Shown here piece after piece: positions 1-64,000 of a DNA stretch of 64,000 nucleotides. Each line of letters begins with the position of its first letter. Within the stretch, counting starts at the first letter, position 1. This DNA comes from Deltaproteobacteria bacterium Ga0077539 (GTDB lineage: Bacteria > Myxococcota_A > Polyangia > Polyangiales > Ga0077539): positions 1 to 64,000 of the forward strand of contig LNEO01000131.1 in the NCBI GenBank assembly GCA_001465015.1. The letters are read 5' to 3'. The position numbers were made by a program, and so were the translations under genes. Under the pieces are notes generated by a model. The model was not told the DNA's origin. It searched no databases and worked only from the letters and a program-made list of their open reading frames with translations.

Positions 1-1
1 G

Positions 2-1888
2 CACCTCGCGACGCTCGGCTATTCAGCAACGCAGCTCGTCGTCGATTCGACGGGCACGCTCACGACGCTCCAGCCGCCGTCCGAGGGGCGCGCCGTCGCG
101 CTGCCGGTTCTTCGCACGAAAGAGAGCGCGAGCGGACCGGCGGACATCAACGTGACGTCCGTGCTCGGCGAAGGCGGAATGGGCCGAGTCATGGCCGCTA
201 CCCAAGTCGCGCTCGGCCGCGAGGTCGCCGTCAAAGTCCTTCGCAACGAGGCAGACCCCCGCGCGAGCGCGGATCTCCTGCGCGAGGCGATGGTGGCAGG
301 GAGGCTCGAGCACCCGAACATCGTTCCGGTGTACCTGCTCGGGACGACGCCGGAGGGGGCGCCGCTGTTCGTCATGCGCAGGATCGCTGGCGTGCCGTGG
401 AGCCGCGTCTTGTCGGAGATGAGCGCAGCGCCTGCTTTCTTCGCGACCGCTAGCGCAGATCCCCTGGGATTTCAGCTGTCGATCTTCTCGCGCGTCTGCG
501 AGGCCGTGCACTTTGCGCACTCCAAAGGCATCGTCCACCGAGACCTCAAACCCGACAACGTGATGCTCGGCGAGTTCGGAGAGGTCTACGTCGTCGACTG
601 GGGCCTCGCCGTGTCGCTCGAAGATGACACCGCGCTCCCGCGCGCGCGCGACGCAAAGGCCCTCGCGGGTACCCCCCGCTACATGGCCCCCGAGATGATC
701 GCCTGCGACGCCGCCGCGCTCTCGGCGCGCACCGACGTATTTCTGCTCGGCGCGATCCTCTACGAAATCGTGACCGGACGAGCCCCGTTCGACGCCCCAT
801 CCGTGCTCGAACAACTCGTTCGCGCGTTCGACTGCGCCCCGCCCCCCGTCGGAGAAGAGGCCTCGCCAGAGCTCGCGCGGATCGTTCAGCGCGCCCTCGC
901 CCGATCGCCGAGCGATCGCTACGCGTCGGTCGACGAGCTCCGCAGAGCCGTGCTCGATTTCGCGCAACACCGCGCTTCGTACGCTCTATCGACGGAGGCG
1001 GCCGCGCGAGGGGCCGAGCTCTTCGCGCTGCTCGACGCCCCCAGCGATGCCCGATCCGACGCGAGCTCGCCGCGCGTCCAAGAGCTGTTCACCGAGTGTC
1101 GCTTCGGCTACCTCCAAGCCCTCAAGGCCTGGAGCCACAACGACGAGGCGAAAGCCGGCCTCAAGCGCGCCCTCGAGCGAATGATCGAGCACGAGCTGGC
1201 GCGAGACAACGCGCGGGGCGCGAGCGAGCTGCTCGCGCAGCTCACCGAGGCAAACCCCGAGCTCGCACGGCGCGTCCGCGACGCGCAAGAGCGCACCGTC
1301 GCCGACCGCGCGCGCATCGACGCGCTCGAGGCGTTTCGCAAAGACGCAGACACCGACTCCGCCACCTCTGCGCGGGTCAAGATGCTGTTCGGCGGCGGCC
1401 TGTTCTGGGCGGTGCTCTCGTCGATCGCGGGCGTTCTGGACTGGAAAGGGCTCTGGCCGTTCACCTACCGCGAAGCGATGGCGGCCATCGCGCTCAACGG
1501 CGCGATCACGGTCTGGATGCGATCGCACATCCTGCGCACGCAAAGCCCGAACGCCGCCGTGCGCCGGCTGCTCGACACGTCGACCCTGCTCGGGATCGGG
1601 CTCTTTTCGCACTGGGTGCTCGCGTGGGCGCTGGGCACGCGGCTCGAGCACGCGCTCGTGACCTTTCTCTGGTGGGTCGCCGGCGGATGGATCTGCGTGG
1701 GACTGCTCTTCGACCGAAAGATCGTGCTTACGGGCATCGCCTTCGGCGCCGGCGCGATCGCCGTCGCGCTCTGGCCAGCGCTTCGGATCTTCATCTTCGG
1801 CGCGACTTGCTTGATCGGGTACGGAGCGCTAGCGCTCGCGTGGCACATGGACGACCGCGCCAGACGGACGGTCAGCGAAGAGCGGTAG
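2..1888 (+). CDS. Ser/Thr protein kinase with C-terminal membrane domain (5' end outside window)
   Basis: Hanks-type protein kinase. Visible motifs are the Gly-rich loop GEGGMGRV, the ATP-binding Lys in VAVKVL, the catalytic loop HRDLKPDN, and GTPRYMAPE in the activation segment. The usual DFG is DWG here (VVDWGLA). The kinase domain covers roughly the first half. A cytoplasmic helical segment follows, then about five or six hydrophobic segments at the C-terminus (for example GLFWAVLSSIAG and ALVTFLWWVAGGWICVGLLF), so the enzyme is held in the inner membrane. The frame stays open back to base 2, and a GTG at 152 would fall directly before the Gly-rich loop, so the true start lies upstream of the window. 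The next gene starts 86 bases downstream on the same strand and may be co-transcribed. Substrates are unknown. Confidence 0.9.
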   Translation, partial: HLATLGYSATQLVVDSTGTLTTLQPPSEGRAVALPVLRTKESASGPADINVTSVLGEGGMGRVMAATQVALGREVAVKVLRNEADPRASADLLREAMVAGRLEHPNIVPVYLLGTTPEGAPLFVMRRIAGVPWSRVLSEMSAAPAFFATASADPLGFQLSIFSRVCEAVHFAHSKGIVHRDLKPDNVMLGEFGEVYVVDWGLAVSLEDDTALPRARDAKALAGTPRYMAPEMIACDAAALSARTDVFLLGAILYEIVTGRAPFDAPSVLEQLVRAFDCAPPPVGEEASPELARIVQRALARSPSDRYASVDELRRAVLDFAQHRASYALSTEAAARGAELFALLDAPSDARSDASSPRVQELFTECRFGYLQALKAWSHNDEAKAGLKRALERMIEHELARDNARGASELLAQLTEANPELARRVRDAQERTVADRARIDALEAFRKDADTDSATSARVKMLFGGGLFWAVLSSIAGVLDWKGLWPFTYREAMAAIALNGAITVWMRSHILRTQSPNAAVRRLLDTSTLLGIGLFSHWVLAWALGTRLEHALVTFLWWVAGGWICVGLLFDRKIVLTGIAFGAGAIAVALWPALRIFIFGATCLIGYGALALAWHMDDRARRTVSEER

Positions 1889-1974
1889 ACTCAGACAGCA
1901 GTCGCGCGCGCGCCTGCGTTGCAAGCACCCAACGGGCCCGCGCGAGACGCGGCGCGAAAGGGGACCTCGGAGCC

Positions 1975-3483
1975 GTGGAGTACAAATACAGCAAACGCGC
2001 TGGCGCGCTCAACGAAGTCGCGCCCCAGCAGCAGCCGCAACGCCAGCGCGTCCAACAGCGTTCGCAACGCGAGGTCGTGCAGTCGTTGAGCAACGACTTC
2101 GACTTCGCAGAGACGACCGGCGTCAGCAACATCGGCCCGGGACCGAGCACGACGGGGATGCTCCACGTCGGCTCGTCCCACGCGCAATCGATCAGCAGCA
2201 CACCACACCGTACGCCGGCCGCGCCGGCGCCGCGCCCGGCCGCGGTCACCGCGCCGCGCAACCGAGGAGGGCGATCGATGTTCTTCTTCACCGTCAATGC
2301 TGGCGAGCGGGTTCGCGTCATCCACCGCGACGGAACCGTCGAAATCGTCGATGGTCCCAGGCGCTTCTGGCTCGGCTCGAAAAACGTCGAGTACATGACC
2401 CAGTACGTCGCGCACCCGAGCGAGTTCTTGATCGTTCGCTTTCGCGACGGCAGGCAAGAGCATCACGCAGGACCCGCCAACGTGTGGCTCGACCCCAAGG
2501 AGCACCTCTCGATCGAGAAAGAAGAGGCCCTCCCGATCGCCGCAAAAGAAGCGGTCGTGGTGTACGCCAAGGGTGAAGACGGCGCCGTCGCGCGGAGGCT
2601 CGTGCACGGCCCTGCGATGTTCGTTCCGGCGCCCGGCGAGTGGCTGCACACGTTTTCGTGGCACGGCTCGAAGGGAGGATCCGACGGTTACCTGAAGGTA
2701 CCCAACGCGCTGGTCTTTCAAAAGCTCTGGTTTTTGCCAGACCAGATGTACCATGACGTGCACGACGTCCGGACCGCTGACGACGCCGTCCTCACCATCC
2801 GACTGATGCTCTTCTTCGAGCTCGTGGACCTGCCGCGGATGCTCGAGAGCACGCACGACCCGATCGGCGACTTCGTCAACGCGGCCACGTCCGACGTCAT
2901 CGACTTCACGGGAAAGCACGATTTCGAGTCTTTCAAGCGCCACACCGAGAAGCTCAACGAGCTCGCGGCATACGCGCAGCTCACGGCCCGCGCCGAGCAG
3001 TGCGGCTATCGGATCAACAAGGTCGTGTATCGCGGCTACGGCGCCCCAGAGTCCCTGCAGCGGATGCACGACGAGGCCATCGAGTCGCGCACGCGACTCC
3101 AACTCGAGCGCGCCACGCAGCAGCAGGCGCAGGACCTCGAGGACTTCAAGCTCGATCGAGAGCACGCCCGCGCGTCCCGCCAGCGCACCGAGCAAGAGGC
3201 GTCCAACGTGTTCGAGCTCGCCGAGCGAGACAAGCGCCGCGCCGCCGACATCGCAGACGCCGAGGCCAAGCGAGCGTTCGACCGCAAGCAGCGCGAGCTC
3301 GACCGCCAACAGCAAACGACGGCTGAGCGAGAGCGAGACGAAGCCGAGCGAAAGCGCCTCGGCGCGCTTCGTGAGCTCGGCGTCGACCTCACGAGGCTCC
3401 TCACCCAACAGCGGCCCGATCGGGTGATCGAGGTCCGTGGCGCGGAGACCACGCACCTGCACGTTGCAAACGACGAGGATTGA
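1975..3483 (+). CDS. SPFH/band-7-like protein with vault-repeat-like N-terminus and coiled coil
   Basis: A 502-residue protein read from GTG 1975, which follows a purine-rich AAGGGGAC stretch. Residues 1-100 are low-complexity and Gln-rich (QQQPQRQRVQQRSQ). Residues about 102-240 hold short beta-type repeats with the pattern GP...(F/V)WL or GP...VP.PGEW, for example VDGPRRFWLGS, AGPANVWLDPKE and VHGPAMFVPAPGEW. These resemble the repeat arms of major vault protein. Residues about 240-370 look like an SPFH/band-7 fold. Residues 377-466 form a charged coiled coil rich in Glu, Arg and Ala, and the last 30 residues are short and polar. No signal peptide or membrane segment is seen, so it is probably a cytoplasmic oligomer. 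The long frame upstream of 1975 overlaps the kinase gene and was not used. The family call rests on motif pattern only; a plain stomatin-like protein is the alternative. Confidence 0.65.
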   Translation: MEYKYSKRAGALNEVAPQQQPQRQRVQQRSQREVVQSLSNDFDFAETTGVSNIGPGPSTTGMLHVGSSHAQSISSTPHRTPAAPAPRPAAVTAPRNRGGRSMFFFTVNAGERVRVIHRDGTVEIVDGPRRFWLGSKNVEYMTQYVAHPSEFLIVRFRDGRQEHHAGPANVWLDPKEHLSIEKEEALPIAAKEAVVVYAKGEDGAVARRLVHGPAMFVPAPGEWLHTFSWHGSKGGSDGYLKVPNALVFQKLWFLPDQMYHDVHDVRTADDAVLTIRLMLFFELVDLPRMLESTHDPIGDFVNAATSDVIDFTGKHDFESFKRHTEKLNELAAYAQLTARAEQCGYRINKVVYRGYGAPESLQRMHDEAIESRTRLQLERATQQQAQDLEDFKLDREHARASRQRTEQEASNVFELAERDKRRAADIADAEAKRAFDRKQRELDRQQQTTAERERDEAERKRLGALRELGVDLTRLLTQQRPDRVIEVRGAETTHLHVANDED

Positions 3484-3526
3484 AGGCCTCGCCCCGCCGC
3501 TGGCGCAAATCGGCGACACTGCGGAG

Positions 3527-4921
3527 GTGAGTCAGGAAGCATCTACGGGCGACGCAAAGCGCCCGCTGTCGCTCGAGACGAAGCTCGCGTACGGCTTCGG
3601 CGACCTCGGCTTCAGCATCACCAACACCATCGTCGCGCTTTACTTCGGGATGTTTCTCACGGACGTCGTCGGAGTCCGCGCGAGCTACGCGGCGGTCGCG
3701 ATCTTTCTCGGGCGGACGTGGGATTACTTCAACGACCCCTTCGTCGGCTACCTCTCTGATCGCACCCGATCGCGCTGGGGCCGCAGAAGGCCGTGGTTGC
3801 TGTTCGGCGCGCCTCCGTTCGCGATGGCATTCGCGATGATGTGGTGGAGGCCGCCCATCACGTCGGCCGCCGGGCTGGCCGCCTACTACGCGCTCGCGTA
3901 CGTCCTGTTCGACACGGCGACCACCGCGCTGTCGACGCCGTACTACGCCCTCACGCCGGAGATCACCGACGACTACGACGAGCGGACGTCGCTCGTCAGC
4001 TATCGCATGGCGTTCTCGATCGCGGGCTCGCTCGTGGCGTTCACCACCCCGCTCATCGTTATTCGCGCGATGCGTCCCGAGAACGGCGGACGCGTGTTTC
4101 TCATGGGGATCATCTACGGAGTCGTCGCCGCGGCGCCGATGTGGGTGGTCTTCGCGAAGGTGCGCGAGCGTCAAGACCTCGTCGCAGAGGAGCCACCAGG
4201 GCTGCGCGACTCGCTCAAGGCCGCGTGGAAGAACGCTCCGTTTCGCTTCTCGGCCACGATCTACCTGCTCACGTGGGTGTCGATCGACATCGTCCTCGCG
4301 TCGCTGCTCTATTTCTTGAAGTACCGAATGAACCTCGAGAAGGAGAGCGACCTCGTCTCGGGGACGATCTTCGTCGTCGCGTTCTTGTCCCTTCCTGCGT
4401 GGGAGTGGCTCTCGCGCCGATGGGACAAGCGCGTGGCGTACCTCGTGGGAATCTCGTTCTGGGCCGTGATCCAGATCGTGCTGGTGATGATCGCGCCATC
4501 ATGGGGTCTGAGCGCCGCGCTCATCTGCGCCGCGCTCGGCGGCGTCGGAGTGGGCGCCGCGCACGTGCTTCCGTGGGCGCTCATCCCGGACGCCGTCGAG
4601 TGGGACGAATACCACTCGGGTCAACGACACGAGGGGATGTTCTATGCGCTCGTGAGCCTCGCGCAGAAGGTCGCGTCGTCCCTCGCCGTTCCGGGCGCGC
4701 TGCTCATCTTGGACGCCACTGGGTACGTCCCCAACTCGCCGACGCAGAGCGCCTCTGCGATCAACGGGATTCGACTCCTCTTCGGGCCGACGCCTGCGGT
4801 GCTCCTCGTGATCGCGCTGGTGATCGCCTGGCGCTATCCGCTGTCGCGCCAGGAGTTCGCGCGCATTCGGGCGGCGCTCGACGAGCGCAAGAAGGCCGCG
4901 CGAGAGAAGACCGCGTCCTGA
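3527..4921 (+). CDS. GPH-family (MelB-like) sugar:cation symporter, MFS
   Basis: A 464-residue polytopic membrane protein with about 12 hydrophobic segments. The N-terminal signature is that of the glycoside-pentoside-hexuronide:cation symporters (MFS_2): GFGDLG, then DYFNDPFVGYLSDRTRSRWG followed by RRRPW at the cytoplasmic loop 2-3. Family members are usually 450-480 residues long. They move sugars or related small solutes across the inner membrane with Na+ or H+. The frame is open upstream to 3437, but that would overlap the preceding gene. GTG 3527 gives the expected length, with GGAG placed unusually close, directly before it. The substrate cannot be read from the sequence, and no sugar-metabolism gene is adjacent. 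Confidence 0.85.
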   Translation: MSQEASTGDAKRPLSLETKLAYGFGDLGFSITNTIVALYFGMFLTDVVGVRASYAAVAIFLGRTWDYFNDPFVGYLSDRTRSRWGRRRPWLLFGAPPFAMAFAMMWWRPPITSAAGLAAYYALAYVLFDTATTALSTPYYALTPEITDDYDERTSLVSYRMAFSIAGSLVAFTTPLIVIRAMRPENGGRVFLMGIIYGVVAAAPMWVVFAKVRERQDLVAEEPPGLRDSLKAAWKNAPFRFSATIYLLTWVSIDIVLASLLYFLKYRMNLEKESDLVSGTIFVVAFLSLPAWEWLSRRWDKRVAYLVGISFWAVIQIVLVMIAPSWGLSAALICAALGGVGVGAAHVLPWALIPDAVEWDEYHSGQRHEGMFYALVSLAQKVASSLAVPGALLILDATGYVPNSPTQSASAINGIRLLFGPTPAVLLVIALVIAWRYPLSRQEFARIRAALDERKKAAREKTAS

Positions 4922-4936
4922 CGCGCCATCGAGCGC

Positions 4937-5941
4937 TCACCAGCGAGTGTCCTGCTCCTCGGTGACGCCCAACGCCTTCGAGATCCGATGCGTCCGCCCT
5001 GCACGGTCGCGCACGACGCCCTCGTAGCGACCGATGCCCTGCACGAAGTTCGAAGAGACGAGCACGAGCTCGCGCTTCTCTTTGTGAAAATCGCTAGGAA
5101 AGAACCGTAGATCCACGCTCTCGCACGTGGTCCTGACGCGCCACGGACGCGTGAGATCGCCGTCTCCCTCGCGCTCGATTCGCCCCTCGCCCACGCCCAT
5201 GAGCTCGTCGCCGATCCACAGCGCGCACTCGGGCTCGCCGACGAAGCCCTGCACGAGGTTCATCCCGAAGCGCTCGCCAACGTCGGTTCGTCCCATCGCG
5301 AAGGCCCATCGCCACTGGGTCCTGCGCGCGAGCAGCCCCTGGGTGAGGTCGAAGCCACCGAAACCACCTTCCATCGACCAACGCTTGTCGCCGACGGAGA
5401 TCGATCCCTCTGCGGCGAGCAGGGTTCGCTTCTCGGTCACATCGATGACACCGTCTGGGATCTTCGCGACCGCGGTGATCGGCGGCGGCGCGCCCGCCGA
5501 ACGCATTCGAGCGTCGATCGAGAGCTCGCCCGCGCGTACCGAGAGCGTCACGTTTCCCCCAGGGTCCTTCTCGATTCGGTACCGCGTCCGGCCCAGATCG
5601 AACCTCGCCCGCACCCCCTTCGAGCGGTCATCGATCACCGAGCAGAGCATCGGCAGTCCGATCGCCGACTCGTGCGCGACGATGCGTCCGCGCTCGGCGT
5701 CGAACACGTACGAAAACGCGGTCGCGCTGTAGCCGAGCCGCACGATCGCCGCCGCCGCGAACACCGAGTCGGTCGCGAGCGAGGCGTACAACCAGCGCTT
5801 CTCCGTGGCGACTCGCGCGAGGCGCCCCGAAGACAGCGGTCCGAGATCGACGCCCGCGAGCGACCCGACGTACGAGCCGAAGCGCACCCTGCCCGTCGAG
5901 GGGTCGATCAACAACGGTGGAGCAGCGGAGAGCGTTCGCAT
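4937..5941 (-). CDS. DUF2804 family protein
   Basis: A 334-residue protein matching the DUF2804 family in length and pattern. Visible features are an N-terminal PPLLIDPSTGRVRFGSYVG, a central beta-rich segment, and Trp/Asp/Gly motifs such as FGGFDLTQGLLARRTQWRW. The product is probably soluble: no signal peptide or membrane helix is evident. The reaction is unknown; the beta-rich pattern suggests a lipocalin-like or AttH-like barrel, which is inference. The frame is open far upstream (to 7258), but that would run through the divergent Nudix gene. ATG at 5941 gives the family length. It is tail-to-tail with the symporter, 15 bases apart, and divergent from the Nudix fusion across about 85 bases. 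Confidence 0.75.
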   Translation of the reverse strand: MRTLSAAPPLLIDPSTGRVRFGSYVGSLAGVDLGPLSSGRLARVATEKRWLYASLATDSVFAAAAIVRLGYSATAFSYVFDAERGRIVAHESAIGLPMLCSVIDDRSKGVRARFDLGRTRYRIEKDPGGNVTLSVRAGELSIDARMRSAGAPPPITAVAKIPDGVIDVTEKRTLLAAEGSISVGDKRWSMEGGFGGFDLTQGLLARRTQWRWAFAMGRTDVGERFGMNLVQGFVGEPECALWIGDELMGVGEGRIEREGDGDLTRPWRVRTTCESVDLRFFPSDFHKEKRELVLVSSNFVQGIGRYEGVVRDRAGRTHRISKALGVTEEQDTRW

Positions 5942-6025
5942 GGCGGGCGACGGTAGCGCAGAGAGGACCGATTGCGTCGCACGTTGGTGCTCCGATCGCA
6001 GGTCATTTGCTGCAGACTCTGCCGG

Positions 6026-6994
6026 ATGCAGGTCGGCGACATCGACTGGAACGCTTGGACCCCAAAGGACACAGCCACGCTCCTCTTCGTGATCGACCGC
6101 GGTCGCGCGTTGCTCATTCGCAAGAAGCGCGGCCTCGGAGCAGGAAAGATCAACGCCCCCGGCGGCAGGCTCGACCCCAACGAGTCTCCGCGGGACGCAG
6201 CGATCCGCGAAGTGCAAGAGGAGCTCGGCGTCACGCCGCTCGAGCCGCGCGAGCGCGGGACGCTCGCCTTCGAGTTCCTCGACGGATATCGGCTCTTCTG
6301 CCACGTGTTTTCCTCGGATCGTTGCGAGGGAGAAGCGATCGAGACCGACGAAGCGGTCCCGCTGTGGACCCCGCTCGAGGCGATTCCGTACAGAGAAATG
6401 TGGGCCGACGACGAGCTGTGGCTGCCGAAGATGCTCGCGGGGTACGGCTTCGCCGGGAGGTTCGTGTTCGACGGCGATCGGCTCCTGTCGCACGAACTGT
6501 CGCTGCAAGACCCCGCGAGCGAGCTCTTTCGGACGCTCGGTGAGCTTCGCGTCGACTACGAGATTCGCGCACATCCGCCGGTGTTCACCGTCGCGCAAGC
6601 GAAGCAGCACCGCCCCAAGGACGAGCACGGCGTGCACGTGAAGAACCTCTTCGTGCGAGACAAGAAAGGGACGATGTGGCTCGTGACCGTCCCCGAGGAC
6701 ACGCAGCTGGATCTCGCGTCGCTCGCAGAGAAGCTCCGCACGAAACACCTGTCGTTTGCGTCCAGCGCGAGGTTGAGGGCGCACCTCGGCGTCGAGCCCG
6801 GCTCGGTGACGCCGCTGGCTGTGCTCAACGATCGCGAGCGCGTCGTTCGCGTGGCCGTCGCTGCTTCGCTCTTCGATGCGCCGCTCGTGCACTGTCATCC
6901 GATGACAAACGACCGCACCGTCGGCCTCGCTGGCTCCGCGCTGCGATCGCTGCTCGAGCACTCCCGGTGCGCGACGATCGCGCTCGATCTCTAG
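6026..6994 (+). CDS. MTH1-like Nudix hydrolase fused to ProX-type aminoacyl-tRNA deacylase
   Basis: A 322-residue two-domain protein. Residues 10-155 are a Nudix hydrolase with an intact Nudix box at 47-69 (G47, E53, REVQEELGV 61-69). The surrounding KKRGLGAGK and [15 protein letters not shown] resemble the MTH1/NUDT1 group, which removes oxidised purine dNTPs such as 8-oxo-dGTP. Residues about 165-318 are a YbaK/ProX domain: [51 protein letters not shown] and HCHPMTN. Free-standing ProX clears Ala-tRNA(Pro). The ATG at 6026 is chosen because it begins just before the Nudix domain; an upstream ATG (5972) adds 18 residues of unlikely sequence. Both activities are quality-control reactions, on the nucleotide pool and on charged tRNA. 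I infer both domains are active because the core motifs are complete. Confidence 0.85.
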
Positions 6995-7036
6995 TGCGCG
7001 ACGAGTGCGCTCGCGGCGGTACGATCGAGGCCTTCG

Positions 7037-8266
7037 ATGAATCGCCCTTTGTTGCTCGCATGCCTCCTTCTCTGCGTTCGCTGCGGCGCACGCACGGAGC
7101 TGACCGCGTCGCGCAACGCGTCGACGCCGATCGACGCGGCGACGGGAGCCTGTCGATGGACGCCGAGCGCGGCGTTTGCGATCACGCCGGACGGACAGGC
7201 TCAGTGGCGCGTGCTGGCCGCGACTTCCGTAGGGTCGGGAGCGCACATCGCGCTTCAACGCACGCTCCCTGATCAGACATCACGTCTCGTCGTCGCGACG
7301 GCGCTGGACGACGAACGAGCATCGCCTCGATCGACCCTCAGCGAACACGGAACGGCGCCCGTCGGCGCGGCGGTCGTCGCGTCCGTCGCAGCGACGCCCG
7401 CAGGAGACTCTCGTTGGGCTCTGTTCACGAGCGGCGAGGCACCGTGCGTCCTCGTTCGTCAGTCCGTCGATCAGCAGTCGCTCGTTCAGCCGATCGAGCT
7501 CTCGATGGCAGGGATGGGGTTCACGCTCAGCGGCTGTCGAAGCCTCGGACGGACGTCGCGAGGACTCTCGTTCTTGTCCGAGCAGCTCCGGGCGCTCTGG
7601 GGCGCAGAGGTGCTCTCGATGAACGAAGACGGGCGCTCGCTCTCCCGCGCGGCGTTGCCGTCGGCGTCGACTTCGGCGATGACGCCCAGCACGCGCGTCG
7701 TGCTCGAGGATCGCTCCTTCGTGCTGTTCGCGCTCGACGCGAGGGCGATGCGCGTCGCGATGCGCGCCCAACGCTTCGACCAAGACCTGGCGCCGCGCGG
7801 AGCAAACCAGGTGATCGCCGAGGTCGCGATCGCCCCGAAATCGCTCTCGATCGTCGAGACCAACGCGGGACTCCTCGCGCTGTGGGACAACGCGGTCGAC
7901 ACGCTTCCACCCGTGTTCGGCTTCGCCACGAGGGTGCTCGACCCGACGGCGCGACCCATCGAGGACACCGTCGAACACGGCGAGCTCGGGATGCTGTCGG
8001 GTGGTCCCGACGCCACGACGGTCGGCGCGGCGATCGTCGCCACGGGCCGATTTCTCGACGGAACCCCGCGACAGCGCTTCTTCGAGCTGGACGACCGAGG
8101 CCGGCTCGTCGGCGCGCCGATCGATCTGCCCACTCCCTCGCCCGGCGTCGCTGCGTCCAACTCGAAGATCGTGGCCACCAACGGCGGAGCGCTCGTCCTG
8201 ACGGAGATCTCCGTGGGTCCTTTGGGCGGACAGGTGATCGCGATCCCCGTTCGCTGCGCGCGATGA
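7037..8266 (+). CDS. Predicted lipoprotein of unknown function
   Basis: A 409-residue exported protein. The N-terminus is a short hydrophobic signal (RPLLLACLLLCVRC) followed by CGARTEL, a sequence often seen at the mature start of myxobacterial lipoproteins. The lipobox is not ideal: the residues before the Cys are V-R. The rest is rich in short beta-strand-like segments with recurrent small hydrophobic and Asp/Gly turns, suggesting a beta-propeller or similar secreted fold, but no family was recognised. GAGG at 7027-7030 sits 6 bases before the ATG. The next gene, also exported, begins 35 bases downstream and is probably co-transcribed. No catalytic motif was found. Confidence 0.7.
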   Translation: MNRPLLLACLLLCVRCGARTELTASRNASTPIDAATGACRWTPSAAFAITPDGQAQWRVLAATSVGSGAHIALQRTLPDQTSRLVVATALDDERASPRSTLSEHGTAPVGAAVVASVAATPAGDSRWALFTSGEAPCVLVRQSVDQQSLVQPIELSMAGMGFTLSGCRSLGRTSRGLSFLSEQLRALWGAEVLSMNEDGRSLSRAALPSASTSAMTPSTRVVLEDRSFVLFALDARAMRVAMRAQRFDQDLAPRGANQVIAEVAIAPKSLSIVETNAGLLALWDNAVDTLPPVFGFATRVLDPTARPIEDTVEHGELGMLSGGPDATTVGAAIVATGRFLDGTPRQRFFELDDRGRLVGAPIDLPTPSPGVAASNSKIVATNGGALVLTEISVGPLGGQVIAIPVRCAR

Positions 8267-8301
8267 GAATCCGTGCGGTGCAGGTACACTCGAGAGACAC
8301 G

Positions 8302-9024
8302 ATGACCAACGCGCGGGTGACTGGAATCTTGATTCTATGTGCATGGATCGTCGGCTGCGCACCCAGGCCGAGACGACCACTCGATGGCGGCGACGCTGCG
8401 ATGGAGGACGCGACGGCCCTGCCGGACGGCGCCGATTCCGACGTGATGGACGCGAGCCCTCATGCAACGGACGCGCGAGACGCCCCGAGAGAGCGACCTC
8501 CGATCCCGGACGCGTTCTTCGATGAAGAAGGCGGGCTCCAAGGGCAGGAGATCCCGCCCCGCGGCCACGCTGCGTTGTTTTCGTGGCTCAATTTCGGAAG
8601 GTATCGGTCGTGGACGTGTCAGCGCAATCCGCGGCGCGCCCCGATCCCGTCGGAGCACGCGTTCACCCGGATCTGCATGAACGCGCAGTGGATCAACACT
8701 GAATCGACCGAGGTGTTTCCTGTCGGCTCGGCCGCCGTGAAGGAGCTCTACGAGTCAAACCTTCGAACGATCAGCGGATTTGCAGTCATGTTGAAGGTCG
8801 GCCCAGGAAACACCCCCGCCGACTGGTACTGGTATCAGCGCGTTCGCCCGGACTCGATGAACCCTGCGCTCCCCGAGCCGATCACCCCAGAAGGCGTCGT
8901 GGCCGATGGGCTCGCGGACAGACCGGGCAACGCGTTTACGATCTGCGCGTCGTGTCACTCGACGGCAGGCGAGGTCGGCCGCTCGGGCCATCACTACGGG
9001 TTCACTACGGGTCCCGAGCAGTAG
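8302..9024 (+). CDS. Cytochrome P460-like exported lipoprotein with one CxxCH motif
   Basis: A 240-residue protein with an N-terminal signal ending in a lipobox (IVGCAP), then an Asp/Ala-rich linker of about 50 residues. The globular part carries the pattern of the cytochrome P460 family: EVFPVGSAAVKELY, FAVMLKVG, DWYWYQRV and a C-terminal CASCH haem-binding motif at residues 215-219. In that family the haem is c-type and periplasmic. The distinctive Lys-haem cross-link of true P460 cannot be inferred from sequence alone, so the role (electron transfer, or hydroxylamine or NO chemistry) is open. It follows the preceding lipoprotein gene by 35 bases. Its last 20 bases overlap the convergent tsaE gene. 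Confidence 0.75.
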   Translation: MTNARVTGILILCAWIVGCAPRPRRPLDGGDAAMEDATALPDGADSDVMDASPHATDARDAPRERPPIPDAFFDEEGGLQGQEIPPRGHAALFSWLNFGRYRSWTCQRNPRRAPIPSEHAFTRICMNAQWINTESTEVFPVGSAAVKELYESNLRTISGFAVMLKVGPGNTPADWYWYQRVRPDSMNPALPEPITPEGVVADGLADRPGNAFTICASCHSTAGEVGRSGHHYGFTTGPEQ

Positions 9025-9517
9025 ACCTGCGCGGCGGAGGCGCCTCGAACCCCGCTCGGGCAGCGGCGACGAGCGCCTCGGCGCGCGGCCCCTCACCCTC
9101 GATCGAGACCCTCCTTCGAAGCGGCGAGCGCCTCGCGATCGTGACCCACACGGTCTCCCGCGGAATGGCTTCTCCAGCGCGATCGGGCCACTCGACCACG
9201 GTGAGCGCGTCGACTCCGAGCGAAAAGAGTCCGATCTCGTCGAGCGACTCTGGGCCGCTCAGTCGGTAGAGGTCCGCGTGAAGAATCTTTGTTCGTCCCT
9301 GATATTCGTGGACGATCGCAAAGGTGGGAGACGCCACTCGGACCTCGTCGGGCACGCCTGCGCCTCGCAGCATCGCCTGCGCGAAGACGGTCTTGCCCGC
9401 GCCGAGGGGGCCGATCAACGCGACGACGTCGCCCGCGATCGCGGCCTCGCCCATCGCACGAGCCGCGGCGCGCACGCGTCCGCGGGGTCCTTCGAACTCG
9501 AATCGAACGCGCGACAT
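9005..9517 (-). CDS. tsaE: tRNA threonylcarbamoyladenosine biosynthesis ATPase TsaE
   Basis: A 170-residue P-loop ATPase of the TsaE/YjeE family. It works with TsaB and TsaD to make the universal t6A37 modification of ANN-decoding tRNAs. Visible motifs are Walker A GPLGAGKT (36-43), SPTFAIVHEY, HADLYRL and VVEWPDR, all typical and in order. The ATG at 9517 (MSRVRFEF) was chosen over an upstream ATG at 9568, which adds 17 residues with no family match. The gene is convergent with the cytochrome gene, overlapping by 20 bases. It is divergent from the M1 peptidase, whose start is only about 17 bases away, so the two promoters must lie inside one another's 5' coding regions. The C-terminus has a short Pro/Arg-rich tail. 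Confidence 0.92.
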   Translation of the reverse strand: MSRVRFEFEGPRGRVRAAARAMGEAAIAGDVVALIGPLGAGKTVFAQAMLRGAGVPDEVRVASPTFAIVHEYQGRTKILHADLYRLSGPESLDEIGLFSLGVDALTVVEWPDRAGEAIPRETVWVTIARRSPLRRRVSIEGEGPRAEALVAAARAGFEAPPPRRSTARDP

Positions 9518-9534
9518 CGATGGTCTCGCGTAGC

Positions 9535-11469
9535 ATGGCGCAAGATCCCCTGGTTCGGCGACAACCACATGATCTCGGTCGAACCCTCACGCGACCGAGC
9601 GCCAAGGCCGACACGACGCTGTGTCTCACGGTCGCGTGCTCGATCGCGCTCGCTTCGGCCCCGGTACACGCACAGCACGGCGACGGGCCGCTCAACGAAG
9701 CCAGCTACCGGATCGAGGCGCGCATCACCGGGCCTCGAACGATCGAGGCGACCGAGCGTATCCGCTGGGTACACCGCAGCGATTCGCGGCCACGCGCGCT
9801 CGAGTGGCACCTGTACGCCAACGCCTTCGAGCGAGGCTCGCTCTTTCTCCGGACGTTGTCGGGCGGCGCCCACCGAGGCAACGCGCCGGGCGCGGGAGGG
9901 TCGATCACCGTTCACTCGATCGCGCTGTCGTCGGGCGAAGAGCTGCTGCCAGGCGCGACACAGGAATTCGAAGACCGTGCCGGCGTGGGCGACGATCGAA
10001 CGCGGCTCCGAACGCCGCTGCCCGCGTCGGTCGAGAGAGACGCGCCCCTCGAGATCGTCGTGCGATTTTCGGTGCTCCTCCCCGACGCGTTTTCTCGCAG
10101 CGGGTGCGGCGATCGATTCTGCTTCGCAGGACAGTGGTTTCCCAAGCTCGCCGTCCTCGAGCGCGACGGCCGGTGGAACAACTTTGCCCTCCACGCCCAA
10201 AGCGAGTTCTTCGCGGACTTCGGCCGATACGAGCTCACGATCGACGCGCCCCGCGCCGCCGTCGTCTTCGCTACGGGCCACGCCTCACCGGTTCAGCAGC
10301 GAGGCGATCGCGCCATCCACCGCTTCGTCCTCGGACGCGCGCACGACTGCGCGTTTGGTTGGTCCGAGCGCGCCACTCGACGCGCGGTCACGATCGGCGC
10401 GCCTCGAGTGCGGGACGGCGACGAGCAGACCGAACCCCGCGCGGTCGAGCTCGTCTCGGTGTCGACGTCGTCCGACGAGGTCGTCGCGGAGCGCGCCGTC
10501 GCTCTCGCTCGCCAGGCCCTACCCGTCTTCGAGCGGCGCTTCGGCCCGTATCCCTACGACTCGCTCACCGTGGTGGTCGCGCCGCGCGACGCCGTCGGAC
10601 TGGGAGGAATGGAGTACCCCGGCCTCATCACGGTCGAGGCAAACCCATCGCTCCCGCGCTTCGTGCGCTCGATCGAATACGTGACCGCGCACGAGCTCGC
10701 CCACCAGTGGTTCTATGGCGTGATCGCGAGCGACGAGCACGCTCATCCAGTGCTCGACGAGGGGTTGGCCGAATACGCGACCGGCGTCGTGCTCGACGAG
10801 CTGTACGGCGCGCCAGCGTTTGGTCACATCGGCGCGGTGGGCTTCGGCTTCTGGGCGATGCAGGGCGCCTTCGCTTCGCTCGATCAGGACGAGGGTCCGC
10901 TCGTTCGAGAAGCGTCACGGTTCGCGAACTTCGACTCGTACGCGGCGCTCGTCTATCGCCGAGCGAGCGCGACGCTCGCGACGCTCGAACGCCACCAACC
11001 ACAGCGATTCGAGCGGTTGTTGCGCGAGTACGCGACGCGTCAACGCTTTCGCCACCCTGGCCCTGAAGAGCTCCTCGCGACGCTCTCCGTCGATTCGAGC
11101 TCGCGAGCGCTCGCCGACCGCCTCCTCAGGCCTGCGCTCTTCGGGCGCTCTTCGTCCAACCTCCGCGTCGAGTCGCTGTCCGCCGATCGCGCGGTGCTCG
11201 TGCGCGACGGTGACCTGTCCCCGACGGTCTCTGTCGAGACTCAGCACGCCGACGGCTCGATCCACCGTCGCGCCTGGGACACGAGCGAACGCCGCCTCGA
11301 GCTGCGCGCCCCGCTCCGCTCGGTGAGCATCGATCCGAGCCCGAGCGCCCACATGGCCGAGCGGTCGAGGGTCGACAACGCTCGAACGCTGTCGGGCCCG
11401 GGACTCTCACCGCTGAGCGCGCGGCTCGCCAACGTGTTCGCCTTGCTCTTGCGATGGTTGGGACCGTGA
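9535..11469 (+). CDS. M1 family zinc aminopeptidase, exported
   Basis: About 644 residues. The zinc site is intact: H386-E-L-A-H390 with the third ligand E409 (HEXXH-X18-E). The exopeptidase motif is GGMEYP, a common bacterial form of GAMEN. A hydrophobic stretch near residues 30-45 (TLCLTVACSIALASAPVHA) looks like a signal peptide with a long n-region, so the enzyme probably acts in the periplasm or outside the cell. The HEXXH domain is preceded by the beta-sandwich typical of the family (WFPKLAVL region). A C-terminal hydrophobic end (VFALLLRWLG) could anchor it. An in-frame ATG at 9520 is an alternative start. Its 3' end overlaps the next gene by up to 16 bases, suggesting translational coupling. 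Confidence 0.88.
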   Translation: MAQDPLVRRQPHDLGRTLTRPSAKADTTLCLTVACSIALASAPVHAQHGDGPLNEASYRIEARITGPRTIEATERIRWVHRSDSRPRALEWHLYANAFERGSLFLRTLSGGAHRGNAPGAGGSITVHSIALSSGEELLPGATQEFEDRAGVGDDRTRLRTPLPASVERDAPLEIVVRFSVLLPDAFSRSGCGDRFCFAGQWFPKLAVLERDGRWNNFALHAQSEFFADFGRYELTIDAPRAAVVFATGHASPVQQRGDRAIHRFVLGRAHDCAFGWSERATRRAVTIGAPRVRDGDEQTEPRAVELVSVSTSSDEVVAERAVALARQALPVFERRFGPYPYDSLTVVVAPRDAVGLGGMEYPGLITVEANPSLPRFVRSIEYVTAHELAHQWFYGVIASDEHAHPVLDEGLAEYATGVVLDELYGAPAFGHIGAVGFGFWAMQGAFASLDQDEGPLVREASRFANFDSYAALVYRRASATLATLERHQPQRFERLLREYATRQRFRHPGPEELLATLSVDSSSRALADRLLRPALFGRSSSNLRVESLSADRAVLVRDGDLSPTVSVETQHADGSIHRRAWDTSERRLELRAPLRSVSIDPSPSAHMAERSRVDNARTLSGPGLSPLSARLANVFALLLRWLGP

Positions 11470-12272
11470 CGCCCTCCCCACGCCAATCGTTGTGGCGCCG
11501 CGCCGCCCCGCACGTGTTTGGTCTCGCGCTCGTCGAGTGGGCGCTCTCCTTCGCGCTCGCTCGCAGGATCGTGACGGCCTTCGCGCTCCCACTCGAGGCG
11601 CATCCTGCGGGCGGCGACGCGGTCCTCTCGGAGGACGGCCGCGTCGCGCTCGAGCTCTACTTCGCGCGGTCCGCAGAGCTTCCCCCGGCGCTCGCCGCGG
11701 TCGCGCTCTACGCCCTGCTCGCGTTGCTCGTGACCGCGCCGCTTCATGGGGCGCTGCCTTCGCTGGCCCGAGGACTGCCGCGCAATCCCTGGGCGCAGTC
11801 GATCTCGAAGACGCCGACCCTGATCGCGCTGGCGATCGCGCAGTGCACTCTCGTCGCGCTCTTTCTCCTCGCCGTTCGCGGTCCCGTCTCCTCGACGGCG
11901 ATCGACGCGCTCTCTCGCGCGACGCCCCTCGCGATCGGCTCGTTCGCCGCGCTGCTCGCGGTCATCTGGGCGATCCTCGGTGCGCTGCGGGTCTTGTTCG
12001 CGCTCGCGCGCGGCGCGGCCGTCGGCGGGCAAACCACGCGCGCCGCGCTGACCCATGCGCTCGCGACCCTTCGAAGGCGCCCGATCCGTCTCGTTCTCTC
12101 GAGGCTCGTCCTGGACGTCGCGGGGCTCGCGCTCGCCGCGTTGGCGACGGTCGCGCCGGCCGCCGCGGCCGTTGGCGCGTCGCTCGTGACCCACGTCGGG
12201 CACGTGTCGCTGGAGCTCGCATGGCTCGACCGCGCCCTCGATGGGCTGCCTACCCCGGCGCCAACCGATTAG
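11454..12272 (+). CDS. Predicted integral membrane protein, unknown function
   Basis: A 272-residue hydrophobic protein with about five membrane segments, for example VFGLALVEWALSFALA, LAAVALYALLALLVTAPL, TLIALAIAQCTLVALFLL and LAIGSFAALLAVIWAILGAL. A positively charged linker (ALATLRRRPIRLVLSRL) precedes the last helix. No family was recognised. Two starts are possible: ATG 11454, or GTG 11466, which overlaps the M1 peptidase stop as GTGA and has TTGGGA just upstream. Either way it is coupled to the peptidase gene, so an accessory role at the membrane is possible but unproven. Confidence 0.7.
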   Translation: MVGTVTPSPRQSLWRRAAPHVFGLALVEWALSFALARRIVTAFALPLEAHPAGGDAVLSEDGRVALELYFARSAELPPALAAVALYALLALLVTAPLHGALPSLARGLPRNPWAQSISKTPTLIALAIAQCTLVALFLLAVRGPVSSTAIDALSRATPLAIGSFAALLAVIWAILGALRVLFALARGAAVGGQTTRAALTHALATLRRRPIRLVLSRLVLDVAGLALAALATVAPAAAAVGASLVTHVGHVSLELAWLDRALDGLPTPAPTD

Positions 12273-12390
12273 AATTGTTTGTGTTTTTACGATCGCTTGA
12301 CCCTGCGAACGGACCCTCTACCATCGCCCCCTCCCTTCGGTCGCGGCCTCGTGCCGGCGTCCGTCCGAAGAGCCCGGAGTGAACTCGGCG

Positions 12391-13368
12391 ATGCACCTGC
12401 TCATCCTATCGCGCAAGGCCTCGCTGTACTCGACGCGCAGGCTCACTGAGGCAGCGCGAGCGCGCGGACACGTCGTGTCCGTGATCGATCCGCTCGAGTT
12501 TTCCCTGGTGGTTTCCAGGGGAAAACCGCAGCTCTTCTTTCGGGGCTCGCCCGCGGAGAAGTACGACCTCGTCCTCCCTCGCATCGGAGCGTCGATCACC
12601 AGCTACGGCCTCGCGGTGGTGCGGCAGTTCGACATGATGGGAGTTCCCGTGCTCAACCACGCGATCGCCATCGCACGATCGCGCGACAAGCTCCGCGCGA
12701 TGCAGCTGCTCACCAAGCGTGACCTCGACATCCCGACGACGGTTTGCACCAAGTCGACGGCGTACCTCGACAGCGCGCTGCAGCTTGTCGAAGGCCCACC
12801 AGCGATCGTCAAGCTCCACCAGGGAACGCAAGGCGTCGGCGTCATGCTCGCCGAAACGAGACAGAGCGTGCAGTCCACGCTCGAGAGCTTCTGGAGCCTC
12901 GGACAGGACATCATCCTTCAAGAGTTCGTCGCCGAATCCAAAGGGCGGGATATCCGCGTGATCGTCGTGGGCGGACGCGTCGTCGCCGCCATGCGACGGC
13001 GCGCGAAGCGCGGCGAATTTCGATCGAACCTCCACAGAGGCGGCGACGCAGAAGGCATCCCGAAGCTCCAGGCGCGATACGCGCGGGCCGCGATCGCGGC
13101 CGCCGAGGTGATGGCCCTCGAAGTGTGCGGCGTCGACATGCTCGAGACCCGTCGCGGACCGCGTATCCTGGAGATCAACTCGTCACCGGGACTCGAAGGC
13201 ATCGAGCGGGCGACGCAGAAGGACATCGCGAGCGCCATCGTTCAGCACGCCGAGCGGTATTACCGCGCGAGAATGGGGCGCAAACAAAGGGGCGCCTACG
13301 CGAAAGACTCCGAGATCCTCGAAGGAGAGCGCGGCACTCCCACCCGACGGCGTCGCACCCCTCGATGA
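12391..13368 (+). CDS. rimK: RimK-family ATP-grasp ligase
   Basis: A 325-residue ATP-grasp enzyme matching RimK from its first residues (MHLLILSRKASLYSTRRL), through RDKLRAMQLL, VKLHQGTQGVGVML, FVAESKGRDIRVIVVGG and the C-terminal ILEINSSPGLEGIE metal/ATP site. In Escherichia coli RimK (300 residues) adds Glu residues to the C-terminus of ribosomal protein S6; relatives make other glutamate peptides such as mycothiol-like or coenzyme F420 tails, so the substrate here is not certain. The ATG at 12391 aligns with the E. coli start and has GGAG 11 bases upstream; an in-frame GTG at 12379 is less likely. The stop codon overlaps the next start as ATGA, and the C-terminal extension is Arg-rich. Confidence 0.88.
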   Translation: MHLLILSRKASLYSTRRLTEAARARGHVVSVIDPLEFSLVVSRGKPQLFFRGSPAEKYDLVLPRIGASITSYGLAVVRQFDMMGVPVLNHAIAIARSRDKLRAMQLLTKRDLDIPTTVCTKSTAYLDSALQLVEGPPAIVKLHQGTQGVGVMLAETRQSVQSTLESFWSLGQDIILQEFVAESKGRDIRVIVVGGRVVAAMRRRAKRGEFRSNLHRGGDAEGIPKLQARYARAAIAAAEVMALEVCGVDMLETRRGPRILEINSSPGLEGIERATQKDIASAIVQHAERYYRARMGRKQRGAYAKDSEILEGERGTPTRRRRTPR

Positions 13369-14132
13369 CGGCGACGCTGGATGCGCGCGGGGTCGCGCGA
13401 GTGCTCACCGTCGATCGCAGCGCCTCGCGCAACGCGCTCGACAGCAGGACCATCGACGCGCTCGTCGCGCACGCACGCGCCGTCGGCAAAGACCGACACG
13501 CGCGAGCGATCGTGCTCGCGGCCAGTCCCCCGACCTTCGTGGCTGGCGGCGACCTGCACGAGTTCGGCGCCCTCCGCGGAGAGAGCGGCGGACGCACCGT
13601 CGCACGCAAAGGCAAAGCGCTCGTCGCCGCGCTTCGGGCCGCGAAGTTGCCGCTCGTCGCGGCGATCGACGGACCGGCGTTCGGCGGCGGGTGCGAGCTC
13701 GCGGCCGCGTGCGACCTGCGTTTTGCCCACAAGGACTCCAGCTTTCACTGGGTGCAAAACAAGCTCGCGGTGACCACTGGTTGGGGAGCAACGGCGCGGC
13801 TCGTCGCCCTCGTGGGACCGTCCATCGCCGCTCAGTGGCTCCTCGGCGCTGAGTCCGTGACGGCGAGCGCCGCGCTCGAGGCCCGGTTCGTCAACCAGCT
13901 CTGTCGCGAGGGCACCGCGCTCGAAGCAGCGCTCACGTGGACCGAGCGCCTCGCGTCGATCGATCCGGCGGTCACACGAGCGCAGCTCGCCCTCGTCCGC
14001 GCCGAGATCGATCAGGCGACCGCGCGAGCGGCCGCCAGTGAGCTCCGCGCGTTCAGCGCGAGCTGGGCGCTGCCAGCGCACGAGGCCGCAGTGGCGCGCT
14101 TCACCGCCGGACGCGCGCGCCGCGGGCGCTGA
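13365..14132 (+). CDS. Enoyl-CoA hydratase/isomerase family protein
   Basis: A 255-residue crotonase-fold protein. The oxyanion-hole motifs are present: SPPTFVAGGDLHEFGAL, and IDGPAFGGGCELAAACDLRF followed by FHWVQNKLAVTTGWG. The position that usually holds the catalytic Glu near the second motif cannot be assigned by eye, so hydratase, isomerase or decarboxylase activity is open. The start ATG overlaps the rimK stop (ATGA at 13365-13368), so translation is coupled to rimK, an unusual pairing. The 3' end overlaps the convergent minus-strand gene by 32 bases. It probably acts on a cytoplasmic acyl-CoA. Confidence 0.88.
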   Translation: MTATLDARGVARVLTVDRSASRNALDSRTIDALVAHARAVGKDRHARAIVLAASPPTFVAGGDLHEFGALRGESGGRTVARKGKALVAALRAAKLPLVAAIDGPAFGGGCELAAACDLRFAHKDSSFHWVQNKLAVTTGWGATARLVALVGPSIAAQWLLGAESVTASAALEARFVNQLCREGTALEAALTWTERLASIDPAVTRAQLALVRAEIDQATARAAASELRAFSASWALPAHEAAVARFTAGRARRGR

Positions 14133-16230
14133 GGACCAACTCGCTCGAGCGCGAATCCTGCACGACCGCGCGCCACTCGTCGGCGCTGAGGAATCCCGGT
14201 CGAAACGGGCGCGCCGCGAACACTTCGTCCTCGCACGCGTCGCTGTCGCACAACGCCAGCGAGCTCCGAACGGCGCCGCGCTCGGCGGCGTGCACCCAAC
14301 GCGAGGCCGCGTCGCGAAACAGATCAGCGCTCATCCGACGCGCCAGCGGCTCGAGCGCGTCGCGGAGCGAAGCATCTTCGCGGACGTGCCGCACGATCGC
14401 GTGCATCGAGGAGCCCTCGACCTCTGCGTCGTCGCCCTGCGTGAGCGCGATGACGACGGCGCACGCAGCGTCGCAGAGCAACATGGGCGTCGGAGCGAGC
14501 CGCATCGCCACGCGCGCGCTGACAAACTGCGCAGCGCACTCGGCGGCGAGCCACCGTCGCGCGTCGGAGCTGAGCGCGCGATCGCGCTCGGGATCCACGA
14601 GCACGAGCGACGGAGTGCTCGGAGGCGACGACCAGAGCACCCCCAAACCGTCGAACGGAGCGACGACCGGCAACGGCGCCGAGAGGACGCGGCACGCGTC
14701 AGTGAGCGCGGCAGCAAAGGTGTCGGGCTGCTCCGAGGACGCGACCGAATGAACGTCGTAGTCCGCGGGCGAGCGCGCGTACGTCGCGCGTAGCGCCGTG
14801 GCCAGCGTCGCGATCCACTCGGCGACTTCTGTTTGTTCGAGCGGGTCTCGCAGCGCCGAGAGAGCGTCGCGCACAGCGGCGAGTCGGTCGGCGTCCGACG
14901 ACGAAGCCGCTTCGGTCGTCGCGGCTCGGTCCAGCTCCGCGTCCGATGGCGACGGCCAGGTTGGATCGCTGGTCGCTGGTCGTTCGTCGAGCGAAGCGTT
15001 GGCAGCGACGAGACCTGTCGGAAAGCTCGGCTTCGAGAAGAGCTTCACACTCTCTTCGCGTTCGGGCGACGCCTGCTCTTGCGGGGGCAGCGCCTGAGAA
15101 TCCTGCGCTTCGACCGGCGGGGGGCCGCTCGCCTCCGCGGCCGCTTGCGCCTCGGCGCGCTCGATCGCCTCGTCGATCTCTTGCGGCGGTGGAAACACCG
15201 ACGGCGTCGAACGAACGTGCTCAGGCTCCTTCGTCGGCACCGGCGAATCAGGCCACAGCGCGATGCCGAGCCGCTGACGAAGCGCCCAGTACTGTTCGCT
15301 CATCGCGAAGGTGACGATGTCCGAGAGCGCTCCTTCTGGCGCGCTCTCGATGAGCATGAGAGCGCTCTTCGCGCTCGCGACGTCGCCCGACAAGAGCAGC
15401 CCTGCGCGCAGCGAGGTTCGCTCGGCGCCGGTGAGCCAGCGGCCGATGTCGACCTTCGCGCCGCGCTCGAGAAACAGCGCCACGACGCGCTCGAGGCGCG
15501 CGATCGCAGCGGGCTCCATGAGCTTGCGGAGCTGATCGCCGACCTTCGCGATCGAGGCGTCGACCGCGAGCTGGGGCCGACCCGCGCGCAACGCCGCAGC
15601 GAACAGCGACGTCAGCTCGGGGAGCGAGTCTTTGTAGAGCACGCGGATGTACTGCGCCGGGCGATACCGCGTCATGTGGTGCCCCGCGAGAAACGCGAGC
15701 TCTTCGAGCGTGCGTCCCGAGGTCACCTTCGCGCCGGCGAGCGAGGCGATCGGATCTGTGGGCAGCGCCTCGATCGCGCTGTCGCGTTCGGACACCACGA
15801 ACGCCAGCGGCATCGGCGCGTCGAGCGCGAACGCCGCGGACCCGAGCGCACGAACGACGGCGAGCGACGAGCGCGACGGGTGCGCCGCGTCTCGCGCGTG
15901 CAGCCCGACCTTCGCGAGCGCGAGCGAGCGCACCGAGCGCACCGCGCCGAGCACGCACTCGAACACCTTGGTGACGAAGAGATCGTCGTCGGGGTGAGCG
16001 AGGAGTTTGAACCAGGCCTCTTCGTCGATCGGCGCGTCTGCGTGCCTCGGGCGCGGCGGGCGATACTCGTCCGAGAAGCTCCTTGCGTCCGACGGCGCGC
16101 GCTCGCCGAGGAGAAAGCGCCCCGCGTGAGCGGCGCAGTACGCGGCGTCATCGCGCCCCGTGGCGCGCAGCGACGCGACGAGCTCAGAGAGCTCGCGGGC
16201 CGCTGCTTCTTGCGAGGGAGGTGCACCCAT
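14101..16230 (-). CDS. Paralogue of the GltI C-terminal domain, two diverged copies
   Basis: A 709-residue protein, last in the Glt-like cluster. Residues about 25-340 align with the last 315 residues of the upstream GltI. Matching pairs, written GltI then this protein, include AKHMSYYRPEHYVRTLF with AGHHMTRYRPAQYIRVLY, FLEQGGQVNIKKWF with FLERGAKVDIGRWL, and ISEPYFRLRESLGI with MSEQYWALRQRLGI. After a Pro/Gln/Ser-rich linker (residues about 340-430), the C-terminal part looks like a second, weaker copy: RWVHAAERGAVRSSLALCDSD matches the CRAGFLLCGDLD segment. No TPR array, signal peptide or membrane segment is visible. The start ATG 16230 is 59 bases after the gltI stop, so it is probably the same transcript. 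Function is unknown; a partner or regulator of GltI is inference. Confidence 0.75.
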   Translation of the reverse strand: MGAPPSQEAAARELSELVASLRATGRDDAAYCAAHAGRFLLGERAPSDARSFSDEYRPPRPRHADAPIDEEAWFKLLAHPDDDLFVTKVFECVLGAVRSVRSLALAKVGLHARDAAHPSRSSLAVVRALGSAAFALDAPMPLAFVVSERDSAIEALPTDPIASLAGAKVTSGRTLEELAFLAGHHMTRYRPAQYIRVLYKDSLPELTSLFAAALRAGRPQLAVDASIAKVGDQLRKLMEPAAIARLERVVALFLERGAKVDIGRWLTGAERTSLRAGLLLSGDVASAKSALMLIESAPEGALSDIVTFAMSEQYWALRQRLGIALWPDSPVPTKEPEHVRSTPSVFPPPQEIDEAIERAEAQAAAEASGPPPVEAQDSQALPPQEQASPEREESVKLFSKPSFPTGLVAANASLDERPATSDPTWPSPSDAELDRAATTEAASSSDADRLAAVRDALSALRDPLEQTEVAEWIATLATALRATYARSPADYDVHSVASSEQPDTFAAALTDACRVLSAPLPVVAPFDGLGVLWSSPPSTPSLVLVDPERDRALSSDARRWLAAECAAQFVSARVAMRLAPTPMLLCDAACAVVIALTQGDDAEVEGSSMHAIVRHVREDASLRDALEPLARRMSADLFRDAASRWVHAAERGAVRSSLALCDSDACEDEVFAARPFRPGFLSADEWRAVVQDSRSSELVLSARGARVRR

Positions 16231-16289
16231 GCGTGTCTTGCCGCGTCGAGGGCGAGCGAGCCGCGCTGCAGACGCAGCGCACCGCTCGC

Positions 16290-19200
16290 TCAGTACGCGG
16301 CAGCCGCCTGGAAGGTGATCCCGAGCGACTCACGAAGCCGGAAGTACGGCTCGGAGATCGAGAACAGGATCGTGTCCTTGAGCTTGTCTGTCGGCGAGAC
16401 GTCGCCGGGCAGGCCGGGCTCCATGGCGATCATCTTCTTGGTCACGTCGAGGTCGCCGCACAGCAAGAAGCCAGCGCGACAAGCGGTCAGCTCGACCGAC
16501 TGGAACCACTTCTTGATGTTCACCTGTCCGCCTTGCTCGAGGAAGATCTTGACCACCTTGCGAAGGCCCTCGAGGTTGACCGGATCTTGCGACATCTGCT
16601 GCGCGAGGGTCTGAACAGTCGACATCACCTCTGCAGGCACGTCGAAGTCGCCCTTCACGAGCTTGATCGCCGCGAGCAAGAGCATGGTGAGCTCGGTCAC
16701 CGTGGGGAAGAGCGTCCTCACGTAGTGCTCGGGGCGGTAGTAGCTCATGTGCTTGGCCGCGATGAACTGCAGGTCCACCGGCTGCATGCCTTGCAAGAGC
16801 GATCCTCCTGAGACCGACGCCCACGGGTCCGACGGGACGTACGCGAGCCCGCCTGGCTGCTGCGGGCGCAGGAAGATCGCCGGCATCTGCGGGAGATTGA
16901 GGGCTGCGGCAGAGAGTCCGAGCGCGCGAACGAGCGCGACCGAGCTCGTCTGCGGGTTCTGCTGATCGGCCGCGGTGAAGCCGAACTGAGCCACCGGGCG
17001 CACCTTCACGCGGCGAAGCGCGGGGAGGATGCACGCGAACATCTTTCCGACGAACGGATCCTCGTCCTGGTGGAACAGGTCTTTGATCCATCGCTCTTCG
17101 TCGAGGCGCGACTGCGGCGCGAGCGGACGACGCGGCTTGTACTGCTCGTAGAACGCGCGCGCGTCCTGCGGCGCGTTGTCGCGCAGAAGGAAGCACATCG
17201 TGTTCGCGACGCACCACGCCTTGTCGTACTGGCGCGCGGCGTAGTGAAGGTCGTACACGGCCTTCAGCGCGGCGCTGTTGTTGATCTCGCGGCGCAGCAT
17301 GCCCATGTAGGACTCGATCGCCTTCGCGCTGTCGCCGGTCACGGTGTACAGCTCGGCGAGGATGCGCTGCTCCTGCTCGTCCTCGGGCTTGAGCTTGGAC
17401 GCCGACTCGAACGCCGTGATGGCCTCGGACTTCTTCTCGAGGCGATCGCGATAGATCAGGCCGAGCGCGTGCCAGAGCGAGAACTCGAGGTCGCGGTTTC
17501 CCTTGCCGTTGATGCGGTGGAGCATCTTTCGGTACGAGCGCTCGAGCTGCTTGAACTCCTTCTTGGCCGTGAGGATCTGGTTGATCTTCTCGAAGGCCTT
17601 GAGGTCCGACGGGTTGAGATCGAGCGCGGCGTTGTACCAGTTGACCGCCTCGTCCGGGTTCTTGATCTCGGTGTTGTAGATCGACGCCACGGTGTACGCG
17701 TACCGCGACTTCTTGGCCGGATCCTTCTCGACCTCGGACATCTTCGTGACCGTCTCGATCACGCGCGACCACTGCTTGGTCTCCTGGTAGAGCGCCAGCA
17801 GCTTCATCAACAAGATGTTGTTCGAGTCGGCCTTGACCTCGAGCGCTTCGTTGAAGCTCTGGATGGCCTTCTGCGGGTTCTTCGCCTTGCTCTGCCACAG
17901 CTCAGCGATGTCGACGAGCATGGTGTAGCGCTCGTCGACGTCGGTGACGTGGTTGTCGAGCACGGCGCGCTTGTAGCCGATGACCTGCTCCCACTGGTTG
18001 TCCCCGGCGTAGGTATCAACCATCGCCTCGAGGGTCGGCCTGTGGTTGGGCACTTCCTCGAGCGCCTTGTCGAGGAAGTTGATCGCGCGACGACGATCAC
18101 CCTGCTCGCGCTTGACGACGCCGATGCGGAAGTAGAGCTCCGCGCGGCCCTCGGGAGCCATGTCGTCTTTGTGGTGAACGACGAGCAAGTGATAGTACTT
18201 GAACGCGTTCTCCCACTCCTTCTTCTCGAAGTGCGCGAGCGCGAGCTCGTTGAGCACCTCGACGTTCGAGCGGTCGAGCCCGTGCGCCGTCGACAACGCC
18301 TTGACGGCGCGATCGAGCTTACCGAGCTTCATCGCGACGCGGCCCATCACGAGCTGCAGCTGCAGTTGCTCCTCGGGCGGACGACGAGCGCTCTTGCGAA
18401 CGAGCACCTCGGCGAGGGGCTCGGCCGCCTCCCACTGCGACGTCTGCGCATAGTGGAACACGAGCGGAAACGCAGCGTCGTCGAGCTCCGGGTCGGCCTT
18501 GATCGCGCTCTCGAAGCACGCGACGGCCTTGTCGCGTTCGTCGAGGTGATCGTTCCAGATGCGGCCGAGCTCGTAGTAGAGCTTGGCCTTCGCGCGCGGC
18601 GCCTCGGTCGCGTTGATCTCGCGCTCGAGGTACTGCGCAGCGTCGTACTGGTCGCCGCGACGCTGGAAGATCTGGCGAATCGCGCCGAGCGACGGCGCGT
18701 GCGCGTCGTTGACGTCGAGCGCCGAGCGATAGAGATCCAGCGCCTGGTTCTCGTCCTGGAGCTGCTCCTCGGCGAGCTTGCCGATTCGATACCGGATATC
18801 GACCTGCTTGACCGGATCGCGCTCGTGGTCCGAGAGCGTTCGAAGCGTCTCGATCGCGCGATCCCACTCGCTGCGCTTCTCGTACACGCGCGCGAGGCCT
18901 TCGAGCGCCGGCAGATACGTGTAGTCGATGTCGAGCGCGTTCTGGAAGCCGTCGATCGCGCGATCCTGGTCGTTGAGCTCGTCGGCCTGGACCTGTCCCA
19001 TCGCCGTAAACAGCGGAACGCGCTCCTTGCGATCGTTCGTCGCGGAGATGTGGCGATCGAGCGCTGACAACAGCTCGGCCCACTTCGACTGGCGACGGTA
19101 GAGCCGCTCGAGGCCGCGATACGCGTGATCGTTGTTGGGGTCGATCTCGACCACCTGCTCGAAGCGCGCGGACGCCTCGGGCAGCTTCACAAACTCCTCT

Positions 19201-22200
19201 TCTTGCATCTCGGCGATGCGCGTGAGCAGCTTGATCTTCTCTCGCTCGACCTGAACGTGCTCGATCTGCGCCTCGAGCGCGCCGAGCAGCTCCGAAGAGC
19301 GCCCGAGCCTCGCGTACAGCCGCTCGAGACCGCGCAGCGCCTGCAGGTTGCTCGCGTCTTGCGCCACCGCCGCCCGCAGCACTTCCACCGCACGCTCAGC
19401 GTCGTTCGCCTTGTCCTCGAGGACGTCCGCGAGCTTCAGCCGAACGACGTTCGCTTGCTCGATGTTGTTCTGCGCCGCGAGCGCCTCGGCCTTGCGGTAG
19501 AGGACGTCGACGAGCGCCGGCCCGTTCGCCCTGCCCTCGTACACCCGCTCGAGCGCGGTGAGCGCCCCGAGGTCGCGAGCGTTGAGGTTGAGCGCCGTCT
19601 TGTAGTGCTCGACCGCCGCGTCCGGCTGATTCAGGTGAAGCTCGAGCACCTCGCCGAGCTCGACGTGAACCTTGCGACGATCCTCTTCGGTACGAGCCAC
19701 CGCCATGCAGCGCTCGAGCAGCTGCGTGAGCTGCGCCCACTGCTGAAGCTTGCGGTAGAGCGCCGTCATCGAGTGCAGCGCGAGCAGGTTGTCCGGCTGC
19801 CGCGCGAGCACTTGCTGGTAGATCGGCAACGCCCACTCGGGCTTGTTGAGGTCCACGCCGTACCACTTGGCCATGTTGAGGCCGATGTGCGTCCAGCGCG
19901 GGTCCGACGCGGCCTTCCACCACTCGTTGGACGTCGCGAGAAGCTCGTTCCACTTCGCGCCCACCGCGGCGAGCCGCTCGAGGAGCGCCACGGTCTCTTT
20001 GTCCGAGACGTCCTCTTCGTACGCGAGCATCGCCGCAGCGAACGCCTGCTCGTTGTCGTTCAGGTTCTGGTCGTACACCTTCGCTGCGCGACGCAAGAGG
20101 TCGACCTTCTCCTTGAGGTCTCCGTCCTCCAGCGCGTCGTGGCGCGCGATGTACATCTCGACCAGCGGCTCCCACCGCCCGTTGTCGCGATGCAGGACCT
20201 CGAGCCGCGCGAAAGCGCGCTCGTGCAGCGTGTCGATCGACTGAATCTGCTCGTACGCCTCGCGCGCGCCGTCGGGCTCGTGGATCTTGTCCTCCCAGAC
20301 CGACGCGATCTCCACGAGGATCGGGATCTTCAGCTCATCGATCGACTGCGCAGCGACGCGGATCTTCAAGACGTCGACGACGTCGCGCCACTCTTCGCTC
20401 GCCGCGTGCAGCTCGAGGAGCTTGGCGATCGCCTCTTCGTCGTTGCTCGAGAGGTCGAGGACGTTGCGCCACGACGTCACCGCGTCGGCGTTCTGCTGAT
20501 AGACGTTCTGGTAGAGCAACGCGAGCTCTGCCCAAATCGCCCGCTGCCGCGCGCCGTCGAGCGTCGCCGCGCCGACCTGGATGTGCTGGTTGAGCGTCGC
20601 AGACAGCTCGTCCCAGTTCGACGTCCGACGAAAGATCTCTTCGAGCGCGACGTACGCAGCGTCGTTGCCCGAATCAATATCGAGCACTCTGCGATACGAC
20701 TCGACCGCGCGCTCGAGGTCGCCGCGCGCCTGCTCGTGCACCGAGGCGATTCGCAGACCAACCTGCGCCTTGCGCTCGTAGTCGTCCGTCGCGACGAGCT
20801 GTCGCTCGAGGGTCTCGACCAGGTCGTCCCACTTGCTCGCGTTCTGGTGCAACGTCGCGAGCACGTCGAGCGCGTCGGGGTCCTCGCCCTTGAGCGCGAG
20901 CACCTCGTTGAGGAGCCGCACCGCGTCCGCCGGACGATTCAGCGGCCCGGCAGCGAGCGCCGCCTGCCGCGTGAAGAAGTCCGCGCGGTCCATGTCGCTC
21001 GAGGCGATCTCTGCCTTCTTCTCGAGGACCTTGTAGAGCTCCTCGCCGTTGCCCGCCGCCGTGTACAGACGGTCCAGCGCCTCGAGCGCTTCGGGGTGCG
21101 ACGCGTCGAGCTGGTCGACGATCACTCGGTAGCGACCGATCGCCTGCTCGGGCTGCGCCAGCTCACCCTCGAGGATCTGCGCGTGACGCAGCGTGAGCTC
21201 GATCTTGAGCGTCGAGTCCTCGACCGCTTGTGACCGACGATCGAGCACCTGCGCCAGGCGCTCGGAGTTGCCCAAGCCGGAGTAGATCACGTCGAGCCGC
21301 TCGAGCGCGTCGGTTTCGAGCGGAGCGACGCTGAGCACGTAGTTGTAGGACGCCTCGGCGTTCTCGACGTCGCGAAGCTCCTCTTCGTACACGCGGCCGA
21401 GACGCTTGCCGACGACGCGCTTGACGTTCTCGTCCGCTGACGCCTCGACGATGTCCGCGTAGCAGCTCGCGACGTCGGTCCACGCGTCCATCGTGCCTGC
21501 GAGACGCTCGGCGTCCGCGAACGATCGCTCGTCCAGCGGCGCCTCGCGCAGGACGCGCATGTGCCAGTTCAGCGCGCCGACACCGTCGCCGAGCTGTCCT
21601 TCGTTGAGGTCCGCGAGCGCGTGCATCGCCGCGGTGCGCTCAGCGGGCTCGGTCACCAACGGGAGGGCCTGCTCGTTGAGCTGCGCGAGCTTCTGCCACT
21701 CGCCCTGACCCTCGTAGATGGGCCGGAGCATCGCGGCGACCTCGGCCTGCTTGGCGCCGCGCGCGAACATCGCCTCGAGCGCCGCCACGGTCGGCGCGTG
21801 CTCGGGCTCGACTTCGAGCACCTCGCGGTACGCGGTGATCGCAGCCTCGATGTCGCCGAGCGGTCCTTCGTTGACCTGCGCCAGCTTGAAGCGAAGCGCG
21901 ACGATCTCCTCCGGCGAGGTGTCGGGGAGCGAGATCGTGACCTTCGTGATGTCCGCGAGCTCTTGCCACTTCTCACCGGCCTCGTAGAGGCGGTCGAGCG
22001 CGCGAGCGGCCTCGCCGTTCTGCGCATCCGCGGCGAGCACCGCCCGATACCGCGCGATCGCGGCGTCCGTGCTCTCGATCTGAACCTCGTAGATCCTGGC
22101 CGTTCGCAGCCCGAGCTCGACCGCCTTCTGCGGCTCACCCGAGAGCTTCGCCAGCTCCGCGTCGTACGCGGCGCCGACCGCGGCCCACCCTTGCGGGTCG

Positions 22201-25200
22201 CTCGCGAGGCGCTCGAGGTTTCCGAGCGTCTGCTCGTTGAGCGGGTCGCTCGGCAGCGCCCGCTTGAACGCGTCGAACGCGCCCGGCAGGTTGTCCAGCG
22301 CGTTCTCGTGGATCTCCGCGATCCGGTGCAAGAGCGCAACGCGATCGAGCGGGTCTTGCGCGTGAACGAGCTGCACTTCGAGCACCCCGACGAGGCGATC
22401 GAACGCTCCCGCTGCGGTGTACACGGGCTCGAGCACGGCGGCCGCGGCGGTCGGCTCCTTGGGTCCGCGAAGGATGTTCTCGAGCGCGGCGAGCGTCGGC
22501 TCGTGCTCGGGCGACGCGTCGAGGATCCCGCGGTAGATGTCCACCGCGCGCGTGACGTCTCCGAGCTGCTTCTCGTGAATCTCAGCGATGCGATAGCGAT
22601 ACGCGTTGACCTCGTCCGGATCCGACGAAAGGTCCGCGGAGCGCTCGAGCACGGACATCAACTCTTGCCAGTTCTTCTGGCCGAGATAGAGCTGATCGAG
22701 CCGCTGCAACGCGGTCAGGTCGCTCGGGTCGAGCTCCAAGACCTTGTTGTACGAGTCGGTCGCCTTCGCGACGTCGTTGAGCTCGGTCTCGTAGACGCTG
22801 CCGACCTCGAAGTAGAGCCGCTTCTTCTCGTCGGGATCGCCGACGAGGTCGATCTTTCGCTGCTGAACATCGAGGAGATTCGGCCAGTCTCCCTGCGCGA
22901 CGTACAGCCGCACGAGCGAATCGACCGCGTTGAGGTCCTCGGGATCGACCTCGAGCACCTTGCGATACACGCCCACGGCGTCGTTCGGACGCTCGAGCAC
23001 GGTCTCGTAGATCTCCGACGCGCGAAACAGATACGCCTTCGCCTCGTCGGGTCCTTCGAGCAACGACGCCTTCTGCAGGTATGCGCCCGCGAGGTCCTCG
23101 TACTTCTCTCCGAGCTGATAGAGCCTCTCGAGCGCCGACACCGCATCGACGTTGCGCGGGTCGATCGCCAGGATCGCCCGATAGTGTCCAACCGCGCCGT
23201 CCGAGCTCTGCAAGAGCTCTTCGTGAACGACCGCCGCGCGCTGGTGCAAAGACACCTTCACCGCGGGGTCCTCGACGGCCGCGACGCGCTCTTCGTAGAC
23301 GCGCGCGAGCTCACCGTACGCCTGGTGCGCGCGCGCGAGCCGCTCGAGCGCAGCGACGGTGTCCTCGTTGCTCGCGTCCTCCGCGAGCGCGCGAGCGCAG
23401 GTCTTGAACGCAGAGCCGGGGTCGTCGAGCGCCGTCTCTTGAAGCTCGGCGATGCGATGCAAAAGCTCGACCTTGCGCGCGGGGTCCGCCGAGAGGCGAA
23501 CCTGAATCTCGTGAACGGCGACGAGCTGATTGTACGCAGCGGACTCGCGATACACGGCCTCGAGGATCTCGGCCACAGGGGTCGCGTGCTCGGGCTGATG
23601 AACGAGGCGCTCGAGCGCCTCCAGCGCCGCGGCGTTGGTCGCGTCGCGCGAGAGCACCTGGCGGTAGATCTCCACCGCGGCGTCCACCTGCGACATCTTC
23701 TCTTCGCGCAGCTTCGCGAGGCGAAGCATGAGCTGCGTCTGCTCGTCAGCGTCTGACGACAGGTCGAGCCGCGCTTGGAGGTTGTCCGCGAGGTCGTTCC
23801 ATCGGGACTGACGCTCGAACAGCTGGTCGAGCGCGCCGAGCGCCCGCGTCGACGCCGGGTCGGCCGCGAGCATCTCCCTGAACGTGCTGATCGAAGCCTC
23901 GGGGTCTCCGAGCTTGGTGTCCTGCACCGTCGCGATCGCCGTCAGCACCTGCTCGCGCTCTTGGGGATCCTGCGTGAGCTCGAGGCGGCCTCGATAGCTC
24001 TCGAGCAGCGCCGGCCAACGCTCGGTGCGGCGAAGCAGTGCCTCGAGCGACTCGCGCGCCTCGTTGTCGCTCGCGTCCGCAGCGAGAACCTTGTTGAAAG
24101 ACTCGACCGCGCTGTCGACCTGCTGGAGCTTCTCGTCCTCGACGGACGCGATCTTCAGCCACGCGCCGCGCGCGACCTCGGGGGCGACGTTTCGCTCGGT
24201 AACCTGGCGGAGCAGCGCGACAAAGCGCGGCCAGCCGCCGGTCGAATCCGCCATCGCTTCGAGAGCGTCGCGGACCTCGGCGCGAGCGGGGTCCTCGAGC
24301 AGCGCCCTTCCGTACGCCTCGAACGCGCGATCAGCGTTGCCGATCTGCGACGCGCACACATCGCCGATCTTGCGAAGCAGCGTCACGCGTTGATCGACGT
24401 CCGCCTCGTCCGCGAGCAGGATCTCGAGGGCGCGGATCAGCGCCTCCCAGTCCGAGCGAAGCTCGTAGATCGGCTCGAGGATACGAGCTGCTTCCGCCCG
24501 GCTATCGGGCTCGCGGAGCAGCATCTCGAGCGCTTCGCGCGCCGGTCCGTGCTCGGGGTTGAGCGAGAGAATCTCCCGGAAATGCTCGATCGCGTCCTTC
24601 GTGCGCCCGAGGTGAGCGTGCAGCGTGCGACCCAAGCGAAACTTCGCGTCGAGCGCCGCGTTCTCGTCGTCGGCGAGCACCGCGAGCTCTCGCTCGAGGA
24701 TGTTCGAGAGCTCGTCCCACTTCTCGAGGCGCGTGTAGAGCGCGTCCAATCGCTTGAGCGCCTCGGCCTCGTCGCCGTACTCAGTGAGCACTTCGACGTA
24801 CGTGTTCACCGCGCTCTCGGGAGCGTTCAGCTCGCCCTCGGACAGAGCGCCGATCGCGTAGAGAACCTCTCGACGCTCATCGGGCCCGTCGGCGCGCTCG
24901 AGCCTGCGCTCGAGGATCCCGTGCAGATCCGACCAACGGTTGGTCTTTCGGAAGAGCTCGTCGAGCGCCGATAGCGCCGCGCGGTTGTCCGCGTCTCGGT
25001 CGAGCACCGCGCGAAAGCGCGCGATCGCCTGATCGGTGTTCGCGATCGGACCCGCGTACAGGTGTCCCGCGCGCAGCGTCAGGGCGATCGACGCCTCGGG
25101 AGACACGCTCCCCGACGCCACTCGATCGACGAGCGCCGCCGCTTCAGCGACCTTCGACGCGCCCGTCGATGAGCGCTCGAGGTCGGCGACCGAACGATCG

Positions 25201-27323
25201 TCCTCGGGCGCCGCTTCGAACGCTGCAGCGAACCGATCGTACGCCTTTTGCGGCTCCTTGAGCTTCTCCTCGTACAGCTCGCCGAGCAGGCGCAGCGTCG
25301 CGACGCGATCGTCGCCCGAGTCGCCTGCTAGCTTCACTTCGTAGGCGCCCGCGAGCTTCTTTCCGTCGTTGGCCGCGCCGTAGATCGGGATCAACGCGAG
25401 CGACGCGTCGCGGTTGTTCGCGTCGAGCTCGAGCACCTTCTCGTAGTACTTCGACGCGCGATCGGGCTTGTCCTTTCGATCAGCCCAGAGCTGAGCGATC
25501 TTGAAGAACAGCTTGATCTTGACGTCATTGCCCGCGCCCGGCTGCTCGCTCTCTCGCTCGAGCACGCGGATGAGCTCGTCCCACTTGCCGCTGTCGGCGT
25601 AGAAGACCTCGAGCTCGTCCCACGCGTGCATCGCGAGGTAGCGCTTCTTCAGCGCCTCCTGCGCGCGCCGATCGTTGGGATCGAGCATCAGCACGCCGCG
25701 CCACGCCTCGACCGCAAGCTCGTCATTGTTGAGCTTGTCGCCCGCGATGGTCCCGAGCTTGACGAGCAGCTGAATCTTCTGCGCCGTGTCCGCGGTCTGC
25801 GCGGCCTGTTCGCGCAGAACGCCAGCGAGCTTGTCGAACTCCTTGGCGCGATCATAGAAGCCCGCGAGCTGCGCGAGCGCCTCGGGGTGCGAGCCGTCAC
25901 GCTCGAGCACCTTCTCCCAGAGCTCGATGCAGAGCTCCGGCTTCTTGACCTTCTCCGCCGCGAGCTTGGCCATCGAGAGCCAGCGATCCAGCTGCTCGTG
26001 CTCGGGCGCCTCGGTCGCCTCGCGACGAAGCAGGTTGAGCAGCTTCTCCCAGTCGCGGCGCTGCTCGTAGCGAGACTTCAAGAACTCGCGGCCCGCCGCG
26101 TGGTCGGGATCGATCTCGAGCAGCGCTTCGTACGCCTTGATCGCCTCGGCAGCGTTGTTTGTCCGCTCGGTGTGGACCTGCGCGATGCGCTCGAACGTGG
26201 CGACTCGCTCGCCGTCGTCCGCGAGAATCTCGGCCTTCTGCGCGAGCGTCTTGACGACGTCCGCCCAACGCTTGGCCGCCTCGAATTTCGTCACTTGCTC
26301 ATCGAGCGCAGCCACCTTCGCAGGGTCCGGCGCGGGCCGCGCCGCGGCTGCAGGCGCAGCAGGGGCCGGCGCAGGCGCGGGAGCCGCCGCAGGAGCCGCG
26401 GCCGCCACGGGCGCAGCAGCGGCAGCAGCGCCGTTGCCAGCGCCCGACAAACGCTTGAGCGTCTCGCGCGCAGCTTCGCGTCCACCCTCCCCCGCGGCCC
26501 TCTCGAGCAGCGCCTGCGCGCGCGCGCGGTCAGCCCTGCGGTAGAGCGCGCGAAGCCCGAAGAGCTCAGCAAGCTCGGGACGCACGTCGTCCGACGACTT
26601 CGACAAGATCGCATCTTCGTGCGCGCTCGCAGCGCCTGCGCGTCCCGCGGCGCTCTGCGCGGCGTCGAGCAGCGCGGCGACGGTCTCGTTCGTCGGGTCG
26701 GCGTGCAGCCCCTGCACGAGCGCGCCCTCCGACCGCTCGCTGTCGGTCGCACGCAACACACGCGCGGCGCGGAGCCACGACTTCGCCGCGTCTGCACCGC
26801 TCGCGCGCTGCGCCTCGGTCTCGATCTCGGTCGCGCGCGTCGCGGCGTCGGTCGCCGCCATGCGCACGTCATCGAGCCGGTCGAGCGCCTCGGCGTCGCC
26901 CGGAAGCACGTCGAGCGCGCGCGCGTAGGAGGCTTCTGCCGCGGCGGCATCTCCGAGATCCCACTGCGTGTCGCCCAAGGTCACGAGCAGCGACGCGACG
27001 ACGCCAGGATCGCTCGCAGACGCCTTGATCTCGAAGTCGAGCGCCTTGGCGACGTTCTGCAGCTTGCCGAGAAAGAGAAAGACGCCGCGCGCACGGCCGA
27101 GCGCCTCGATTCGCCGCGGATCGGCGCGAAACGCTCCTTCGTACGACTTCAGCGCCTCGGGCTTGTCGCCCTGCCGCTCGTCGAGCACCCGACCGAGCGC
27201 AAGCTCGATGTTCGACGCATCCTCCGGAGACGACGCGGCGCGGGCGCGCTCCCTGAGCCCCGCAGTGACAGCGTCAACGTTTCGCTCGGACATGAGGCTC
27301 GCGACCAGCTCGTTCGAATCCAT
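16290..27323 (-). CDS. gltI: Giant TPR protein, GltI/AgmK-like
   Basis: A single uninterrupted 3,677-residue protein. From about residue 330 to 3,350 it is almost entirely tandem TPR-type helical repeats of 34-40 residues, with recurring patterns such as A...Y..VLE.DP.N..A...L..LY and W.EL...LER. An Ala/Pro-rich linker (residues about 300-330) separates an N-terminal helical domain from the repeats. The last 315 residues form a non-TPR domain containing YYRPEHYVRTLF and CRAGFLLCGDLD. No signal peptide or membrane segment is seen, so it is probably a cytoplasmic scaffold. By size, TPR content and position after gltG it matches AgmK/GltI of the Myxococcus gliding machine, an AgmU-associated protein. 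The assignment uses remembered gene order and was not searched. Confidence 0.8.
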   Translation of the reverse strand: MDSNELVASLMSERNVDAVTAGLRERARAASSPEDASNIELALGRVLDERQGDKPEALKSYEGAFRADPRRIEALGRARGVFLFLGKLQNVAKALDFEIKASASDPGVVASLLVTLGDTQWDLGDAAAAEASYARALDVLPGDAEALDRLDDVRMAATDAATRATEIETEAQRASGADAAKSWLRAARVLRATDSERSEGALVQGLHADPTNETVAALLDAAQSAAGRAGAASAHEDAILSKSSDDVRPELAELFGLRALYRRADRARAQALLERAAGEGGREAARETLKRLSGAGNGAAAAAAPVAAAAPAAAPAPAPAPAAPAAAARPAPDPAKVAALDEQVTKFEAAKRWADVVKTLAQKAEILADDGERVATFERIAQVHTERTNNAAEAIKAYEALLEIDPDHAAGREFLKSRYEQRRDWEKLLNLLRREATEAPEHEQLDRWLSMAKLAAEKVKKPELCIELWEKVLERDGSHPEALAQLAGFYDRAKEFDKLAGVLREQAAQTADTAQKIQLLVKLGTIAGDKLNNDELAVEAWRGVLMLDPNDRRAQEALKKRYLAMHAWDELEVFYADSGKWDELIRVLERESEQPGAGNDVKIKLFFKIAQLWADRKDKPDRASKYYEKVLELDANNRDASLALIPIYGAANDGKKLAGAYEVKLAGDSGDDRVATLRLLGELYEEKLKEPQKAYDRFAAAFEAAPEDDRSVADLERSSTGASKVAEAAALVDRVASGSVSPEASIALTLRAGHLYAGPIANTDQAIARFRAVLDRDADNRAALSALDELFRKTNRWSDLHGILERRLERADGPDERREVLYAIGALSEGELNAPESAVNTYVEVLTEYGDEAEALKRLDALYTRLEKWDELSNILERELAVLADDENAALDAKFRLGRTLHAHLGRTKDAIEHFREILSLNPEHGPAREALEMLLREPDSRAEAARILEPIYELRSDWEALIRALEILLADEADVDQRVTLLRKIGDVCASQIGNADRAFEAYGRALLEDPARAEVRDALEAMADSTGGWPRFVALLRQVTERNVAPEVARGAWLKIASVEDEKLQQVDSAVESFNKVLAADASDNEARESLEALLRRTERWPALLESYRGRLELTQDPQEREQVLTAIATVQDTKLGDPEASISTFREMLAADPASTRALGALDQLFERQSRWNDLADNLQARLDLSSDADEQTQLMLRLAKLREEKMSQVDAAVEIYRQVLSRDATNAAALEALERLVHQPEHATPVAEILEAVYRESAAYNQLVAVHEIQVRLSADPARKVELLHRIAELQETALDDPGSAFKTCARALAEDASNEDTVAALERLARAHQAYGELARVYEERVAAVEDPAVKVSLHQRAAVVHEELLQSSDGAVGHYRAILAIDPRNVDAVSALERLYQLGEKYEDLAGAYLQKASLLEGPDEAKAYLFRASEIYETVLERPNDAVGVYRKVLEVDPEDLNAVDSLVRLYVAQGDWPNLLDVQQRKIDLVGDPDEKKRLYFEVGSVYETELNDVAKATDSYNKVLELDPSDLTALQRLDQLYLGQKNWQELMSVLERSADLSSDPDEVNAYRYRIAEIHEKQLGDVTRAVDIYRGILDASPEHEPTLAALENILRGPKEPTAAAAVLEPVYTAAGAFDRLVGVLEVQLVHAQDPLDRVALLHRIAEIHENALDNLPGAFDAFKRALPSDPLNEQTLGNLERLASDPQGWAAVGAAYDAELAKLSGEPQKAVELGLRTARIYEVQIESTDAAIARYRAVLAADAQNGEAARALDRLYEAGEKWQELADITKVTISLPDTSPEEIVALRFKLAQVNEGPLGDIEAAITAYREVLEVEPEHAPTVAALEAMFARGAKQAEVAAMLRPIYEGQGEWQKLAQLNEQALPLVTEPAERTAAMHALADLNEGQLGDGVGALNWHMRVLREAPLDERSFADAERLAGTMDAWTDVASCYADIVEASADENVKRVVGKRLGRVYEEELRDVENAEASYNYVLSVAPLETDALERLDVIYSGLGNSERLAQVLDRRSQAVEDSTLKIELTLRHAQILEGELAQPEQAIGRYRVIVDQLDASHPEALEALDRLYTAAGNGEELYKVLEKKAEIASSDMDRADFFTRQAALAAGPLNRPADAVRLLNEVLALKGEDPDALDVLATLHQNASKWDDLVETLERQLVATDDYERKAQVGLRIASVHEQARGDLERAVESYRRVLDIDSGNDAAYVALEEIFRRTSNWDELSATLNQHIQVGAATLDGARQRAIWAELALLYQNVYQQNADAVTSWRNVLDLSSNDEEAIAKLLELHAASEEWRDVVDVLKIRVAAQSIDELKIPILVEIASVWEDKIHEPDGAREAYEQIQSIDTLHERAFARLEVLHRDNGRWEPLVEMYIARHDALEDGDLKEKVDLLRRAAKVYDQNLNDNEQAFAAAMLAYEEDVSDKETVALLERLAAVGAKWNELLATSNEWWKAASDPRWTHIGLNMAKWYGVDLNKPEWALPIYQQVLARQPDNLLALHSMTALYRKLQQWAQLTQLLERCMAVARTEEDRRKVHVELGEVLELHLNQPDAAVEHYKTALNLNARDLGALTALERVYEGRANGPALVDVLYRKAEALAAQNNIEQANVVRLKLADVLEDKANDAERAVEVLRAAVAQDASNLQALRGLERLYARLGRSSELLGALEAQIEHVQVEREKIKLLTRIAEMQEEEFVKLPEASARFEQVVEIDPNNDHAYRGLERLYRRQSKWAELLSALDRHISATNDRKERVPLFTAMGQVQADELNDQDRAIDGFQNALDIDYTYLPALEGLARVYEKRSEWDRAIETLRTLSDHERDPVKQVDIRYRIGKLAEEQLQDENQALDLYRSALDVNDAHAPSLGAIRQIFQRRGDQYDAAQYLEREINATEAPRAKAKLYYELGRIWNDHLDERDKAVACFESAIKADPELDDAAFPLVFHYAQTSQWEAAEPLAEVLVRKSARRPPEEQLQLQLVMGRVAMKLGKLDRAVKALSTAHGLDRSNVEVLNELALAHFEKKEWENAFKYYHLLVVHHKDDMAPEGRAELYFRIGVVKREQGDRRRAINFLDKALEEVPNHRPTLEAMVDTYAGDNQWEQVIGYKRAVLDNHVTDVDERYTMLVDIAELWQSKAKNPQKAIQSFNEALEVKADSNNILLMKLLALYQETKQWSRVIETVTKMSEVEKDPAKKSRYAYTVASIYNTEIKNPDEAVNWYNAALDLNPSDLKAFEKINQILTAKKEFKQLERSYRKMLHRINGKGNRDLEFSLWHALGLIYRDRLEKKSEAITAFESASKLKPEDEQEQRILAELYTVTGDSAKAIESYMGMLRREINNSAALKAVYDLHYAARQYDKAWCVANTMCFLLRDNAPQDARAFYEQYKPRRPLAPQSRLDEERWIKDLFHQDEDPFVGKMFACILPALRRVKVRPVAQFGFTAADQQNPQTSSVALVRALGLSAAALNLPQMPAIFLRPQQPGGLAYVPSDPWASVSGGSLLQGMQPVDLQFIAAKHMSYYRPEHYVRTLFPTVTELTMLLLAAIKLVKGDFDVPAEVMSTVQTLAQQMSQDPVNLEGLRKVVKIFLEQGGQVNIKKWFQSVELTACRAGFLLCGDLDVTKKMIAMEPGLPGDVSPTDKLKDTILFSISEPYFRLRESLGITFQAAAAY

Positions 27324-27479
27324 GTTCTTGATGACTCCAGGACTTTGCGCTCAATGGCCCAGCGTTCGCCTTCGCGTCGGGGCTACTTTCTCGTCGGATG
27401 CTCTCGACTGCAGTCGCCTGCACTCGCTGCGATCGCCGCGCTCACACGAGGTCCGCGCGCGGCCAACGGACAAGACCCG

Positions 27480-28385
27480 CTACTGCGCGGGCGTCTGCAG
27501 CTCGGTCAGCTTCGCTCGCGCCTGATCCGTGTACTCCGGCGGAACATCGTTGCTTCGCGTCGAGGTAAACCTCGTCAGATAGAGGATCGCCTGCGCGCGA
27601 CCGTCCGGCATCTCTGCGTACGTCATGCCGAGCGAGAAGAGCGCAACGACGAGGCGCTGGTCCTCTTCGATCGCATGGCGGAAGCTCTCGATCGCCTGCG
27701 GCTTCTGGTTCTGCCGGAGCTGCGTGAGGCCCATCACGTTGTACATCTGCCCTCGCTCGGGAGCTCCGGGCGGCGCGATGTTGAGCCCTTCGCGAAGCAC
27801 CTGCAGCGCTTCGTCGTACTTCTGGTGATCGCGGTAGATGCGCGCGAGGCGCACGTACGCGGAGTACGCGCGCGGCGCGATGTTGATGCAGTCGGTGTAC
27901 GCGCGCAGCGCGTCCTGCGGGTTGTCGAGCAGCTCGGCGAGCTGCCCGAGTCGCATCTGCGCCATCCACAGCTTGTTGTTCTTCTGCAGCGCCGTCGTGA
28001 ACGCGGTCTTCGCCTGCTCGAGGTGCGACGCGCCCGTCGCGCTCTCAGCGTTGTCCGGCGCGGTCGCGATCATGTAGTGCGCGTTGCCGAGCTGGTAGTG
28101 ATAGTCCGCGTTGTTCTGGTTGCGTGAGATCGCCCGCGACAGCGCGTCGACCGCGTTCGTCCAGTCCTTCTGCCGGATGTACGTGAGGGCGAGATTGTAG
28201 AGTGGCTGATCGAAGCGTCGGTCCTCCTCCGCGGCGCGCTGAAATTTCTCTCGCGCGTCGGCGTAACGGTTGGCGCGCAAGAGCGCCATCCCCTGGTTGT
28301 TGCTATCCACCGCTTCGCGGTTGTACTCGCCGCACGCGCTCGCACCGATCAGCGCGAGAGCCCACAGCACGCGGACGCCCTTCAT
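27480..28385 (-). CDS. TPR-repeat lipoprotein in Glt-like cluster
   Basis: A 301-residue outer-envelope protein. The signal peptide ends in ALIGASACGEY, with Cys as the lipidation site. The mature protein is about six TPR repeats (FDQPLYNLALTYIRQKDW, YHYQLGNAHYMI, SAYVRLARIYRDHQKYDEAL), a scaffold for protein contacts. AGGAG lies 7 bases before the ATG, and a separate promoter (28450-28479) and the gltG terminator sit upstream, so this gene and gltI may form their own transcript. It occupies the place of gltH in the remembered Myxococcus gene order but does not look like a beta-barrel, so it is either a second GltE-like lipoprotein or a replacement. Confidence 0.8.
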   Translation of the reverse strand: MKGVRVLWALALIGASACGEYNREAVDSNNQGMALLRANRYADAREKFQRAAEEDRRFDQPLYNLALTYIRQKDWTNAVDALSRAISRNQNNADYHYQLGNAHYMIATAPDNAESATGASHLEQAKTAFTTALQKNNKLWMAQMRLGQLAELLDNPQDALRAYTDCINIAPRAYSAYVRLARIYRDHQKYDEALQVLREGLNIAPPGAPERGQMYNVMGLTQLRQNQKPQAIESFRHAIEEDQRLVVALFSLGMTYAEMPDGRAQAILYLTRFTSTRSNDVPPEYTDQARAKLTELQTPAQ

Positions 28386-28449
28386 CGCTCGCTCCTGAAT
28401 GAGATTTGTTCGTCGAACACGGACACTGCCGCGCCCGATGTCGCGGCGG

Positions 28450-28479
28450 ATTCTAAGAGAGCGATCACACCGCGCTCAA
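28450..28479 (-). promoter_or_regulatory. Sigma-70-type promoter for the TPR lipoprotein-gltI unit
   Basis: On the minus strand TTGAGC (28474-28479) and TAGAAT (28450-28455) are separated by 18 bases. The -10 matches the consensus at five of six positions and the -35 at four. It lies 65 bases upstream of the start codon. It was found by eye in a GC-rich genome, so a chance match is possible. Confidence 0.45.
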
Positions 28480-28536
28480 TACCGATTCGCACGCAACGCG
28501 CGATTGCACGCGCGATTGTTGGGCGGAGAAATGCGC

Positions 28537-28569
28537 AGAGGCCCCGGAGCTGCTCGCTCCGAGGCCTCT
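28537..28569 (-). terminator. Hairpin downstream of gltG
   Basis: A 14-base stem (one mismatch) around the loop TGCTC: AGAGGCCCCGGAGC pairs with GCTCCGAGGCCTCT. It begins 26 bases after the gltG stop on the minus strand. The T-run after it is weak (GCGCATTTCTCC), so termination may be partial and allow read-through to the next gene. Confidence 0.55.
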
Positions 28570-28594
28570 TCTCTCACCCCTTACGCACCTGCGC

Positions 28595-30820
28595 TCACTC
28601 GGGGCGCTGCAGGTTGAACGGGTAGTTCACCGTCACGACGCCTCCGCCCTCAGGGGACGGAAACTGCCAGCGGCGAACCGCGTTCGCGATGCACGTCGAG
28701 ACCGAGGGAACCGCCACGTTGCTCTCCTGGACGGTCGAGCCCATCACGGTGCCAGTGCCGCCGATGATGAAGCGAATCACCACGCGGCCTTCGAGCGTCG
28801 GGTTCTGCGCCAGTCCCTGCTCGTGGCAGTGGGCGACCTGACCGAGGTTACGGAGCACGACGCGACGGATCGCTTCGGGCGACAGAAGACCCGTCACCTG
28901 CGGAGGAGCCGCGCGGACGGTCGGACCGCGATTGCCGCGGCCGCGGAGCCCAGAGCCCGCGCCAGAGCCGTAGCCCTGGCCGGTGCCCGTTCCCGAGCCG
29001 TGACCCATGGTGCCGTAGTTGCCGAGGCCGATCGTGCCTTCGCCCGTTCCGCCGCCGCCCCAGCCGGTGCCGGTAGCGCCGAGGCCGCCGAAGCCGAACG
29101 CGTCGCCGATGGCGTCGCCGGTCATGTTTCCGTTGGCGTTGACGTTGTCGAGACCCGACTCCGTCAGGCCACCGAACGGAGAGACGATGCCCGAAGCGCC
29201 GCCCGCCGCGCCGCCACCGGGAGCTCCGAGGGCCGCGAAGATACCGCGCTGCTGAATCGCGTCACGCGCAGCCTGCCGAGACATGTGCGGGGGCTCGCCG
29301 TTGTTGCGGATCGCGTAGCGAGCCGAGCGCGAAGGCGAGTCGCGCTTTCCCATCTTGCCTTCGGGGCCGGCGTGACGAGTGCCCTGACCGCCCTCTTGCT
29401 CGTTGTTGTTGTTGTCTTGCGGCGGAGGGGTCTCCGGCTGACGCTCTTGCTGGCGCTGGATGAACGCGCGCAGATCGTTGAGCCGATCCTCGTCGTTGCC
29501 CTGCGAGAGCAGGCCGCCGTCATCCGAGATCGCGAGGCGCATGCCGAGGATGAACCCGAAGATCAACACGAACGAAGCCGCGCCTGCACCGATCATCACT
29601 GGATCGCGCTTGCGCGCGCCGACGATCTTGCGGCCAGGAGCGACCACCTTCGCGATCACCGTCAGTCCGCCCGCTTCCATCTTGTAGCGGCCGTTCGGAC
29701 GAACGTCGATCTCGTAGCCACCACCGGGAGCAGCGCGCACCTGACCCGCGTCGACCAGCTCCTTCAGCGTCTTCTTGACGCCGTCGAGCTCGACCTCGCC
29801 CGTCGCGCCGGGCAAGAACACGAAGCGCGTTCCTCCGCCGGAGTTCTGGACGATCGTGATCTCGGACTGGTTGCCCATCATCTCGGGGCTCGCCACGAAG
29901 CGCGCAGTGTCGCCGCGCGTCTTGGTCTCCTTCGAGTCGAGCCCGATGCCGATGCCCGTTCCGATGAACGCCAGGGCCACGCCGACCATGCCGACCATGT
30001 ACCCGCGGTTGATCGCCGCGCGTGCAAGGTCAGCGGCCGTCGACGTGTCGTGCGGCTGAAAGTGCGGCTGAGCGCCGGCCATCGTGGCGCCAGCGATCAT
30101 CACCAACGCGCCCAGGCCGAGGCCCGCGCCCATCGCGATTCCCGCGGTGCCCTTCTTCGGACGCTCGCTCGCGAGCACGAAGTTCTTGGACCCATCGAGG
30201 TGCGCGACGTGAAGAATCGAGCTCTTCCAGAGGATCGAAACCTCGACCGCCTGAGAGCCCACTTCCTCCACATCGTGCGGGTTGATGTCCCCGCGCTTGA
30301 TGAGCTGGAAGATCTCTTCGCCGCCTGCGTGGCCATGGCCGGCGTCATGTCCGCCGTGTCCGTGCGACGAAGTCGCAGGAGCTCCGAACGGAGCCGCGAG
30401 CGGCGCCGCAAACGGAGCCGCGATCGCCGCAGCGGGAGGAGGCACAGAGATCGCTGGAGCCGCGACCGGCGCGGCAACCGGCGCTGCCGCCGGCTGAATC
30501 GACGCCGGATCCACAGCCTCGCCGATGGAGATCACGAGCCGCGTGTTGCCGATGCGAATCTCTTCGCCGCCGGCAAGCGCGCACTTGTTGACCTGTGAGC
30601 CGTTGACGAAAGTGCCCGACCCGAGGTCGATGAGCTGCACTTCGTCGGGCTTGGCCTCGATGACAGCGTGCATGCGAGACACGCTCTCGTCGTCGAGCCG
30701 GAGGTGGCTCTTTTGATCGCGACCGATCTTGATCACGCTCTGCGCGATCGTCTCGGTTCGGATCAGGTTGTCTCCCTGGTAGATCTGGAAGGTGATGGGA
30801 ACGACCAGCTTCTGCGTCAT
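28595..30820 (-). CDS. gltG: GltG-like FHA/TonB-like envelope protein
   Basis: A 741-residue protein of the inner membrane. Residues about 5-100 are an FHA phosphothreonine-binding domain (VIKIGRDQKSHLRLDDESVS then RMHAV, and FVNGSQVN). A Pro/Ala-rich and His-rich linker (HGHGGHDAGHGH) follows, then a small domain around VEVSILWKSSILHVAHL. Hydrophobic segments follow at about 225-250, 275-295 and 395-415 (VMIGAGAASFVLIFGFILGM). A long Gly/Asn/Pro-rich periplasmic linker leads to the C-terminal AgmX/PglI-type TonB-like domain: LRNLGQVAHCHEQGL, GRVVIRFIIGGTGTV, STCIANAVRRWQFP and VNYPFNLQRPE, with its conserved Cys pair. In Myxococcus GltG (PglI) such a protein links the cytoplasmic platform to the outer-membrane complex. 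An FHA domain at the cytoplasmic end suggests control by Ser/Thr kinases. Confidence 0.87.
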   Translation of the reverse strand: MTQKLVVPITFQIYQGDNLIRTETIAQSVIKIGRDQKSHLRLDDESVSRMHAVIEAKPDEVQLIDLGSGTFVNGSQVNKCALAGGEEIRIGNTRLVISIGEAVDPASIQPAAAPVAAPVAAPAISVPPPAAAIAAPFAAPLAAPFGAPATSSHGHGGHDAGHGHAGGEEIFQLIKRGDINPHDVEEVGSQAVEVSILWKSSILHVAHLDGSKNFVLASERPKKGTAGIAMGAGLGLGALVMIAGATMAGAQPHFQPHDTSTAADLARAAINRGYMVGMVGVALAFIGTGIGIGLDSKETKTRGDTARFVASPEMMGNQSEITIVQNSGGGTRFVFLPGATGEVELDGVKKTLKELVDAGQVRAAPGGGYEIDVRPNGRYKMEAGGLTVIAKVVAPGRKIVGARKRDPVMIGAGAASFVLIFGFILGMRLAISDDGGLLSQGNDEDRLNDLRAFIQRQQERQPETPPPQDNNNNEQEGGQGTRHAGPEGKMGKRDSPSRSARYAIRNNGEPPHMSRQAARDAIQQRGIFAALGAPGGGAAGGASGIVSPFGGLTESGLDNVNANGNMTGDAIGDAFGFGGLGATGTGWGGGGTGEGTIGLGNYGTMGHGSGTGTGQGYGSGAGSGLRGRGNRGPTVRAAPPQVTGLLSPEAIRRVVLRNLGQVAHCHEQGLAQNPTLEGRVVIRFIIGGTGTVMGSTVQESNVAVPSVSTCIANAVRRWQFPSPEGGGVVTVNYPFNLQRPE

Positions 30821-30869
30821 TGTCGTACCGTCCGGGGCTTTTTAGGCGCCCTCAGTCCTTTCCGGTGCG

Positions 30870-30890
30870 GTGACAGACCGTCTCTGTCAC
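30870..30890. promoter_or_regulatory. Perfect inverted repeat upstream of gltG
   Basis: GTGACAGA and TCTGTCAC flank the 5-base spacer CCGTC, giving a perfect 8+8 palindrome. It lies between gltG (start 30820) and the upstream small gene. No T-run follows on either strand, so an operator is more likely than a terminator. The binding protein is unknown. Confidence 0.4.
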
Positions 30891-30989
30891 TCATGCCGGG
30901 ATCCGTAGACAACAGGCCCTCGCGCAGGTTCTCGGAGGGCACGATTTTTCCAACCGACGACTTCGCCCAGGAAAATCCCAGGCGATCGC

Positions 30990-31256
30990 TCACAGATTCT
31001 CGACCGACTTGAGCATCTCGGGCACGAAGTGCTCGCGGATACGGATCAGGCTGATGCCCGGCCCGCGCCGACGAAGACGCGTGCTCTCGCCGTCGGGACG
31101 AACGAGCTGCCCCGAGACGAGCTCGTCCGTGAAGCTGAACTCTTGCGTGCGCGCCGGCTGGCTCGCCGCCGCACCGCCAGCTTGCTGCGCGTACGCAGCG
31201 CCAGCACCCGCGATCATCACCATCGCCGCCACTGCGGCCAGGACAGACTTCTTCAT
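30990..31256 (-). CDS. Small exported protein, GltF-like by position
   Basis: An 88-residue protein with a clear Sec signal peptide (VLAAVAAMVMIAGAGAAYAQQ; cleavage after AYA is likely). The mature 60 residues contain FTDELVSGQLVRPDG and a C-terminal charged amphipathic helix (IRIREHFVPEMLKSVENL). GGAGG sits 7 bases before the ATG. It lies between the GltE-like lipoprotein and gltG, where gltF stands in the remembered Myxococcus order. No enzymatic motif is present. A structural role in the periplasmic part of the machine is inference. Confidence 0.75.
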   Translation of the reverse strand: MKKSVLAAVAAMVMIAGAGAAYAQQAGGAAASQPARTQEFSFTDELVSGQLVRPDGESTRLRRRGPGISLIRIREHFVPEMLKSVENL

Positions 31257-31286
31257 CGGGAGACCTCCGTTTTCGACGTCACTACA

Positions 31287-31316
31287 AAGTTACTGGCCAC
31301 GACCGACCTGAGTCAA
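31287..31316 (-). promoter_or_regulatory. Weak candidate promoter before the small GltF-like gene
   Basis: TTGACT (31311-31316) matches the -35 consensus at five of six positions, but TAACTT (31287-31292), 18 bases on, matches the -10 at only three. It lies in the 72-base gap between the GltE-like gene and the small gene. Confidence 0.25.
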
Positions 31317-31328
31317 CCGGCGTTTCGC

Positions 31329-32780
31329 TCAACCGCCACCGCCGCCGGTCGCCGCAGCGCCCGCGTCGGCTCCGCCCGAAGCCGGCGCAGCACCCGCGTC
31401 GGCCGCGGGAGTTCCAGTCCCAGCGGCGTTGTTGGCCGCGTTCATGGCCGCAGCCGCTTCGAGCGCCGTAATCGCCTGGCGCATGTTGTTGATGTGGCGT
31501 GTCGTACGAGACAGCTCGTTCGCGTAGCGCCCTGGATTGCCGCTCGTGTTCGCCTTCTGCTGAAACTGCTCGAACAATCCGATCGCGCGACGCAGATCGT
31601 CTGGCTGGTTGCCCATGTAGCTCATGTTCAAGAGCGCCAGGTTGTAGAAGGCGTCCGGGCGATTGCCGTCCAGCGTCCGCGCGCGCTCGTACTCGGCCTG
31701 CGCAGGCGCCGTCTGGCCGAGGCCGCGAAGCGCGACGCCGAGCCCGATGTGCGCGTCGTAGTCGTTGGGGCGAAGCTCGACCGCGCGAGCAAACGCACCG
31801 CGAGCCTCTTCGTACCCTCGGAAGTTGAGGTTGATCGTCCCGTAGTTGACGAAGGCCTCGAACAAGTTCGGGTTGAGCGTCGAGGCGCGGCGGAAGTTCT
31901 CGAGCGCGCGAATGATCTGCCCGATCTTGATGTTGACCAGACCCCACGTGTTGTAGACGTCCGCCACGTACGAGCGGATCTCCGCGGGAATCTCGCTCGC
32001 GTTCGACGTCGCCACCTGAATGGCCTGCGAGCACACGATGCCCGCGAGAAACAACCGCTGCGAACGAGGGTCGTCGCCAGCGTCCTGCAGGTACACCAGC
32101 GCGAGCTGGTTGAGCGCAGGAAGGTGGCGGTCGTCACGCGCGAGCGCCTGACGAATGTAGTTAACCGCTTGCTGCCGATCGCCTGGATCGCTGCCGACCC
32201 CCGGTCGATTGCGCTCGCGGAGGATCGCCGCGGCGTTGGTGTACGCCTCGACGCAGTTCGCGTCGTCGGTGATCGCCCGCTGAAACGTGCTGAGCGCTGG
32301 CTCGGTCTGCCCCGCGCGCGCTTGGATCACTCCGAGCTGCGTCTGCGCGCGGCAGTACTTGTTGCCGCGCGCCGCGCGGATCGACCGCTCGAGCGCCTCG
32401 CGCACCCGATCACGCATGCTGCAGCGCTCGAACGCCATCGCGCGGTTGAACCACGCTTCGGGAAACGCCCCGTTCGGCTGCGCGTTGGCAGCAGTCTCGA
32501 ACATGCCTGCGACTTCGTTGCAGGCACCCTCGTTCCAGTCGCCGCGGCCGTTGTTGGCCTCGTCGTGCTGGCGAAACGCGGCGGTCCCGCGCTCGAAGTG
32601 TTGGTTTGCCGTGGCGCTCACGGCCTGACCGCTCGCGTTGGTGATGATCTGGCCGCCCGAGCCGCGGGCCGCGTTGGCCGCGGTGACCGTCCCACCGGAC
32701 GCGCCGCCGCCACCGCCGCCGCACGCGACCAACATCAGGCCCACACCGACCGAGAGAACCTTGGAGCTCTTGAAGTTCAT
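31329..32780 (-). CDS. gltE: TPR-repeat lipoprotein, GltE/AglT-like
   Basis: A 483-residue lipoprotein. The signal peptide ends in GLMLVACGGGG, so the Cys is lipidated and followed by a Gly-rich linker. The mature part has about eight TPR-type repeats (PEAWFNRAMAFERC, LPALNQLALVYLQDAG, FVNYGTINLNFRGYEEARG, AHIGLGVALRGLG, AFYNLALLNMSYMG). It ends in an Ala/Gly-rich tail. The length, lipobox, TPR architecture and place between the GltD-like and GltF-like genes match AglT/GltE of Myxococcus, an outer-membrane lipoprotein on the periplasmic side of the gliding complex. It follows the GltD-like gene by 46 bases, so it is on the same transcript. A weak AAGGGA is seen upstream of the ATG. Confidence 0.8.
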   Translation of the reverse strand: MNFKSSKVLSVGVGLMLVACGGGGGGASGGTVTAANAARGSGGQIITNASGQAVSATANQHFERGTAAFRQHDEANNGRGDWNEGACNEVAGMFETAANAQPNGAFPEAWFNRAMAFERCSMRDRVREALERSIRAARGNKYCRAQTQLGVIQARAGQTEPALSTFQRAITDDANCVEAYTNAAAILRERNRPGVGSDPGDRQQAVNYIRQALARDDRHLPALNQLALVYLQDAGDDPRSQRLFLAGIVCSQAIQVATSNASEIPAEIRSYVADVYNTWGLVNIKIGQIIRALENFRRASTLNPNLFEAFVNYGTINLNFRGYEEARGAFARAVELRPNDYDAHIGLGVALRGLGQTAPAQAEYERARTLDGNRPDAFYNLALLNMSYMGNQPDDLRRAIGLFEQFQQKANTSGNPGRYANELSRTTRHINNMRQAITALEAAAAMNAANNAAGTGTPAADAGAAPASGGADAGAAATGGGGG

Positions 32781-32826
32781 CGTCCGAACATCCCTTGGGT
32801 TGTGTTCTTCCGTTGATTAGATGGGC

Positions 32827-35800
32827 TCAGCGCCCACCGCCCGCGGCCGCACCGCCGGTTGCGGGGGCCTGCGTATCCGGCGCGCCGCTCTCGCCCGACT
32901 CGTCCTCGGCCTGCATCGTGAACACCACGCGGGCGTTCGAGGCGCGAGAGAAGAGCAGGTTCGGCTGCGTGCGGATCTCCTCGGTGAGGGGGAAGTTGAC
33001 GCGGTCGATCTCGTTGAGGTTGCGCTCGCAGAGCTGCGACCACTCGTTGAACCAACGCACCGACGTAGCGCGCGTGATGCACGCCTGGTAGCCGCGCTTG
33101 GCGAGGTCGACGAGCGGCTGGGTGCGCTCGTCGATCATCGCGCCGTACTCCGCGCGAAGCGTTTCGTACGGCTCGCCCTGGCGCTGCCAATCGGGCGGCA
33201 TGGGCGCCTGACGAATGATGCGCGCGAACTGATAGAACATGTCCGCGAGGCGCGCGGCTGCCGCGATCTCCCAGTTGGGGACGTGCATCGCGATCACCTG
33301 CTGGAACTGCTGCGTCGCCTCGGACTCGAGGTTCGTGCGCTGCTGCGTGATGTACGGCGTCAGCGTCGTGCGCGTCCACGTGTCGAACGCTCCGCGGGTG
33401 TTGCCTCCGCGGAAGTTCGGCGGACGGCGCGACATGAAGCGCTGATACACGAAGTCGGCGAGCCAGAAGCGAGCTTCGGCCGCAGAGTCCTTCGTGCGTT
33501 CGATCGCCTCGGCGATCGCTGCGTCGCCCGCGCTCGTGAGCTGCTCGCGGATGCGGGTCTCACCAGCGGTGCGCCCATCGCCTGCGCGAGAGCCGTCGGC
33601 GTTGGTGGCAACCTCACCCCACGCCGCCACGGCGGCGCGGAAGTAGAGCTGCGCGTTGGTGTTGTCCTCGATCTTGAGGTAGCCGCGGCCGAGCGCCACG
33701 TTGCCCTGGATCTGCTGATCGAGCGTTCCCTGGCGGGCGTAGCGGTTGACGAACTGCGTGTAGTGCCGGATGACGTCCCGCCACGCGCCGCGAGAGCGGT
33801 CGCGCCGGTCGTCCGCCGACAGCGTCTGATCGCGCGCGAAGCGCTCGGCGCGGTCCTGGTAGATCTGCCCGATCGAGAACACGACGGACGCGGCCTGACG
33901 GCGGAAGCGCTCTTCGGTTCCGAAGTACCGAGCGAACTTCTGCGCGTTGTCGAGCGCCTTCTGCTCTTCGCCGAGGCCGATGCGGAAGATCGTCGCCTGA
34001 CGGAGAGCGTCTGCTGCGTGCTGCAGCGCGTCCGAGTCCGCCTGCGTCGCGACGGCGCGGTTGGCGTAGACGTACTCAGCGTAGCGTTCGTAGTAGTCCG
34101 CGGCGCGACCGAACACCTGAATGGCGTGGTAGTTGCCGCCGAGGCGGTAGAGCGCGCGCTGCGCCCAGGGCGAGTTGCGCGGGAGGAAGATCGACACGAG
34201 CGAGTCGCGAACGCGCATCGCGCGGCCGAGCATGTTCGCAGAGTCGAACATGATCGCGGCGTTGTAGAGCATCTCGTCTGCGCGCGCGTCCTCACGCGCG
34301 CGGCACTCGGGGTGATCGCGGACGATCACGACGTACGCGCGACCCGCCTCTTCGAAGCGGCGCGAGGTGCCGAGAGACTCAGCCTTCTTGCGAAGGATCT
34401 GGCAGCCGAGGAGGTCCATACGGCCGCAGAACTCTTCGTGCTGCGCGCGAGCAGAGGCGCTGCAGAAGCGCTCCTTGATCGCGGGCAGGTCGCGCTCCAT
34501 CGAGTCGAAGCAAGCGGGGCGCGACGGCGTCCAGCGCTGACCCATGACCACGAGCGTGTCGAGGTAGAGGTCCGCGGCGATCTCGCGAAGGTTCTCGGGG
34601 TCCGCCGCCTCGCGCGACGGATCGTCGTTCGCGGGCAGCGCGATGTCGCGGAACATCGTCGAGGCCTCTTCGAACTTGTTCGCCGCGTAGTAGAGGTACG
34701 CGCGGCGGTACTTGATCGTCAGCACGATCTGGCGCGGATCGTCCTCGCCCTCGGGAACCGGCGGGCGGTTGGCGCCCTGCGCCCGCATCGCGGCGCTCGC
34801 GTAGCACACGTAGCGCGTAAACGCGCCGAACATGCCCGTCTCCTGCCGGTTGAAGTCACGCGGCGCAAAGCGCGTCACGTTCTCTTCTGGCGCCGGCTGG
34901 CGCGCGCCCGCGCCGGTGCGCGCCGTCGCACGCGCCGGCCTCTGGCGCGACTGCGTGGCGAGCTCGCGCGTGAACTGGTCGTTGTAGCAGAGCACCGCCT
35001 TGTACGCGGCGTCCTCGGTGTACTCACCAGTCGGGTTCATCTCGACGACGCGGTCGTACGCAGGGCCACAATCCGCGAAGTTGCCCTGATCGCGGAGGAT
35101 GTCCGCGGCGTAGTACGCGATGCGATAGCGCGTCGGCCAGTCGCGTCGGTCGTAGTCGGGGAAGGTCACCTGATCGAGGTCCGTGAACTTCTCGAGGATC
35201 AGGTTGTAGAGCTGCGCGGCGCGAGCCATCGTCTGCGGGTCGCGCGTTCCGCGGGTCTGCACCTGGCCTTCGGCCGAGCGGCCGATGGCCTCGAGGTGCC
35301 AGTGCGAGGCGACGTCGTAGGTGACGCGCGCCGTCGCGTCGCGGCAGGAGTTCTTCGCGTCTTGCGAGCGGCGCGAGGTGGCGGCGCGGTACTGGTCGTA
35401 CACGTCCACCAGGCGCGTGAGCTCGCGCATCATGTTGTCGCGCTGGTTCATCGCGACGTAGGCCTTCGCGACTTGTCCCTGCCAGTGGCAGAACCGGTCG
35501 TTGTCCGCGCGCTGCGACTGCAGCTCGTGAAACACCGCGATGGAGTTCGGCCACTGACCGTTGTCCTGGTAGAGCTCGCCGAGCTTCTCGAGCATGGCGA
35601 ACGCGCCGTTCTCGTCCGCTGCGTAGCGGCGGAAGGTGTTGAGCGCCTGCCCTGTGTTGAGCGGACGCGCCGAGCCGTAGACCGCGCCGTACGCGGACAC
35701 GAGCTCGTTGCGCGCCGACACGAGCAGCGGCTGAACGCTGCGGTTGTCAGGCTGCGAGCGGCCGAAGTCGATGACGTTGAAGAACTGCTGGAGCGACTGC

Positions 35801-36813
35801 TCGAAGCGCTGTCGATTGAACTCGACCCACGCCATCTTGTACATCGCGTACCCGCGGACGTTGTTCTCCGGCGTGTTGACCGCGATCACCTGCGTGTAGA
35901 ACTGGCCCGCGCTGTCCATGTCGCCCTGCTCGAAGAAGAACTCGGCGAACGACAGGTACGCGTTGGGCACGTACTGCGACTGCGGGAAGCGTTGGATCAA
36001 GAGCAGGTAGATCTGCCTCGCGCGATCCATGTTTCGCCCTTCTTGATAGGCGAAGGCGAGGTAGAAGAGCACCGCGTCCATGCGGTTGTAGTTGGCGTGG
36101 TCCGCGACGAGCGTCTCGAACACGCGCGTCAGCTGCTCGCGCTGCTGACGAGCCTCCGTGAAGAACTGCTGCTGCTGGCGCTGCAGCGCCTGCACCTGCT
36201 GCTGGTTGCGCGCCTGGGTCGCGCGGAAGATCTCTTCATTGAGGTCCTGCCCACGCCCGTTGAGCGTGCTCGAGAGCTCCTGAAGGTTCTCAGCGAGGCG
36301 CATCAGCGTGTTCGGTCGATTGCCGTCGTTGCGGTTCATCGAGCGAGCGAGCTGCGCGGTGAGCTGAATTTCGCGGCGCAGAAGGTCCTCAGCCTGACGC
36401 TGAAGGCCCTGCCTGCGGAGCATCGTGCGCGAGTCGAGCTGGAAGAGGTCGTTTTGCCCCTTCGTCTTCGCGCCCTTCGCCTTGCCGCGGTCGCTGAGGT
36501 CCGCGCGCGCTGCCGCGGGCGGAGCCGTCGAGCCACGCGCGCCCATGCGCCCGGAGGCGTTGGGGCATGCCATCGCAGCGTTGCGCCGATCATCCGGCAC
36601 ACAGACGTTTGCGGGAACCGCGCTGACGCCTGGCGTCGGCGTCGCCGCCGCATCGCTCGCCGCTGCTCCGGCATCTCCGCTCGTGCTCGCTGCGGCGTTT
36701 CCGCTCGGCCGCGCGCCACCCGTGTTGCGCTGCTGCGCGACTGCGAGGGGCGCCATCGTGACGATCAGCGCCACGAGCAGCCACGGTGCCTTGGTCCACC
36801 AAGCCCTGCTCAT
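32827..36813 (-). CDS. Large periplasmic TPR protein, GltD/AgmU-like
   Basis: A 1,328-residue exported protein. The start ATG 36813 is fixed by a strong AGGAGGA placed 5-6 bases upstream; the in-frame ATG at 36867 lacks one. The signal peptide is APWLLVALIVTMAPLAVAQQ. A low-complexity Ala/Ser/Gly segment follows (to about residue 100), then a Gln-rich coiled coil (about 160-230), then a long series of TPR-like repeats (for example VLFYLAFAYQEGRNMDRARQ, YVPNAYLSFAEFFFEQGDMD, YAMYKMAWVEFNRQRFEQSL). The C-terminus is Gly/Ala-rich. Size, export, TPR content and place before gltE match AgmU/GltD, which interacts with AglZ, AgmK and AgmX in Myxococcus. A GltD identity is from remembered gene order. 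Confidence 0.77.
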   Translation of the reverse strand: MSRAWWTKAPWLLVALIVTMAPLAVAQQRNTGGARPSGNAAASTSGDAGAAASDAAATPTPGVSAVPANVCVPDDRRNAAMACPNASGRMGARGSTAPPAAARADLSDRGKAKGAKTKGQNDLFQLDSRTMLRRQGLQRQAEDLLRREIQLTAQLARSMNRNDGNRPNTLMRLAENLQELSSTLNGRGQDLNEEIFRATQARNQQQVQALQRQQQQFFTEARQQREQLTRVFETLVADHANYNRMDAVLFYLAFAYQEGRNMDRARQIYLLLIQRFPQSQYVPNAYLSFAEFFFEQGDMDSAGQFYTQVIAVNTPENNVRGYAMYKMAWVEFNRQRFEQSLQQFFNVIDFGRSQPDNRSVQPLLVSARNELVSAYGAVYGSARPLNTGQALNTFRRYAADENGAFAMLEKLGELYQDNGQWPNSIAVFHELQSQRADNDRFCHWQGQVAKAYVAMNQRDNMMRELTRLVDVYDQYRAATSRRSQDAKNSCRDATARVTYDVASHWHLEAIGRSAEGQVQTRGTRDPQTMARAAQLYNLILEKFTDLDQVTFPDYDRRDWPTRYRIAYYAADILRDQGNFADCGPAYDRVVEMNPTGEYTEDAAYKAVLCYNDQFTRELATQSRQRPARATARTGAGARQPAPEENVTRFAPRDFNRQETGMFGAFTRYVCYASAAMRAQGANRPPVPEGEDDPRQIVLTIKYRRAYLYYAANKFEEASTMFRDIALPANDDPSREAADPENLREIAADLYLDTLVVMGQRWTPSRPACFDSMERDLPAIKERFCSASARAQHEEFCGRMDLLGCQILRKKAESLGTSRRFEEAGRAYVVIVRDHPECRAREDARADEMLYNAAIMFDSANMLGRAMRVRDSLVSIFLPRNSPWAQRALYRLGGNYHAIQVFGRAADYYERYAEYVYANRAVATQADSDALQHAADALRQATIFRIGLGEEQKALDNAQKFARYFGTEERFRRQAASVVFSIGQIYQDRAERFARDQTLSADDRRDRSRGAWRDVIRHYTQFVNRYARQGTLDQQIQGNVALGRGYLKIEDNTNAQLYFRAAVAAWGEVATNADGSRAGDGRTAGETRIREQLTSAGDAAIAEAIERTKDSAAEARFWLADFVYQRFMSRRPPNFRGGNTRGAFDTWTRTTLTPYITQQRTNLESEATQQFQQVIAMHVPNWEIAAAARLADMFYQFARIIRQAPMPPDWQRQGEPYETLRAEYGAMIDERTQPLVDLAKRGYQACITRATSVRWFNEWSQLCERNLNEIDRVNFPLTEEIRTQPNLLFSRASNARVVFTMQAEDESGESGAPDTQAPATGGAAAGGGR

Positions 36814-36997
36814 CGTCTTCCTCCTGAGACCGGCGCCGAGCGACGATCGCTCGACCCGGGAGTGCACTTCGATCGAATCGCGTTGAATCCACCCCGGCGC
36901 GCGTCTCGATCAGCGACCTCGCTGAAGCTCGCGGCGCGCGCCGGCGAAACCATTCTCGTTTGCAAGCAAAGCTGCGGCGGACGCCGCGGTGGGACGC

Positions 36998-38641
36998 TCA
37001 ACGTCCGCAGCGCGACGCGACCTGCTGGCGGTAGAAGCCGAGCTCGTCGCGCCAGTATTCGCCGTTGAACGGCCAGAGATAGTGCTCTTCGTCCGCGGTC
37101 ACGCGCGCGGCGGCGGCGTTGATCGCGCGGCTCTGCTCGCCGGCGATCTGCGAAGAGAGGTTGCCGCGGCGCGCGTTCAAGATTTCGATCAAGATGGCGG
37201 TCGACTGGTTCTGCAGGTCCTGCAGCTCGTCGAGCAAGCGCTGGTAGCGACCACGGGCGAGGTCTCCGGCTTGATCGGTCGCGAAGCTCTTGGCCACCGA
37301 GATGTCCTGCAACACGCGGGCGCCGAGCGTGCTGTTGCGGAAGGCCGCCGGCATCCCCTGCAACCGTCGCTCCTCGGACTCGAGGACCGCGACGTACTCG
37401 ATGTTGCGGAGCAGCGTACGGTCGCTGAGCGCGCTCGACACGATCGGGCGCAGGTTGTTCGGCAGCGACGCGTTGCCCGAGCGCACGTCCTTCAAGAAGC
37501 GGAAGAACGCGTTGTTGTCCGAGTACTGCTGGAGGTAGCGCTGCAGCTGCGGACGCAGGTCCGAGTAGCGCGCGTTGAACTGCGAGATGGTCGTCTCGGC
37601 GTCGTCGTACTGGCAGTTCGAGAAGAAGATCACGCTCTTCAACACCAGCGACTCTGGGTAGAACGCGTTGCTGAAGTACGGGCTGTTCAGCGTGTGGATG
37701 TTGCCGAGCGCGCGGGCGTAGTCCTGCTGGAGGTAGTAAGCCCAGCTCTCTTCGAAGAGCGAGTCGAGCCAGTATTCGCTGTCGACGTCGACTCGGTTCC
37801 ACGCTTCGACGGCGCTGTCATAGTGGCGCGTCGAGTAGTAGAGGCGCGCGCGCTCGAGCCACGCGAGGTCGTTCATACGACCGGTGTCTTCGACGCCGCG
37901 GACGCCTTCGGTGAGGGCGTCTTGAATTCGTGTGAAGGCCTCGACCGCCGGCTGCGCGCGGTGGTTGCGCACGTGCGAGATGCCCATGAAGAACTGGGCC
38001 TGCACGTACCAGGTCGAGGTGCGCTGCACCTGGCCGAAGAGGTTGACGGCCTCCTCGAAGTTGCCGTCGTTGTACTTCGCGCGACCCAGCAAATAGAGCA
38101 GCTGGTTGTAGAGGTCTCGCGACTCGTTGTTGTTGAACTGCGCGAGCTGATCCGGCGAGTAGCGACCCACGCGGCGGATGATGTCCGCCGGCTCGGGGAG
38201 CTGCGAGGCGAGCTGCGCGAGCCACTGGAGCGTCGAGCCGAAGTAGAGGTGCCTGCCGCCCTGGTGATCGACGATCTCGTCGAAGACCGCGAGGCCCGAC
38301 TGGTAGAAGCGCAAGTGATAGAGGCACTTGCCGAGGTGAAACTGCGCCTTCTGCACCTGCGCAGCGGCGTCGCCGGTCTCGCCCTCGACCACGCGCTGAA
38401 ACTGCACGCAGGACTCTTGATAGCGCTCTTGCTGATAGAGGCGCAGCGCGTTCGCCATCGCTTCGGACGGCGGTCCATCCTGGGGCGCTGCGTTCTCTTG
38501 ACCCTCGGTTGCGAAGGTCATGTCTGCGCCACCCTGCCCGTTCTGCGGGCCTTGCTGCGCACTCGCGGTGCTCGACACCACCGTGCCTAGCAGCGCACCC
38601 ATCATCACGAGCACTCCCCCAAGTCGGGACCGACGACGCAT
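36998..38641 (-). CDS. Periplasmic TPR protein, GltC-like
   Basis: A 547-residue protein. The signal peptide (LGGVLVMMGALLGTVVSSTASAQQ) is followed by a short Gly/Gln-rich linker, then TPR-type repeats over residues about 55-330 (ANALRLYQQERYQESCVQF, YLLGRAKYNDGNFEEAVNLF, YYSTRHYDSAVEAWNRVD, SWAYYLQQDYARALGNI). The remaining 200 residues are helical with a terminal Trp/Tyr-rich segment (HYLWPFNGEYWRDELGFY). GAGGAG precedes the ATG at good spacing. As the first gene of the cluster it has a promoter about 260 bases upstream. In Myxococcus gltC lies in a different cluster from gltD-J, as I recall. The GltC assignment is the least certain in this cluster. Confidence 0.72.
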   Translation of the reverse strand: MRRRSRLGGVLVMMGALLGTVVSSTASAQQGPQNGQGGADMTFATEGQENAAPQDGPPSEAMANALRLYQQERYQESCVQFQRVVEGETGDAAAQVQKAQFHLGKCLYHLRFYQSGLAVFDEIVDHQGGRHLYFGSTLQWLAQLASQLPEPADIIRRVGRYSPDQLAQFNNNESRDLYNQLLYLLGRAKYNDGNFEEAVNLFGQVQRTSTWYVQAQFFMGISHVRNHRAQPAVEAFTRIQDALTEGVRGVEDTGRMNDLAWLERARLYYSTRHYDSAVEAWNRVDVDSEYWLDSLFEESWAYYLQQDYARALGNIHTLNSPYFSNAFYPESLVLKSVIFFSNCQYDDAETTISQFNARYSDLRPQLQRYLQQYSDNNAFFRFLKDVRSGNASLPNNLRPIVSSALSDRTLLRNIEYVAVLESEERRLQGMPAAFRNSTLGARVLQDISVAKSFATDQAGDLARGRYQRLLDELQDLQNQSTAILIEILNARRGNLSSQIAGEQSRAINAAAARVTADEEHYLWPFNGEYWRDELGFYRQQVASRCGR

Positions 38642-39217
38642 GGTTGTGATTCTCCTCGGATCCGTTTCGAGCTTCTGTTCCGCAGTAAAGTGACGGCGCG
38701 CTCGAGCGCGACGCCACGCGGGCGACCTCTTCTATCAAATGGCCAAAGCGGTTGCGCTGGAAAACTGAAGCCACCGTGCGAGTGACTGTCGTTCACGCCG
38801 AGTCCCCGGTCCGCTGGCGGGACAACCTCCCAGGCCCAGACTTACCGGCTTCACCGCGGCGTCCATCGCCACCAATACAAGAATATTACAACGTCACTAT
38901 GATCGCAGTGTAGTTCAGCAAGCTACTGTCTGTCAACACAACAAAATCAATAGAATTCAATAACTTATACTCATTCCGTCGCACGATGCCCGGTTTCGAG
39001 GCAGGATCCGGTGCTGCCACTACCGTTGGCGCGAGCGCGCTCGAAAATGGCGCATTTCCTGAGGAATTCGCGCGCGTTTCTGGCTTGACTACCCATTTCG
39101 CCGGGGGGTAGGGTCCCACCGTCGCTCGCCGTTGCGATCGGAGCGGATGAATTCACCCCCCGCTTTGCGTGACACAACAGCGCCGAAATCCACTCAGCGG
39201 ACACTACGAGGATGACG
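38642..39217. other. 576-base gene-free stretch, partly AT-rich
   Basis: No credible gene on either strand; short frames here have no ribosome-binding site or family pattern. Bases about 38870-38990 are strikingly AT-rich for this genome and contain the promoter candidate facing the Glt-like cluster. The right half leads to the lipoprotein gene at 39218 and shows no clear promoter. Confidence 0.7.
38907..38936 (-). promoter_or_regulatory. Sigma-70-type promoter for the Glt-like cluster
   Basis: On the minus strand a perfect TTGACA (38931-38936) is followed after 18 bases by TACACT (38907-38912, four of six). It sits in the AT-rich part of the gap and would start a transcript about 260 bases before the GltC-like gene, leaving a long leader. 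Confidence 0.55.
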
Positions 39218-39601
39218 ATGAACAAGCCGTCGCTGGCTTTGCTCGCAATCGTGATGGGACTCACCGGCGTTGCCTGCGCCGATACCGGCATCGGTGACCC
39301 ATGCAGCCCTGCGCGACCCGCTCCCATTCCGCCGGCCACCGTCGGCAGCTTCGTGCAGCAGGAAATCTACCTCGAGACGCGCTCGCTCCAGTGCCGAACG
39401 CGCGTGTGCATGGTCTGGCAGTGGGACGAGCTCGGCCGCCCCGAAGAGGCGTCCAAGCGAGTGTTCTGCACGGTCAAGTGCAACGCCGACGCCGAGTGCG
39501 GCAACCCCAACGAGTTTCGATGCGTGACCGCGTTCGTCGCGGGTGACCCCGGTATTCGCGGCAAGTACTGCGTTCGCACGGACCTCGTTCCCACGACCTG
39601 A
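39218..39601 (+). CDS. Small Cys-rich lipoprotein, unknown function
   Basis: A 127-residue exported protein. The signal peptide ends in MGLTGVACAD, with Cys as the lipidation site. The mature part has eight further Cys residues (in DPC, LQC, RVC, VFC, VKC, AEC, FRC, KYC), enough for four disulfides, suggesting a compact knotted domain outside the cytoplasm. The ATG at 39218 has GAGG 6 bases upstream; the ATG at 39212 overlaps that site and is rejected. It is divergent from the Glt-like cluster and followed 41 bases later by yraN. No family was recognised. Confidence 0.75.
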   Translation: MNKPSLALLAIVMGLTGVACADTGIGDPCSPARPAPIPPATVGSFVQQEIYLETRSLQCRTRVCMVWQWDELGRPEEASKRVFCTVKCNADAECGNPNEFRCVTAFVAGDPGIRGKYCVRTDLVPTT

Positions 39602-39642
39602 TCGCGCGACGCACGACGAGATCGACACGATCGGGGGAGACC

Positions 39643-40047
39643 ATGAAAAACCGGGTGGGGCTCGAAGCGGTCCGGCATCGCGCCGGGCTCGCGCCAGACG
39701 CTCGATCGAAGTTCGGTCGAGACGTCGAACGCAAGGTGAGCGAGGCGCTCGAAGCGCGCGGCTACGTCGTGATCGAGCGCAACGCCCGCGTCGGGCGGGA
39801 CGAAATCGACGTGCTCGCGTTCGATGGAGCCGCGCTCGTCCTCGTCGAGGTGCGCGCGCGCTCGAACGCCACGTGGCAAGAGGCGATCGCCACCGTGCGG
39901 GCGGCGAAGGTGCGGCGACTCAAGCGCGCCGCACTCACCCTCGTCAGCCGCGGCGCGCACGGCCAAGACGTCAGGATCGACGTGGTCGCGGTGGGGACCA
40001 ACGGCGCGGAGCTCGTCGAGAACGCCGTGGATTTCACGGTGACCTGA
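39643..40047 (+). CDS. yraN: YraN/UPF0102 family endonuclease-like protein
   Basis: A 134-residue protein of the UPF0102 family, which has the PD-(D/E)xK nuclease fold. The core is GRDVERKVSEALEARGY, then RNARVGRDEIDVLAFDG and LVLVEVRARS, giving the E...D-x10-E-x-K/R pattern; the usual Lys after VEV is Arg here (EVR). A conserved RLKRAALTLV and RIDVVAV follow. Family members are cytoplasmic and often sit near replication or rRNA genes; their substrate is not settled. GGGGGAG lies about 5 bases before the ATG. It is convergent with glyQ. Confidence 0.87.
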   Translation: MKNRVGLEAVRHRAGLAPDARSKFGRDVERKVSEALEARGYVVIERNARVGRDEIDVLAFDGAALVLVEVRARSNATWQEAIATVRAAKVRRLKRAALTLVSRGAHGQDVRIDVVAVGTNGAELVENAVDFTVT

Positions 40048-40068
40048 GCGCTCCCCCGAGCGCGCTCA
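40045..40068. terminator. Possible bidirectional hairpin between yraN and glyQ
   Basis: TGAGCGC and GCGCTCA form a perfect 7-base stem that includes the stop codons of both convergent genes. There is no T-run on either side, so it would be a weak terminator. Confidence 0.35.
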
Positions 40069-41010
40069 CTTCGCCGCGAGCAGCGGAAACCCGAGCGCTT
40101 CGCGCTGCGCGAGGTAGCTCTCGGCGCACTTGGAAGCGAGCGTTCGCACGCGCTTGATGTAGTCCTCGCGGGCCGCGACCGAGATCGAGCCGCGCGCGTC
40201 GAGCACGTTGAAGTGATGCGAGGCCTTCACGCAGAAGTCGTACGCCGGCAACACCAAGCGCTCGAGCGGCGGTTTGGCGAAGACCAGCTCGGTGCGCGCT
40301 GGGCCCTTCTTCGCTTCGATCTTGCGCTCTTCGACGGTGAGCAGTCGGCGACACTCGCGCTCGCACTGCTCGAAGAGCGCCCCGTGATAGGCAGGGTCTG
40401 CTCCCTCGAAGTTGTACGTGCTCCACTCCCACTCGGCGCGCCGGGCGATCTCGCCGTACTTGACGCCGGAGCTCCAGGCGACGTCGTACACGCTGTCGAC
40501 GTTTTGCAGGTACATCGCGATGCGCTCGAGCCCGTAGGTGAGCTCGCCAGAGACCGGCTTGCAGTCGATGCCGCCGCACTGTTGAAAGTACGTGAACTGC
40601 GAGATCTCGAGCCCGTCGAGCCACACCTGCCAGCCGAGTCCCCAAGCGCCGAGCGTCGGCGACTTCCAGTCGTCTTCGACGAAGCGCACGTCGTGCTCGA
40701 GCGGGTTGGTGCCGAGAGCCACCAGCGACTCGAGGTACTGCGCCTGAATGTCGATCGGCGAGGGCTTCAGGATCACCTGGTACTGGTGAAACTGCTGCAA
40801 TCGGTTGGGATTCTCCCCGTAGCGACCGTCGGCAGGGCGGCGCGAGGGCTCGACGAACGCGACGTTCCACGGCTCGGGGCCGAGGGCGCGCAGAAAGGTC
40901 GCAGGGTTGAACGTGCCTGCTCCGACCTCGGAGTTGTACGGCTGAACCAGCACGCACCCGCGGTCGGACCAGAACTTCGACAACGTGAGGATGATGTCCT
41001 GGAAGTACAT
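40066..41010 (-). CDS. glyQ: Glycyl-tRNA synthetase alpha subunit
   Basis: A 314-residue catalytic subunit of the bacterial alpha2-beta2 glycyl-tRNA synthetase, which charges tRNA-Gly. Signature stretches are [69 protein letters not shown] and FTYFQQCGG. The ATG at 41010 (MYFQDIIL) gives the usual start. An in-frame GTG at 41067 overlaps the scpB stop as GTGA and would add 19 residues; it cannot be excluded. The partner gene glyS, normally next to glyQ, is absent from the window, since the region 3' of glyQ holds yraN on the opposite strand. The gene is last in the M50-scpA-orf76-scpB-glyQ series. Confidence 0.95.
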
Positions 41011-41063
41011 GAACGCGGCGGAGTGCCTACCACGCTTTGGTCCGCGCCGCGCCAGCCCTTCGG

Positions 41064-41675
41064 TCACTGTCCGCGCGAGCCGCCCTCCTCGGCGCCCTCG
41101 CTCGACGGCGCAGCAGCGGTCGGGGCCGACGGGCGGTCGAGCTCGCCGCTCATCATCTGCGAGCTGAGCACCGCCTCGCTCTCGGCGGTGAGCTCGGTAA
41201 ACTCGCGCAGGGTGGGCAGGTCGCGCAGCGATTTCAGCCCGAAAAAGTGCAAAAACGCCGGCGTCGTCCCGTAGAGCACGGGCCGTCCGGCCTCTTCTTT
41301 GCGGCCCATCATTCGAATCAACTCGCGCTCGAGCAGGATCTTCAGAGCCGCTCCCGAGTCGACCCCGCGGATTTCATCGACCTCGGGCCGGGTCACGGGC
41401 TGCCGATACACGACGATCGCGAGCGTCTCGACCTGCGCCCGCGTGAGCTTCACGGGCTTGGCCTGCAACAGCTCTCGAACGAACGGCGCGTTGGCGGCAG
41501 ACGAGCGAAATTGCCAGCCGCCAGCGACTTCGTCCAAGTGGATCCCGCGCGGTTTGTACTCTTCGTGCAGCTCGCCGAGCAGCCGCCGGACGTCCTTGGC
41601 CTCGGCCCGCGTCACCTTCGCGATGTCCGCCGGGGTCATCGGCTTGTCGCTCGCGAACACGAGCGATTCGATCAC
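41064..41675 (-). CDS. scpB: Segregation and condensation protein B
   Basis: A 203-residue ScpB. It is the winged-helix partner of ScpA and Smc in chromosome condensation. It begins at GTG 41675 directly with the family start ([19 protein letters not shown]), a few residues shorter than usual. Conserved segments are [45 protein letters not shown] and [14 protein letters not shown]. The C-terminal 35 residues are low-complexity (Ala/Ser/Glu). The start overlaps the stop of orf76 (GTGA). A frame continuing upstream of the GTG has no better start codon, so the short N-terminus is real unless it is joined to orf76 by frameshift. Confidence 0.93.
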
Positions 41676-41902
41676 GCCCGCAGCTCCGAGATCGAGCGGG
41701 GCGCGGCGCGGGCGATTCCGGGGTGCGACGGCGCGGGCTCTTCTTCCGGCGTTTCGAGCGGCGTTTCGCTGAGCAAAAGCTCGTCGACGGCCACCTCGAG
41801 GGGCGCCTCGACGGGCGGCGCGATCGGCGGAGGACCAGGCTGCCCGGCGGCCTCGGGCGGCGCGTCGTCCTCGGGCTCTGGCTTCTCGGGCTCAGTCGAC
41901 AT
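41672..41902 (-). CDS. orf76, acidic Pro-rich ORF between scpA and scpB
   Basis: A 76-residue frame that overlaps both neighbours: its ATG (41902) lies inside the last codons of scpA, 11 bases of overlap, and its TGA overlaps the scpB GTG as GTGA. The product is acidic and Pro-rich (MSTEPEKPEPEDDAPPEA, PPVEAPLEVAVDELLLSETP), with no folded domain expected. Either it is a small Smc-complex protein, or a disordered N-terminal extension of ScpB reached by frameshift, or simply a gap without function. No family was recognised. The exact overlaps on both sides favour translation. Confidence 0.5.
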   Translation of the reverse strand: MSTEPEKPEPEDDAPPEAAGQPGPPPIAPPVEAPLEVAVDELLLSETPLETPEEEPAPSHPGIARAAPRSISELRA

Positions 41903-42704
41903 CGGCGGTGATCGACGCCGGATCGACGTCTTCGAGCACGAGAGTCACATGGATCGGCGAGAGCGCGGCAGCTTGATACACACGGGTCATCTTGAGCCGG
42001 GTCATCTCGAGCAGCGCGAGGAAGGTCACGACGAGCTCGTGGGTCGTGCGCGCGTCGTCGAAGAGCTCTTCGAACGTGCAATTTCGCACGCCGCGGGCCC
42101 GAAGCCGGTCGACGATCTGGTGGATTCGATCGGCGATCGAGACCCGCTCCTCGGTGACCTCGTGGTGAACACGAGTGTCCTTGCGAGAGAGCACGCGCTG
42201 AAACGCCTCGAGCAGCGAGTGCATCGGGATCGACGCCAGGGGGGCGGTCTGCTCGAGGTCCGCGCGCAGGTCGACGCCGCGCGTGAAGACGTCGCGGCCG
42301 GCGATGCCTCGAGCGGCGAGCTCTTCGCCCGCGAGCTTGAACTTCTGGTACTCGAGCAGCCGGCGAATGAGCGCGACGCGCGGGTCTTCTTCGAGCTCGC
42401 CCACCGCGTCGTCTTGCGCAGACTGCGCCTCGGGGACGCTGGGGAGCAGCTCTCTTGATTTAATGTGCGCGAGCGTCGCTGCCATCAGCAGGTACTCCGA
42501 CGCGATGTCCAGGTTGAGCGCGTCCATGAGCCGCAGGTACTCGAGGTACTTCTCGGTCACGAACGAGATCGGGATGTCGAAGATGTCGAGCTCGTGCTTC
42601 TGAATGAGGTGCAGGAGCAAGTCGAGCGGACCTTCGAAGGCCGCGATCGAGACGTTGTACGCCGCTCGGTCGAGCGGGATCGGCGCTGGAGCGTCGGCGC
42701 TCAC
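41892..42704 (-). CDS. scpA: Segregation and condensation protein A
   Basis: A 270-residue kleisin that bridges the Smc heads. The N-terminal signature is AFEGPLDLLLHLIQKHELDI, followed by EYLLMAATLAHIKSRELLP. The C-terminal winged-helix part includes VVTFLALLEMTRLKMTRVYQ. GTG 42704 is the start: it overlaps the stop of the M50 peptidase gene as GTGA, and the frame upstream of it runs inside that gene. The upstream, longer reading of this frame was rejected. Together with scpB it forms the condensin accessory complex needed for nucleoid segregation. Confidence 0.95.
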   Translation of the reverse strand: MSADAPAPIPLDRAAYNVSIAAFEGPLDLLLHLIQKHELDIFDIPISFVTEKYLEYLRLMDALNLDIASEYLLMAATLAHIKSRELLPSVPEAQSAQDDAVGELEEDPRVALIRRLLEYQKFKLAGEELAARGIAGRDVFTRGVDLRADLEQTAPLASIPMHSLLEAFQRVLSRKDTRVHHEVTEERVSIADRIHQIVDRLRARGVRNCTFEELFDDARTTHELVVTFLALLEMTRLKMTRVYQAAALSPIHVTLVLEDVDPASITADVD

Positions 42705-43339
42705 TGCAGAGAGAGCCCGAAGGGCGACAGGATCGCCCTCGTGATGAAGCGGACCGGGACGCCGACGATGACCTCCCTGAGCGCGGGCACCGCTACGATC
42801 ACGAGCAAGATGGCCCAGCCATAGGGCTGCACCTTGCGTTGCCAACTGTCGAGCGACGCGGGCAACAGGCGAGAGCCATCGAGGCCCGGGATCGGCAGCA
42901 GATTGAAGACGAACAGCCCCACGTTGGCCGTGAACATCAGGACGAGGGCGTCGATGACCGCGCGGGGCATCGACAGCCCGCCAACGACGAGGACCGCCAC
43001 CGAAATCAGGGCGAGCGTCAGGTTGGACAAAGGCCCTGCCGCCGCGACGAGCGCGTGCGAGAGCCGCTGGCTCTTGAACCGACGGAGCGCGTGGACGTTG
43101 ACCATCACGGGCCTTGCCCAGCCGATCGTCGGGATCCCGGTGAGCGCTTGGATCGCGGGCATGAGCAGGGTGCCGATCGGATCGATGTGCGCGGCGGGGT
43201 TGAGCGTGAGGCGCCCCTGTTTCTGGGGGAGTCGATCGCCGAGCCAGTGCGCGGTCGCGGCGTGCGCGAACTCGTGCACGGACAACGACGCGATCATCAC
43301 GCCGAATCGTAGCAACAACGTCGCTGGATCGATTGCCAT
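42701..43339 (-). CDS. M50-family site-2-type membrane metalloprotease
   Basis: A 212-residue polytopic protease. The zinc site HEFAH (22-26) lies in the first membrane helix, and the second motif NLLPIPGLDG lies near residue 150, giving the third ligand Asp. About five hydrophobic segments are seen. This is the compact form without a PDZ domain (YwhC/S2P-like), which cleaves other membrane proteins within the bilayer; the substrate is unknown. The start ATG 43339 gives the family length; upstream sequence in frame is not conserved. Its stop overlaps the scpA start (GTGA), so it is translationally coupled to scpA, a common arrangement next to scpAB. Confidence 0.9.
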   Translation of the reverse strand: MAIDPATLLLRFGVMIASLSVHEFAHAATAHWLGDRLPQKQGRLTLNPAAHIDPIGTLLMPAIQALTGIPTIGWARPVMVNVHALRRFKSQRLSHALVAAAGPLSNLTLALISVAVLVVGGLSMPRAVIDALVLMFTANVGLFVFNLLPIPGLDGSRLLPASLDSWQRKVQPYGWAILLVIVAVPALREVIVGVPVRFITRAILSPFGLSLQ

Positions 43340-43431
43340 CAGGGAGCGTCCCGAGGCTCTAACACTCGGTCCGTTCGTCGACAAGCGGCGCGGCCCGTTG
43401 GCGGCAGCCGTTGGGTCGTCGAGGACCGAGG

Positions 43432-44325
43432 TCAGCCTCGAGGGTGAAACCGAGCGTGCGCTGCCTTGAGGTGCTCGGTCGTGACGTGCGTGTAGACCTG
43501 GGTGGTCGAGATGTCCGCGTGGCCGAGCATGGTCTGCACCGAGCGGAGGTCTGCGCCGCGCTCGAGCAGGTGAGTGGCAAAAGAGTGCCGAAGCTTGTGC
43601 GGCGAGATCGGCTTGTCGATCCCCGTGACGCGGGCGTAGCGACCGAGCAGCTTCCAGAAGCCCTGTCGGGTCATTCCGCGGCCGCGCTCGGTGATGAAGA
43701 GGTGTTGCGACTCTCCTTTTGCGCCCCAGCGCGGGCGAACCTCGCGCAGGTACTCGACGAGCGCGTCGCGCGCGACTTCGCCGAAGGGAACGAGCCGACG
43801 CTTGCTGCCCTTTCCGAGCACCGACACGAGCGAGGAGTCGAGGTCGATGTCCGACATCTTCAGGCCGACGAGCTCGCTGACGCGCAGGCCCGAGGCGTAG
43901 AGGAGCTGGATCATGACGTGGTCGCGCAGGCCTCGTGGCGAGCCGCGATCGGGCGCAGCGAGCAACAGCTCGACCTCTTCGAAGCTGAGGACGTGCGGGA
44001 GCTTCCTCGGGAGCTTGGGTCCCTGGATGAGCGCCGTCGGGTCGGCCGTCACCTGCCGCTCTTGCAGCAAGAATTTGAAGAACCCGCGCAGCGCGCTCAG
44101 CTTGCGCGCCTGGGCGCGGGCCGAAATACCTGCCTGCGACAGCGCCACGAGCCACGCGGCGACGTCACCGTTGTCGACGGAGGACAGCGCCTTTCCGCTC
44201 TGGCGAACGTGGACCGCGAAGCGCACGAGGTCGCCCGCGTAGGCCTCGACGCTGCGAGCAGCGAGGCCCTTCTCCACGCGAAGGTGGTCCAAGTATCCGT
44301 CGAGAAGCAGGTTGTCGTCGCGCAC
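43432..44325 (-). CDS. xerD: Tyrosine site-specific recombinase, XerD/XerC
   Basis: A 297-residue recombinase, the usual length. The N-terminal SAM-like domain (DGYLDHLRVEKGLAARSVEA) is followed by a catalytic domain with all active-site residues: R148 (ASGLRVSEL), K172 (GKGSKRR), H243 and R246 (HKLRHSFATHL), H269 (LGHADIS) and Y278 (QVYTHV). XerC/D resolve chromosome dimers at dif near the terminus. XerC and XerD cannot be told apart by eye; the TTQVYTHV ending is typical of both, so the XerD name is a preference. Start is GTG 44325. The position beside scpAB fits a chromosome-segregation neighbourhood. Confidence 0.9.
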   Translation of the reverse strand: MRDDNLLLDGYLDHLRVEKGLAARSVEAYAGDLVRFAVHVRQSGKALSSVDNGDVAAWLVALSQAGISARAQARKLSALRGFFKFLLQERQVTADPTALIQGPKLPRKLPHVLSFEEVELLLAAPDRGSPRGLRDHVMIQLLYASGLRVSELVGLKMSDIDLDSSLVSVLGKGSKRRLVPFGEVARDALVEYLREVRPRWGAKGESQHLFITERGRGMTRQGFWKLLGRYARVTGIDKPISPHKLRHSFATHLLERGADLRSVQTMLGHADISTTQVYTHVTTEHLKAAHARFHPRG

Positions 44326-44389
44326 GGACCGACCTTAGACGCAGAATGGTGGGAGTCAGAATTTTTCGCAGCGATTGTCAACGCCCCCG

Positions 44390-44419
44390 TTGCGAACTCG
44401 TCGAGGCGTGCCGTAGATT
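44390..44419 (+). promoter_or_regulatory. Candidate promoter for tRNA-Ile
   Basis: TTGCGA (44390-44395) and TAGATT (44414-44419) are 18 bases apart, each four of six to consensus, and end 20 bases before the mature tRNA. Confidence 0.4.
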
Positions 44420-44439
44420 GCGGCTCCGCTTGTCGCGGA

Positions 44440-44513
44440 GGGCCCATAGCTCAACGGGTTAGAGCGCCTGGCTTATAACCGGGAGGTTCCGGGTTCGGGT
44501 CCCGGTGGGCCTA
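44440..44513 (+). tRNA. tRNA-Ile (anticodon UAU)
   Basis: A 74-base cloverleaf. The acceptor GGGCCCA pairs with TGGGCCT (G1 to U72 wobble), with A as discriminator. The D-stem is GCTC/GAGC, the anticodon stem CCTGG/CCGGG with loop CTTATAA (anticodon TAT at 44474-44476), and the T-stem CCGGG/CCCGG with loop TTCGGGT. CCA is not encoded. UAU reads AUA (Ile). Most bacteria instead read AUA with tRNA-Ile(CAU) modified to lysidine. Candidate promoter at 44390-44419. Confidence 0.93.
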
Positions 44514-44601
44514 CGGTATACCTTTGGAGTGCGCGCGACGAACACTCACCGCGCGACTCACTGAAACGATAGACTTCACGCAGACGTCGAGGACAAACAC
44601 G

Positions 44602-45327
44602 GTGCGAGACCAACTAGAGGCGCTCCAAGAGCTCGCGAAGATCGACCGCGGGTTTCGGCAATTCGACGCCGAGCTCGAGGAGCTGCGCGGCCGGCTCGAG
44701 GAGCTTCGCGCGGACGTCAGCCGCATTCGCGAGCTGCTCGACCGCGAGAAGGGTCAGCTCGACGAGGTCGAACGGCTCAGGGGGCAAGCGGTGGTCGAAG
44801 CAACCGACCTGGGCGAGCGCATCACGCGATCGACCGGTCGGGCCAACGTTGCGCGCAACACACGCGAGCGTGACGCGGCGACGCGCGAGGTCGAAGTGCT
44901 GCGAAAAGAGCGCGAAGAGCGCCAGCAGCGAGCGGGCGACCTCGAGAAGGGCGTCGGCGACGTGCGCGACTCGATCGCGCGCCACGAAGAGGATTTCAAG
45001 AAGCTCGCCGAAGCGCTCGAGAGCGAGGAGAAGCACGTCAGCACGAGAACCGCCGAGATCGCCGTGCTGCGCGAGGAGATCGAGCGCGCGCGGGCCGACG
45101 TGACCAAGAAGGTCCGCGCCGACATTCTCCGCAAATACGAGGGGATCCGCAGCCGCAAGGGCACCGCGGTCGCCGAGGCGATCGACGGCGTGTGCCGAGG
45201 CTGCAATGTCTCGCTTCCGCCGCAGTTCTACGCGAAGCTCATGGCGCCGTTGGACGTGATGCAGTGCCCCTCTTGTCTGAGGATTCTTCTAGCGCGCCCG
45301 GCCGGCGCCGGAGCAGTGACGTCGTGA
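44602..45327 (+). CDS. Coiled-coil protein with C-terminal C4 zinc ribbon (DUF164 type)
   Basis: A 241-residue protein. The first about 190 residues are a charged antiparallel coiled coil (EELRGRLEELRADVSRIREL, ELEKGV-type heptads). The C-terminus is a C4 zinc ribbon with two CxxC pairs, CRGCNVSLPPQFYAKL then MQCPSCLRIL. This architecture is the conserved DUF164 (zinc-ribbon) family, which may bind nucleic acid or protein but has no settled function. GTG 44602 is supported by GAGGA 8 bases upstream; the frame upstream to 44524 is not conserved. Its TGA overlaps the next start (GTGA), so it is translationally coupled to the kinase gene. Confidence 0.88.
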   Translation: MRDQLEALQELAKIDRGFRQFDAELEELRGRLEELRADVSRIRELLDREKGQLDEVERLRGQAVVEATDLGERITRSTGRANVARNTRERDAATREVEVLRKEREERQQRAGDLEKGVGDVRDSIARHEEDFKKLAEALESEEKHVSTRTAEIAVLREEIERARADVTKKVRADILRKYEGIRSRKGTAVAEAIDGVCRGCNVSLPPQFYAKLMAPLDVMQCPSCLRILLARPAGAGAVTS

Positions 45328-46496
45328 CCCAAGCAGCACAAGACCCCGTCGTTGGGCATGTTCTCGGCACCCGCTACCGCGTCGACCGCGTCGTCGCCGA
45401 CGGCGGAATGGGTCGCGTCTACGAAGGCGTCGAGCTCGGCAACGAGCGTCGAGTCGCGATCAAGATCCTGCACCAGGACATCGCGCAGGACTCGGTCAAC
45501 ATCGAGCGGTTCAAGCGCGAGGCAGAGACGTCGCACGCGCTCGAGCACCCGCACGTCGTCGAAGTGTACGACTTTTCGCAGGAGAAGCCGGCGCCCGGCA
45601 GGCCCGAGGGCGCCTGGTATCTCGTGATGGAGTTTCTCGACGGCGACGAGCTGCGCGCGATCCTCGACCGAGACAAGACGCTCGCGCCCGAGCGAGTTCT
45701 GCGAGTGATTTCGCAGGCGGCGCTCGCGCTGGACTCCGCGCACGCCAAGGGCTTCGTGCACCGCGACCTCAAGCCAGAGAACGTGTTTCTCGTTCGCACG
45801 GCGGAGGGAGACACCGTCAAGCTGCTGGATTTCGGCAGCGTGAAGTTCACGCGCGGCCAAGACAAAGGTCAGAAGCTCACGGTGATGGGCACGACCATCG
45901 GCTCGCCCTTCTACATGTCGCCCGAGCAAGCGCGGGGCGCGCAAGACCTCGATCATCGCGCGGACGTCTGGGCGCTCGGCGCCATGATGTACGAGATGAT
46001 CGTCGGCAAGGTCCCCTTTCACGCCGCCAACGGCCCGCAGATCTTGTTCAAGATCCTCGGCGAAGAGCCGGAGATCCCGTCGTTTGCGAACGAGGCCGCG
46101 CCGCCGGAGTTCGACGACGTGATCACCCGCGCGCTCGCGAAGGACCGAGACAAGCGCTACCAGAGCTGCGGCGAGCTCGCCAACGCCGCAGGGCACGCGT
46201 TCGGGCTCACCGGCCTGTGCGCAGACTGGGCGCTGATGTCCGACGCACAGGTCGCGGCGAAGATCGCCGAAGCCAAGAGCAAGCCCAAGACGCCTCCAGC
46301 CGTCGCCGCGAGCGCAGCGCCCATCGCTCCCGCCTCCCCTTCGCCGCCCGTGCAGCCGATCGCTTCGACATCGGGCAACGACGCGCTGTCTGGGGACTAC
46401 AACGCCCGGCCCAAACCGCCGATCGGGCTCATCGCCGTGATCGTGGTGGTCGTCGTCATCCTCGTCGTGGTCACCGCGGTCATGGCCGCGCGCTGA
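45324..46496 (+). CDS. Ser/Thr protein kinase with single C-terminal membrane anchor
   Basis: A 390-residue kinase. Motifs are the Gly-rich loop ADGGMGRVYEG (first Gly replaced by Asp), VAIKIL, HRDLKPEN, LLDFGSVKF, GSPFYMSPEQARG and HRADVWALGAMMYEM, all complete. Residues about 6-280 form the kinase domain. A Pro/Ala-rich linker follows, and a single C-terminal membrane segment (GLIAVIVVVVVILVVVTAVM) leaves only three residues outside, so it is a tail-anchored inner-membrane kinase with no extracellular sensor. It is coupled to the upstream zinc-ribbon gene by GTGA and followed 13 bases later by the carrier-HEAT-cNMP gene. It could phosphorylate either, which is inference. Confidence 0.93.
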   Translation: MTQAAQDPVVGHVLGTRYRVDRVVADGGMGRVYEGVELGNERRVAIKILHQDIAQDSVNIERFKREAETSHALEHPHVVEVYDFSQEKPAPGRPEGAWYLVMEFLDGDELRAILDRDKTLAPERVLRVISQAALALDSAHAKGFVHRDLKPENVFLVRTAEGDTVKLLDFGSVKFTRGQDKGQKLTVMGTTIGSPFYMSPEQARGAQDLDHRADVWALGAMMYEMIVGKVPFHAANGPQILFKILGEEPEIPSFANEAAPPEFDDVITRALAKDRDKRYQSCGELANAAGHAFGLTGLCADWALMSDAQVAAKIAEAKSKPKTPPAVAASAAPIAPASPSPPVQPIASTSGNDALSGDYNARPKPPIGLIAVIVVVVVILVVVTAVMAAR

Positions 46497-46509
46497 AGCA
46501 GAGCGGCGG

Positions 46510-49500
46510 GTGCCCACGAACGAATCGCCGAGAACGAGCACTCCGCCCGCGTCGCCCGAGACCGCGCCCGTTCGAACGAGCGTCCCGCCCAAGAGCGGCG
46601 CGCTCTTCGGCGTCGAGCCCGAAGAGCAGTCGCGCACCGCGGTCCTCGCCGGGATGCTCTTTGTGTGCAGCTGCGTGTTCGTGCTCGGTCGAACCGTGCG
46701 CGACGCGCTCTTTCTGAGCCACTACGGCGCGCGCGTCGGCGCGGTGCTTCCGTGGATGTTCATCGCGTACGGAGTCGTCAGCGCGATGGTGGCCGTGGTC
46801 TACGCCCGCGTGGCGCCGCGGTTCTCTCGGCCGAGGTTCGTCGCGAGCTTCGCGGTGCTCGTCGCGGCGATGTATGGCTCGGCGTGGGTGGCGCTCTTCG
46901 CGAGCCCGTCGTGGCTCTACGGCGTGCTCTACGTCGCCTCTGAAATCGCTGGAAATCTCCTCATCGCCCAGTTCTGGGCGGTCGCCAACGACCTGCACGA
47001 CCCGCGCTCGGCGAAGCGATTGTTCGGGACCATCGGCGTCGGACGAATCCTCGGCGTCGTGATCTGCGGCTTGGGCGCGGGCTCGTTCGTCGCCGCGGTG
47101 GGCACGGACAACCTCTTGCTCGTGCTCGCGGTGCTGTCGCTTTCGATCGTGGGCTTCGTCCTGTGGTTGGCGCGCGATTTCAACCTGCCCTCCGCGCCGC
47201 CCGCGCTCTCGAGCCGCGCGCAGCCGGCAGAGGGAATGCTCACACAGCTTCGCTCTCCGTACATCCGATCGGTCGCGCTCGTCGTGCTCGTCGGGTTCGT
47301 CGCGGTGAACATCGGTGACTTTCAGTTCAAGGCCGCGGCGCGCCTCGCCCACCCGAGCCGAGACGAGCTCGCGCTCTTCATGGCGAGGTACTACGCGACG
47401 GTCGGCGTCATCGCGATGCTGTTGCAGCTCTTCGTCACGCGAAGGCTGCTCTCTCGCTTCGGCGTCGGCGGCGGTCTGCTCGCGCTGCCCATCGCGTACG
47501 GGACGGCCAACCTCGTATTGCTCGCGATTCCCAGCGTGTTCGGCGCGACCGTCGTGAAGCTATCGGACAACGCCGTGCAGTTCACGGTGTTCGAAGCGAC
47601 GCTGCAGCTCCTGTATTTTCCGCTCGATTCGTCGGAGCGCGACGGCGCGCGCGCCACGCTCGAAGCCGCGGTCAAGCCCATTGGCTACGCGATCGCGGGC
47701 GGGCTCGTCCTCGGGTTCGCGTGGATCGCTCCGCCGACGTCCATGCGCGCGATCGCCTCGCAGAGCTGGTTCGTGTTGCCCCTCATCGGCGCGTGGTTTC
47801 TGGCGGTGCGCGTGGTTCGCCGACGCTATGTGGCTGCGCTCGAGCGGTCTCTCGAGCGCCGCACGCAGCGCTCGTCGGAGCCCGTGACGGACGAGGCATC
47901 CACGCGCGAGGCGCTGGTCCGCACAGCGCGCAGCGGCGCCCCTCGCGCGGCGTGCTTCGCGATCGAACAGCTAACGTCCAGCGCGCCCGAGACCGCAGCG
48001 GCCGAGGCCGCGCATTGGCTCACGAATCCCGAGGCGTCCGTCCGGATCGCCGCCGTGAAGAGCGCCGCAGAGCTTCGCGCAGAAGCTCTCTCGCCGTTGC
48101 TCCTGCGCGCGATGGACGACCCAGACGTCGTGGTCGCTGCCAGCGCGGTCACAGCGTACGGCGTGTGGCACGGAGAGCGCTGCATCACGGCGATCGAGGC
48201 GCGGCTGACTGACCCGCGTTCGGCGGTCGAAGAAGCCGCCATCGTCGCGCTGCTGCAGCACGGAGCGCTCGAGGGAGTGCTCATCGCTGGTCGAACGCTC
48301 GAGGAGTGGCTTCGATCGACGGAGGTCGAGGACCGAAGACGCGCGGCTCGCGTGCTCGGGACGCAGGGAGTTCCTGGAGCGCTGCGCGTCGTGCGCGCGC
48401 TGCTCGAGGATGACGACGTCGAGGTCCGTCGCGCCGCGCTTCGTGCCGCGGCTGCGTCGGGAATCGCGCTCGCCCCCGAGGTCATTCGGTCGATGGACGA
48501 ACCCGCGACGCGCGCCGCGGCGATGGAGGCGATCGTCAGGATGGGCGAGCCCGCTGTTCCGCTGCTGGCCGCGCGCTTGAGCGACAGTGGGTGTCCGCGC
48601 GCCGTTCGATTGAGCGTTCCTCGGGTGCTCGCGCAGATCGGAACGAGCGCGGCGTACGAGCTCCTTCTCGCGCGGATCGACATCACGCAGGAACCCGACG
48701 AGGCGGTGCGACAAAAGATCCTCGCGTCCGCGTCGCGGATGCGGCGATCACTCGGGCTCCGCCCGCTGGCCGAGCGCCAGGCAGAGATCAAGATGAGCGC
48801 CGAGCTCGACGCCCTCGCCCGTCAGTCCGCGGCCTATCGCCGCGCGCGATCGTGGCTCGGAATGATCCTGCTCGATCGATGGATGCTCGAGCGCTTTCGC
48901 AAGGCGCTCTTGCGGGTTTTGCGCCTCGCAGAGCTGTCGCCGGACGGAGGCCGCCGCGTCGAGCCGACGCGCGAAGCGCTCTTCGGACGAGACTCGCAGC
49001 GCCGCGCGCGGGCGCTCGAGGTCCTCGACGACGTGCTCCCGAGCCCTGTCGCGCCGCGCTTCAACCGCGAGCTCGAGCAGTGGCTGTCGATGCGCGATCA
49101 CCCAGCGCGCGAGCCCGAGGGGCCACGGCCGTCGGGAATGACGGCGTACGTGACGGAGCTCTATTCGATGAGCGATCCGTTCGCGAAGGTGCTGGCGCTC
49201 GACGCGGCGCAGTTTCGCGCGATCGACCTCGGACAGTCGCTGATCGCGAGTGCCCTCGAGCACGAGGATCCGTCGGTGCGCGAGTTCGGAGCGCTCGCCG
49301 AGGTGAGCTTCAAGAGCGATCAATGGCGCGAACGCGTCGAGAAGCTCGCTGAGGACGAGGATCGGTCCGTTCGTTCGTACGTAAAGTTCGTGCTCGAGAC
49401 TGGCCAGACCGGCATGAGCCGGGAGGACGACATGTTCACGACCCTCGAAAAGGTGCTCTTTCTTCAGCGCGTCGAGCTCTTCTCTGAGGTCGCGCCGGAG

Positions 49501-49863
49501 GACTTGATGGGCCTCGCTCGAAGCGCGCGCGTCGACCGCCACAAAAAGGGCACCGTGCTCTTTCGCGCCGGGGATCCGGGATCCGCGCTCTACCTCGTGA
49601 TCGACGGGAGGGTTCGCACGACGACCGCCACCGGAATCACGACGCAATACAGCGACGGAGAGGCGTTCGGAGAGCTCGGAGCGCTCGACGGGAGCGTGCG
49701 ATCGGACGAAGCAGACGTCGTCGAAGACGCCACGCTGATCGAGATCGCGCGGGAGGATTTCGTCGAGGTGCTACGAGAGAACGGCCCCCTCGCGGAGGCG
49801 GTCATTCGCGTTCTCGTGCGTCGAATGCGGTCCTTGCGCGGTGGCGAAGCGAGCCAGGCGTAG
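46510..49863 (+). CDS. ADP/ATP-carrier-like transporter fused to HEAT repeats and cyclic-nucleotide-binding domain
   Basis: A 1,117-residue three-part protein. Residues 40-440 are a transporter of the ADP/ATP carrier (Tlc/NTT) branch of the MFS, with about 12 helices; landmarks are VFVLGRTVRDALFLSHYGA, YVASEIAGNLLIAQFWAVAND and FTVFEATLQLLYFPLDSSER. Residues about 450-760 are HEAT-type repeats (ASVRIAAVKSAAELRAEAL, VEVRRAALRAAAASGIAL). A helical linker follows. Residues about 985-1095 are a cNMP-binding fold (GTVLFRAGDPGSALYLVIDG, GEAFGELGALDGSVRSDEAD). The cNMP Arg contact is replaced by a degenerate SVRSDEAD motif, so ligand binding is uncertain. Start GTG 46510. A nucleotide substrate is unproven. 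It follows the kinase gene closely and is tail-to-tail with the next gene. Confidence 0.85.
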   Translation: MPTNESPRTSTPPASPETAPVRTSVPPKSGALFGVEPEEQSRTAVLAGMLFVCSCVFVLGRTVRDALFLSHYGARVGAVLPWMFIAYGVVSAMVAVVYARVAPRFSRPRFVASFAVLVAAMYGSAWVALFASPSWLYGVLYVASEIAGNLLIAQFWAVANDLHDPRSAKRLFGTIGVGRILGVVICGLGAGSFVAAVGTDNLLLVLAVLSLSIVGFVLWLARDFNLPSAPPALSSRAQPAEGMLTQLRSPYIRSVALVVLVGFVAVNIGDFQFKAAARLAHPSRDELALFMARYYATVGVIAMLLQLFVTRRLLSRFGVGGGLLALPIAYGTANLVLLAIPSVFGATVVKLSDNAVQFTVFEATLQLLYFPLDSSERDGARATLEAAVKPIGYAIAGGLVLGFAWIAPPTSMRAIASQSWFVLPLIGAWFLAVRVVRRRYVAALERSLERRTQRSSEPVTDEASTREALVRTARSGAPRAACFAIEQLTSSAPETAAAEAAHWLTNPEASVRIAAVKSAAELRAEALSPLLLRAMDDPDVVVAASAVTAYGVWHGERCITAIEARLTDPRSAVEEAAIVALLQHGALEGVLIAGRTLEEWLRSTEVEDRRRAARVLGTQGVPGALRVVRALLEDDDVEVRRAALRAAAASGIALAPEVIRSMDEPATRAAAMEAIVRMGEPAVPLLAARLSDSGCPRAVRLSVPRVLAQIGTSAAYELLLARIDITQEPDEAVRQKILASASRMRRSLGLRPLAERQAEIKMSAELDALARQSAAYRRARSWLGMILLDRWMLERFRKALLRVLRLAELSPDGGRRVEPTREALFGRDSQRRARALEVLDDVLPSPVAPRFNRELEQWLSMRDHPAREPEGPRPSGMTAYVTELYSMSDPFAKVLALDAAQFRAIDLGQSLIASALEHEDPSVREFGALAEVSFKSDQWRERVEKLAEDEDRSVRSYVKFVLETGQTGMSREDDMFTTLEKVLFLQRVELFSEVAPEDLMGLARSARVDRHKKGTVLFRAGDPGSALYLVIDGRVRTTTATGITTQYSDGEAFGELGALDGSVRSDEADVVEDATLIEIAREDFVEVLRENGPLAEAVIRVLVRRMRSLRGGEASQA

Positions 49864-49866
49864 CGC

Positions 49867-51018
49867 TCAGTAGGGGCTGTCGGCGACGAAGCCCGCGCCG
49901 CGCGTTCGGCCCCGGCGCGGCGTGGCGGGCCGCGAGGGCGCTGTCGCGTAGGGGTCGTTGGCGACGAAGCCCACGCCGGCCGGACGTGCGCCGCTCGATG
50001 CATTGCTTCGCGAGCCGGTCGACGACGCGCCGACCGCACGATTGGCAGGGTTTGCAGTCGGAGTCGTCGTGGTCGCAGGCTGCGTCGCTTGTGCGGTCGT
50101 CGCCGGCCTGACGCGCCCTGAACGCGTGCCACTCGACGAAGCGCCGCTGCCGGGATTGCTCTCGGGCTGCTGTGGCGGGGCTGCGCCCTGGGCCTGCGTC
50201 GGCTGCGCCGGTGGAATGGGCTCTTGTGCTTGAGACGGTTGCGCTGGTTGCGCTGCTTGCGCTGGTTGCGACGGTTGCGACGGTTGCGACGGTTGCGCCG
50301 CGGGCGACGGGGTCGCGGGCTGCTCGACGTTCGCCGTCGACGTCGAGCCAGGGCCGGCGGAGATCGAGCTCGCGCTGCTTGCCGGCGTCGACGAGCCTCC
50401 CGACAACGCGAAGGCTCCGCCGATGCCGATCAGTCCGATCAGGGCGGCAGCGGCGCCGATCATCAGTCCCTTGGACGGTCCCTTCGTGGGAACGATCGGC
50501 TCGTCGTCCATCACCGCCGTCGAGGGCGGTCGGGGCGGCGGCGCGGACCGGGCGGGCGCAGCGGTCGCAGCGGTGGGAGGAGGCCTCGAGGGCGGTTGCG
50601 GCTGCGCAACAGGTGCTTGCTGTCGAGCGACGGGCGCCTGGAACTGCGCGGGCTGCTGAGCGACCGGCGGCGCGGCTTGCGGCTGCGGCGCGACCATCGC
50701 GGCGGGCGCTGGAGGCGAGGCCGCGGCAGGGGCGGGCGCGGGAGAAGGCGTGGGAGCTCCGAATCCTGCGAGGCCGGCGAGGTCCGCAACGCCGAAGAGG
50801 ATCGACGGGGTGATCGCGCCTGCCTGCGTGTTGGCCGTAAACGTCCCCTCGGAGTGAACGTAGTCCGACGCCGGAGCGGCCGAGTCTGCCGCGTCGAGGC
50901 CGATCTCCCAGGAGGGTTTGATCTCTGCTGCGAGCGATTCGAGGTCGCCGGCGCCTAGAATTCCTCGGCCCCATGCGGGCTGAGCTGACTTGGGGTCGGT
51001 CGGGTCACCGAAAGCCAT
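49867..51018 (-). CDS. Pro/Gln-rich single-pass membrane protein, unknown function
   Basis: A 383-residue low-complexity protein. Residues 1-80 are the only ordered-looking part ([40 protein letters not shown]). A long Pro/Ala/Gln-rich region precedes one membrane segment ([20 protein letters not shown]) at about residue 190. The far side is an Ala/Pro/Ser/Gln-rich tail with QPS and QPA repeats, ending in two related motifs, [10 protein letters not shown] and AGFVADSPY at the very C-terminus. The arrangement suggests a periplasmic or envelope-spanning tail with terminal peptide ligands, but no family was recognised. A GAAAGGTG ribosome-binding site precedes the ATG. It is convergent with the carrier gene, 3 bases apart, and divergent from nrdR. 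Confidence 0.7.
50236..50298. repeat. Short tandem repeat inside the Pro/Gln-rich gene
   Basis: Imperfect units of 9 bases (GGTTGCGAC and GGTTGCGCT variants) are repeated about seven times and encode QPS/QPA repeats on the minus strand. Such tracts can change length by slippage in steps of three codons. Confidence 0.6.
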
Positions 51019-51112
51019 CGTTCACCTTTCGTCGGGAAGATCGACATTGAATGCTACGACGCGCGCGGCCCTTGGAAAAGCCGGTGTGCCGGGACTAGAG
51101 TCCGCGGCCCTC

Positions 51113-51580
51113 ATGAAGTGCCCATTTTGCGGCGACTTGGAGAACAAGGTCATCGACTCGCGCCTTTCACAGGGGGGCGAGGTGACCCGACGTCGCAGAG
51201 AGTGCGCAAAGTGCCAGCGCCGGTATACGACGTACGAGCGGGTCGAAGAGGCGCTGCCGTTGGTGGTCAAGCGTGACGGGCGTCGCGAGCCGTTCGATCA
51301 CGGAAAATTCGTCGGTGGGATCAAGAAGGCGTGCGAGAAGCGGCCCGTTCCTTTGGCGACGATCGAGTCGATCGCAGAGTCGATCGAGCGCGAGTTGAGC
51401 GAATCGGCGGTGAAAGAGGTCGCGAGCACGGACATCGGCGAGAAGGTGATGTCGCGGCTGCGCGCGGTGGACGAGGTCGCGTACGTGCGCTTCGCGTCGG
51501 TGTATCGATCCTTTCGAGACGCCGACGAGTTCATGGCCGAGCTCGCGGCGATGCTGAAATCGCGGGGAGACAAGAAGTGA
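51113..51580 (+). CDS. nrdR: Transcriptional repressor NrdR
   Basis: A 155-residue NrdR, the usual length. The N-terminal zinc ribbon is CPFCGD...[15 protein letters not shown], and the ATP-cone is [36 protein letters not shown] and [19 protein letters not shown]. NrdR senses dATP/ATP and represses ribonucleotide reductase genes. The ATG at 51113 aligns with the family start; the open frame upstream to 50990 is not conserved. The stop overlaps the ribD start (GTGA), making nrdR the first gene of the riboflavin operon, a common arrangement. No NrdR boxes are apparent in the 94-base gap upstream. Confidence 0.95.
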
Positions 51581-52695
51581 GCGACGCGGCGTTCATGACA
51601 GAGGCGCTCGAGCTCGCGGCGCGCGCGCGCCCGTCCCCCAATCCGCGCGTCGGCTGCGTGCTGGTGCGCGACGGGGTCGTGGTCGGGCGCGGGTTTCATC
51701 GTCGCGCAGGCATGGCGCACGCGGAGGTCGCGGCCATCGAAGACGCCGGCGACCGCGCGCGAGGCGCAACTGCGTACGTGACGCTCGAGCCCTGCAATCA
51801 CCACGGGAGAACGCCTCCGTGCACCGATGCGCTGCTCGCCGCGGGGGTGAACCGCGTGGTGTTCGGCGTCTCCGATCCCAACCCCCACGTCGAGGGACGA
51901 GGGGCCGATCGACTGCGCGAGGCGGGCGTCGTTGTCGACGAAGGGGTCGAGCGCGAGGCGTGTGAAGGTCTCATCGAGGCGTGGCGCGTGTGCGTCACCC
52001 GCGGCTATCCGCTGGTCGTACTCAAGGTCGCGATGACGCTCGACGGTCGAATCGCGACGCGGACGCGGGCCAGCAAGTGGATCACCAGCGCCGAGGCGCG
52101 ACGCGACGCGCACCTCCTCCGCGCGCGCGCCGACGCGATCCTCGTCGGGGTCGGAACGGTCCTCAGCGATGATCCGATGCTGACTCCCCGAGACGTAACC
52201 GTAGTCGGAGCTCTGCCGGCGCGCGTCGTGCTCGATAGTCGACTGCGCACGCCCACAACGAGCCTCCTTGCGCGCACAGCCTCCGAGGCGCCCGTCTGGG
52301 TGCTGCACGGCCCCGAGGCGCCCGCGGAGCGCCGCTCGGCGTTGAGGGCGATGGGCGTCGAGACCATCGAGGTCGCGCTGGAAGACGAGCGGATCGGGCT
52401 GCGTGAAGCGCTGCGCGCGCTCGCGTCGAAGGGCGTGACCGAGCTGCTCGTCGAGGGTGGCGGCGCGGTGCACGGCGCGCTGCTCGACGCGGGGCTCGGC
52501 GACAAGCTCGTGGCGTACGTCGCGCCGAAGCTGTTTGGCGGCCGCGACGCGTTTCCTGCTTTTGGAGGGGTGGGCGCAAGCTCAGTCGACGACGCGCGAT
52601 CGGTTCGCGCGTGGCGCTTCGAGCCGCTCGGCTCGGACCTGAAGATCACCGCGGAGATAGCGAATGTTTACCGGGATCATCACAGCGATCGGTGA
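51577..52695 (+). CDS. ribD: Bifunctional riboflavin deaminase/reductase RibD
   Basis: A 372-residue two-domain enzyme for the second and third steps of riboflavin synthesis. The deaminase domain (about 1-145) has the zinc site [11 protein letters not shown] with [16 protein letters not shown]. The reductase domain has [40 protein letters not shown] and the late [23 protein letters not shown] 51577 overlaps the nrdR stop and gives the family N-terminus ([17 protein letters not shown]); an ATG six codons later is the alternative. The 3' end overlaps ribE by 32 bases. Confidence 0.95.
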
Positions 52696-53317
52696 GGTGG
52701 CGCGGGTCGAGCCCAAGGCGCAAGAGGCGCTGCTCGAAATCGTGTGTCCCTATCAAGCGCTGGTGCTCGGCGAGAGCATCGCCGTGGACGGCGTGTGCCT
52801 CACGGTGGTCGCGGCGACCGGGCGAGGCTTCACCGCGACGGCCAGCGCCGAGACGCTCGCGCGCACGACGCTCGGCGCCAAGAAGAGCGGAGATCGGGTC
52901 AACCTCGAGCGCGCGCTTCGCGTCGACGATCGGCTGGGCGGCCACATCGTCGCGGGCCACGTCGACGGCGTGGGTCGCGTTCGCGCGCGGATCACGAGCG
53001 GCGGCGAGGCCGAGCGATGGCAGTTCGACGCGCCCGCGTCGGTGCTGAAATTCATCGCGGAGAAGGGCTCGATCGCGATCGACGGCGTGAGCCTCACCGT
53101 GAACGTCGTGGACTCCGAGGGCTTCGAAGTCACCCTCGTCCCCTTCACGCTGGGGCACACGACGCTCGGCGACAAGCGCGCAGGCGCGGCGATCAACCTC
53201 GAGGTCGACGTGCTCGCGCGCTATGTGGCGCGCGCGCTCGAAGGGGTCGCGCCTCGCGGAGGGGTCACCGCCGATTTGCTCGCGCGCGCTGGATTCGTCG
53301 GGACGAAAGCCCCATAG
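52664..53317 (+). CDS. ribE: Riboflavin synthase alpha chain
   Basis: A 217-residue riboflavin synthase that dismutates two 6,7-dimethyl-8-ribityllumazine molecules. It shows the internal duplication of the family: [13 protein letters not shown] and GHIVAGHVDGVGRV in the first half, with LDRFVT-type repeats, and SIAIDGVSLTVNVV and FTLGHTTLGDKR in the second half. The ATG at 52664 lies inside the end of ribD, so translation is coupled. Length and motifs are complete. The last 15 residues are a normal extension. Confidence 0.95.
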   Translation: MFTGIITAIGEVARVEPKAQEALLEIVCPYQALVLGESIAVDGVCLTVVAATGRGFTATASAETLARTTLGAKKSGDRVNLERALRVDDRLGGHIVAGHVDGVGRVRARITSGGEAERWQFDAPASVLKFIAEKGSIAIDGVSLTVNVVDSEGFEVTLVPFTLGHTTLGDKRAGAAINLEVDVLARYVARALEGVAPRGGVTADLLARAGFVGTKAP

Positions 53318-53346
53318 AGCGTTCGCCTCACAAAGAGAAGAGACCC

Positions 53347-54531
53347 ATGGGACTGACTGGCAGCTACATCGATCGTGTTCAAAAGGCCATCACCGACCTT
53401 CGGGCCGGCCGCATGGTGATCCTCGTCGATGACGAAGACCGCGAGAACGAGGGTGACCTCGTGCTCTGTGGGGACCTTGTTACGGCGGACTCGGTCAACT
53501 TCATGGCGACCCACGCGCGCGGGCTCATCTGCCTCACGATGACCGAGGAGATGGTGCAGCGACTCAACCTGCCCATGATGGTCGACGCGAACCGCTCGCA
53601 GCGGACGACGGCGTTCACCGTGAGCATCGAGGCGCGCGAGGGGGTGTCGACCGGCATCTCGGCGCTCGATCGCGCACACACAATCAAGGTGGCTTGCGCC
53701 CCGGACGCCAGGCCCCAGGACCTGGTGTCGCCGGGGCACGTGTTTCCTCTCAGGGCGAAGCCGGGCGGCGTTTTGCAGCGCACCGGGCACACCGAAGGCA
53801 GCGTCGATCTGGCGCGGATCGCTGGGCGCGCCCCGGCTGCGGTCATCTGCGAGATCATGAACGACGACGGGACCATGGCGCGCCTGCCGGACCTCGAGCG
53901 CTTCGCGGAGAAGCACTCGCTGCATATCCTCTCGATCGAGGACTTGATCCAGTGGAGGCTCGAGCGCGAGCGGCTGGTCCGAAAGATCGAGGCGGCGCCC
54001 CTTCGGCCGGCGGGCTTCGAAAGAGAGTGGACCGCGACGGTGTACGAGACCGTCGAGGGCCGGCAGTTTCTCTCGCTCACCGTCGGTGATTTGAGCGGCG
54101 ACGACCCGGTGCTCGTTCGCATGCATCCCGGCGCGATGTTCGCGGATCTCTTCGCGCCACCGCACGGCGGAGGAGCGCGCGAGTTCGTCGGCGGCGGAAC
54201 GCACCTGTTCGAGGCCATGCATCGCATGGAGTCCGACGGGCGCGGCGTGGTGGTCTATGTCCCGCCACCGAAAATCGATCTGGCGCAGGAGCTTCGGTTT
54301 TTGCGGGGCGAAGGGTCCAAGATGCCGCGCGACGTCGGCTCCGACGGGCAGCCGCGGCAGCGCGAGTTTGGCCTCGGCGCGCAGGTGTTGCTCGACCTGG
54401 GACTGCGTCGGATTCGCCTCGCGACCAACAACCCGCGCAAGCTCGTCGGGCTGTCGGCGTACGGAATCGAGGTCGTCGAGCAGGTGCAGCTCCACGGAGA
54501 GACGAGTCGGTTCGGGCGCGGCGCGCTCTGA
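53347..54531 (+). CDS. ribBA: RibBA-type protein: DHBP synthase with degenerate GTP cyclohydrolase II domain
   Basis: A 394-residue fusion. Residues 1-205 are 3,4-dihydroxy-2-butanone-4-phosphate synthase with all key segments: ILVDDEDRENEGDLV, THARGLICL, FTVSIEAREGVSTGISALDR and RTGHTEGSVDLAR. Residues 206-394 are GTP-cyclohydrolase-II-like, but the zinc ligands are gone: where the family has HSECLTGDVFGSxRCDC, this protein has HPGAMFADLFAPPHGGG, and the QEGRGIGL loop is replaced by PPPKIDLAQ. The late QREFGLGAQVLLDLG and ATNNPRKLVGLSAYG segments are kept. The RibA half therefore probably has no hydrolase activity, and a separate RibA must exist elsewhere. ATG 53347 follows GAGAAGAGA. It lies between ribE and ribH. 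Confidence 0.93.
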   Translation: MGLTGSYIDRVQKAITDLRAGRMVILVDDEDRENEGDLVLCGDLVTADSVNFMATHARGLICLTMTEEMVQRLNLPMMVDANRSQRTTAFTVSIEAREGVSTGISALDRAHTIKVACAPDARPQDLVSPGHVFPLRAKPGGVLQRTGHTEGSVDLARIAGRAPAAVICEIMNDDGTMARLPDLERFAEKHSLHILSIEDLIQWRLERERLVRKIEAAPLRPAGFEREWTATVYETVEGRQFLSLTVGDLSGDDPVLVRMHPGAMFADLFAPPHGGGAREFVGGGTHLFEAMHRMESDGRGVVVYVPPPKIDLAQELRFLRGEGSKMPRDVGSDGQPRQREFGLGAQVLLDLGLRRIRLATNNPRKLVGLSAYGIEVVEQVQLHGETSRFGRGAL

Positions 54532-54711
54532 ACGGCGATCGAGAGAATCGTCGCGGCGGTCTCGAACGGCGGTCTGCTTGCGCTTCTACGGCGCTATCCG
54601 CTCGTTGAAGCGGCATTCGACCGGCTCCCTCGGCGATCGGCGCCCGGCCCCTCGAATTGTCGGACGCGAGGCGTGTACCCATCGGCGCGGCGCTGGTATA
54701 TGAGCGCCGCC

Positions 54712-55200
54712 ATGGCCGAAAAGGTGTTCGAGTTGCGATCGATCGAAGGCGACCTCTCAGCGCAGGGGATGCGCGTTGCGATCGTCGCTAGCCGCTTCAA
54801 CAGCTTCATCGTCGAGCAGCTCGTCGAAGGCGCGATCGACTGCGTCAAGCGGCACGGCGGCGACGGCGCGACGGTCGTGCGCGTCCCCGGCTCGTGGGAG
54901 CTCCCGATCACAGTCCGCGCCCTCGCCAAGAGCGGCGAGTGGGACGCGATCGTCGCGGTGGGCGCCGTGATCCGCGGGAGCACCGCGCATTTTGATTTCG
55001 TGGCCGGCGAAGCGACCAAGGGGCTCGCGGCGGCGATGGCCGACAGCGCCGTTCCGGTGGCGCTCGGCGTGATCACTACGGACACGCTCGAGCAAGCGAT
55101 CGAGCGCGCGGGAACCAAGATGGGCAACAAGGGCTGGGAGGCGGCAGCGAGCGCGATCGAGACGGCGAACGTCCTTCGCGCGATCCGCAAGGGCCGATGA
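54712..55200 (+). CDS. ribH: 6,7-dimethyl-8-ribityllumazine synthase
   Basis: A 162-residue lumazine synthase, the penultimate riboflavin enzyme, usually a 60-subunit shell or a pentamer. Motifs are [67 protein letters not shown] and GNKGWEAA. The ATG at 54712 was preferred; an in-frame ATG at 54700 adds four residues. No ribosome-binding site is clear at either. It is separated from ribBA by 180 bases without a visible gene, terminator or FMN riboswitch. Its stop overlaps the nusB start as ATGA. Confidence 0.95.
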
Positions 55201-55661
55201 CCAGTCGCGGAGAAGCCAAGCGACGGCGCGAGGACGACGGTCCGCGTCGGCACGCGCGCGAGTGCGCGTTGCATGTGCTGTACGGCCTCGACGTTCAGGG
55301 CGTGCGCGAGGGAGAGCTCGTCGAGCGCGCGCTCGGGGCGTACTGGGCGCACCTCGAAGGCCCGATCGACGGCAGGCCCTACGGCGACGCGCTCGTGCGC
55401 GCGGTGACCAGCCAGCTCGAGGAGATCGACGCGAGCATCCAGGGAGCCAACACCAACTGGCGACTCGATCGAATGGCCCGCGTCGATCGCAACATCCTCC
55501 GCATCGCAGCGTGCGAGATCGCGTTTGCTACGGACGTTCCTGCGGAGGTGGCGATCGACGAAGCAGTGGACCTCGCCAAGCGCTTCGGGTCCGCTGAGTC
55601 TGCGGCCTTCGTCAACGGGACCCTCGACAAGCTCGCGCGGATGAAGGGCCGCCTGCGCTGA
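55197..55661 (+). CDS. nusB: Transcription antitermination protein NusB
   Basis: A 154-residue NusB, which with NusE binds BoxA RNA in rRNA antitermination. Conserved segments are [39 protein letters not shown] and [20 protein letters not shown] followed by FVNGTLDKL. The basic N-terminus ([10 protein letters not shown]) precedes the domain. The ATG overlaps the ribH stop, so it is translationally coupled, the usual ribH-nusB arrangement. Full family length. Confidence 0.95.
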
Positions 55662-55678
55662 GCAGGGGGTGATCCGCG

Positions 55679-56209
55679 GTGGACCTACGGTATGTGCCGC
55701 TGTCTCTACGCTCGATCGACGCGCTTCGCAGCGAGCTCGCGGTCCTTCCGTTCTTCGAAGACGAGCGCCCGCTGCGCGCCGCCGCTGGCCTCTGTGATTG
55801 GCGGCTCTGCGGGCGGCTCTCGCGCTTGATCGAGAGCGGTCGCGTCGTAGGGACGCTCGGCGAGTCGCTGCTCTGTCCCGCCGGACCGAGGCTCCCGTTC
55901 GAGCGGCTGCTGCTCGTCGGCGTCGGCCCGCGCGACCGATTCGACGACCGAGCCTTCGAGCTCGCCAACAGCAAGGTGCTCGCCGCGCTCATGGGTTTGC
56001 GCGTGCGCAACGTCGCCGTTTCGATCCCCGGTCGATCCGTCGGCCTCCTCGCCGCAGAGGACGCCGGTCGGAGGTTTCTCGCGGCGATCGCTGCAGGAGC
56101 CGATGAACTCGACGAGCTCGCGTTGCTCGACGAGCCCGACGCGCTGCGCGCGATGGCGCCCGGAGCGGACGCCGAGCGACGACGACAGCGCGCGCACGGC
56201 CCCGCGTGA
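55679..56209 (+). CDS. Stand-alone M17 leucyl aminopeptidase N-terminal-like domain
   Basis: A 176-residue protein resembling the N-terminal (macro-like) domain of M17 leucyl aminopeptidases: LAVLPFFEDERPLRAAAGLC, DWRLCGRLSRLIESGRVVGT, GESLLCPAGPRLPFERLLLV and GVGPRDRFDD. The catalytic zinc-binding domain is absent, so it cannot be a peptidase. Such single domains are seen in myxobacteria; a binding role for a nucleotide or ADP-ribose-like ligand is possible given the fold but is inference. Start is GTG 55679, 17 bases after nusB, so it is probably in the same transcript. It is tail-to-tail with gmk, three bases apart. Confidence 0.72.
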   Translation: MDLRYVPLSLRSIDALRSELAVLPFFEDERPLRAAAGLCDWRLCGRLSRLIESGRVVGTLGESLLCPAGPRLPFERLLLVGVGPRDRFDDRAFELANSKVLAALMGLRVRNVAVSIPGRSVGLLAAEDAGRRFLAAIAAGADELDELALLDEPDALRAMAPGADAERRRQRAHGPA

Positions 56210-56212
56210 CGG

Positions 56213-56878
56213 TTAGAGCGGCTCTCTCAGCAGCGCCTCGACGACGTTCGCGCGGCGGTGTCGGCGCGCGAGCTCTGCGACGAAGATCGCCTCGATTTCG
56301 CGTCGCGCGCGGTCGAGGTCGTCGTTGAGCAAGAGGTAGTCGAACATCGCGTAGTGAGAGAGCTCGACGCGCGCGTTTGTCATTCGACGCGCGATGACCT
56401 CGTCCGAGTCTGTGTTGCGTCCGCGCAGCCGGGACTCGAGCACCTTCCACGAAGGCGGCAGGATCATGACCGAGACGAGCGACGCGACGCGCGCGCGAAT
56501 CTGCCGCGCGCCCTGGTGATCGATGTCGAAGAGCACGCCGGCCGAGCCGCGCGCACCCGCGTCCGCGAGCACGGAGGCAGGCGTGCCGTAGTAGTTGCCG
56601 TGCACCTCCGCCCACTCCAAGAACTCGCCCGCGTCGATCATCGCGCGAAAGCGCTCTTTGCCGACGAAGTGGTACTCGACGCCGTCTCGCTCTGCGCCGC
56701 GAGGCGAGCGGGTCGTAAACGACCGAGAGAGCTCGATCGGCTGCTGCGCGAGCGCGACGGAGTCGAGCAAGTGGCGGCACAGCGTGCTCTTGCCGCTCCC
56801 TGAGGGACCGACGAGCGCCAGCGCGACCGGTGCATTCGCAAGGTTCACGGGGGACGAGGGACGGTACAACGATTCCAT
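56213..56878 (-). CDS. gmk: Guanylate kinase
   Basis: A 221-residue GMP kinase. Motifs are the P-loop GPSGSGKST (24-32), the GMP-binding SRSFTTRSPRGAERDGVEYH, FLEWAEVHGNYYGTP, DIDHQGARQIRA, and RRMTNARVELSHY followed by FDYLLLNDDL. It supplies GDP for nucleotide pools and (p)ppGpp synthesis. The ATG at 56878 gives about 15 residues before the domain. It lies 25 bases after yicC on the minus strand, the standard yicC-gmk pairing. Confidence 0.95.
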   Translation of the reverse strand: MESLYRPSSPVNLANAPVALALVGPSGSGKSTLCRHLLDSVALAQQPIELSRSFTTRSPRGAERDGVEYHFVGKERFRAMIDAGEFLEWAEVHGNYYGTPASVLADAGARGSAGVLFDIDHQGARQIRARVASLVSVMILPPSWKVLESRLRGRNTDSDEVIARRMTNARVELSHYAMFDYLLLNDDLDRARREIEAIFVAELARRHRRANVVEALLREPL

Positions 56879-56903
56879 CGCGAAAGCGTGAGAGCGGGCG
56901 CCG

Positions 56904-57779
56904 CTACTCGACGTTCTGCACCTGCTCGCGCATCCGGTCGATCTCGGATTTGAGCTCGACGACGCACATCGCGACGTCCGAGTCGTTGGACTTGGAGCCG
57001 AGCGTGTTGACCTCGCGCGCCATCTCTTGCAGCAAGAAATCGAGCTTGCGACCGACGCCCTCGCTCTCGGTGCAGAGCGCGGCGAACTGGGCGCAGTGCA
57101 TCGCGAGGCGGGTGAGCTCTTCGCTCACGTCGAGGTGCTCTGCGATGAAGAGCAGCTCTTGCTCGAGCCGCCCGGGATCGATGGCGATGTCGACCGTCGC
57201 GAGCAGGCGCTCGATGCGATCCTTCGCGCGCTTTCTCAGCCGCTCGGGTCGCCCGGCGGTCACCGAGCGCACTTCCCCGGCGAGCTGAAGAACGCGCTCG
57301 AGGCGGTCGCACAGGTCGTTCTCGAGCGCGAATCCCTCTGTGCGTCGCATGCTCTCCATGGCGTCGAGCGCGGCGCCGAGCGCGGTCGCGAGCGCGCTGC
57401 GCAGCGCGGCTGCGTCCGCAGAAGGAGCGAGCACAAACAAGTCAGGGACCGTGGCGAGCAACGACAGAGGAACGTCGCCCTTCACGCCCAGCTCGTCGCG
57501 CAGCTCGGTGAGCGCTCGAAGCGCGTCCGAAGCGCGTCGCTTGTCGAGGGCCATCACGGGCGCGGCGCACTCATCGAGTCGAACGGTGAGGTCGAGGCGA
57601 CCTCGATTGAATCGAGCGCGCGCGGCGTGGTCTAGAAATCCAGAGTGCTCAGCGATGTCCTTCGGCATGCGCACGCGAACATCAACGAACCGAGCGTTAA
57701 CGGCGCGAGCCTCCACCGTGACTCGACCTGAAGCGAGGGGGGCAGTCCCCACCCCGAATCCGGTCATGCTGCGAAGCAC
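56904..57779 (-). CDS. yicC: YicC-family endoribonuclease
   Basis: A 291-residue YicC protein. The family start RSMTGFG is preceded by GTG 57779, which gives the usual N-terminus; the ATG at the Met in SMTGFG is the alternative. Other conserved parts are VEARAVNARFVDVRVRMP, NRGRLDLTV and a C-terminal EGVGRKLDFLLQEMAREVNT followed by LGSKSNDSDV. Members are reported RNases acting on small RNAs. The gene is next to gmk, as in many proteobacteria. Motifs are complete, so it is likely functional. Confidence 0.93.
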   Translation of the reverse strand: MLRSMTGFGVGTAPLASGRVTVEARAVNARFVDVRVRMPKDIAEHSGFLDHAARARFNRGRLDLTVRLDECAAPVMALDKRRASDALRALTELRDELGVKGDVPLSLLATVPDLFVLAPSADAAALRSALATALGAALDAMESMRRTEGFALENDLCDRLERVLQLAGEVRSVTAGRPERLRKRAKDRIERLLATVDIAIDPGRLEQELLFIAEHLDVSEELTRLAMHCAQFAALCTESEGVGRKLDFLLQEMAREVNTLGSKSNDSDVAMCVVELKSEIDRMREQVQNVE

Positions 57780-57812
57780 CGCAGGATTGTCCGCTGAAAT
57801 GGGGGGGGTTGG

Positions 57813-58745
57813 TCAACTCACCAGCGAGCGATAGTACGCGAGGGTCTTGGCGAGCCCGTCGCGGACGGAGACGATCGGCTCGAACCCGAGCAGCGCGCGG
57901 GCGGCGGAGATGTCAGCGAGCGAGTGGCGAATGTCGCCCGCGCGGCCGGGGCCGTGGGTGGGCGCGATGTCTTTACCCGCAAGTTCATTGATGATTTTCG
58001 CAAGGTCGAGCAGCGAGATGCGCTCGCCGCACGCGATGTTGACCACCTGCCCCGAGACGTCCCGCGTCGCCGCGAGCAGGTTGGCAGAGACGACGTTGTC
58101 GATGAACGTAAAGTCCCTCGTCTGGCCGCCGTCACCGAAGATCAAGGGGCTCTTTTCCGAGAGAATTGCGGTGCAAAACTTCGGGACGACCGCGGCGTAG
58201 TCGCTCTTGGGGTCCTGCCTCGGTCCGAAGACGTTGAAGTACCGCAGCGCGCAGGTCTTCATCCCATAGAGTCTGGCGAAGACCTGCAGATACTGCTCGG
58301 ACGCCAGCTTGCTGACGGCGTACGGCGAGAGCGGCTGCGGGGCCATCGTCTCGACCTTCGGCAATACTTCGGTCTCTCCGTACGCTGACGAGCTCGCGGC
58401 GAAGACGAACCGGTTGACGCCCGCGCGGCGCGCGGCGTCCAGGAGGTTGACGGTCCCGCCGGTGTTTACGTCATTGGTGGGGATCGGCGCTTCGACCGAG
58501 CGGGCGACGCTCGGCAGCGCGGCCTGGTGAAACACGACGTCGCAGTCTCGCACTGCGCGCGCGCAGGCGTCGGTGTCTCGGACGTCGCCCTCGATCAGGT
58601 CGATGCGCGAGAGGTTGTGCTCGATGTTCTCGCGGCGACCGGTCGAGAAGTTATCGAGCACCCGTACGGTCGCGCCGCGCGCGAGCAGCGCGTCGACCAG
58701 GTGTCCCCCAATGAAGCCGGCTCCGCCGGTGACGAGTGTTCGCAC
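57813..58745 (-). CDS. NAD-dependent nucleotide-sugar epimerase/dehydratase
   Basis: A 310-residue extended SDR. The Rossmann motif is TGGAGFIGGHL at the N-terminus. The catalytic set is S in ASSSAYGE with Y-x3-K in YAVSKLASEQYL. Other marks are HQAALPSVARSVEAP, RYFNVFGPRQDP and DFTFIDNVVSANL. It resembles UDP-glucose/UDP-GlcNAc 4-epimerases (GalE/WbpP group) used in LPS, capsule or exopolysaccharide precursor synthesis; the exact sugar cannot be read by eye. Start is GTG 58745 with GGAG 8 bases upstream. It follows DUF507 by 24 bases on the minus strand. Confidence 0.9.
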   Translation of the reverse strand: MRTLVTGGAGFIGGHLVDALLARGATVRVLDNFSTGRRENIEHNLSRIDLIEGDVRDTDACARAVRDCDVVFHQAALPSVARSVEAPIPTNDVNTGGTVNLLDAARRAGVNRFVFAASSSAYGETEVLPKVETMAPQPLSPYAVSKLASEQYLQVFARLYGMKTCALRYFNVFGPRQDPKSDYAAVVPKFCTAILSEKSPLIFGDGGQTRDFTFIDNVVSANLLAATRDVSGQVVNIACGERISLLDLAKIINELAGKDIAPTHGPGRAGDIRHSLADISAARALLGFEPIVSVRDGLAKTLAYYRSLVS

Positions 58746-58769
58746 AGTAAACGCTCCGTTGCGCGAGGG

Positions 58770-59282
58770 TCAGTCGACATTCTTGCGGCGCTTGACCTGC
58801 TCCATCACGCGCGCGTACTCGACGTCCCAGTTTTGCGTGCCCTCGCTGAGGTGCTTGAGACGCGAGCGAACTTCTTTGTCCATCTCGTCATCGACGCCCA
58901 TGTGACGCTCGAGGATCGCCCGCATCTTGCGGCGCAGCACGGCGTCTTCGGCGAACACCTCGTCGACGTTGTTCGATCGAAGGAGCATCTGCACGAGCTG
59001 ATCGAGCATCCACGAGACGCCTTCGGCGCCGAGGCCGAAGTTGCGCTCTTCGGCGAGCTGGCGCTTGAAGCGCTGCGCCTCGGTGGCTCCCGCGCCGATT
59101 CGCTCAGCGCGATCCTTGCCGCGCTCGGTGATCTCACGCTCGACCCGGAGGTACTCGCGAAGCACCGAGGCGAGATCGTCCTCGACCTCGGGCCCGTCGG
59201 CCACCTCGATGTCCTTGTCCAACGTCAGGGTGCGGACGATGTCCGACGCGATGACCGGAATCTTCGCTGCGTATAGGCGCAT
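58770..59282 (-). CDS. DUF507 family protein, two tandem domains
   Basis: A 170-residue protein matching DUF507. Family units of about 90 residues appear twice: the first includes IPVIASDIVRTLTLDKDIEV and VEDDLASVLREYLRVEREIT; the second includes VQMLLRSNNVDEVFAEDAVL, RRKMRAILERHMGVDDEMDK and EVRSRLKHL. The product is probably a soluble helical protein; its function is unknown. The ATG at 59282 opens a divergent gap of about 150 bases to the next plus-strand gene. It is likely co-transcribed with the epimerase gene downstream. Confidence 0.82.
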   Translation of the reverse strand: MRLYAAKIPVIASDIVRTLTLDKDIEVADGPEVEDDLASVLREYLRVEREITERGKDRAERIGAGATEAQRFKRQLAEERNFGLGAEGVSWMLDQLVQMLLRSNNVDEVFAEDAVLRRKMRAILERHMGVDDEMDKEVRSRLKHLSEGTQNWDVEYARVMEQVKRRKNVD

Positions 59283-59430
59283 GTCGCGGGCTTTCTACTG
59301 AGTCGAGCCGCGAACGAGACGGTCGCAGCGCGGCGAACCGTAGTCTCCGCGCGCGAGCAGTGTCAACGCGATCCGCGGCAAACGGTCGCGAACGAAATGC
59401 GAACAGACCGGCGTACCGGGCGGGGACTTC

Positions 59431-60384
59431 ATGCTATCGAACGGCAGTCGAGCCCGCGCTATGCCTACGTCCGAGCGTCTCAGGGACATCGAGGGAGACC
59501 TGCCACTGTCTGTCGTGGTGTGGCTCGATCAACACCCGTCGAGCACGTTGGCGCTCGCGCTGGCGGTGTCTGCGCCGTCGGTTCGATGGACCTTTCGCTT
59601 CGGCGGAGACCTCGATGTGGTGATTCGCGGCGCGCGGGTCGAGACCTTTCGCGTCGGGGGGCGCGAGCGCGTGGGCTCTGCGCGCGTGCACGGGACGCGG
59701 TCCGCGGCAGATTTCGATCACTTGCCCTCGTGCCCCGACGACGCGCCCTACGCCTGGCCGCCGCTGCCGTATCCGGTCACCGTGGGCTTCGCGTGCGATC
59801 GCGACATGACGGTGGCTCGCTTCGTCGCTCGCGAGGGAACGGTCGCGTCGCGGATCCCCGGACTCTTGCCGAGGCTCGGATCGTATCCCGACGAAGGAGG
59901 CTCGGTGGCGCAGTGCATCGAGCGGCTGGCCCACGGGCACAGCGATCGGGTGATGGCCTATCCGCCTCGCGCTTTTGCAGCGCCGGTGCGCGAGCTCATC
60001 GCGGCGCTCGCGGCGCCGGACGTCGTCGGCCCGGCGCGGGCGTTCGTTCGATTCGTCGACAAGCGCGCGTTGCTCTGGCCCGAGCCGGGTACGGACTTCG
60101 GGCCGACTTTGCTCGCGGCGCTGCACGCGCGACGAGGCTGCGCCGGATGCTCGAAGTTCGACCCGCGCGACGTGCTCTCGCTGGGTACGTGGCTCTTTGC
60201 TCAACCGCGCCGCGGAACAGACGAGAGCTTTCTCCGCGAGGCGGCGCCGAACGCGAAGGCGTCGCTCGAGGAGATCGCCGAGGCCCTCGGTCGCTCGCCG
60301 GCCGAGCTCGCCGCGACCAAGCTCGACGTTCGCTTCGAAGACACACAAAAGGTCACCAACACCCGCGTGCGACTTCCGGCCTGA
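59431..60384 (+). CDS. Hypothetical protein, unknown family
   Basis: A 317-residue protein, probably cytoplasmic: no signal peptide or membrane segment is seen. It has many Pro, Arg and short hydrophobic stretches, one CAGC pair (near residue 245) and a C-terminal charged region (KASLEEIAEALGRSPAELAA). No family was recognised, and the CxxC pair alone is not evidence for metal binding. ATG 59431 follows GGGGA at short spacing; an alternative ATG lies 10 codons later (59461). It is preceded by a 148-base divergent gap with DUF507 and followed 50 bases later by the beta-helix lipoprotein gene. Confidence 0.6.
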   Translation: MLSNGSRARAMPTSERLRDIEGDLPLSVVVWLDQHPSSTLALALAVSAPSVRWTFRFGGDLDVVIRGARVETFRVGGRERVGSARVHGTRSAADFDHLPSCPDDAPYAWPPLPYPVTVGFACDRDMTVARFVAREGTVASRIPGLLPRLGSYPDEGGSVAQCIERLAHGHSDRVMAYPPRAFAAPVRELIAALAAPDVVGPARAFVRFVDKRALLWPEPGTDFGPTLLAALHARRGCAGCSKFDPRDVLSLGTWLFAQPRRGTDESFLREAAPNAKASLEEIAEALGRSPAELAATKLDVRFEDTQKVTNTRVRLPA

Positions 60385-60434
60385 GTGGCCGGAGAGTACG
60401 AGAGCGAGGCGCTGGAGTACGGTACGCTCAATCG

Positions 60435-61697
60435 ATGAACTACCGCGTTCGTGCCCTTGGATCGTTCGTTGCGCTCGGCGCAACGCTGTCGTGCAGCCCC
60501 GGCAACGCCCCGTCCGACGCGCAGCCTGACGCTACGACGGACGTCGTGTCCCCGCGCGTCGAGGACACTGGCATCGCGACGGTCGACAGCAGCGCAGACG
60601 CTCCCTTCGACAGCGGTCCGGCCCCAGCGGACACCGGAACGAGCGTGAACGACACGGGGACATCGACGCCGGACGCGACCGTGGTTCCGCCGGATGATGG
60701 AGGGGTGCCGACGGGCAACCCAGCGGGTCGATGCGCGATCCCGCCAGAGGGAATGCTCGAAGACATCTCGAACCCTCGCACCGTCGTCGGAACGGGGACG
60801 CCCGCGTCGTGCACGTCGGACGCCTTCGTGAACGCCGTCGCGCGAGGCGGCGTAATCACCTTCAACTGCGGCCCGATGCCGCACACGATCACCCTCACCC
60901 GCACCGCCAAGATCGTGAACAACACGGGCCCGCGGATCGTGATCGACGGAGACAACCGCGTCACGCTCTCGGGCGGCGGCCGCGTTCGCATCCTGTACAT
61001 GAATACGTGTGACATGGCGCAGATGTGGACCACCGCCATGTGCCAGAACCAGGATCACCCGCGATTGACCGTGCAGAACCTCACGTTCATCGACGGCAAC
61101 TCGATCGGCGAGACCATGGAAGGCGGCGGTGGCGGCGCGATCTTCGTCCGTGGCGGGCGGTTCAAGATCGTCAACTCTCGCTTCTTCAACAACCGCTGCA
61201 ACGACACGGGGCCGGACGTCGGCGGCGCGGCGGTGCGCGTGCTGAGCCAGTACATGAACCAGCCGGTGTACGTCGTAAACAGCACGTTTGGCGGCGCGAT
61301 GGGCCTCGGCAACGTGTGCTCGAACGGCGGCGGTCTGAGCTCGATCGGCGTCTCGTACACCGTGATCAACAGCCTGTTTCGCTTCAACCGCGCGATCGGT
61401 CGCGGCGCCAACCCGATGCGCGCGGGCACTCCGGGTGGCGGCTCGGGCGGGGCGATCTACAACGACGGCAACACGTTTACGCTGACGCTCTGCGGCACCG
61501 AGATCACCGACAACGTCGCCAACGAGGGCGGCGGCGCGATCTTCTTCGTGAGCAACAACCGCACGGGAAGCCTCGTGATCCGCGACTCGGTGCTGCGGCG
61601 CAACCCGAGCATGGGCTTCGAGACCATGGGCCTGCGAGGGATCTTCATGCTCGCGGCGCCCGGCAACCCGATGGTGTCGGGCTCTGTCATCGAGTAG
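60435..61697 (+). CDS. Parallel beta-helix lipoprotein
   Basis: A 420-residue exported protein. The signal peptide ends in GATLSCSP, with Cys as the lipidation site. A 90-residue Asp/Thr/Ala/Pro-rich linker follows. The rest is a right-handed parallel beta-helix, with repeats of about 22-28 residues of the pattern N-x-T/S-F-x-N/G, for example LTVQNLTFIDGNSIGETM, FKIVNSRFFNNRCND and VYVVNSTFGGAM. Such folds are seen in pectate lyases and tail-spike-like binding proteins; no catalytic residues were recognised. The linker and lipobox suggest anchoring on the outer membrane, facing outward. The 78-bp repeat element starts 11 bases after its stop. Confidence 0.8.
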   Translation: MNYRVRALGSFVALGATLSCSPGNAPSDAQPDATTDVVSPRVEDTGIATVDSSADAPFDSGPAPADTGTSVNDTGTSTPDATVVPPDDGGVPTGNPAGRCAIPPEGMLEDISNPRTVVGTGTPASCTSDAFVNAVARGGVITFNCGPMPHTITLTRTAKIVNNTGPRIVIDGDNRVTLSGGGRVRILYMNTCDMAQMWTTAMCQNQDHPRLTVQNLTFIDGNSIGETMEGGGGGAIFVRGGRFKIVNSRFFNNRCNDTGPDVGGAAVRVLSQYMNQPVYVVNSTFGGAMGLGNVCSNGGGLSSIGVSYTVINSLFRFNRAIGRGANPMRAGTPGGGSGGAIYNDGNTFTLTLCGTEITDNVANEGGGAIFFVSNNRTGSLVIRDSVLRRNPSMGFETMGLRGIFMLAAPGNPMVSGSVIE

Positions 61698-61708
61698 CGC
61701 CGTTGATT

Positions 61709-61861
61709 GATTTCAGCGCCGCCTTCGGTTGGCGACACGCGCTCGAGTGAACTCGCGGCGTGTCTGCTTCCAACCGGGCGTCGAAAGATTTCAGCGCCGC
61801 CTTCGGTTGGCGACACGCGCCCGAGTGAACTCGCGGCGTGTCTGCTTCCAACCGGGCGTCG
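61709..61861. repeat. Two tandem copies of a 78-bp palindromic element
   Basis: Copy 1 begins at 61709 and copy 2 at 61787, period 78 bases. They are identical except for one T/C difference and the last few bases of copy 2. Each copy can fold into a large stem: GACACGC pairs with GCGTGTC and CGAGT with ACTCG around a GA loop, with outer pairing of GGTTGG and CCAACC. The array lies between the beta-helix gene and tRNA-Ser. Possible roles are a transcription terminator, a REP-like or MITE-like element, or a duplicated attachment site. Confidence 0.8.
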
Positions 61862-61867
61862 CTATAG

Positions 61868-61954
61868 CGGAGGAGAAGGGATTCGAACCCCTGGAACCCT
61901 TACGGGTTCGGCGGTTTTCAAAACCGCTGCCTTCGACCACTCGGCCACTCCTCC
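61868..61954 (-). tRNA. tRNA-Ser (anticodon UGA)
   Basis: An 87-base tRNA with the long variable arm of a serine tRNA. The acceptor GGAGGAG pairs with CTCCTCC, with discriminator G. The anticodon stem GCGGT/ACCGC encloses the loop TTTGAAA (anticodon TGA, reading UCA). CCA is not encoded. Its 3' end abuts the 78-bp repeat element. Confidence 0.95.
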
Positions 61955-62089
61955 GGTGGACGACGCGCAGCTTGTAGCACCGCTCATCGGGCGACGCACT
62001 CCCTGATGAACAATTTTTCTCGCCATTCAATCTGCGGTCCTCGCTTGAATCAGGGTGCACTTGAGCGCGAACCTTCGAGCTTCAATCGC

Positions 62090-62848
62090 ATGACGCCATC
62101 CCTTCGCTTGTCATCCATGCTCGCGGTCGCGTTGGCAGCGTGCAGCCCGCAACCCGGAGCAGACTCGGGCGCGCTCGACTCCGCGATCGAAGACACCGGC
62201 GCGATGGACAGCGCGACGGCGGAGGACGCGTCGGTCGACACGGGCGCGCTTCAGGACGTCGCCTCCGAGCGCCCCTTCGTCCCGTCGGGCTGCCCGGCGC
62301 CCGCGGTCATTGCTCCGACCGCGACGTTCACGGGCTTCTTGCCGCCAGTCAACGCAGAGTACGTTCGCACGGTGGACGGCGACACCGCGCACTTCCTGGT
62401 CGCGGGCGTCGAGATCACCGTGCGAATCATGTACGTCAACGCCGAGGAGACCTCCGGCGCCGAGGCGACCGCGTTTGGTCGCGCGACGGTGCCGCTCGTC
62501 AGCCAGATGCTTCGCGGGGCGAGGCTTCAGCTCGTTCAACAGCGCGGCGCCAACGGGATGCCCAACCTCGACGGCTTCGGTCGAACGCTGGCGATGGTCT
62601 TCACCGACGGCGAGCTGCTCGAGACGCGTGTGATCCGCGAGGGATTGAGCGCGTACTACACGCAGTTTGGCTGCGCCCCGGCCCCCGCGCACCTCGCGCT
62701 GCTCTACGCCGAAGCAGAAGCGCGCGCCAATCAGCGCGGGATCTGGGCGCCAGGGCACCCGACCAACTACGCCGAGGTGCTCTCGCGCTGGATCGGTCGC
62801 AGCACGTGCCGGCCCAACCCGTTCATGGGCCAGCCGTACTGCCGCTGA
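62090..62848 (+). CDS. Thermonuclease-like (SNase fold) lipoprotein
   Basis: A 252-residue exported protein. The signal peptide ends in AVALAACSP, giving a lipidated Cys, followed by an Asp/Ala/Thr-rich linker of about 60 residues. The domain from about residue 85 has the staphylococcal nuclease pattern: VRTVDGDTAHF, RIMYVNAEETSG, DGFGRTLAMVF, VIREGLSAYY and AEAEARANQRGIWA. The catalytic Arg and Glu positions are kept, but the second metal-binding Asp of SNase (in VDTPE) is Asn-Ala here, so metal binding may be altered. Ca2+-dependent extracellular nuclease activity is a possibility, not shown. The last 25 residues include a Cys pair. Confidence 0.82.
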   Translation: MTPSLRLSSMLAVALAACSPQPGADSGALDSAIEDTGAMDSATAEDASVDTGALQDVASERPFVPSGCPAPAVIAPTATFTGFLPPVNAEYVRTVDGDTAHFLVAGVEITVRIMYVNAEETSGAEATAFGRATVPLVSQMLRGARLQLVQQRGANGMPNLDGFGRTLAMVFTDGELLETRVIREGLSAYYTQFGCAPAPAHLALLYAEAEARANQRGIWAPGHPTNYAEVLSRWIGRSTCRPNPFMGQPYCR

Positions 62849-62853
62849 GCCCC

Positions 62854-64000
62854 TCAGCGATAGCCCTGCGCCTGCAGCGCGAACAGCGTCGCGTAGCGAC
62901 CGCCCTTCGCGACGAGCGCGTCGTGCGTTCCTCGCTCGGTGATCGCGCCCTCGGCCAACACGACGATCTCGTCGGCCATCCGCACCGTTGAAAACCTGTG
63001 CGAGATGACGATCGCGATCTTGTCCGCCGTTCGCTCGCGAAAGCGCTCGAAGATCTGCACTTCGGCCTCGGCGTCCATCGACGCGGTCGGCTCGTCGAGC
63101 ACCAGCACGTCCGCCTCGTCGCGCATGAACGACCGCGCGAGCGCGATCTTCTGCCACTGCCCGAGCGAGAGCTCGCGGCCGCCCTTGAACCACTTTCCGA
63201 GGCGCGTGTCGTACTGGGCGGGGAGCCGCTCGATCACCGGCTTGGCGAGGCCCTTCTCCGCCGCGTTGCTCCATCGCTCGCGATCGTCGTAGGCGCGATC
63301 GTCGCCAGCGCCGATGTTCTCTCCGACGGTGAACTGGTAGCGCACGAAGTCTTGAAAGATCACGCCCACCCGCCGACGCAGCGCGGCTGGGTCCCACCCG
63401 CGAAGGTCGAGCCCGTCGAGCGTCACGCGCCCCGTCGAGGGCTCGTACAGGCCGCACAAGAGCTTGATGAGCGTCGTCTTTCCCGAGCCGTTTTCGCCGA
63501 CGATCGCGAGCTTCGAGCCCGGGCGAATGTGCAGGTTGACCGCCGACAGCGCGGCGCTGGTCGAGCCCGGATACGTGAAGGTTACGTCCTCGAAGCGAAC
63601 GCCGTCGCCTGGGTCGGGACCCTTGGTCGCGCCCCTCGCCTCGGGCCGAGTGGGGGTGTCGAGAAACTCGTACAGGTTCGACAGGTACAGGTTGTCTTCG
63701 ACCATCGCGCCGATCGACGCGAGCGCGCTCGAGAGCGCCGACTGCGCTTGTTTGAACGCCACCGCGTACATAGTCATCGCGCCGATCGTGATGGTCGCCG
63801 CGATCGCTGAGCGCGCGAGCGCGAGGTACGTCCCGTAGAACGCCGCGGTGCCGAGCAGCCCGAGCGCGAATCCCCACAGCGCTCGCCGAATCGTGAGCGC
63901 GCGCTCGGCGGGCCAGGTCTTTGCGAAGATCGACTTGTATCGCTCGAGCAGCCGCGGCCCGAGATCGAAGAGCTTGACCTCCTTCGCGTGGTCTTCTCGC
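62854..64000 (-). CDS. ABC exporter, fused membrane and ATPase domains (5' end outside window)
   Basis: The 3' part of an ABC transporter half-molecule of the exporter type. In-frame sequence remains open to the window end: the last bases encode REDHAKEVKLFDLG and membrane helices such as ALWGFALGLLGTAAFYGTYL. The ATPase domain has Walker A GENGSGKTT, the signature LSLGQWQKIALARS (LSLGQ in place of LSGGQ), Walker B VLVLDEPTA and the switch His in ISHRFST. It probably exports a lipid, peptide or drug; the substrate is not decided. It is convergent with the nuclease-like gene, 5 bases away. Confidence 0.9.
   Translation of the reverse strand, partial: REDHAKEVKLFDLGPRLLERYKSIFAKTWPAERALTIRRALWGFALGLLGTAAFYGTYLALARSAIAATITIGAMTMYAVAFKQAQSALSSALASIGAMVEDNLYLSNLYEFLDTPTRPEARGATKGPDPGDGVRFEDVTFTYPGSTSAALSAVNLHIRPGSKLAIVGENGSGKTTLIKLLCGLYEPSTGRVTLDGLDLRGWDPAALRRRVGVIFQDFVRYQFTVGENIGAGDDRAYDDRERWSNAAEKGLAKPVIERLPAQYDTRLGKWFKGGRELSLGQWQKIALARSFMRDEADVLVLDEPTASMDAEAEVQIFERFRERTADKIAIVISHRFSTVRMADEIVVLAEGAITERGTHDALVAKGGRYATLFALQAQGYR

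Follow-up and report, generated by a model that had tools for sequence, protein, structure and literature searches.

Does the 24-kb run of TPR-protein genes in Deltaproteobacteria bacterium Ga0077539 encode a gliding machine, an Nfs-like exporter, or a third, undescribed paralogue? These three options were left side by side by a first-pass annotation of the window, the 64-kb stretch analysed here, which is part of a 117-kb contig (C131) in a draft genome of 9.7 Mb that is 91% complete. The Agl-Glt machine of Myxococcus xanthus is laid out as G1 (gltD-J), G2 (gltK-B-A-C) and M1 (aglRQS). In this study, we found that the cluster in the window probably encodes the envelope core of an Agl-Glt gliding machine, being an orthologue of the Glt and not of the Nfs system of Myxococcus, and that it represents a form without gltH that occurs widely in the phylum.

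The locus comprises eight genes arranged head to tail from 38641 to 14101, with intergenic gaps of 46-209 bp and a strong third-position GC bias in all eight reading frames. As shown in Table 1, the order is GltC-D-E-F-G-[TPR lipoprotein]-I, followed by a gene for a 709-aa protein. The minus-strand series of the first-pass annotation was located exactly as claimed; only the 709-aa product had been left unnamed there. Signal peptides or lipoboxes were seen on GltC, GltD, GltE, GltF and the TPR lipoprotein, and the GltI-like and 709-aa proteins were without a signal peptide. The GltD reading frame opens at 36867 (32827-36867, 1,346 aa), and with the ATG at 36813 as the start, a signal peptide is clearly seen. 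The order recurs in 31 of the 32 GltI loci read outside the Myxococcia (the window counted; 14 families) and is thus not a product of chance.

Table 1. Features of the gene cluster in the window and the evidence for each assignment
Feature	Position	Strand	Basis
GltC-like periplasmic TPR protein, 547 aa, signal peptide	36998..38641	-	NF033756 gliding_GltC E=1e-85; Glt clade in trees
GltD-like large periplasmic TPR protein, 1,328 aa	32827..36813	-	position; identity to Archangium GltD; iterative profile; trees
GltE-like TPR lipoprotein, 483 aa, lipobox LVAC	31329..32780	-	NF033758 gliding_GltE E=2e-18; position
GltF (CglF)-like small exported protein, 88 aa	30990..31256	-	NF033764 gliding_CglF E=5e-14
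GltG-like inner-membrane protein, 741 aa: N-terminal FHA, TM, C-terminal myxo_SS_tail/TonB-like	28595..30820	-	NF033760 gliding_GltG E=1e-95; PF00498; NF033768
TPR lipoprotein, 301 aa, in the gltH slot	27480..28385	-	Pfam TPRs; lipobox at Cys18; slot position
GltI-like cytoplasmic giant TPR protein, 3,677 aa	16290..27323	-	identity to M. xanthus GltI; C-terminal domain alignment
GltI C-terminal domain, likely M48-like with catalytic motif lost	16293..17222	-	hhalign to M48
709-aa protein, GltI C-terminal domain x2	14101..16230	-	38% and 22% identity to the GltI C-terminal domain

The reference loci were those of M. xanthus AM003 (L095, genome G237) and Archangium lansinium (L113, genome G238), retrieved with a PDB AgmX fragment as the query. 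The reference DNA read covered Archangium G1, M. xanthus gltG-H-I-J (the glt cluster being contig C144), G2 including gltC, the nfs clusters and additional clusters of paralogues. Archangium carries gltD, E, F, G, H, a 645-aa gene and gltI, and M. xanthus agrees over the part covered by its contig, in keeping with the gltD-E-F-G-(H)-I order that the annotation had given. The window resembles M. xanthus in having homologues of GltC, D, E, F, G and I in the same order, but it differs in several respects. GltC heads the same cluster in the window, a TPR lipoprotein stands between gltG and gltI in place of both gltH and the gene for the 645-aa protein, an extra gene with the GltI C-terminal domain follows downstream, and gltJ, which comes after gltI in Archangium L113, is unlinked. 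Among the records retrieved, L093 and L126 bear the title Comamonas sp. KCTC 72670; since a Myxococcus-type gltJ (98% over the query) is present in L093, the name of that record looks wrong.

Family identity was examined with NCBIfam equivalog models, which are built on Myxococcus. Four of these models matched the window, including the GltC model for the gene that the annotation had called GltC-like, and none of the four proteins reached its equivalog cut-off: GltC scored 289 bits (cut-off 450), GltE 66 (225), GltF (CglF) 52 (90) and GltG 321 (650). The reference controls were in line with expectation: M. xanthus GltG scored 1,094 bits and Archangium GltE 755, and Archangium GltF matched the same CglF model (NF033764). 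M. xanthus NfsG reached 337 bits on the GltG model, so that the window's GltG is no higher than NfsG, and M. xanthus NfsC reached 209 bits on the GltC model. Because the window misses the cut-offs and the Nfs controls score in this way, the models give family membership and cannot split Glt from Nfs. Identity was 22% over 855 aa between window and Archangium GltD, and 26% over about 3,000 aa between window and M. xanthus GltI. A scan for TM segments predicted three in GltG of the window's genus and one in that of M. xanthus. The solved structures in the PDB included nothing usefully related to GltC or to the GltI C-terminal domain. Since the four tested proteins lie below the equivalog cut-offs, the cluster is best described as a Glt-clade variant and not as the exact Myxococcus machine, and an equivalog label would be inappropriate.

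The GltG score would also suit an Nfs-type machine, in which AglRQS drives a complex around the sporulating cell and compacts the surface polysaccharide coat. The Nfs system (nfsA-H) has paralogous GltC, D, E, F and G parts in one run and the same kind of motor partner, and the single C-D-E-F-G run of the window is closer to nfs than to the split glt of M. xanthus. However, the concatenated GltC+GltD+GltG tree placed the window and its relatives with Myxococcus and Archangium Glt (support 97/98), and the support was 99 under a mixture model with the long-branch rows removed. Each of the single-gene trees of GltC, GltD and GltG also preferred Glt, at 91-93. A forced union with Nfs was rejected on the concatenation (AU p=0.002), and a Glt+Nfs clade leaving out the window group was weakly rejected (p=0.026); the single-gene rejections of Nfs were marginal (AU p 0.04-0.08), with long branches in the tree. 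Nfs formed a separate clade in the trees. It moreover is without GltI, J and K (PMC3858216), whereas GltI is present in the window's cluster; CglE/GltH, which belongs to the nfs cluster as NfsH, was not found here. These results make an Nfs-type machine very unlikely. The annotation had regarded a position of the FHA/TonB-like protein outside Glt/Nfs as evidence against its reading; GltG, like GltC and GltD, instead fell in the Glt clade.

A third Glt-like paralogue does exist, and it forms a clade of its own (100/100), made up of the clusters on contig C94 of this genome, contig C76 of M. xanthus (G237), Archangium L166 and L168 of genome G178. The C94 cluster of the window's genome (G000; L023:9756-20000, L024:1-4907) holds GltC/D/E/G-type genes together with exported proteins. 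The annotation had proposed a search for a second copy of the cluster; C94 carries a second GltC/D/E/G set of this genome, in a clade other than that of the window's cluster. The third cluster is like the window in having GltC, D, E and G homologues together, but no GltI was seen in it, and an mglBA-like pair adjoins its counterparts in Myxococcus and Archangium. Of the three options, the Glt assignment is favoured over Nfs and over a third paralogue, the actual third paralogue of this genome being the separate C94 cluster.

The slot expected for gltH does hold a second TPR lipoprotein, as the annotation had noted, and GltH (CglE) gave no match at E<=0.01 in the window's draft genome; in the controls, GltH/CglE had two matches each in M. 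xanthus and Archangium. GltH/CglE was not found in genomes G236, G160, G103, G077 and G218 either, and in G178 and G150 the match obtained was weak and distant from the cluster. In the comparison of 31 related genomes, the same lipoprotein occupied the slot between gltG and gltI in 31 of the 32 loci outside the Myxococcia. It was present in all of the first twelve complete loci (window, G236, G160, G067, G193, G188, G150, G178, G126, G103, G077 and G218) and in 19 of another 20 loci, which came from other families and classes. In the sole exception, G208 (L310), gltI had neither gltG nor the slot gene as neighbours in the stretch read. Because the lipoprotein fills 31 of the 32 slots and CglE was not found in six genomes, the gltH-less slot is a widespread arrangement, at least in the present sampling, and Myxococcus is the exception. 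The comparison suggests that in most of the phylum the machine contains an additional lipoprotein at the point occupied by the barrel protein GltH in Myxococcus.

A profile search of four Myxococcia genomes found no standalone orthologue of the slot protein; the best matches there were <=112 bits, with the top ones inside longer TPR proteins, and the window scored 412. An origin of the slot gene as a GltE duplicate was considered: the slot and GltE profiles align over 217 columns at 99.6%, a figure to be read against the general tendency of TPR families to align (GltC and GltD at 95-97%). Archangium, and also M. xanthus, has a 645-aa TPR-like protein between gltH and gltI (L163:2961-4895 in Archangium) with no confident Pfam match. 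The possibility that it is the slot lipoprotein was ruled out, as the slot profile does not match it. The lipobox cysteine (Cys18) was invariant in ten aligned slot-protein orthologues. Since the lipobox would place the protein in the outer membrane, it is a natural candidate for the linking job of GltH.

The last 310 aa of GltI had no Pfam match above cut-off. A profile of this C-terminal domain matched 147 of the 284 sampled genomes of the phylum, 59 of them from the window's own order and class. The domain is also found at the end of another TPR protein, about 1,800 aa long, and in short proteins; in the window's genome, contig C172 (L352) encodes such a protein of 1,778 aa, and relatives have many short carriers. 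Alignment with hhalign matched the domain to M48 peptidases with a probability of 94% and a score of 57. In the controls the probability was <=2.5%, reversed and column-shuffled profiles scored <=18, and unrelated families scored <=23. None of the 102 domain copies has the HExxH zinc motif, and where ExxAD aligns, the sequence is mostly of the ELTAxRAG kind. Foldseek with two AF2 models of the domain (pLDDT 78 and 80) gave no match at E<=0.001, with the expected sheet/core region the least confident. The profile alignments suggest that the GltI C-terminal domain is likely a catalytically dead M48 metallopeptidase.

The 709-aa protein downstream carries this domain twice, with 38% identity over 306 aa in its N half (E=9e-72) and 22% over 241 aa in its C half (E=7e-5). 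Among the loci read, the gene was seen only in the window's genus; it was present in G236 and absent after gltI in the other loci compared with them. A domain that is without its M48 catalytic residues, together with GltJ and GltH genes that are not in the cluster, might point to a cluster that is decaying or non-functional. However, all of the reading frames are intact, and the seven core proteins are 91-96% identical to their G236 counterparts, in identical order. The motif loss is also ancient, because it is common to all 102 domain copies. Decay is therefore extremely improbable as an explanation of this locus.

We investigated whether the remaining parts of a Glt machine are present elsewhere in the genome. 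In agreement with the annotation, neither motor genes nor a gltJ gene occurred in the 64-kb window. An AglRQS-type motor, whose absence from the genome the annotation would have counted against its reading, was found on contig C76 of the window's genome (L028:4911-9503). There, two divergent operons stand back to back, and each consists of one gene of TolQ/MotA type and two of TolR type. The minus operon (one ExbB, two ExbD) corresponds to M. xanthus C111 and the plus operon to M. xanthus C323. The AglR-type protein shares 52% identity with its M. xanthus counterpart and groups with it (support 89/90). The first ExbD of the minus operon keeps Asp28 of AglQ, which is needed for proton conductance, and D28N abolishes function (PMC3858216). 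The divergent pair is kept in five other genomes of the order that were examined (G236, G160, G178, G150 and G103). The search for gltJ gave a mixed answer: two proteins with the GltJ architecture (zinc-ribbon, GYF, TM and tail) are encoded on C291 and C120, but they scored 57 and 41 against a cut-off of 450. Two fragments of M. xanthus AgmX (GltJ) are available in the PDB, and the C291 protein matches the solved AgmX domains. A tandem pair of GltA/GltB-type barrels lies on C123, one above and one below the TIGR04565 cut-off of 60 (89.8 and 47.4); in G178, G150 and G103, such a pair is within about 10 kb of the glt cluster. The motor, the GltA/B-type barrels and the GltJ architecture in this genome are further points of likeness to M. 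xanthus Agl-Glt. Overall, the set of machine parts is nearly complete, with one typical Myxococcus component, GltH, missing and replaced.

These parts bear on the question of whether a Glt orthologue need be a gliding machine. The cluster may have another job, such as moving surface polysaccharide or prey-contact structures, with gliding confined to the Myxococcus line that has GltH and GltK. The missing GltH and the occurrence of the cluster in families far from known gliders would fit this, and the core, whose genes are also found in bacteria without known gliding, has been argued to predate gliding (Luciano et al., PMC3169522). However, G178, which fits Sandaracinus amylolyticus, described as gliding (PMC5010890), has the same cluster with no gltH in the slot, and the genome studied here holds the motor, GltI, GltJ-like proteins and GltA/B-type barrels. 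We consider such another job unlikely, and a gliding machine remains the preferred reading.

The analysis shows the parts, their order, their orthology and that a motor is present; by analogy to M. xanthus, we infer how these parts would form a complex, pass force and support gliding in this organism. In M. xanthus, AglR contacts both GltG and NfsG, and the motor is powered by the proton gradient (PMC3858216). The AglRQS-type proton motor of C76 may thus engage GltG, with its FHA domain in the cytoplasm and its tail in the periplasm, and a GltJ-like partner, and GltI would serve as a huge cytoplasmic TPR scaffold. Soluble GltC of M. xanthus is bound by GltA and GltB, two barrels of the outer membrane that are assisted by CglC (PMC4488436). 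Motion would pass through periplasmic GltC, GltD, GltE and GltF to the GltA/GltB-type barrels of C123. At the outer membrane, the chain is probably anchored or assembled by the slot TPR lipoprotein, in the place that Myxococcus gives to GltH (CglE). A broader proposal, which we hold tentatively and at somewhat less than even chance, is that the lipoprotein cluster without gltH represents the ancestral, functional form of the gliding core in the phylum. Myxococcus would then be derived, having swapped the lipoprotein for GltH and a second TPR-like protein, and GltI would end in a dead M48 binding module.

Nearly all knowledge of this motor comes from M. xanthus. If the gltH region of Myxococcus is the exception, models that require GltH as the outer-membrane link would need revising, and the slot lipoprotein would become the part to test. 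For the C-terminus of GltI, so far unexplained, the M48 likeness offers an idea that can be tested. The cluster, AglRQS with Asp28, the GltA/B-type pair and the GltJ architecture may together serve as a checklist for predicting gliding in uncultured relatives.
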